Origin: a virus
Virus record (IMG/VR): IMGVR_UViG_3300025646_000383
Coordinates: 1-23,443 of that record
Direction: 5' to 3' (one strand)
Length of the DNA stretch: 23,443 bases
Shown: piece by piece, positions 1 through 23,443 of the stretch
Layout of the letters: each line of letters starts with the position of its first letter
How positions within the stretch are numbered: position 1 is the stretch's first letter
Made by a program: the position numbers and the translations under genes
The notes under the pieces: generated by a model
Databases searched by the model: none
What the model saw: the letters and a program-made list of their open reading frames with translations, nothing else
Told to the model about the DNA's origin: nothing

Positions 1-203
1 GAACCGAAACTATCGAAAGCTATTCCCACCCAGCAACTAAAGGGATTGATCAAGGAGGTAAACGTTCCGATGAATTAACTCCTGCAGAATTAGATATGAG
101 AATATTTGCTAATTCAAGAAGGGGTACAGCAGCTAAAAAAGGATTTAAAAGTACAGATGGAACTTATAAGTACTTAGAAGAAGAAACATCAACTAAAAGG
201 TAA
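1..203 (+). CDS. C-terminal end of an unknown protein (5' truncated by window edge)
   Basis: An open frame whose codons begin at position 3 runs to TAA at 201-203, giving about 66 C-terminal residues; the start lies outside the window. The visible part is polar and charged (Asp/Glu/Lys/Arg rich), has no membrane segment or cysteine, and contains the stretches TPAELDMRIFANSRRG and a lysine-rich AAKKGFKS. The stop overlaps the next start (TAATG at 201-205), so the two genes are probably co-transcribed and translationally coupled. I do not recognise a family. Reading frame and junction support a real gene; function is unknown. Confidence 0.65.
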   Translation, partial: TETIESYSHPATKGIDQGGKRSDELTPAELDMRIFANSRRGTAAKKGFKSTDGTYKYLEEETSTKR

Positions 204-565
204 TGCCTACAATTTCTAAAGCAGATCTATATACGGGAGTCACTGCTTCTGCTAATATTTCCTCAAACGCAAATTTTGAGTTAAGAAATAATGCAGGAAA
301 TATTTATTTTTCTATTGAAGGACAAAACGATACTGCTTTATTTGATACTGCTACTTTTACTTCTTTAGTTAATTGTACCGTAGTATCTGGTTCTAAAAAC
401 GCAGCTTTTTCAGTCACAGGACCCGCTACAGCTTCATTTACCCTTGATATAGGAGGCTCTACTATTGTTAAAGACAATATAAAATTCCGAGCAACCAATA
501 CTTTAGTATGTAATCAAGCAAATCCTGTTACTTGTTCTTATTTCGGAATTGATATTACGTATTAA
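203..565 (+). CDS. Small beta-rich hypothetical protein (120 aa), possible virion component
   Basis: The start at 203 overlaps the upstream stop by one base (TAATG). The protein is rich in Ser, Thr, Ala, Asn and Gly with alternating hydrophobic residues, as in a beta-sandwich: ISSNANFELRNNAG, then NIYFSIEG, then AFSVTGPATASFTLDIGG. No signal peptide, membrane helix or catalytic motif is visible. Two cysteines lie near the C-terminus (around residues 103 and 110) and one is central. Composition resembles small phage decoration or tail accessory proteins, but this is only a resemblance. It is followed by a strong hairpin (585-620) that probably ends this transcription unit. Confidence 0.7.
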   Translation: MPTISKADLYTGVTASANISSNANFELRNNAGNIYFSIEGQNDTALFDTATFTSLVNCTVVSGSKNAAFSVTGPATASFTLDIGGSTIVKDNIKFRATNTLVCNQANPVTCSYFGIDITY

Positions 566-584
566 ATTTCGTCATATTAACTTC

Positions 585-620
585 ATACTAAGGGTTGGCT
601 TTGCAGTCAGCCCTTCGTAT
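585..620 (+). terminator. Strong hairpin after the 203-565 gene, possible terminator or mRNA-stabilising stem
   Basis: Bases 590-600 pair with 605-615 around a TTGC loop (601-604), an 11-bp stem with two G-U pairs. After one mismatch (589/616) the stem continues with four more pairs (585-588 with 617-620). No clear T-tract follows, so a classical intrinsic terminator is not proven. Its place between two genes, in a genome where most genes abut, favours a transcript boundary or RNA-processing role. Confidence 0.5.
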
Positions 621-669
621 ATTCATGGGGTAAGATTGAGAAAAAAGAAAAAACCAAAATTCAATTATT

Positions 670-1503
670 ATGAGTGATTTAATGTTCCAAGCAAACCAAG
701 AAGTTGAGTTCTTGACTGATGAGCAAATTCGCAAAGCTTGTCCTGTTGCCTTTAGTGAAAAGGCGAGTGGAGAAGTAAGTGAATATTACACACACATTCC
801 AACTAACCGTGTTATTGATGACATGCGTGAGTTGGGTTGGGGTGTTATTGAAGCAAAGCAAGTTGCAGCTCGTAAAACAGCAACTCAAGGTTTTCAAAAA
901 CACATGATTGTTTTCCGCCACCCAGATTTGATGGTTGAAGGAAAAGATGGTGATAATGTTTGGCCTCAAGTGATTATGACGAATTCACACGATGGTAAGA
1001 ATTCGTTTACGTTCCAAGCAGGAATGTTCCGATTTGTTTGTTCAAATGGGTTGGTAATTGCCGATGAGGAGTTTGGTTCAATGAAAATTCGCCACATGGG
1101 TTATGATTTTGAAACCTTGCGTGAAACTGTTAATGAAATGGTTGAGAAATTGCCTCTCACTGTTGAAAGCATGAATCGTTTCAAGAGTACTGAATTGACT
1201 CAAGACCAAAAGTATGATTTGGCTCGTAAAGCCCTTGAAACTCGATTCAAAATTCAAGAGGATCAAAAAGTTGATCAAGTTTACAAGATTAACTTGGATG
1301 AGTTTTTGACCCCAGTCCGTAAAGAGGATGCAGGTAATGATTTGTGGAGTGTGTTTAATCTCGTTCAAGAGAAAGTTGTTGAAGGAGATTTCGAATACAT
1401 TTCAGGTGTGAAATTGCGTAAAGCTCGTAAAATTAAGAACTTTAAGCAAGATTTGGATGTAAATAAAAAGCTCTTTGAAGTTGCAAAGGAGTTTGCAGCA
1501 TAA
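670..1503 (+). CDS. DUF932 family phage/plasmid-like protein
   Basis: This 277-residue protein matches the DUF932 (TIGR03299-type) phage/plasmid family by its pattern: an N-terminal segment with a YTHIPTNRVIDDM motif, a central HDGKNSFTFQAGMFRFVCSNG core (about residues 106-128) where the family is best conserved, and a helical C-terminal half. Family members occur widely on phages and plasmids; no biochemical role is firmly established, so none is assigned. The ATG at 670 has an A-rich leader and no Shine-Dalgarno. Codon use is striking: all 14 arginines I read are CGN and most leucines are TTG, unlike the virion genes (AGA, TTA). It is bracketed by hairpins at 585-620 and 1526-1548. Together these suggest a separately controlled, perhaps highly expressed or more recently acquired gene. 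Confidence 0.85.
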   Translation: MSDLMFQANQEVEFLTDEQIRKACPVAFSEKASGEVSEYYTHIPTNRVIDDMRELGWGVIEAKQVAARKTATQGFQKHMIVFRHPDLMVEGKDGDNVWPQVIMTNSHDGKNSFTFQAGMFRFVCSNGLVIADEEFGSMKIRHMGYDFETLRETVNEMVEKLPLTVESMNRFKSTELTQDQKYDLARKALETRFKIQEDQKVDQVYKINLDEFLTPVRKEDAGNDLWSVFNLVQEKVVEGDFEYISGVKLRKARKIKNFKQDLDVNKKLFEVAKEFAA

Positions 1504-1525
1504 GAGCAGTTGCCATGTTGTTTGA

Positions 1526-1548
1526 GGGGGGAGTTGCCAGCTCCCCCC
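1526..1548 (+). terminator. GC-rich hairpin after the DUF932 gene, probable terminator
   Basis: Six G plus AG (1526-1533) pair with CTCCCCCC (1541-1548), giving a perfect 8-bp stem with a 7-base loop, 23 bases after the DUF932 stop. It is the most GC-rich spot in an AT-rich window. Only A/T-mixed sequence follows, without a T-run, so factor-independent termination is plausible but not certain. It may instead protect the upstream mRNA 3' end. Confidence 0.55.
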
Positions 1549-1559
1549 AATAACGCTAA

Positions 1560-1567
1560 TATTTAAA
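1560..1567 (+). promoter_or_regulatory. Weak variant (TATTTAAA) of the recurrent TATTTATA motif
   Basis: It lies 4 bases before the ATG at 1572 and within the sequence CTAATATTTAAATCA. It shares the first six bases with the motif seen before other genes, and sits just after the terminator-like hairpin, where a new promoter would be expected. Weaker than the exact sites. Confidence 0.3.
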
Positions 1568-1571
1568 TCAA

Positions 1572-1727
1572 ATGAATCAATCAGTCGAAGCAATTTTAGA
1601 ACAAGCAGACATTTATGGTTTGCGCAGTGAAGTCAGAGCAACAGCAATGGCTATTGTACGTGAAAATCCATCCCTTCCTACGGGCTCAGCATATATGATG
1701 GCAGCACAAGAGTGGGACGTACTCTAA
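1572..1727 (+). CDS. Small protein of 51 residues, unknown function
   Basis: ATG at 1572 to TAA at 1725-1727. The predicted protein is mostly helical and acidic, with the pattern YGLRSEVRATAMAIVRENP in the middle and an A..EWD end. I could not name a family, but the spacing of YGL, EV, A, ENPSL and EWD looks like a compact, conserved two-helix protein rather than random sequence. Codons resemble those of the upstream DUF932 gene (CGC, CGT, TTG). It ends nine bases before the tRNA gene. Coding is likely; role unknown. Confidence 0.6.
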   Translation: MNQSVEAILEQADIYGLRSEVRATAMAIVRENPSLPTGSAYMMAAQEWDVL

Positions 1728-1736
1728 GCTGCTTTT

Positions 1737-1810
1737 GCCGGTGTGGCGGAATTGGCATACGCGCTTGACTTAGGATCAAGTTATTGGGGGTTCGAGTCCC
1801 TCCACCGGTA
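1737..1810 (+). tRNA. tRNA-Leu, anticodon TAG, with short variable loop
   Basis: A complete cloverleaf can be drawn. The acceptor stem is 1737-1743 with 1803-1809 (first pair G-U). The D stem is 1746-1748 with 1760-1762. The anticodon stem is 1764-1768 with 1776-1780, and the loop 1769-1775 places TAG at 1771-1773. The T stem is 1786-1790 with 1798-1802, around TTCGAGT. Discriminator A is at 1810; CCA is not encoded. Anticodon UAG reads CUA and other CUN leucine codons. The D arm and discriminator look like normal bacterial leucine tRNA, but the variable region is only five bases (1781-1785), where bacterial leucine tRNAs normally carry a long paired arm. Confidence 0.93.
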
Positions 1811-1836
1811 CAATTAGTCATATTAAAGTCATCTAA

Positions 1837-1844
1837 TATTTATA
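1837..1844 (+). promoter_or_regulatory. Exact TATTTATA motif after the tRNA
   Basis: An exact copy of the recurrent intergenic octamer in the context CTAATATTTATAGATAC. It lies 27 bases after the tRNA and 32 bases before the ATG at 1877. Candidate phage promoter for the YkuK-like gene cluster; inferred from recurrence only. The rest of the interval 1811-1876 shows nothing else I can support. Confidence 0.5.
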
Positions 1845-1876
1845 GATACATTAGGCACTTTTATTATCTTCATGGC

Positions 1877-1996
1877 ATGAAGAACATGATGAAAACATAT
1901 TTGAGTTTGCTCCCAGGTGAAACCAACGAAATTAAATTTATGAGTATGTGGTTTAATTGGGTTATTATTAGTAAGTTATTTACATTATTTTTGTGA
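1877..1996 (+). CDS. Possible 39-residue hydrophobic mini-protein
   Basis: ATG at 1877 to TGA at 1994-1996, Met-rich at the N-terminus with a hydrophobic C-terminal half (WFNWVIISKLFTLFL), like a single membrane helix. The stop overlaps the GTG start of the YkuK-like gene (GTGA), an overlap style common here, and a TATTTATA motif lies upstream. No homology recognised. The open frame extends upstream through the tRNA to 1784, but that part cannot be coding. Could be a translational leader for the next gene or chance. Confidence 0.35.
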   Translation: MKNMMKTYLSLLPGETNEIKFMSMWFNWVIISKLFTLFL

Positions 1997-2442
1997 ATTT
2001 TAGAAAAGTAAATAACCAAAAGGTAAATCCTGTTAACTACACAGCTAAAATTATACAGGAAAATCCTTTTGTAGAAACCCACATTGGAACTGATTCACAA
2101 AGAGTAGGAGAAAATATTAATTATGTAACAGTAATTGCATATCGTTATCCTATGAGAGGTGTTCATTATATTTATTGTAAAGAAACATTTCCTCCTATTA
2201 AAGATGATTGGAGCAGGTTATGGTTGGAGACAGAACGCACTATGCAGGTTGCAGAACTTCTATCAGATAACCTTCCAGGAATTCGTTTCGAAATTGACAT
2301 GGATTATAATAACGATGAATATTTTATGAGTCATAAACTGGTTTCAGCAGCGAGAGGGTGGGCAAGATCTTATGGTTATAAGGTTAATATAAAGCCTAAT
2401 AAGCAAATCGCTACACGAGCCGCCGATTATCATTGCAGATGA
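1993..2442 (+). CDS. YkuK-like (DUF458) RNase H-fold protein
   Basis: The 149-residue product resembles the YkuK/DUF458 family of predicted RNase H-like proteins. It has an early IGTDSQR strand (residues 31-37) typical of the first acidic strand, a YVTVIAYRY strand, a long helix with ETERTMQVAELL, then FEIDMDYNNDEY near residue 100 and a C-terminal ATRAADYH segment with the last acidic residue. Asp33, Asp101/103 and Asp145 (approximate) are candidate metal ligands. Family function is predicted nuclease or nucleic-acid binding, not established. The start is GTG at 1993; no ATG or other usual start is available in frame before a stop at 1972. Length is close to the family norm, so the gene appears complete. 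Confidence 0.75.
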   Translation: MNFRKVNNQKVNPVNYTAKIIQENPFVETHIGTDSQRVGENINYVTVIAYRYPMRGVHYIYCKETFPPIKDDWSRLWLETERTMQVAELLSDNLPGIRFEIDMDYNNDEYFMSHKLVSAARGWARSYGYKVNIKPNKQIATRAADYHCR

Positions 2443-2504
2443 ATTACTGGATATATACAACAACTTACAACAACCTAGAGGTTAATTATATTTATGTTCG
2501 ATAA
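2439..2504 (+). CDS. Possible 21-residue microprotein bridging two genes
   Basis: ATG at 2439 overlaps the YkuK-like stop as ATGA, and its TAA at 2502-2504 overlaps the next ATG as TAATG. The peptide is aromatic-rich (six Tyr and one Trp in 21 residues). Both junctions have exactly the overlap forms used between established genes in this window, which is why I list it. It may be a coupling peptide that carries ribosomes to the next gene. No homology can be judged at this length. Confidence 0.35.
   Translation: MNYWIYTTTYNNLEVNYIYVR
2489..2496 (+). promoter_or_regulatory. TATTTATG motif before the 2504 gene
   Basis: A seven-of-eight match to the recurrent octamer, in the context TTATATTTATG, ending eight bases before the ATG at 2504. 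Candidate promoter or start-associated signal. Confidence 0.4.
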
Positions 2505-2944
2505 TGGACATTAACAAAATATTTGGGACATTTGGTTCCTCTTCTAGAGATGATAATGGGTTTGAACAGCCCTCATTTTTGTATGCTTATAGATCAGACG
2601 AAGAAAATCATCCTAGATATTATATCAAGATGTTTATTAAACTAGTACTTAATTATACTAACTATAATACCCAACTTATTAATTTTTTTGGTAAAGCTGA
2701 TCCTGAATTAGATATTAAAGAAATAACCCAAACTGGGGAAGCAATGTTATATGAAAGAGCCCTTCAACATTTAGAAAAAATTGATGTTCAAGACAAATAT
2801 CACATTAAAATTTTGTTTGAAGAGGCAAATGGTAAGCTTAAAGAGTCATTAAACAAATCATTAAAATATTTTGAAGGAGAAGAAGAGTATGAAAAGTGCG
2901 CAGTTCTTAAAAAATACCTTGATTTCTTAAATTTTTCATCATAA
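2504..2944 (+). CDS. Helical hypothetical protein with UVR-like C-terminal motif
   Basis: A 146-residue mostly helical acidic protein. The C-terminal part, about residues 106-142 (EANGKLKESLNKSLKYFEGEE and on to EKCAVLKKYLDFL), has the helix-turn-helix spacing of the UVR motif found in UvrB, UvrC and McsA, with paired short helices around a short acidic turn; this is a resemblance only. The last residues, YLDFLNF, also recall sliding-clamp-binding tails such as the end of T4 gp55. No catalytic residues or membrane segments. Start at 2504 is fixed by TAATG coupling and the lack of a useful earlier ATG in frame. Function unknown. Confidence 0.65.
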   Translation: MDINKIFGTFGSSSRDDNGFEQPSFLYAYRSDEENHPRYYIKMFIKLVLNYTNYNTQLINFFGKADPELDIKEITQTGEAMLYERALQHLEKIDVQDKYHIKILFEEANGKLKESLNKSLKYFEGEEEYEKCAVLKKYLDFLNFSS

Positions 2945-2967
2945 CTTCAGTTATAAATTATAAAACT

Positions 2968-3162
2968 ATGCATTATAGACAACACATCCAACGCAAACTC
3001 GAAAATCTCGAAGCAAAGTTGAAACATATCGAATTTCACAATGGTAGAAACAATAAACAAGAGATTGAATCTGCCCGTAGAGAATGCGAAGATTTGGTAG
3101 AAGAGATTAAAGCTACTATTGAGCGCGAACCTCAAACATCTAACGAACTTAATAAGTACTAA
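2968..3162 (+). CDS. Small coiled-coil protein (64 aa)
   Basis: Almost the whole protein is highly charged helix with heptad-like spacing (HIQRKLENLEAKLKHIEF, then ECEDLVEEIKATIE), separated by a short Asn/Gly turn near residues 27-30, so a helical hairpin is likely. The stop at 3160-3162 directly abuts the next ATG at 3163, indicating one transcript with the HD-domain gene. CGC/CGT codons group it with the accessory rather than the virion genes. Function unknown. Confidence 0.65.
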   Translation: MHYRQHIQRKLENLEAKLKHIEFHNGRNNKQEIESARRECEDLVEEIKATIEREPQTSNELNKY

Positions 3163-3936
3163 ATGAAACTTACAGCTGAGCAAATTCAAGCAAATTGGGA
3201 AGAATTCTGCGATAATATTGAAACTTATATCTCATCACCTCGTAAAGAAAAACTTCTTGAATTTTATGAAAAATATGCCGAACGCATTATGATGATGCCT
3301 GCTGCTCACAAAAAAGAATATCATAATGCTTTTCCGGGTGGTTATGTAGAACACGTAAATAGAGTTGTTCGTTGTGCTCGTAAACAAGCCGAATTGTGGA
3401 GTGCTGAAGGAGCTGATATGTCTACTTTTACTGAGGAAGAATTAGTATTCTCTGCTATTAATCACGATTTGGGTAAAATGGGTAGTGAAGAACACGAATC
3501 ATATATTCCTCAAACAGACAAGTGGAGAAAGGAAAAACTTGGAGAGGATTATATGTTTAACAACCAAGTCCCTTTTGCATCAGTCCCAGATAGAGGATTA
3601 TACTTACTTCAATCTCACGGTGTTCAATATACTTTTAATGAGATGCTCGCAATTCAAACCCACGATGGTTTATATGATGAGGGAAATAAAAAATACCTCT
3701 TTGCATTCATGCCAGAGCAAAAACCTCGTACTTCTCTTCCATTTATCCTTCACCAAGCTGATTTGATGGCAGCCAGGATTGAATTTGAAAGAGAATGGTT
3801 GCCCAAATTTAAAAATTCCGTGCCCCCCCAAGAGGAGAATTTTACATTGAAAAAAGAAATTAAGAAATCTACTAAAGACAAAGCACTCTCACAGCTTGAA
3901 AGTAAAGGTCTTATGGATTTATTTGATAAATTATGA
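3163..3936 (+). CDS. HD-domain metal-dependent phosphohydrolase
   Basis: The 257-residue protein carries an HD domain: His54 in EYHNAFPGGYVEHVNRV with His64 as a second ligand, the His101-Asp102 pair in INHDLGKMG, a later QSHG, a QTHDGLYDEG segment, and LHQADLMAARIEFE supplying the last Asp. The arrangement resembles HD domains of the YhaM exoribonuclease or nucleotide phosphohydrolase type. A substrate cannot be chosen; nucleotides or RNA ends are likely. The C-terminal 40 residues are Lys-rich and end in a GLMDLFDKL tail that recalls clamp-binding peptides. The upstream gene abuts the start and the downstream gene overlaps the stop (ATGA at 3933), so the genes form an operon. Confidence 0.8.
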   Translation: MKLTAEQIQANWEEFCDNIETYISSPRKEKLLEFYEKYAERIMMMPAAHKKEYHNAFPGGYVEHVNRVVRCARKQAELWSAEGADMSTFTEEELVFSAINHDLGKMGSEEHESYIPQTDKWRKEKLGEDYMFNNQVPFASVPDRGLYLLQSHGVQYTFNEMLAIQTHDGLYDEGNKKYLFAFMPEQKPRTSLPFILHQADLMAARIEFEREWLPKFKNSVPPQEENFTLKKEIKKSTKDKALSQLESKGLMDLFDKL

Positions 3937-4214
3937 TAGAAACAGTCGTCATCAGTATATTAGGGGTTTTGGTTGTGGTCTTAGGATTCACAACCTTCAA
4001 CCTCTTACGTAAAAATGAAAAACAAGAGGATATACTCGCAGGGTATATTACCTACTTGGATCAATTAAGTAGAATTATAGAAATCTCTGATGAAAAGCTC
4101 AAGAAAATAGATGAACGTGGAATCTTTAAAAGCGATGACGAAATAGGATTTATGTACGAACAGATTAAAGAACTTCAGAGAATTCTATCCAACTTTAGGG
4201 TAGATAAATTATGA
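3933..4214 (+). CDS. Membrane-anchored small helical protein (93 aa)
   Basis: An N-terminal hydrophobic segment (residues 2-24, VVISILGVLVVVLGFTTFNL) looks like one membrane helix, followed by Arg-Lys and a charged helical, probably cytoplasmic, domain. The C-terminal half has FKSDDEIGFMYEQIKELQRIL, a pattern I associate with small uncharacterised proteins of T4-like phages; this is from memory and unverified. ATGA overlaps link it to both neighbours, the HD gene and the sigma factor gene. Expression with a sigma factor invites a transcription role, but the membrane helix argues against a simple co-activator. Function unknown. Confidence 0.7.
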   Translation: MIETVVISILGVLVVVLGFTTFNLLRKNEKQEDILAGYITYLDQLSRIIEISDEKLKKIDERGIFKSDDEIGFMYEQIKELQRILSNFRVDKL

Positions 4215-4933
4215 GTGAAGAAATAAAAAGAAAAAGAAAAAAGAAGTCAAAAAATCAATATTTTACACAAGCAACAGAAGATGCTATAGTAAGATATAAT
4301 AATTGTACTGACCCCGAAGAGCGTAGTGAGATCTATCGTAAGGAGATTCATTATGCTTTTTTTAAACTAACCGAAAATATAATTCACACCTTCAAATTTT
4401 ATTATACAGAAGTTGAAGAAATTGAACATCTTCAACATGAGGTAATTACATTTTTGTTAGACAAAATCCATTTATATGATCAAACACGCGGAGCAAAAGC
4501 ATTCTCATACTTTGGGACAATTGCTAAACGATATTTGATTATACAAAATACTAAAAACTACAAAAAACGAGTAGATAAAGCCCCAGTCGAGGAATTATAT
4601 CACAACTTAGAGTATTCATATGATTTAGATTATAATCCTCTAGAAAAAGACCATCTATCAGACTTTATAGATGATTATGTATATTATTGTACTAAAAATA
4701 TTTACAAATTATTTCCAAAAGAAAAAGATGCTATGGTAGCAGATGCTATTTTAGAATTATTTAGAAAAAGAGAAGTAATGGATATTTTTAATAAAAAAGC
4801 TCTTTATTTGTGTATTAGAGAAATGGTAGATGTTAAAACCCCCCATATTACTAGGATAGCAGATCAATTAGGAGATATATTTAAACATCATTATTTATTT
4901 TACCAAGAACACGGGTATACAAAGTTTGATTAA
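4211..4933 (+). CDS. gp55-like: Phage late-type RNA polymerase sigma factor (T4 gp55-like)
   Basis: The 240-residue protein starts with a Lys/Arg-rich tail and then a sigma region 2-like domain (about residues 22-122). A helix with AIVRYNNCTDPEERSEIYRK is followed by EVITFLLDKIHLYDQTRGAK, and then by AFSYFGTIAKRYLIIQNTK, which matches the core-binding and promoter-melting helices of phage and bacterial sigma factors. The C-terminal half is divergent, with no clear region 4, as expected for gp55-type late sigma factors that read a -10-like element only. By family knowledge it would bind host RNA polymerase and direct late virion gene transcription. It sits immediately before the virion module, with a TATTTATT motif six bases after its stop. 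Confidence 0.8.
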   Translation: MSEEIKRKRKKKSKNQYFTQATEDAIVRYNNCTDPEERSEIYRKEIHYAFFKLTENIIHTFKFYYTEVEEIEHLQHEVITFLLDKIHLYDQTRGAKAFSYFGTIAKRYLIIQNTKNYKKRVDKAPVEELYHNLEYSYDLDYNPLEKDHLSDFIDDYVYYCTKNIYKLFPKEKDAMVADAILELFRKREVMDIFNKKALYLCIREMVDVKTPHITRIADQLGDIFKHHYLFYQEHGYTKFD

Positions 4934-4938
4934 TTCCA

Positions 4939-4946
4939 TATTTATT
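4939..4946 (+). promoter_or_regulatory. TATTTATT motif before the 4950 gene
   Basis: A seven-of-eight match in the context CCATATTTATTAACATG, ending three bases before ATG 4950. It occupies the only gap between the sigma factor gene and the virion module. If it is a -10 element, transcripts would start at or within the first codons, so the mRNA would be leaderless or nearly so. Confidence 0.45.
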
Positions 4947-4949
4947 AAC

Positions 4950-5294
4950 ATGGGACAATTGGATAAAAATATATTCGGTAAAAAGAAATTCTCTGATATT
5001 TTAGAGGAAATCTACAACAACCAGAAGAAAAAAGAGGAGCAAATTTCTACTCTTATCTCAGAATTAAAACCCCTTATTCAAGATATTGGGGACGCCACAC
5101 TAGTTGTTCCCCTTTTAAAGGAATACCTAGAAATTTCTGTTAAAAACGACGAGCAACTCATTAAAATGGCTACTATTGTACAACGTGCCGTCCAAAATGA
5201 GGGAAGTGATGATGGAAATTTTGGTATGACAGAAGAAGAAAAGGCACAACTATTAAATGAGGTGAAGAAATTCAACGAGGATAAGAAAAAGTAA
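4950..5294 (+). CDS. Helical hypothetical protein (114 aa)
   Basis: I take the ATG at 4950, not the in-frame TTG at 4926. The ATG follows the recurrent TATTTATT element, and the TTG would lie inside the sigma factor gene. The product is helical and charged: a Lys-rich N-terminal segment (FGKKKFSDILEEIYNNQKKK), a central hydrophobic-patterned helix pair (PLIQDIGDATLVVPLLKEYL, then NDEQLIKMATIVQRAV) and an acidic Lys-rich tail. There is no recognisable enzyme motif. It overlaps the gp5-like gene (TAATG at 5292), so it may be a tail assembly or virion factor. Function unknown. Confidence 0.7.
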   Translation: MGQLDKNIFGKKKFSDILEEIYNNQKKKEEQISTLISELKPLIQDIGDATLVVPLLKEYLEISVKNDEQLIKMATIVQRAVQNEGSDDGNFGMTEEEKAQLLNEVKKFNEDKKK

Positions 5295-6547
5295 TGGCTT
5301 TAAAGTTTGGTCCTTCTAGCATAAATCCTATTTCTCCTAATCCCCCACAGGGAAATGGGAAAAGTGTACAAGATGTTAGGGTAAAGGATATAGTTTTAAG
5401 TCCGAATCACCCTAAATTTGAAGACGTTGGGGGTTGGGCAGGGTTAGGGACTATATTCTATGACTCAACCTCTTCTCCGGGTTTAGGATCTCCTAGTAAA
5501 ACTTTAAGCATAGCTAGACCTTTTTTTTCAAATTCAAAATTTTATCCTTTAATTAATGAAATAGTAGCTATAGTTACTATGGCTGATCCCATTGAATCTC
5601 AAAACCCCTTAAAATCATCCCAAAAATTAGCTTATTATTTCCCACCCGTAAATTCATGGAATAGTGTTCACCATAATGCCCTTCCGGATTCCAAAGTAAC
5701 TAATCCTGTGTCTCCAAAAAAGAATTATCAACAGGTTGAAGCTGGGGGTGTGAATAGAGATAGGGTAGAGGAAACTTCTATATTTTTAGGAACTACTTTT
5801 AAGGAAAAAGCGCAAGTTCCTCCTTTACTCCCTTATGAAGGAGATCATATTTTAGAAGGGAGGTGGGGGAATACAATAAGGTTAGGAAGTACTGTTAAAC
5901 ATCCTGATATGCCTAACAAGTGGTCTAATGTAGGTGAAGAAGGAGACCCTTTAACTATTATTAGAGTATCTAATCCTAGTCAAGTTTCTTCCACCCCAGG
6001 GTGGGTCCCAACTTTAGAAGATACTACTAGTGATTTATCTTCTATATATTTAACTAGCACTCAAAAAATTCCTTTCTTTCCCTCTAGTTTTAAAACAGAT
6101 TCGTTTGGAAGGCAAGATGCCTCCCCTACTTCTCCTTCAGAATACCAAGGAAATCAAATAATCCTAGACTCAGGGAGACTTATATTAAATTCTAAATCTG
6201 ATGGGGTATTAATAAGTTCTCCTAATATCATTCATCTGAGCGCAGGATCTTCAGTGAACTTAGACTGTGGGGATAAAATTGTGCTATCTACAGGAGAAAT
6301 TTACTTAATTGATCGTAATGCTGAGGAAAGGGCAGTTTTAGGAGATGCTTTAATTTTAGAACTTCAAAAACTTATCCCGGCATTAGAAGGATTAGCTAAA
6401 GCTTGTACAGTAGCAGCTGCTGGTCCTTTCCCAGTGGCTTCTTTAGTTTCTATTGGTCCTGCTGTTGATGGTGCTTTAAAAGAATTTAAAAAAGCTATAG
6501 TTGGGAATAATCCTAAAATCTTATCTAAAAAAGTAAAACTTAAGTAA
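5294..6547 (+). CDS. gp5-like: Baseplate hub/central spike protein, gp5-like without lysozyme domain
   Basis: A 417-residue protein with three visible parts. Residues about 25-120 look like the gp5 N-terminal OB-fold (VRVKDIVLSPNHP to YYFPPVNSW). Residues 182-225 hold a conserved EGDHILEGRWGNTIRLGST segment and a GDPLTIIR strand, typical of gp5 proteins of T4-like marine phages. Residues 285-345 show short regular strands (IILDSGRLILNS, GVLISSPNIIHLSAG, SVNLDCGDKIVLSTG) like the C-terminal spike beta-helix. T4 gp5 also contains a lysozyme between OB and helix; no catalytic lysozyme motif is seen here. The C-terminal 80 residues are helical and Ala-rich. It would form the membrane-piercing centre of the baseplate. 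Confidence 0.75.
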   Translation: MALKFGPSSINPISPNPPQGNGKSVQDVRVKDIVLSPNHPKFEDVGGWAGLGTIFYDSTSSPGLGSPSKTLSIARPFFSNSKFYPLINEIVAIVTMADPIESQNPLKSSQKLAYYFPPVNSWNSVHHNALPDSKVTNPVSPKKNYQQVEAGGVNRDRVEETSIFLGTTFKEKAQVPPLLPYEGDHILEGRWGNTIRLGSTVKHPDMPNKWSNVGEEGDPLTIIRVSNPSQVSSTPGWVPTLEDTTSDLSSIYLTSTQKIPFFPSSFKTDSFGRQDASPTSPSEYQGNQIILDSGRLILNSKSDGVLISSPNIIHLSAGSSVNLDCGDKIVLSTGEIYLIDRNAEERAVLGDALILELQKLIPALEGLAKACTVAAAGPFPVASLVSIGPAVDGALKEFKKAIVGNNPKILSKKVKLK

Positions 6548-8424
6548 TGGAGTTCCCTTTAGAAAGATATAATTTAAATAGTATATATAGTTTAAGTAAT
6601 GGGTATTATATTGATATTATCTCTAATCCCCAAACTAATAGTTATTCTATAATCTCTAAAACCCCTGAGGGAGCCAGGGTAATAGATCAGATTACAGCAG
6701 CTCAAATAGAAAACTATCCTAATATAATATTAAAAAATGGCACTTCCCCAATTCAGATACGTCAATCCTTAGATAGTGAGATATCTTTTCTCAGCCAATT
6801 TTTAAACGTAGGTAATCTTTCTATAATAGAGATTATTAAAAAACAAACCCCTCCTTTACCTAAAAAAAATTCCCAATTTAAAATAATAGGAAGGGTTGCA
6901 ACAATAGACGGAGATCCTATTACAAGATCTCAAATTAAACCTACTTTTATTAGTTTCCCCAAACCACCCCCTATTCCCTTCGATGCCCAATCCCCCTCAG
7001 TTGGATTAGAAGCTAATTTATTAGGAACTGCTATAGTTGTACCTCCTGTTGGTGTAGATGATGGAGGAAATTTTACTATAGAATATTTTGGTGAAGAGGA
7101 AATAGACTTTAAAACCTCATATATTGAAATCACAGCCAATAGTTTTTTTCCTAAGACTATAGGACCTAAACTAATTAAAACAGGCGAACAAACTCTAACA
7201 AAAAAATCCCTATCCACTAGCTTTAAGACTTCTTTAAGTGAAAAAGATTTAAAACTTTCCCAACAAGAAAATGGAAACTATAAAGCAGTCATAACCTTAG
7301 AAAATAGGGACACAGGCCAAATAGTTACAGCAGAAGGGATTAGTCTCAATAGAGAAACTGCTAAAAACATAGCTAGATCTAATGCTGAAAAAAAGTTTAC
7401 TGATCTAAATTCTGAAACTGAGGTAGAAGTAATAGATGTTTATGATGTAGGAAGAATTATTCTAGATTCCACAGAATTAAACTTAGAGAAAGAAGAAGCT
7501 AAAATTCTTCAACAAGTTCAAGAAATTGAAAATTTTGAAATTGAAATAGCTGGGAAGAGAGGGTTACCTTTTGAGGTTAAATTGACTAATATTTTTAATA
7601 AACAAAAGGAAAATTTAAAAAGAACGTTATTTCCTGCTATATTAGTAATTATAGCTAAATTTGGACCCAACATAGTTCATTCTATTTTAAGCGGGAAAAT
7701 TAATCCTTTAGAAGATAAAGTATGTCCTTCTAAAGAAGAACTTCAAAATGCTATAAATAAAAGAAATCAATTAGTAAGGCAATTAAATAATATATATAAA
7801 ATTGTTCGTACTATTGCTAAAGTGTTAAAAGTTACTAATGCCTTAGTTTTAGGTCTGAAGATAGGATTAACAATAGCACAAGTTCTTTCGGCAATTCCCA
7901 CAACTCCATTTACCCCCTTTGGCCTTAAACCATTTTACTCAGGTTTAACTGAAAAGGCTTTTAAGACAATAGATAAAAGATTAGAAATAGCAGGTATAGC
8001 AGTTACCATATTAACTATAGTTGCTGCTACTATAGGAGCTACTTTAGCAGCTATAATAAGGTTATTAGAGAGTTTAGACTTTATGATACAAGATTGTGCT
8101 CAACAAATCAATGAACAAGGAGAATTTACCCTCTCCTTTGTAGAAATTAATAATGAATTAAATAGTTTTGTAGATCCTACAACAGGACAAATAGATTCTA
8201 CTATTGATCCCTTAACCGGAGAACCCTTACCTTATAAAGGATTCACTTTTGAAATTAAAGTAGACACCAGCCAAGACTTTCAATATCCTAAAAGATATGC
8301 TATTGCCCGTAATATACAAGGAATACAAGTATTAAGAAGTGAGTCATCTTTTGCATCTAATCCTGATGTTCTAATTGAAGAATTAAAATTTGTAATTGAC
8401 AGAGATAATTTAAGAGCCGATTAA
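6547..8424 (+). CDS. Large baseplate-associated structural protein, mosaic of folds
   Basis: The 625-residue product lies between the gp5-like and gp25 genes and overlaps the former (TAATG), so a baseplate role is likely. Residues 110-220 look like a carboxypeptidase-regulatory or Ig-type beta-sandwich (FKIIGRVATIDGDPI, DDGGNFTIEYFG, SYIEITANSFFPKTIG). Residues 244-290 have a beta-beta-alpha pattern ending in NRETAKNIARSNAEKKFTDL, similar to the end of a double-stranded RNA-binding domain. Residues 361-510 are strongly hydrophobic and helical, with Ala/Ile/Leu runs at 430-450 and 480-505, resembling membrane or tape-like segments. The C-terminal 115 residues are beta-rich. I cannot equate it with a T4 protein; a hub or membrane-contacting tail protein is possible. 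Confidence 0.65.
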   Translation: MEFPLERYNLNSIYSLSNGYYIDIISNPQTNSYSIISKTPEGARVIDQITAAQIENYPNIILKNGTSPIQIRQSLDSEISFLSQFLNVGNLSIIEIIKKQTPPLPKKNSQFKIIGRVATIDGDPITRSQIKPTFISFPKPPPIPFDAQSPSVGLEANLLGTAIVVPPVGVDDGGNFTIEYFGEEEIDFKTSYIEITANSFFPKTIGPKLIKTGEQTLTKKSLSTSFKTSLSEKDLKLSQQENGNYKAVITLENRDTGQIVTAEGISLNRETAKNIARSNAEKKFTDLNSETEVEVIDVYDVGRIILDSTELNLEKEEAKILQQVQEIENFEIEIAGKRGLPFEVKLTNIFNKQKENLKRTLFPAILVIIAKFGPNIVHSILSGKINPLEDKVCPSKEELQNAINKRNQLVRQLNNIYKIVRTIAKVLKVTNALVLGLKIGLTIAQVLSAIPTTPFTPFGLKPFYSGLTEKAFKTIDKRLEIAGIAVTILTIVAATIGATLAAIIRLLESLDFMIQDCAQQINEQGEFTLSFVEINNELNSFVDPTTGQIDSTIDPLTGEPLPYKGFTFEIKVDTSQDFQYPKRYAIARNIQGIQVLRSESSFASNPDVLIEELKFVIDRDNLRAD

Positions 8425-8429
8425 TTAGA

Positions 8430-8437
8430 TATTTATA
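8430..8437 (+). promoter_or_regulatory. Exact TATTTATA motif before the 8442 gene
   Basis: In the context TTAGATATTTATAAACAATG, ending four bases before ATG 8442, in a gap of only 17 bases. No other signal fits in that gap. Candidate late promoter or start-associated element. Confidence 0.55.
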
Positions 8438-8441
8438 AACA

Positions 8442-8768
8442 ATGAAACAAGATTTATTAAAAAAATTAATTAAAGAAGCAGTTAAGGAAGCCATCCAGGA
8501 AGAATTAAAAGATATCCTTCTTGAAGCAGTTCGTTCTCCTAAACAAACAGTTGTAGAAAATATTCAACCACAAAAAGTAGTTGATGGTCCATCTATGAGT
8601 TCAAATGAAAGAAGAGCAGCCTATCAAAATATATTGGGTGATATGACTGCAACTTTTAACTCCCAACACATAGCTCAACCTTTTAACCCCCAAGGTGCCA
8701 TGCCTGGAGGAGATCTCCCAGCAGGAGAAGTAAATATGTCTCAAATAATGAATTTAATGAATAAATAA
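8442..8768 (+). CDS. Small protein with long amphipathic N-terminal helix (108 aa)
   Basis: The first 30 residues form an amphipathic charged helix (KKLIKEAVKEAIQEELKDIL). A polar linker and a Pro/Gly/Met-rich tail follow (PQGAMPGGDLPAGE, then MNLMNK). No enzyme motif is visible. It is the first gene after the TATTTATA element at 8430 and overlaps the gp25 gene (TAATG at 8766), so it probably leads the gp25-gp6 transcript. Such helix-plus-flexible-tail proteins are common as assembly factors or minor virion proteins, but I have no specific assignment. Confidence 0.65.
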   Translation: MKQDLLKKLIKEAVKEAIQEELKDILLEAVRSPKQTVVENIQPQKVVDGPSMSSNERRAAYQNILGDMTATFNSQHIAQPFNPQGAMPGGDLPAGEVNMSQIMNLMNK

Positions 8769-9184
8769 TGGCTTTTATAATTTCTAGTAAATTTCCTGTA
8801 GATACTTTACCTGATGTTGCGGTAGGGGTGTCTATACCTTTTACTGGAAAGGCTGTATTTAATCAAACATTTATTACAAAAGACCAAATAAAATCTAATT
8901 TAATTAATTTTTTTCTTACTAATAAAGGTGAAAGATATTTAAATCCTGGGTTTGGAGGAAATTTAAGGGCGACTTTATTTGAATCTATTTCTTCTAATAC
9001 TTTAGATGGATTAGAAACCCAAATTAAAGACCAACTTGAAATTTTATTTCCAACCGTAACAATAGAAAACTTAGAAGTTACATCATTTCCTGATGATAAT
9101 GTAATTAGTATTAATTTAAAATACCAAGTATTAAATCAGGCTTTAGACGAAATACAGATTAATTTTAACTCAGATGGCATATAA
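8768..9184 (+). CDS. gp25: Baseplate wedge protein gp25
   Basis: A 138-residue member of the GPW/gp25 family. The family core is clear at residues 48-72: FFLTNKGERYLNPGFGGNLR followed by ATLFE, then a helix (NTLDGLETQIKDQL) and three strands to the C-terminus. Length matches the family. In T4 and related contractile systems gp25 (TssE in type VI secretion) joins the gp6-gp7 wedge to the inner baseplate and starts sheath assembly. It overlaps the upstream gene by one base and the gp6 gene by 11 bases, the usual 25-6 type adjacency in T4-like phages. This is one of the safest assignments in the window. Confidence 0.93.
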   Translation: MAFIISSKFPVDTLPDVAVGVSIPFTGKAVFNQTFITKDQIKSNLINFFLTNKGERYLNPGFGGNLRATLFESISSNTLDGLETQIKDQLEILFPTVTIENLEVTSFPDDNVISINLKYQVLNQALDEIQINFNSDGI

Positions 9185-11018
9185 TTCGAGCACACCAACT
9201 CAATCTAGTGGTAATAATAGAGCTGATAGAAATATAAGGTATACTGATAAGGATTTTAATAATTTTAGAAATTCACTTATCGAATTTACTAAAACTTATT
9301 TCCCAGATACTTATACTGATTTTAGTCCTTCCTCTCCTGGGATGATGTTTATGGAAATGGCTGCTTACGTAGGTGATGTTTTATCATTTTACCAAGACAA
9401 TCAAATCCAAGAAACATTCACTCAATATGCCCGTCAAACCTCAAATTTATATCAATTAGCCTATATGATGGGTTATAAACCCAAAGTTACTGGGGCAGCA
9501 GTTGCTGATGTTTCTATATACTGTGTTGTTCCTGCTAGTGGAGACAACCCAGATTGGAGTTATGCCCCAACAATTCCAACAAATACTACAATTACTTCAA
9601 CCATCTCAGGACAATCTTCTTTTGTTACTCAAGATTTTGTTGATTTTGCAGTATCTAGTTCAAATTCACCCACAGAAGTTTCTGTGTGGTCTGTTAGTGG
9701 TGACGCCCCTCAAGAATTTTTACTTAAAAAAACAGTTTCTGCTTTGTCTGCTGAAGCTAAAACTGCATCATTTACATTTGGGTCTTATGAAAAATTCCCT
9801 ACAGTAACAATACAAGATAATAATATTATAGGAATTACAAGTTGTACTGATGGAAGCGGAAATAATTGGTATGAAGTTCCTTATTTAGGTCAAGAAACAA
9901 TATACGTTCCTCAACGTAATGGGGGAACTGATACCCCTTATTTGTTAAAATTATTAAGAACTCAAAATAGATTTTCTACTAGATTTTTATCTAAAACTCA
10001 ACTTCAATTACAATTTGGGGCAGGAGGAGCAACCGCTACTAGTGATTCAAATATTGTTCCTAATCCTTCTAACGTAGGAAAAAACAATTCTAATTTAAAT
10101 GCTTTAACAGCATTTGCTCCTGATAATTTTATTTTTACAAATACTTATGGCTCCGCTCCCGTTAATACAACTTTAACAGTAAATTATTTAAAAGGGGGTG
10201 GGATAAATTCAAATGCAGCAGCTGGAACACTTACCGGGATAAACACGTCTGGGGTAACTTTTGATAACAGCCCGGCCGTAGATACTTCTGATGTATTAGA
10301 TTCTATAAGATGTACAAATGAGTTTGCTGCTTCTGGGGGAACCTCTGGTGATACCCCTGATCAAATCAGAGAAAATGCTCTTAGAATGTTTGGTACCCAA
10401 ATGAGAAGTGTAACCCAAGATGACTATACAGTTAGAGCTCTTAGTATGCCTGGGATTTATGGTTCAGTAGCAAAGATTTATGTTGAACCTGAAAAAATAG
10501 AAAATTTAACTCCCCATGCTAGACCTGCAGTATTAGACATGTATGTTTTAGGATATAATGGGAACAAAAATTGTGTTACAACATCATCTACATTTAAAAC
10601 TAATTTATCTACCTATCTATCACAAAATAGAATGGTAAATGATACTGTTACCATTAAAGATGGATTTGTAATTAATATTGGAGTTGATTTTACCATAGTA
10701 GCTCGTCCTAATTATGCTGGGAATGTGGTGATAACTAAATGTATAAATGCTTTAAAAGATTATTTTAATATAGATAAATGGCAAATTAACCAACCCATTT
10801 TTATTACTGATATTTATACAATGTTAGATAGAATTGAGGGAGTACAAACAGTAAAATCTGTAGATATTTTTAACAAATCTGGAGGAAATTATTCTATATA
10901 CTCCTATGATGTAAGAGGAGCTACAGTTAACAACACAGTTTTCCCTTCCCAAGATCCCTGTATATTTGAAGTTAAATACCCTGATTCTGACATAAGAGGA
11001 GCAATAACAAATTTCTAA
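9174..11018 (+). CDS. gp6: Baseplate wedge protein gp6 (baseplate J-like)
   Basis: A 614-residue gp6/gpJ-type wedge protein. The N-terminal region (residues 20-105) is characteristic: IRYTDKDFNNFRNSLIEFTK, TDFSPSSPGMMFMEMAAYVG, VLSFYQDNQIQETF and an AYMMGYKP helix. The middle is beta-rich and less conserved. From about residue 391 comes the baseplate J-like segment (DQIRENALRMFGTQMRSVTQ, then DDYTVRALSMPGIYG), followed by the C-terminal dimerisation region. Two gp6 copies with one gp7 form the wedge that encircles the hub. Length is close to T4 gp6 (about 660 residues). ATG 9174 lies inside the end of the gp25 gene, implying coupled translation. Confidence 0.93.
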   Translation: MAYNSSTPTQSSGNNRADRNIRYTDKDFNNFRNSLIEFTKTYFPDTYTDFSPSSPGMMFMEMAAYVGDVLSFYQDNQIQETFTQYARQTSNLYQLAYMMGYKPKVTGAAVADVSIYCVVPASGDNPDWSYAPTIPTNTTITSTISGQSSFVTQDFVDFAVSSSNSPTEVSVWSVSGDAPQEFLLKKTVSALSAEAKTASFTFGSYEKFPTVTIQDNNIIGITSCTDGSGNNWYEVPYLGQETIYVPQRNGGTDTPYLLKLLRTQNRFSTRFLSKTQLQLQFGAGGATATSDSNIVPNPSNVGKNNSNLNALTAFAPDNFIFTNTYGSAPVNTTLTVNYLKGGGINSNAAAGTLTGINTSGVTFDNSPAVDTSDVLDSIRCTNEFAASGGTSGDTPDQIRENALRMFGTQMRSVTQDDYTVRALSMPGIYGSVAKIYVEPEKIENLTPHARPAVLDMYVLGYNGNKNCVTTSSTFKTNLSTYLSQNRMVNDTVTIKDGFVINIGVDFTIVARPNYAGNVVITKCINALKDYFNIDKWQINQPIFITDIYTMLDRIEGVQTVKSVDIFNKSGGNYSIYSYDVRGATVNNTVFPSQDPCIFEVKYPDSDIRGAITNF

Positions 11019-11021
11019 GAT

Positions 11022-12179
11022 ATGGCCATTTATAAAATATTCCCAGAAAAAGATGCTACTTTATATTCGGCATATCCTGCTCAAAATACAGGAATGGATG
11101 AAATTTTAGAAGCTTCTACAACTTTTATACCTGATAGTCCACAAGCTAGTAGATTTTTAATTAAATTTTCTAATAGTGAAATATCTAATGTAATAGATAC
11201 TAAAATTAGTGGTTCTGTGACAGATCTTACAGGATCGTTACTAACTGAGAGTAGAGCATTTGAAGCTTATTTAAAATGTTTTATAGCAGATATAAGTGGT
11301 CTTAATACTGATACTACTCTTGAGATTTTTCCTTTAGCTGAATCCTGGAGTATGGGGACAGGAAAATATAATGACACCCCTAAAACAGAAAATGGATGTT
11401 CTTGGACCTATAGAGTTTCATCAGGATCAACCCCTTGGACTACTTCAGGATTTACCTCAGATACAACCGCTTCTTTCCTTTCTGATAATCCTGGGGGTGG
11501 GGTATGGTATACAGGGTCAATTGGAGGTCTTGAGGTAACTCAATCACAGGTATTAAGTTACGCTGATGATAAAGATTTAAATGTTAATGTAACTAATGCT
11601 ATAAGATTATTTAATAGTGGAACTATTACAAATGAAGGTTTTATTGTAAAACAAGATTCCTCTACAGAATTTTCAAGTTTAAAAAGTTCAGTGGCTACAA
11701 TTAAATATTTTTCTATTGATACCCACACTATTTATCCCCCTCAATTAGAATTTAGGTGGAGAGATTATACTTTTGACACAGGTTCTTCCACTAACACAAT
11801 AATTAATACTCAACCTATAGTTGCTACCTTAGCTGAGAATAAAGGACAATATAGGAGAGATAGTATTCAAAAATTCTATATTAATTGCCGTCCCCAATAC
11901 CCTACTAGAACATTTCAAACAGCTTCATATTATACTACTAATTATTATCTTCCAACTGCTTCATATTATGCTGTTAAGGATTTAGATACTAACGAGTTTG
12001 TAATTGATTTTAACACAGATTACACCCAAGTTAGTGCAGATGAAAATGGAAGTTATTTTAAACTTTATATGAACGGATTAGAACCTGAGAGATATTATCA
12101 AATAATAATAAAAACTGAAATAGGAGGAAACACATTAATATTAGATGATAATTATTATTTTAAAGTAATTAACGGATGA
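11022..12179 (+). CDS. Beta-rich tail/baseplate protein with DNRLRE-like N-terminal domain
   Basis: The 385-residue protein begins IYKIFPEKDATLYSAYPAQN with a later SRFLIKFSNSEI strand, the layout of DNRLRE/CBM96-like jelly-roll domains (residues about 1-240). These often occur in surface and fibre proteins and may bind carbohydrate. The last 90 residues form a separate beta domain (EFVIDFNTDYTQVS, YQIIIKTEIGGN). A repeated TASYY motif is visible near residues 306-325. It starts three bases after the gp6 stop and overlaps the next gene by ATGA. T4 has no obvious equivalent here; a fibre-like or wedge-peripheral role is inferred from position and fold. Confidence 0.65.
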   Translation: MAIYKIFPEKDATLYSAYPAQNTGMDEILEASTTFIPDSPQASRFLIKFSNSEISNVIDTKISGSVTDLTGSLLTESRAFEAYLKCFIADISGLNTDTTLEIFPLAESWSMGTGKYNDTPKTENGCSWTYRVSSGSTPWTTSGFTSDTTASFLSDNPGGGVWYTGSIGGLEVTQSQVLSYADDKDLNVNVTNAIRLFNSGTITNEGFIVKQDSSTEFSSLKSSVATIKYFSIDTHTIYPPQLEFRWRDYTFDTGSSTNTIINTQPIVATLAENKGQYRRDSIQKFYINCRPQYPTRTFQTASYYTTNYYLPTASYYAVKDLDTNEFVIDFNTDYTQVSADENGSYFKLYMNGLEPERYYQIIIKTEIGGNTLILDDNYYFKVING

Positions 12180-12598
12180 GTCAAAAAGTAAATTTAGGGA
12201 GACAAGGATTTTCTACTCAAGCATATAAAAATGCTATTGATACTTCCTTTACTCAACTTATTCCACCACCTCCCCCTGTTGAAGTAATTTATACAGTTGA
12301 GGACTTTTTTAATTTATATAACACCTTATTCTATGAAATTCCAGCTGAGGGGGATATAAATTCTCACAGATTCTTAATTAATAGAAGTACAGAGTATGTA
12401 GGATTTACAGAAGAAAAGGAAGAAGATATTCAAGTACTATTAGATGAAATAACTCAATTAAGAGAAGAATTATTGGCCACTCAAAAAGAACTAACTGAGG
12501 CCCAGAATAGTGGTAGTTTAGTACTTCAAGCTCAAGCAGATTCATCTTTAGACCTTCAAACAGGAACTCAAATAACTAATCAATCTACTTCTATATAA
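12176..12598 (+). CDS. Small virion-region protein with Pro-rich linker and coiled coil (140 aa)
   Basis: The ATG at 12176 overlaps the upstream stop (ATGA). After a polar start, residues 30-35 are a PPPPPV linker, then a globular segment (VEDFFNLYNTLFYEIPAEGD, HRFLINRSTEYVGF). From about residue 80 a coiled coil follows (EEDIQVLLDEITQLREELLA, then TQKELTEAQ), ending in a Gln/Ser/Thr-rich tail. This build suggests an adaptor or chaperone that trimerises or links two tail proteins. No family name can be assigned. It is the last gene before the TATTTATA element at 12622. Confidence 0.65.
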   Translation: MSQKVNLGRQGFSTQAYKNAIDTSFTQLIPPPPPVEVIYTVEDFFNLYNTLFYEIPAEGDINSHRFLINRSTEYVGFTEEKEEDIQVLLDEITQLREELLATQKELTEAQNSGSLVLQAQADSSLDLQTGTQITNQSTSI

Positions 12599-12621
12599 TA
12601 GATAGGAAAATTAAAGGTTAT

Positions 12622-12629
12622 TATTTATA
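12622..12629 (+). promoter_or_regulatory. Exact TATTTATA motif before the giant wedge-like gene
   Basis: In the context TTATTATTTATATTATATAAACT, ending 11 bases before ATG 12641, within a 42-base noncoding gap. Likely promoter for the 12641 gene. Confidence 0.55.
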
Positions 12630-12640
12630 TTATATAAACT

Positions 12641-15600
12641 ATGACTAAAGTAACAATAATAGATTCAACTACATTTGAAACTCCTCAATATACCCCAGGA
12701 GATGAACAAGCTATAACTTCTATTGCTGTTAATTCTACTTTTACTACAGAAAATGGAAGGGTAGAAGCTTTAGTTTATGATTTAGATAATAATTTATTAA
12801 GTTACAACCCTAATGCTAAATACTCCTCAATAGAAAATGGAGTAGGAGGTAATTTATCTTTATCGGATGCTTTATTGGTTTATCCTGAGGATGAAGTAAA
12901 AGGTTTAGGATTAAATGTAGGGAAGTACAATGTTTTCTATAATTTTTTAAACAATGAATTAGGTTCTTCAGAAGCTAAACCTTTTTCAATTAAACAAATC
13001 TCTGCTAATAGAAAAGAAATCAGATTAACTACTAGTTTTACTTCAGAAGAAGAACTACAAGAAAAGGTTAACCAAATTTTCCCAGAGACAATAATATCTC
13101 CAGCTTACCCAGATTTTTATTTAAATTTTGGTCAAAACAGATTATCAATAGCTAATAATATATTATTTGATAATACTAATAACCAATATTCTGTTTTAAT
13201 TAAATTGTATGAACCTCTTCCTTCATTTGTTCAAGAAAGAGATGTTACTTGGGTAACTACCAACCAAAGAGATTCTATAGCATATCAAGTTGAATTCGAA
13301 CAAGAAATCCTTCCAGTTCCTAAAAAGAATGTACTAAAAGGACCTAATTTTTCCCTCCCATTAAATAACCAAGTTCACAGTTCAGTTAAACTTACTAGTT
13401 TAAGTGAGCTTCAAAATTTATCGGGTATTACAACTGCTTCTAGGAATCAGCTAGATAGTCTTTTAGAAGAAAAAGGAGTTGAAGTTAATGTAGATTATAC
13501 TAACTTTAATAACTTTATTCATTTTTCATCTGCTGAGGAAAGGATAAAAAATTTCTATTACAAAGTAGGATTAATACAAAGTGCTTCTAATGAATTAAAT
13601 AATGAACCTACAGGAAGTTCTACTTACATATCTGCTAGTAAAACTATTTTTGAAAATCAAATTTCTTCTATAATAGAAAATTTTGATGGATTTGAATATT
13701 GGTTATATTATTCTTCGGGGTCTTATGATGAAAATGCTTATCCTCAACCTTATCCTAAGACCACCAGCACTAAACCTTATACTTTAGCATCTACAGGAAG
13801 CGCAGCTGCTTTAAATTGGCTGTATACTGGGTCTCTTTCCGGATCTAATTATGATTATGAAAATCAAGATAATTTAACTCGTACTATCCCTGAATATCTA
13901 TTAGAAGACCCAGCTAACGAACCTTATAAAAAGTTCGTTGAAATGATAGGTCAACATTTTGATACATTATTTACTTATATTCAAGATATTACTAATAGAT
14001 ATAATGGTGATAATAGATTGGATTTTGGAATATCTAAGGATTTAGTTGGGGATGCTCTTAAGTCTATGGGTATAAACCTTTATACAGGTAATTTTACTTC
14101 TAATGATCTAGTAAATTCTTTAATAGGTACTAGGGTTCCCTCAACTCAGCCTGATGGGCAAACTAACGTAAGTACTTATATAACTGCTTCTGCAGATGTA
14201 GTACCTGTAGAAGATGTAAATAAGGAAATTTATAAAAGAATTTACCATAATTTACCCTTATTACTAAGACAAAAAGGTAGTATTGCTGGGTTAAGGACTC
14301 TTATTACATGTTTTGGTATTCCTGAAGAAATTTTTCCTATAAGGGAATTTGATATAAAGTATATAGCCACTACCCAAAGTCTTCCTGCCGTAGGAGAATC
14401 AGGAAGTATTAGTTTTGATACTAAAAGTATTGTTCTCCCCCCAGAAATGACCTCAACTGATTATATCCCCTCAACACTTTTATCCCCATCAGTTAGAGTA
14501 CAACAAAATTATATTAAAAGCGAAAGTTATGATAGAAGTTTGCATTATGTTGAGGCAGGATTTTCACCCCAAGGGTATATAGATGAAACAGATCACTCAA
14601 GTTTTGATCCTTTAGATACATCATTTCCTGATTTCAATGATTTTTATTTTGGATCTGCCTCATATTATAGCACCAAATTTATCACTGGTCCTCAAGCTTC
14701 AGGTCAAACTGTTACTTGGGATTTTTCAGCATATATAAGATATATAAAGTTTTTTGATAGTTCTTTATTCCAAATGATTAAAGACTTTATTCCTGTGAGA
14801 TCTAGTACTTCTACAGGAGTAATTATTAAACCTACTATAAAAGAAAGACAACGTCAAAGACCTGCTCAATTAGCATATGAAAATGTAATTTATAGTGGAT
14901 CAGGAATTACCTTAGATTATAATTTTGGTTCTGGGTCTTATTATCAAAGAGCTGTAGGAGATTATGATAAAAAAAGGGATTTTGCTCGTATAGGAGGTGC
15001 TGAGTATGATTATGCTTATAGACATCCCGGAACTACTGGGGGGGCTTTTAATAATTTAAATAAAGTAACATTCAGTGGGGAAAACGATTGGGAGTTACAT
15101 GATACTGCTACTCCTCTTATACAAGTAACCCAATCTTGGAACGAAACCACCTTTACTACTTTGGGGTATGCCCAGCAAACCCAATCGGCTCAAATTAATA
15201 ATAGTGGGTATATAATTTCTCACACTACTCAAGATGAATTTTATAACGGAATTTTTTATCAAAGTGGTATTGGTAATTTTGATAATTATTTAATTAGAGA
15301 ATTACCGGTTTCTTTATCATTAAATGCTGGAACTGGGAAGATTAGAACTGATAATAATAGATTTAACCCTTATAAAAAGCCTTCAAGCAATACTTATGCT
15401 GGGTTAACCAAGGCTAATTTCTCAGGGGTTTTGGGTTTCTTGTCGCTTACAGCAGAAATAGGATACAGTATAGCAGGGGATGATGCTTATATTTTAATAA
15501 AAATAGCAGGAGATATAACTCAAGAATTATTAGAAGGTAACGGTTCTACTTTAACCTTCTCAGGCAGTAGCGGTAATTATTTATTTAATGTAGGTACTCC

Positions 15601-16141
15601 TTCATTAACTAATAATGGATCAGATTACATACAGTTCCAAGCTTTAGAAGGTGCTCCTGTGATAGGAAGTGAGGAAGATTGGTTAGCAGAAACAAGTGGT
15701 ATGACTTTTATTGCTAACTGGGATCCTGATGAGGATGATACTAATGCTGGTCCTTGGGCTTATAATGAGTATAATCCTTTAATTAATAATTCATTTGATC
15801 CCCAAGCAGGACTTGTTAATTATAATGGGATAAGAAAATCCACTTTTTATATGGATGCTGATTATTCCCCCTCAGCTTCTAGTTCACTAAATCCAATTAA
15901 CACAGATTTGTTGTTAAGTGGATCCGCTTCTAAAGCCCCTGTTCAAGATTCATATTATGCTTCAAATTGGTGGTCAAACTCCAGATATAATGGAGTTAGA
16001 AGAAGTTCTCCTGATTTTAATGTTAAAGTTATTAGAGTCACATCAGATATTAATAGTTTGTACACCTCAGAATCTCTTGGATTTGATCCATTCATTTCTA
16101 AATCACTACCTGATCAACCTCAATTACCTGAAGGTAGGTAA
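12641..16141 (+). CDS. Giant baseplate protein, probable gp7/gpI equivalent
   Basis: At 1166 residues this is the largest gene in the window. The central part (about 404-575) carries the key evidence. A helical segment IPEYLLEDPANEPYKKFVEM with FDTLFTYIQDITNRY is followed by IYHNLPLLLRQKGSIAGLRT and LITCFGIPEEIFPI. That pattern of a helical bundle ending in a GS..GL..L...G..P motif is typical of phage tail protein I/gp7-type wedge proteins, which pair with gp6 (TssG with TssF in type VI secretion). T4 gp7 is similarly large (1032 residues), and its gene follows that for gp6. The flanking N- and C-terminal regions are beta-rich, with Ser/Gly/aromatic-rich strands (GSASYYSTKF, GSGSYYQRAV). Equivalence is inferred from pattern and order, not proven. 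Confidence 0.68.
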   Translation: MTKVTIIDSTTFETPQYTPGDEQAITSIAVNSTFTTENGRVEALVYDLDNNLLSYNPNAKYSSIENGVGGNLSLSDALLVYPEDEVKGLGLNVGKYNVFYNFLNNELGSSEAKPFSIKQISANRKEIRLTTSFTSEEELQEKVNQIFPETIISPAYPDFYLNFGQNRLSIANNILFDNTNNQYSVLIKLYEPLPSFVQERDVTWVTTNQRDSIAYQVEFEQEILPVPKKNVLKGPNFSLPLNNQVHSSVKLTSLSELQNLSGITTASRNQLDSLLEEKGVEVNVDYTNFNNFIHFSSAEERIKNFYYKVGLIQSASNELNNEPTGSSTYISASKTIFENQISSIIENFDGFEYWLYYSSGSYDENAYPQPYPKTTSTKPYTLASTGSAAALNWLYTGSLSGSNYDYENQDNLTRTIPEYLLEDPANEPYKKFVEMIGQHFDTLFTYIQDITNRYNGDNRLDFGISKDLVGDALKSMGINLYTGNFTSNDLVNSLIGTRVPSTQPDGQTNVSTYITASADVVPVEDVNKEIYKRIYHNLPLLLRQKGSIAGLRTLITCFGIPEEIFPIREFDIKYIATTQSLPAVGESGSISFDTKSIVLPPEMTSTDYIPSTLLSPSVRVQQNYIKSESYDRSLHYVEAGFSPQGYIDETDHSSFDPLDTSFPDFNDFYFGSASYYSTKFITGPQASGQTVTWDFSAYIRYIKFFDSSLFQMIKDFIPVRSSTSTGVIIKPTIKERQRQRPAQLAYENVIYSGSGITLDYNFGSGSYYQRAVGDYDKKRDFARIGGAEYDYAYRHPGTTGGAFNNLNKVTFSGENDWELHDTATPLIQVTQSWNETTFTTLGYAQQTQSAQINNSGYIISHTTQDEFYNGIFYQSGIGNFDNYLIRELPVSLSLNAGTGKIRTDNNRFNPYKKPSSNTYAGLTKANFSGVLGFLSLTAEIGYSIAGDDAYILIKIAGDITQELLEGNGSTLTFSGSSGNYLFNVGTPSLTNNGSDYIQFQALEGAPVIGSEEDWLAETSGMTFIANWDPDEDDTNAGPWAYNEYNPLINNSFDPQAGLVNYNGIRKSTFYMDADYSPSASSSLNPINTDLLLSGSASKAPVQDSYYASNWWSNSRYNGVRRSSPDFNVKVIRVTSDINSLYTSESLGFDPFISKSLPDQPQLPEGR

Positions 16142-16149
16142 TATTTATA
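16142..16149 (+). promoter_or_regulatory. Exact TATTTATA motif before the 16164 gene
   Basis: In the context GTAATATTTATACATAAAG, beginning right after the upstream stop and ending 14 bases before ATG 16164. It fills much of a 22-base gap. Confidence 0.55.
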
Positions 16150-16163
16150 CATAAAGTTACTAA

Positions 16164-18200
16164 ATGGCAACATCTCAAGGAACCCAACCAGATCCCCTAT
16201 TACCTAGTGGTTTTTCCATCAGTCCTCTAGCAAACCAGGCTAACCAACAGGATGAGATTACTATTCTTCAGGCTGAGGATTCAACTATTCCTCCTGTTAA
16301 TGGCATATTAGGGGGGTTACCTGTAGCTGAGAGAAATTCTGAGTATTTTGTGGTGGTAAAAGAAGTTGGGGATACTTCTCCTGAGATAATAGGTCAATCA
16401 CAATTTAAAGTAGTTTATCTATGTGATTCTCAACTAAATGTATCTAAACCCTCAGCAGGAGGAGGACCCGCATTACTTAATATTAATCAAAATTTTGAAA
16501 GACAAAAAAATGCTGTTGTAAGAGTAAATCAAGGTACAGTATTAAACCAACAATTAGCAGGAACTCATAAAATAACAGCTGTTGGATCTTTAGAACCTAT
16601 AGGGGGTACTCAAATAGGAACTAGTCCTTTAGCTTATGTAACTACAATGAGTTTTGTCCCCACAGATCAATTAGGAGTAGCCCCAGGATTACAAGTAGAA
16701 ACCTATTATTACTGGTTAAATAAAACAGTAGGTTTTCAAAATACACAATCTATGTATCTTAAATCTGGAGTTATAAGTAGTAATCTCCTTCCTGCAGGGG
16801 AAAGTGGTGGGTCATGGTCAAAGCCCAATGTAATTCAAGCCTCAGGATCAGGCACAAGTAATGGATTTAGAACTTATTATGATGAACAACAAAATGCAAC
16901 TACAGGTTCGGCTGTAACTGGGTCTAATGTCTTAGGATTATGGGCTGAAAATTATCAAGATGGGATTACTATATTAACGGGGTCTGTTCAAGGAAATACC
17001 CGAATTAGGGTGAGTTGTGGAGTAGGAATTAATATTGCCACTAGTAGTATAGCAGACTTTTTTAGACCTGCTTTTGGGGCTAATACTGGGAAATCTGGAG
17101 GGGGTCAAGTAAGTATTTCTACTGCTGTAAAGTTAAAAGTTTATAGAGATGTAGGAGGAACTGGGGCTAATATTCAATTAATAGATCAAACTCAAAAATC
17201 TATTAATCTTGATCACCCATTTTTAGTTGCTAATGGAAGTTATAATCCGTCTCGTGCTAATGCTTTAGCCAATTATGACGATCCTGCCTCAATTTATTCT
17301 TCTTTTAATTGGTCTCCTGATAGAGCAGCATTTCCTTCATTAATAACAGATTATTTTGATGTTACTGCAGGAGATAAAATTTATGCTAGACTAGAACTTC
17401 CTGAGGAAACTACCTCTTCGGTAGCTTTTGAAAATGAAGGATATTTTACTGAAAGTTTATTCAGGCACAGGAATAGAGCAGCTCTAAGATCATATCAATA
17501 TTTTGGAGGTCACCTAATTATGAATCAAGAAACTCCTCCCGGAGCTAATTTTATAAATGGGATAACCGGAATTACTGCTAGTTATTTTACTACTCAAAGT
17601 GATGGGATAAGTGTATCCCAATCTATTTGGAATTACACAGGAAGTTATTGGATTGGGTATAATAATTTTAGTAGTAGTGAAGAAGGAATAGGTTCTTATA
17701 TAACTGCTTCTACTCCTTTAACTAATTTTTACGGAGGAGAATATGTACAAGTAAACCCTGGGACTGAGGATTATAATACGTTAAACGCTAATGGTGAGGT
17801 AACAGCTTCCCTAGGAAGTGGAGCTACTAAAACTACTTGGTTAAGTTTTGGATTTAATCCTATTAAACTCCCTTTTGTTCCTGTAGCAGGAGATTTTATA
17901 AGGTTTGAATATACTAAAAGTAAAGTTTACTTAATAACTCAAGTTCAATCTGTTAGTAACGTTTTAAAACTTAAACTTGATGGTCAAATCCCAGAATCCA
18001 CAGTACTAGATAATTTTGTTATTTATAGAATTGTAGAAGATGGGCAATACATTATATTAGACGTAGAAAAAAATACAGAGGTGGGAGTAGATCAAGCCTT
18101 TTCAGGACTTATTACTCCTGAGTTCCCTTCTGTTGAATTAGAAGAAAGATCAGAAACTTTATTTTTTGATTTAAAACAAGCAAATATTATAGAAGACTAA
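16164..18200 (+). CDS. Large beta-rich tail or baseplate protein (678 aa), unassigned
   Basis: The 678-residue protein is Ser/Thr/Gly-rich with many short strands and few Cys or Lys residues, typical of phage fibre or baseplate proteins. Residues 52-95 (NSEYFVVVKEVGDTSPEIIG, SQFKVVYLCDSQLNV) look like a compact attachment domain. A central region (about 255-430) reads like a jelly-roll or carbohydrate-binding sandwich. The C-terminal 100 residues (FRFEYTKSKVYLITQVQSV-like strands, then DGQYIILDVEK) form another beta module. Its position after the wedge genes suggests a T4 gp8-gp10-like peripheral protein or fibre network part; sequence alone does not decide. Confidence 0.6.
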   Translation: MATSQGTQPDPLLPSGFSISPLANQANQQDEITILQAEDSTIPPVNGILGGLPVAERNSEYFVVVKEVGDTSPEIIGQSQFKVVYLCDSQLNVSKPSAGGGPALLNINQNFERQKNAVVRVNQGTVLNQQLAGTHKITAVGSLEPIGGTQIGTSPLAYVTTMSFVPTDQLGVAPGLQVETYYYWLNKTVGFQNTQSMYLKSGVISSNLLPAGESGGSWSKPNVIQASGSGTSNGFRTYYDEQQNATTGSAVTGSNVLGLWAENYQDGITILTGSVQGNTRIRVSCGVGINIATSSIADFFRPAFGANTGKSGGGQVSISTAVKLKVYRDVGGTGANIQLIDQTQKSINLDHPFLVANGSYNPSRANALANYDDPASIYSSFNWSPDRAAFPSLITDYFDVTAGDKIYARLELPEETTSSVAFENEGYFTESLFRHRNRAALRSYQYFGGHLIMNQETPPGANFINGITGITASYFTTQSDGISVSQSIWNYTGSYWIGYNNFSSSEEGIGSYITASTPLTNFYGGEYVQVNPGTEDYNTLNANGEVTASLGSGATKTTWLSFGFNPIKLPFVPVAGDFIRFEYTKSKVYLITQVQSVSNVLKLKLDGQIPESTVLDNFVIYRIVEDGQYIILDVEKNTEVGVDQAFSGLITPEFPSVELEERSETLFFDLKQANIIED

Positions 18201-18209
18201 AAAATACGA

Positions 18210-18217
18210 TATTTATT
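18210..18217 (+). promoter_or_regulatory. TATTTATT motif before the 18238 gene
   Basis: In the context ACGATATTTATTACATATAAT, ending 20 bases before ATG 18238, inside a 37-base noncoding gap. Seven of eight bases match. Candidate promoter for the 18238-21259 gene group. Confidence 0.5.
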
Positions 18218-18237
18218 ACATATAATTAATACACACA

Positions 18238-18900
18238 ATGGGATATTTAAATAACGCAGTAATAACGGTAGATGCTATATTAACAGATAGAGGTAGAGAA
18301 TTGTTAGCTCGTGGAGACGGTTCTTTCAAAATCACCCAGTTTGCTCTATCTGATGATGAGATTGATTATTCTCTATATGACCCAACAGATCCTTCGGGTT
18401 CTGCTTTTTTTGGTAAAAATATAGAAAATATGCCTTTATTAGAAGCTATGCCTAAAGCAACACAAAATTTAAGATATAAATTAACTACTCTTCCAAGAGG
18501 TACATCCCAAATGCCTGTGTTGGATATTGGATATACTTCAATTACCCTAAAACAAGGAGCTACCTTGTCTATCACACCTCAAACTCTTAACTATTTAGGT
18601 AATAACCAAGTATTTGAAGCAGGAGGTTATACAGTAACTATTGCAGACGTGAGAACCATGGCTTCATTTGAGGGTATTGGTGTTAATACGCAAGCTGCTC
18701 AAAACTTAAATGCTACTCAAACACTAGGTGCAGCTACACAGAAAACTGTTATAGGTACTACAATTAATATGAAAGCAACTACAGTAAATACCTTATTTGG
18801 TTCATCTGCTACTTCTATTAAAACATCATTATTAGTAGTTGGAAGGGATAGTGGTGCTAGAATTACAATTCCTCTTACTGTTACTAAAAACACTCAATAA
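18238..18900 (+). CDS. Phage structural protein with conserved ILTDRGRELLARG N-terminus
   Basis: The 220-residue protein opens with NNAVITVDAILTDRGRELLA and then FKITQFALSDDEIDYSLYD. I recognise this N-terminal signature as recurring in structural proteins of large myoviruses, without a defined function. The rest is a beta-rich domain (TLSITPQTLNYLG, YTVTIADVRT) and a Thr/Ala/Asn-rich C-terminus ending in VGRDSGARITIPLTV, possibly an Ig-like fold. It heads the block containing the three paralogues, all in the same direction with small gaps, so they probably form one virion substructure. Confidence 0.65.
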   Translation: MGYLNNAVITVDAILTDRGRELLARGDGSFKITQFALSDDEIDYSLYDPTDPSGSAFFGKNIENMPLLEAMPKATQNLRYKLTTLPRGTSQMPVLDIGYTSITLKQGATLSITPQTLNYLGNNQVFEAGGYTVTIADVRTMASFEGIGVNTQAAQNLNATQTLGAATQKTVIGTTINMKATTVNTLFGSSATSIKTSLLVVGRDSGARITIPLTVTKNTQ

Positions 18901-18910
18901 TTAACTTAGC

Positions 18911-19717
18911 ATGTCATTTAAAAGATTAGAACCAGAAGATTTTCTTATAAGCACGGATGCAATTGTAGCCCCAGCTTTTTCTAATGGTAGTATTTCATCT
19001 ACAGGAACTGCTAAAGCTAACACAGGAGCAAGTGCCAATTATTATACAGCAGTTAATGGAACTGATTCAAGATTAGAATTAGCAGTTGCTTATGGAGATA
19101 AAGCTGCTACTGGAACTGATATTAATCAACAAGTAGTATATAGGCAATTTGCTAATGTTATTACAGGAGATAGTGGGGGAACTTTACCTATAGGAGATAA
19201 GTTTGTAGCAGTTGTTTTAGAGAGATCAAGATTTAAACAATCAATTTTTCCCGCTTCATTTCAAATAGCTTATTCAATTGGGGGTTCTCCAACAGGAACA
19301 GTCCAAACTGGATCAGATGATGTAAGTTATGGCAATGCTGGGAGAGTTTACTCCAATTCAGCAGGAGATATTTATTTATACCCAGATATTGGAACAGCTA
19401 TAATGAGTGGAAGTAGTCTTCCTGCTTCTATTGCTTCTAATGCTGTAATAGCAGAAAGTGAAGAAATAATTACTTCAAATTTTGTTTTTGTTAGAGCTAG
19501 AAATGCTGAGTTTAATTACTCTCAAAACCCAACATTCATAGATTCAGGATCGGGAGGTGTAAGATATACCGACTTTATTACAGCTCCTCAAACATTTATT
19601 ACTACTGTTGGTTTATATAATGATAATGGTGATTTGTTAGCAGTTGCTAAATTATCTAAGCCCCTTAAAAAAGATTTTACCAAAGAAGCTCTTATTAGAG
19701 TTAAATTAGATTTCTAA
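18911..19717 (+). CDS. Tail/baseplate paralogue A of three tandem copies
   Basis: A 268-residue protein starting FKRLEPEDFLISTDAIVAPA. Shared elements with paralogue C (20567) are VVYRQFANVITGDSGG with LPIGDKF, RSRFKQSIFPASFQ, a YGNAGRVYSN..GDIYLYPDIG strand pair, FVRARNAEFNYSQNPTFID and a C-terminal TTVGLYNDNGDLLAVAKLSK followed by PLKKDF. The C-terminal EFNY-NP and GLYN-AVAKL motifs are also in paralogue B. The fold is beta-rich with no enzymatic motif. The repeated domain probably mediates assembly into the baseplate, with the variable middle giving each copy its own partner. No named family recognised; virion location is inferred from context. Confidence 0.65.
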   Translation: MSFKRLEPEDFLISTDAIVAPAFSNGSISSTGTAKANTGASANYYTAVNGTDSRLELAVAYGDKAATGTDINQQVVYRQFANVITGDSGGTLPIGDKFVAVVLERSRFKQSIFPASFQIAYSIGGSPTGTVQTGSDDVSYGNAGRVYSNSAGDIYLYPDIGTAIMSGSSLPASIASNAVIAESEEIITSNFVFVRARNAEFNYSQNPTFIDSGSGGVRYTDFITAPQTFITTVGLYNDNGDLLAVAKLSKPLKKDFTKEALIRVKLDF

Positions 19718-19721
19718 ATGA

Positions 19722-20567
19722 ATGGGCGTATTCAAAAAATTAACAGGTAATGATATTAGGGTTACCCCTATACAAGTAAAGTATGATAAAACTTATACTG
19801 GGGGACAAAAAACTGGGGATTCTGTTGATTTTAATTCTGGGAATGTAACTAGAAGTGATTTAACTGGGAGTGGTATAGATTCTCTAGCTTTATTATACTC
19901 GTCTATAAGACAATTGTTTTATGGATCTTTTATTTCACAAAACTTTTTAGCTAGTGGTAGTATAATTCATACTCCTGTAAATGGGGCTGTAGCCCAACAA
20001 GCAGAAGGGGTTTTTAGTAGATTTGATCCCTCTTTTCAAGGAAGTTTAGCTTACCAAAGATATTTTCCTATCGGCAATGATAAGGAAATTAAAGTAACCA
20101 CCCTTTCAACTAGAGATTTTGGAGAATCTATAGTACCTGGTACTGTATCTTATAGTACTTTTACTGATGATGCTTCTGGGAATTTAGTTGATGGTAGTGG
20201 TAATATTAGGGGGAATATTTTTTATGATCAAGGAATAATAGTAACTACAGGAACTAATGGAAACGGAACTTCCCCTACAACTGATACTTCTATTACTTAT
20301 CAAGGATCATATACAATTTATAGTATTCAATATAAATGTACAGCTTCCCCCAATGAATTTAATTATACTCTAAATCCAACTTTATTATCAAGTTCAAACA
20401 CAGAGTATGATCCTGCTGTAATCAATAGCCCAGATTTCATGCCTTATGTAACTACAATAGGACTTTATAATGAAAATCAAGAATTAATGATGGTAGCTAA
20501 ATTAGCACAACCTGTTCAATTGAATCCTTATACAGATACTAATTTTATAGTTAGATTAGATAGATAA
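19722..20567 (+). CDS. Tail/baseplate paralogue B of three tandem copies (diverged)
   Basis: A 281-residue protein. I chose ATG 19722 because ATG 19718, next to the upstream stop, closes after ten codons. It shares FKKL-GND at the N-terminus and the C-terminal NEFNYTLNPTLLSS, YVTTIGLYNENQELMMVAKL and PVQLNPY arrangement with paralogues A and C. It lacks their RQFANVI--D block and instead has SIRQLFYGSFISQNFLASGS and a Gly/Asn/Asp-rich middle (DDASGNLVDGSGNIRG). It is thus the most diverged of the three. It overlaps paralogue C by one base (TAATG at 20565). Probable structural protein. Confidence 0.65.
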   Translation: MGVFKKLTGNDIRVTPIQVKYDKTYTGGQKTGDSVDFNSGNVTRSDLTGSGIDSLALLYSSIRQLFYGSFISQNFLASGSIIHTPVNGAVAQQAEGVFSRFDPSFQGSLAYQRYFPIGNDKEIKVTTLSTRDFGESIVPGTVSYSTFTDDASGNLVDGSGNIRGNIFYDQGIIVTTGTNGNGTSPTTDTSITYQGSYTIYSIQYKCTASPNEFNYTLNPTLLSSSNTEYDPAVINSPDFMPYVTTIGLYNENQELMMVAKLAQPVQLNPYTDTNFIVRLDR

Positions 20568-21259
20568 TGCAATACAAAAAATTAGATACTGAGGATTTCA
20601 TTGTAGGCTATAATCCCATTATAGAACCAGCAGGTGCAAATGATGGTGGTTTGTTAGCTGCAGGAGAATATGATATAACAACAGGAAGTTTATCAGGACC
20701 TTCAAGTGGATCCCAAAGAGTTTATAGACAATTTGCTAATATTATACAAGGAGATAGTACTTCTAACCTTCCCGTAGGATCTTCCTTTTATGCTTTAACA
20801 ATTAGAAGAGCAAATTTTAAAGAATCTATTCACCCCTCTTCATTTTCTCTTAATGGTGTTAGATTATTAACAGGATCAGCAGATATAAACTATTGTAATG
20901 CCGGAAGAGAATATGTTAGCACTGATAGTGATTTTTATGTATACCCGGATATAGGAGTAGTATTAAAAAGTACCTCGGGATTTACTAATGTTTATGCTGC
21001 TAGTGAAGAAATTAATACTATAGGATATGCTTTTGTAAGAGCAGGAGCTAGTGAATTTAATTATTCAACTAATCCTTCATTTTTAGATGAAAATGATTAT
21101 ATAAGATTTACAGAATGGGTTTATAATCCCACTACATACGTTACAACTATAGGTTTTTATAATAATAATGGTGATTTATTAGCAGTTGCTAAATTACCTA
21201 AACCTACTAAAAAAGATTTCAACACAGATCTCTTATTTAAAGTAGAATTAAAATTTTAA
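20567..21259 (+). CDS. Tail/baseplate paralogue C of three tandem copies
   Basis: A 230-residue protein, the shortest of the three, starting YKKLDTEDFIVGYNPIIEPA. It is closest to paralogue A: VYRQFANIIQGDSTSNLPVG, RRANFKESIHPSSFSL, INYCNAGREYVSTDSDFYVY, then FVRAGASEFNYSTNPSFLDE and YVTTIGFYNNNGDLLAVAKL. The difference in length lies mainly in a shorter N-terminal insert between the first strand and the RQFAN block. It is the last gene of the virion block; five bases separate it from the GIY-YIG gene. Likely virion structural. Confidence 0.65.
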   Translation: MQYKKLDTEDFIVGYNPIIEPAGANDGGLLAAGEYDITTGSLSGPSSGSQRVYRQFANIIQGDSTSNLPVGSSFYALTIRRANFKESIHPSSFSLNGVRLLTGSADINYCNAGREYVSTDSDFYVYPDIGVVLKSTSGFTNVYAASEEINTIGYAFVRAGASEFNYSTNPSFLDENDYIRFTEWVYNPTTYVTTIGFYNNNGDLLAVAKLPKPTKKDFNTDLLFKVELKF

Positions 21260-21264
21260 AAAAT

Positions 21265-21714
21265 ATGAATTGGTTATATAATGGAAAAGAAATCACAGAC
21301 ATATCACAATTCCCCCCTAATACATTTGGGTTTGTCTATGAAGTGATTACCCCCGAAGGTAAAAAATATGTGGGTAAAAAAGTATTATACCACAATCAAA
21401 AACGAAAGAAAACCCGTGCAGAACTAGCCGAGCAACAAGGTGCTGGGAGAAGAGGTTTGTATAAAATCGTTAGTAAGGAAAGTGATTGGAAGACGTATAT
21501 AGGTTCAAATACAAATTTGAAACGTCAAATAACTGAAGGAGAAGTTACGAAGGAATCTTTGAAAAGACAAATTCTTGAAATCGCTCTCAATAAAAAACAC
21601 CTTACGTACCTGGAGACCAAATACCTATTTCAGCTAGAGGTATTAGAACACCCAGATAAGTATTTTAATGATAATATACTTGGAAAGTTTTTTACCTCAG
21701 ACTTTGATTTTTAA
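21265..21714 (+). CDS. SegE-type GIY-YIG nuclease domain protein
   Basis: The 149-residue protein shows a degenerate GIY-YIG core: FGFVYEV (residues 21-27, Phe-Val-Tyr at 23-25) and KKYVGKK (residues 33-39, Tyr-Val-Gly at 35-37), separated by the usual short hairpin. A basic helix follows, then SDWKTYIGSN (73-82), and LTYLETKYLF with the candidate catalytic Glu117, then YFNDNILGKFF with Asn135/137. Conserved positions and length fit the putative SegE GIY-YIG group of T-even phages. Members are free-standing homing or DNA-cutting enzymes. Here it sits exactly between the virion and replication blocks, with no interrupted gene in sight. CGT codons appear, unlike in the virion genes. Confidence 0.75.
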   Translation: MNWLYNGKEITDISQFPPNTFGFVYEVITPEGKKYVGKKVLYHNQKRKKTRAELAEQQGAGRRGLYKIVSKESDWKTYIGSNTNLKRQITEGEVTKESLKRQILEIALNKKHLTYLETKYLFQLEVLEHPDKYFNDNILGKFFTSDFDF

Positions 21715-21737
21715 ATTACCATTCGTATATTAAGTTT

Positions 21738-22661
21738 ATGGTAAATCATTTACTAGTAACACTAGTGGATTCTGTCTTAGGTAAAGGCAAACAAACATCC
21801 AGGGGTAATTATGCTTACCACTGTCCTTTTTGTAAACACCACAAACCAAAAATGGAGGTAAATTTTACAGAAAATAAAAAGGGACATAATCCTTGGCATT
21901 GTTGGGTGTGTAACACCCGAGGAAAAACTATTCCTAACTTATTTAAAAAAGTAGAAGCATACGATAAAATTGAAGATGCTAAACGATTAATCCCCCAGGG
22001 TTCATTTGTTGAGGAGGTTGTAGTACATAACGATTTAGTCCTCCCTAAAGAATTTACTCCATTCATAGACAAACCCTCCAGCTTAATGGCTAAACATGCT
22101 CTAGCTTATTTAAAGCGTAGAGGTGTTACTACAGAAGATATGATTAAATATCATATGGGTTATTGTGAGGATGGAGAATATAAAAACATGATTGTTATTC
22201 CTTCATACGATGCTAATGGTAATCTTAATTATTTTACAGCTCGTAGCTTTGAAAAACAACCATTTAGAAAGTACAAAAATCCATCAGTATCTCGCGATAT
22301 TATACCATTTGAAATGTTTATAAATTGGAATAGCCCGTTGATATTGTGCGAAGGACCATTTGATGCCATAGCCATCAAACGTAATGCTATCCCGCTTTTA
22401 GGAAAAAATATACAAACAAACCTAATGAAGAAAATTGTTTCTTCTAAGGTTGAAAAAATATACATAGCACTTGATAGTGATGCTATTAAGTCTGCTCTTA
22501 ATTTTTGTGAAAGGTTTATGAATGAGGGTAAAGAGGTTCATTTATTAGAAATGAACGATAAAGACCCTGGAGAATTAGGATTCGAACGTTTCACCGAACT
22601 CATACAAAAGTCTACTCCCTTAACATTATCTGGACTTTTGGCTCGAAAATTAGCTCTATGA
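21738..22661 (+). CDS. DnaG-type DNA primase
   Basis: The 307-residue protein has an N-terminal zinc ribbon: Cys29-x2-Cys32 (YHCPFCKHHKPKMEV) and Cys55-x2-Cys58 with His54 (WHCWVCNTRGKTI), typical of DnaG/gp61-like primases. A helical linker follows, then the RNA polymerase-like core (AYLKRRGVTTEDMIKYHMGY, MIVIPSYDANGNLNYFTAR) and a TOPRIM segment. The TOPRIM glutamate is near residue 204 in LILCEGPFDAIAIKR, and the DxD-like IYIALDSDAIKSA near 244 supplies acidic metal ligands. Length is close to T4 gp61 (342). Role: RNA primer synthesis for lagging-strand replication with the phage helicase, not in this window. It overlaps the next gene by ATGA. Confidence 0.9.
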   Translation: MVNHLLVTLVDSVLGKGKQTSRGNYAYHCPFCKHHKPKMEVNFTENKKGHNPWHCWVCNTRGKTIPNLFKKVEAYDKIEDAKRLIPQGSFVEEVVVHNDLVLPKEFTPFIDKPSSLMAKHALAYLKRRGVTTEDMIKYHMGYCEDGEYKNMIVIPSYDANGNLNYFTARSFEKQPFRKYKNPSVSRDIIPFEMFINWNSPLILCEGPFDAIAIKRNAIPLLGKNIQTNLMKKIVSSKVEKIYIALDSDAIKSALNFCERFMNEGKEVHLLEMNDKDPGELGFERFTELIQKSTPLTLSGLLARKLAL

Positions 22662-23422
22662 CACAAATTAAAAAAGCATACGGTCGCATTTTGGAAATAT
22701 CTGACGACCACAAACAAATCACCCTCCCAGATGGAAGATATTACCGTAGAAATGGTGAATATTATCCTTCAGTAACTTACGTACTTAGTCATTACCCAAA
22801 AGGTAAATTTTTTGAAGACTGGCTCAAAAAAGTAGGATATTCAGCAGATTATATTGTTAAAAAAGCATCTGAAGAAGGTACACAAGTACACGAAATGATT
22901 GAAGCTTACCTTAAAGGTGAAGAATTAAAATTTTTAGAACATGGGCGTCCTATGTACGATCCTAATATATGGGAAATGTTCTTACGTTTTGTTGATTTTT
23001 GGGAAGAATACAATCCAACACTAATTGAAGCAGAAGTCCACTTATTCTCAGATGAATTAAAAATAGCAGGTACTTGTGATATGGTTTGTGAAATTGATGG
23101 TGAATTATGGATTGTAGATTTTAAAACATCTAATTATCTTCAAACAACATACGATTTACAAACAGCAATTTATGCTAAATGTTTTGAGGAATGTTATGGT
23201 AAAAAAGTAAATCGTACTGGGGTATTGTGGTTAAAATCTTCTAAAAGAAAGGCTGCAAAAGGTAAAATGCAAGGTAAAGGATGGGAAATGTATGAATCAT
23301 CTCGCACCCAAGAAGAAAACCTAGACATTTATAGAGCAGTTCGTAAATTATTTGATTTAGAAAACCCAAACCACAAACCAGCATTTACTGAATTCCGTAC
23401 CACAGCTAAAAGAGATTTGTAA
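22658..23422 (+). CDS. RecB/Cas4-type PD-(D/E)XK nuclease
   Basis: The 254-residue protein has the ordered motifs of RecB-like PD-(D/E)XK exonucleases. A GTQVHEMIEAYLKGEEL helix carries the motif-I His78; acidic residues follow in IEAEVHLF (Glu124/126). GTCDMV contains Asp141, WIVDFKTS contains Asp154 and Lys156, and the YDLQTAIYAKCF helix contains Gln168 and Tyr172 of the QxxxY motif. There is no iron-sulfur cysteine cluster of the Cas4 type. Enzymes of this group resect or degrade DNA ends in recombination and repair. It is coupled to the primase by an ATGA overlap and ends just before a TATTTATA motif. Complete within the window. Confidence 0.85.
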   Translation: MTQIKKAYGRILEISDDHKQITLPDGRYYRRNGEYYPSVTYVLSHYPKGKFFEDWLKKVGYSADYIVKKASEEGTQVHEMIEAYLKGEELKFLEHGRPMYDPNIWEMFLRFVDFWEEYNPTLIEAEVHLFSDELKIAGTCDMVCEIDGELWIVDFKTSNYLQTTYDLQTAIYAKCFEECYGKKVNRTGVLWLKSSKRKAAKGKMQGKGWEMYESSRTQEENLDIYRAVRKLFDLENPNHKPAFTEFRTTAKRDL

Positions 23423-23430
23423 TATTTATA
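23423..23430 (+). promoter_or_regulatory. Exact TATTTATA motif after the RecB-like gene
   Basis: In the context GTAATATTTATAACAAATAC, beginning immediately after the stop at 23420-23422. It is the only noncoding signal at the window end and probably precedes a gene beyond it. Confidence 0.5.
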
Positions 23431-23443
23431 ACAAATACTTTGC

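Follow-up and report, generated by a model that had tools for sequence, protein, structure and literature searches.

The 8-bp element TATTTATA is very probably the late promoter of a T4-related phage group that includes Flavobacterium phage immuto, where it would be read by a gp55-like sigma factor, with RNA starting at a purine 4–5 nt further on. It was examined in a window of 23,443 nucleotides (the whole stretch of viral DNA analysed, IMG/VR record IMGVR_UViG_3300025646_000383), for which a DNA-level search of phage records gave no near relative. The earlier note on this DNA had proposed a phage late promoter. This reading is strongly supported, at the level of sequence, by an enrichment oriented with the genes, a purine at the expected start, the lack of a −35 element, the positions before immuto structural genes and after terminators, and the recurrence of the word in a relative with Shine-Dalgarno (SD) sites. 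Judged from these comparisons, the element is a new version of the T4 late promoter.

Occurrence of the Element in the Window

The following copies were located, all on the + strand.

1560..1567, +, weak element TATTTAAA, 4 nt to the ATG at 1572 (small ORF 1572–1727)
1837..1844, +, exact TATTTATA, 3′ of tRNA-Leu and 32 nt upstream of a possible 39-codon ORF at 1877
2489..2496, +, element TATTTATG, 7 nt to the ATG at 2504
4939..4946, +, element TATTTATT, 3 nt to the ATG at 4950
8430..8437, +, exact TATTTATA, 4 nt to the ATG at 8442
12622..12629, +, exact TATTTATA, 11 nt to the ATG at 12641; purine at end+5
16142..16149, +, exact TATTTATA, 14 nt to the ATG at 16164; purines at end+4 and end+5
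18210..18217, +, element TATTTATT, 20 nt to the ATG at 18238; purine at end+5
23423..23430, +, exact TATTTATA, abutting the stop of 22658–23422; the next gene lies outside the window

The exact copies (1837, 8430, 12622, 16142 and 23423) and those with one mismatch (1560, 2489, 4939 and 18210) lie where the earlier note placed them. Its statement that nearly every gap is occupied holds for nine gaps of at least 15 nt, which carry a copy with zero or one mismatch, and fails for the gaps 566–669, 2945–2967 and 21715–21737, which carry none. Likewise, a spacing of mostly 3–20 nt applies to every copy with a start codon in the window except that at 1837. The count of only two exact copies in coding sequence needed correction, as the + strand contains three (10811, 18020 and 19373); one further coding copy is on the − strand at 7752.

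Several of these positions are also occupied in relatives. The copy at 1837, which follows the tRNA-Leu gene (1737–1811), is present in the relatives L003, L005 and L006. In the family homologous to that at 2489, the exact word is located 4 or 6 nt from the start in many relatives. Among 53 homologues of the 4939 element, 33 were exact and 18 had one mismatch, with the nearest copy mostly at spacing 3. Of 47 homologues of the 8430 element, 41 carried the exact word at spacing 4 and a further 4 had a one-mismatch form at the same spacing. The spacing varied from 4 to 20 nt in the family of the 18210 element. The weak element at 1560 has A at both end+4 and end+5, and a GC-rich inverted repeat was recognized by eye upstream of it.

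Exact copies were concentrated in the window gaps as had been claimed, with 4 found versus 0.10 expected from the coding rate and versus 0.41 in dinucleotide-shuffled gaps (maximum 3 in 200 shuffles). One-mismatch forms numbered 106 across the whole window versus 113 expected, showing no global enrichment; the enrichment of TATTTATA is positional, not global. This flat count of one-mismatch forms is what would be expected if the copies had merely arisen by chance in AT-rich gaps of an AT-rich genome, but shuffled gaps never reached the observed counts in the window, in immuto or in 80 related contigs, and the finding repeats in an independent contig set. Chance was excluded by these dinucleotide shuffles, and its probability is considered negligible.

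Enrichment and Orientation in Related Phages

Among the enriched 8-mers in gaps of 148 related contigs, TATTTATA ranked first or second. In 80 of these contigs, 137 exact copies were counted in gaps versus 12.5 in dinucleotide-shuffled gaps, and the T4 late word TATAAATA stayed near the shuffle level (14 versus 11.7). In the second, independent set of 68 contigs, the gaps contained 142 copies of TATTTATA versus 3.2 by the coding rate, and 28 copies of TATAAATA versus 3.3. The element was also the top enriched gap 8-mer of the annotated phage immuto (24 versus 2.56 in shuffled gaps), and the same method applied to T4 as a positive control gave TATAAATA as the top word. Microcystis phage Mel-JY01 carries TATTTATA as well. 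The element was not found in the 40 kb examined of LR756508, a 484-kb relative whose gp55-like protein is 45% identical, and searches of the open-access literature for a phage late promoter of this sequence yielded no relevant paper.

TATTTATA and TATAAATA are reverse complements of each other and at the same time differ by only two bases, a relation missed in the earlier reading, as was what a spacing of 3–4 nt implies for leaderless mRNA. The exact complementarity to the T4 consensus would fit a T4-type late promoter that lies on the other strand and fires antisense RNA. Against this, the word is oriented with the genes, which are nearly all on one strand (142 forward versus 28 reverse copies in gaps of the 68-contig set), and its flanks, A/C on the 5′ side and a purine 4–5 nt on the 3′ side, follow the orientation of the downstream gene. 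The opposite-strand promoter was dropped on this strand bias and these flanks, and we regard it as highly improbable.

Flanking Bases and Spacing to the Start Codon

The extended element reads A/C-TATTTATA-N3-purine(s). The base on its 5′ side was A/C in all 24 immuto sites, and a purine occupied end+5 in 23/23 immuto sites. At end+4, purines were found in 29/32 and 65/70 clade sites with a spacing of at least 9 and in 14/16 Mel-JY01 sites. No conserved column that could represent a −35 or −33 element was detected from −50 to −2 in the 24 immuto sites.

In ortholog families of the window's clade, spacing 3 was kept in 24/24 and spacing 4 in 45/47; the contigs counted are related and the gene families few, and the counts thus do not represent independent events. 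The spacing between element and start is 10–20 nt in immuto and approximately 33 nt in Mel-JY01. SD sites were found in Mel-JY01 and in none of the window, its clade and immuto. Such a fixed distance of 3–4 nt to ATG in several families, together with the missing SD sites, might indicate that the element is a translation-initiation signal that replaces the SD sequence in SD-less hosts, but it occurred before none of 56 adjoining genes without gaps (several families), and the longer spacings in immuto and in SD-using Mel-JY01 disagree with this role. In particular, the coexistence of SD sites with an element approximately 33 nt from the starts in Mel-JY01 indicates that the element is not a translation signal. 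This explanation was dropped on the spacings of both phages and is considered very unlikely.

For the late promoter, a distance of 3 or 4 nt places the likely start nucleotide on the A of ATG or a neighbouring base, so that late mRNAs with this spacing are probably leaderless, as far as the start and the mode of translation can be predicted from the sequence. Late transcription of the group may well be largely leaderless, with a promoter that abuts the start codon and the A of AUG as the first RNA nucleotide, an extension that we favour with less confidence than the promoter itself. We propose that this closeness is permitted by hosts that make no use of SD sites, while the SD-using relative keeps the same promoter approximately 33 nt away. 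Against this reading, leaderless mRNAs account for only 5.5% in F. psychrophilum (PMC9723704).

Gene Classes Preceded by the Element in Immuto

In immuto, the element lies upstream of terminase, portal, sheath, tube, tape measure and baseplate genes, and several copies are located directly 3′ of terminator-like T runs. An exact copy is absent before some structural genes, including the major capsid gene. The element was found in 16/29 gaps of the structural region versus 3/29 gaps of the early-type region, where a host-like element TATATTTAGGTA is located instead; the ratio of late to host-like motif was 16:2 in the former and 3:19 in the latter (Fisher p = 2.8e-6). The early-type sites also have GTTG approximately 20–30 nt upstream and TTTAGGTA, neither of which was detected in the late sites.

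Bacteroidota sigma-A promoters consist of TAnnTTTG at −7 and TTTG or TTG at −33. The late sites do not have this form, and a host-like form is present at the early-type sites. The element could nevertheless be a promoter for the host sigma-A, as a degenerate TAnnTTTG box, or for another phage factor rather than the gp55-like protein, since ATATTTA is common to TATTTATA and TATATTTAGGTA and both have an equal distance to the predicted start. We consider this unlikely, though less so than any other alternative, as GTTG and TTTAGGTA are confined to the early-type sites, the two site classes segregate by region, and the same word is kept in Mel-JY01, which was recorded from a cyanobacterium.

The gp55-like Protein

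The candidate for recognizing the late promoter is encoded directly before the 4939 element.

4211..4933, +, putative gp55-like late sigma factor of 240 aa; sigma region 2 at approximately residues 19–118, helical C-terminal domain of putative role at approximately 147–240

This protein gave no usable Pfam or PDB-sequence match and no significant PHROG match, and its immuto counterpart showed a weak colinear match (E 0.5) to the PHROG late sigma family. Comparison with the T4 gp55 family by hhalign gave a probability of 84.5 over T4 residues 5–112. An AlphaFold2 model (pLDDT 73) matched mostly sigma factors in the PDB, with sigma region 2 structures superposed at 2.5–4 Å over 85–100 residues (Z 6.9–7.8). 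By alignment and model, the protein is a remote relative of T4 gp55 with a predicted sigma region 2 fold. Its assignment in the earlier note as the recognizing factor is hence supported indirectly, and we infer the pairing with TATTTATA from this resemblance.

Among the pocket residues of T4 gp55, the alignments showed Y97 to be kept, H95 replaced by F, T99 by G/Q/S, and N13 by T or Q. The idea of a simple residue code, with the H95-to-F change accounting for T in place of A at −9, was abandoned, since F is also present at this position in cyanophage gp55s. The T4 tail SLDFLYEAND, the C-terminal clamp-binding epitope, has no evident counterpart, and a helical domain of approximately 95 aa is located in its place. 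When this domain was searched alone, the best matches included sigma-E region 4 (Z 5.4, 69 residues, 3.5 Å), tied with unrelated folds. T4 late promoters are activated by the gp45 clamp together with gp33. The gp45 clamp models PF02916 and PF09116 matched nothing in immuto or Mel-JY01, which is not claimable as a loss of the clamp because PF02916 also misses cyanophage S-RIM44; the PCNA model PF00705 had no match in six records.

Proposed Mechanism and Significance

The element most likely acts in the manner of the T4 late promoter, in that host RNA polymerase carrying the phage gp55-like sigma would recognize a single 8-bp element that replaces the −10/−7 box, without a −33/−35 element. RNA synthesis would then begin at the purine 4–5 nt past the element, at a distance equal to that from the Flavobacterium sigma-A box. 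At spacing 3 or 4, which is frequent in the window's clade, the first nucleotide would be the A of ATG or the base that precedes it, leading to a leaderless mRNA.

This would extend T4-type late transcription, with a changed promoter word, to an abundant and mostly uncultured virus group that has a cultured member infecting Flavobacterium. Each with its own sigma factor, TATAAATA and TATTTATA would constitute a natural pair for testing how gp55 reads DNA, and operon starts should become predictable in hundreds of uncultured viral contigs. The spacings further suggest that host translation rules set how close a promoter may be to its gene.

Comparison with Known Systems

Similar to the T4 late promoter, the present one appears as a single AT-only 8-bp element in the −10 place with no −35 element and an AT-rich downstream region, located before late structural genes in phages that encode a gp55-related sigma nearby. 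It departs from the consensus TATAAATA in its centre, which is TT here and AA in T4 (−10 and −9 in T4 numbering); the base at −9 is flipped into a pocket by T4 gp55 (PMC7892883). The T4 start lies 6 nt past the element (−13 to −6), whereas the purine predicts 4–5 nt here, and the spacing to ATG is 14–28 nt in T4 and often 3–4 nt here. In F. psychrophilum, the sigma-A box occupies −12 to −5 (PMC9723704), which places the start 5 nt past the box. The distance from box to predicted RNA start is thus similar to that of the Bacteroidota sigma-A promoter, although the late element lacks both the TTTG end and the −33 element. A changed late word in T4-like phages has a published precedent in CTAAATA of Aeromonas phage Aeh1, which differs from TATTTATA and for which the portion of that report considered here describes no leaderless geometry (PMC1524935).

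Enrichment of the Element in Gene Gaps

Several independent sequence tests indicate that TATTTATA, an 8-mer recurring in the gene gaps of the window, is a real element that most likely serves this virus group as its late promoter, as the earlier note had proposed. All likely genes of the window, a whole IMG/VR virus record of 23,443 bases, lie on the + strand, and they include those for baseplate wedge proteins, a primase, and an exonuclease. Every element coordinate in that note was reproduced on recheck, though its tally of copies inside genes was short by two: 18020 (+ strand) and 7752 (− strand). The octamer was enriched in gaps over shuffled noncoding sequence in both the window and its relatives. 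The window gaps held 4 exact copies versus 0.41 in dinucleotide shuffles of the same gaps, a count that omits position 23423, where no gene follows inside the window. One-mismatch forms did not exceed the expected frequency across the whole window, so that the signal consists of exact or near-exact copies in gaps. The following features are located near the elements:

1737–1811, tRNA-Leu in the baseplate-proximal region, with an exact TATTTATA 25 nt downstream
1877–1996, possible 39-codon ORF after the tRNA-Leu and this exact copy

GC-rich, terminator-like inverted repeats were also seen at 1526–1549 and 593–616 (ggggggagttgccagctcccccc; gggttggctttgcagtcagccc), upstream of places where the element is weak or absent. 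Separately, the tandem genes 18911, 19722, and 20567 (18911–21259) share one protein cluster and probably encode paralogous tail or fibre proteins.

Replication in Related Viruses

Viral contigs were scanned twice, yielding more than 140 related loci, with at least 600 candidates in the second scan. Two phages are the window's nearest annotated relatives. In Flavobacterium phage immuto (NC_055915), the gp55-like protein is 47% and the baseplate wedge protein 49% identical; the values for Microcystis phage Mel-JY01 are 37% and 41%, respectively. No Shine-Dalgarno sites were found in the window, its clade of related contigs, or immuto; they are present in T4 and Mel-JY01. This absence, together with the relationship to immuto, suggests a Bacteroidota host for the window's virus.

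One simple gene caller was used for all sequences, and TATTTATA was scored in gene orientation. The gaps of immuto contained 24 copies versus 2.56 after shuffling, and those of the first 80 contigs contained 137 versus 12.5 (maximum of 24 among 60 shuffles). For the T4 late-promoter word TATAAATA, the corresponding counts were 6 versus 3.9 and 14 versus 11.7. A further 68 contigs, more distantly related, gave 142 copies of TATTTATA versus 3.2 expected from the coding rate, and 28 of TATAAATA versus 3.3. When T4 was processed identically as a positive control, TATAAATA ranked first (9 versus 0.36), and both ATATTTAT and TATTTATA were within the top three words of Mel-JY01. TATTTATA was missing from the 40 kb read of LR756508, a 484-kb phage record whose gp55-like protein is approximately 45% identical, and the word may hence have changed again in that lineage.

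In immuto, TATTTATA precedes the terminase, portal, sheath, tube, hub, tape-measure, and baseplate genes. Exact copies are missing before some structural genes, including the major capsid gene; these genes may be read from upstream promoters. A second element, GTTG followed by TATATTTAGGTA 20–30 nt on, resembles a host sigma-A promoter and precedes small genes at 60–77 kb. The late-type and host-like elements segregate by region (Fisher p = 2.8e-6), and gene position and promoter type make 60–77 kb the likely early region. Approximately 16 near-identical host-like promoters (GTTG...TATATTTAGGTATCAATAATTAAAA) were observed there before small genes of unknown function.

Predicted RNA Start and Leaderless mRNAs

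In all 24 immuto sites, the word is preceded by A or C and a purine stands five bases past its end; no column upstream to −50 was informative. Among sites 9 nt or more from the ATG, where the start codon cannot explain a purine, the fourth base past the element was a purine in 29/32 and 65/70 clade sites and in 14/16 of Mel-JY01, and the fifth in 23/23 of immuto. This purine, 4–5 nt past the element, looks like the initiating nucleotide, though it could possibly be a conserved discriminator base instead. With the placement of promoter features taken from the cited papers, the Flavobacterium psychrophilum sigma-A box at −12 to −5 (PMC9723704) puts the RNA start on the fifth base past the box, and the T4 late element at −13 to −6 (PMC1524935) puts it on the sixth.

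Across orthologous families of the clade, the distance from the word to the ATG is exactly 3 nt (24 of 24) or 4 nt (45 of 47), and no element was present in 50–56 members at adjoining genes without gaps. In the gene 4950 family (n = 53), 33 copies are exact and 18 have one mismatch, the latter at 3 nt; its spacings of 9, 12, and 14 nt are due in part to doubling of the element, a second copy lying closer to the gene at 3 nt. Spacing varies from 4 to 20 nt in the gene 18238 family, as in some others. It is mostly 10–22 nt in immuto, and most commonly 33 nt in Mel-JY01, with Shine-Dalgarno-like bases in between. If RNA starts on the fourth or fifth base past the element, a spacing of 3–4 nt makes its first nucleotide the A of ATG or the preceding base. 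Leaderless late mRNAs in the window's clade are the most interesting prediction, and one that we consider moderately probable. A start on the sixth base, as in T4, would leave the short-spacing genes untranslatable from the adjacent promoter. Alternatively, the gene directly after the element may be translated from longer transcripts that read through it, and the promoter may act on genes farther downstream.

A gp55-Like Sigma Factor

The earlier note assigned recognition of the promoter to the 240-residue product of 4211–4933, which had no significant match in Pfam, PHROG, or PDB sequences. Its family profile was colinear with that of T4 and cyanophage gp55 (probability 84.5, E 7e-6, T4 residues 5–112), and the immuto member matched the PHROG late sigma family colinearly but weakly (E 0.5). 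An AlphaFold2 model (pLDDT 73) matched mainly sigma factors, with 85–100 residues of region 2 at 2.5–4 Å. Since Foldseek E-values alone were not significant and Z of 7–8 can be non-specific with helical proteins, the gp55-like assignment depends on profile, fold, and context jointly. A C-terminal helical domain of approximately 95 residues (4640–4933) has no counterpart in T4 gp55; its best structural matches, all weak and not distinctive, include sigma-E region 4. The predicted pairing of TATTTATA with this protein is likely, though supported indirectly.

Comparison with Known Late Promoters

Within the open-access literature, no paper was found that describes TATTTATA as a late promoter. The word shares all but two bases with TATAAATA, those at −10 and −9 in T4 numbering. 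T4 gp55 flips bases −12, −9, and −8 through Y97, N13 with H95, and T99, respectively (PMC7892883). At the equivalent positions here, Y97 is kept, H95 is replaced by F, T99 by G, Q, or S, and N13 by T or Q. Cyanophages likewise carry F at the H95 position, and we therefore claim no residue code. Divergence of the word is already known among T4-like phages, as with CTAAATA in Aeromonas phage Aeh1 (PMC1524935).
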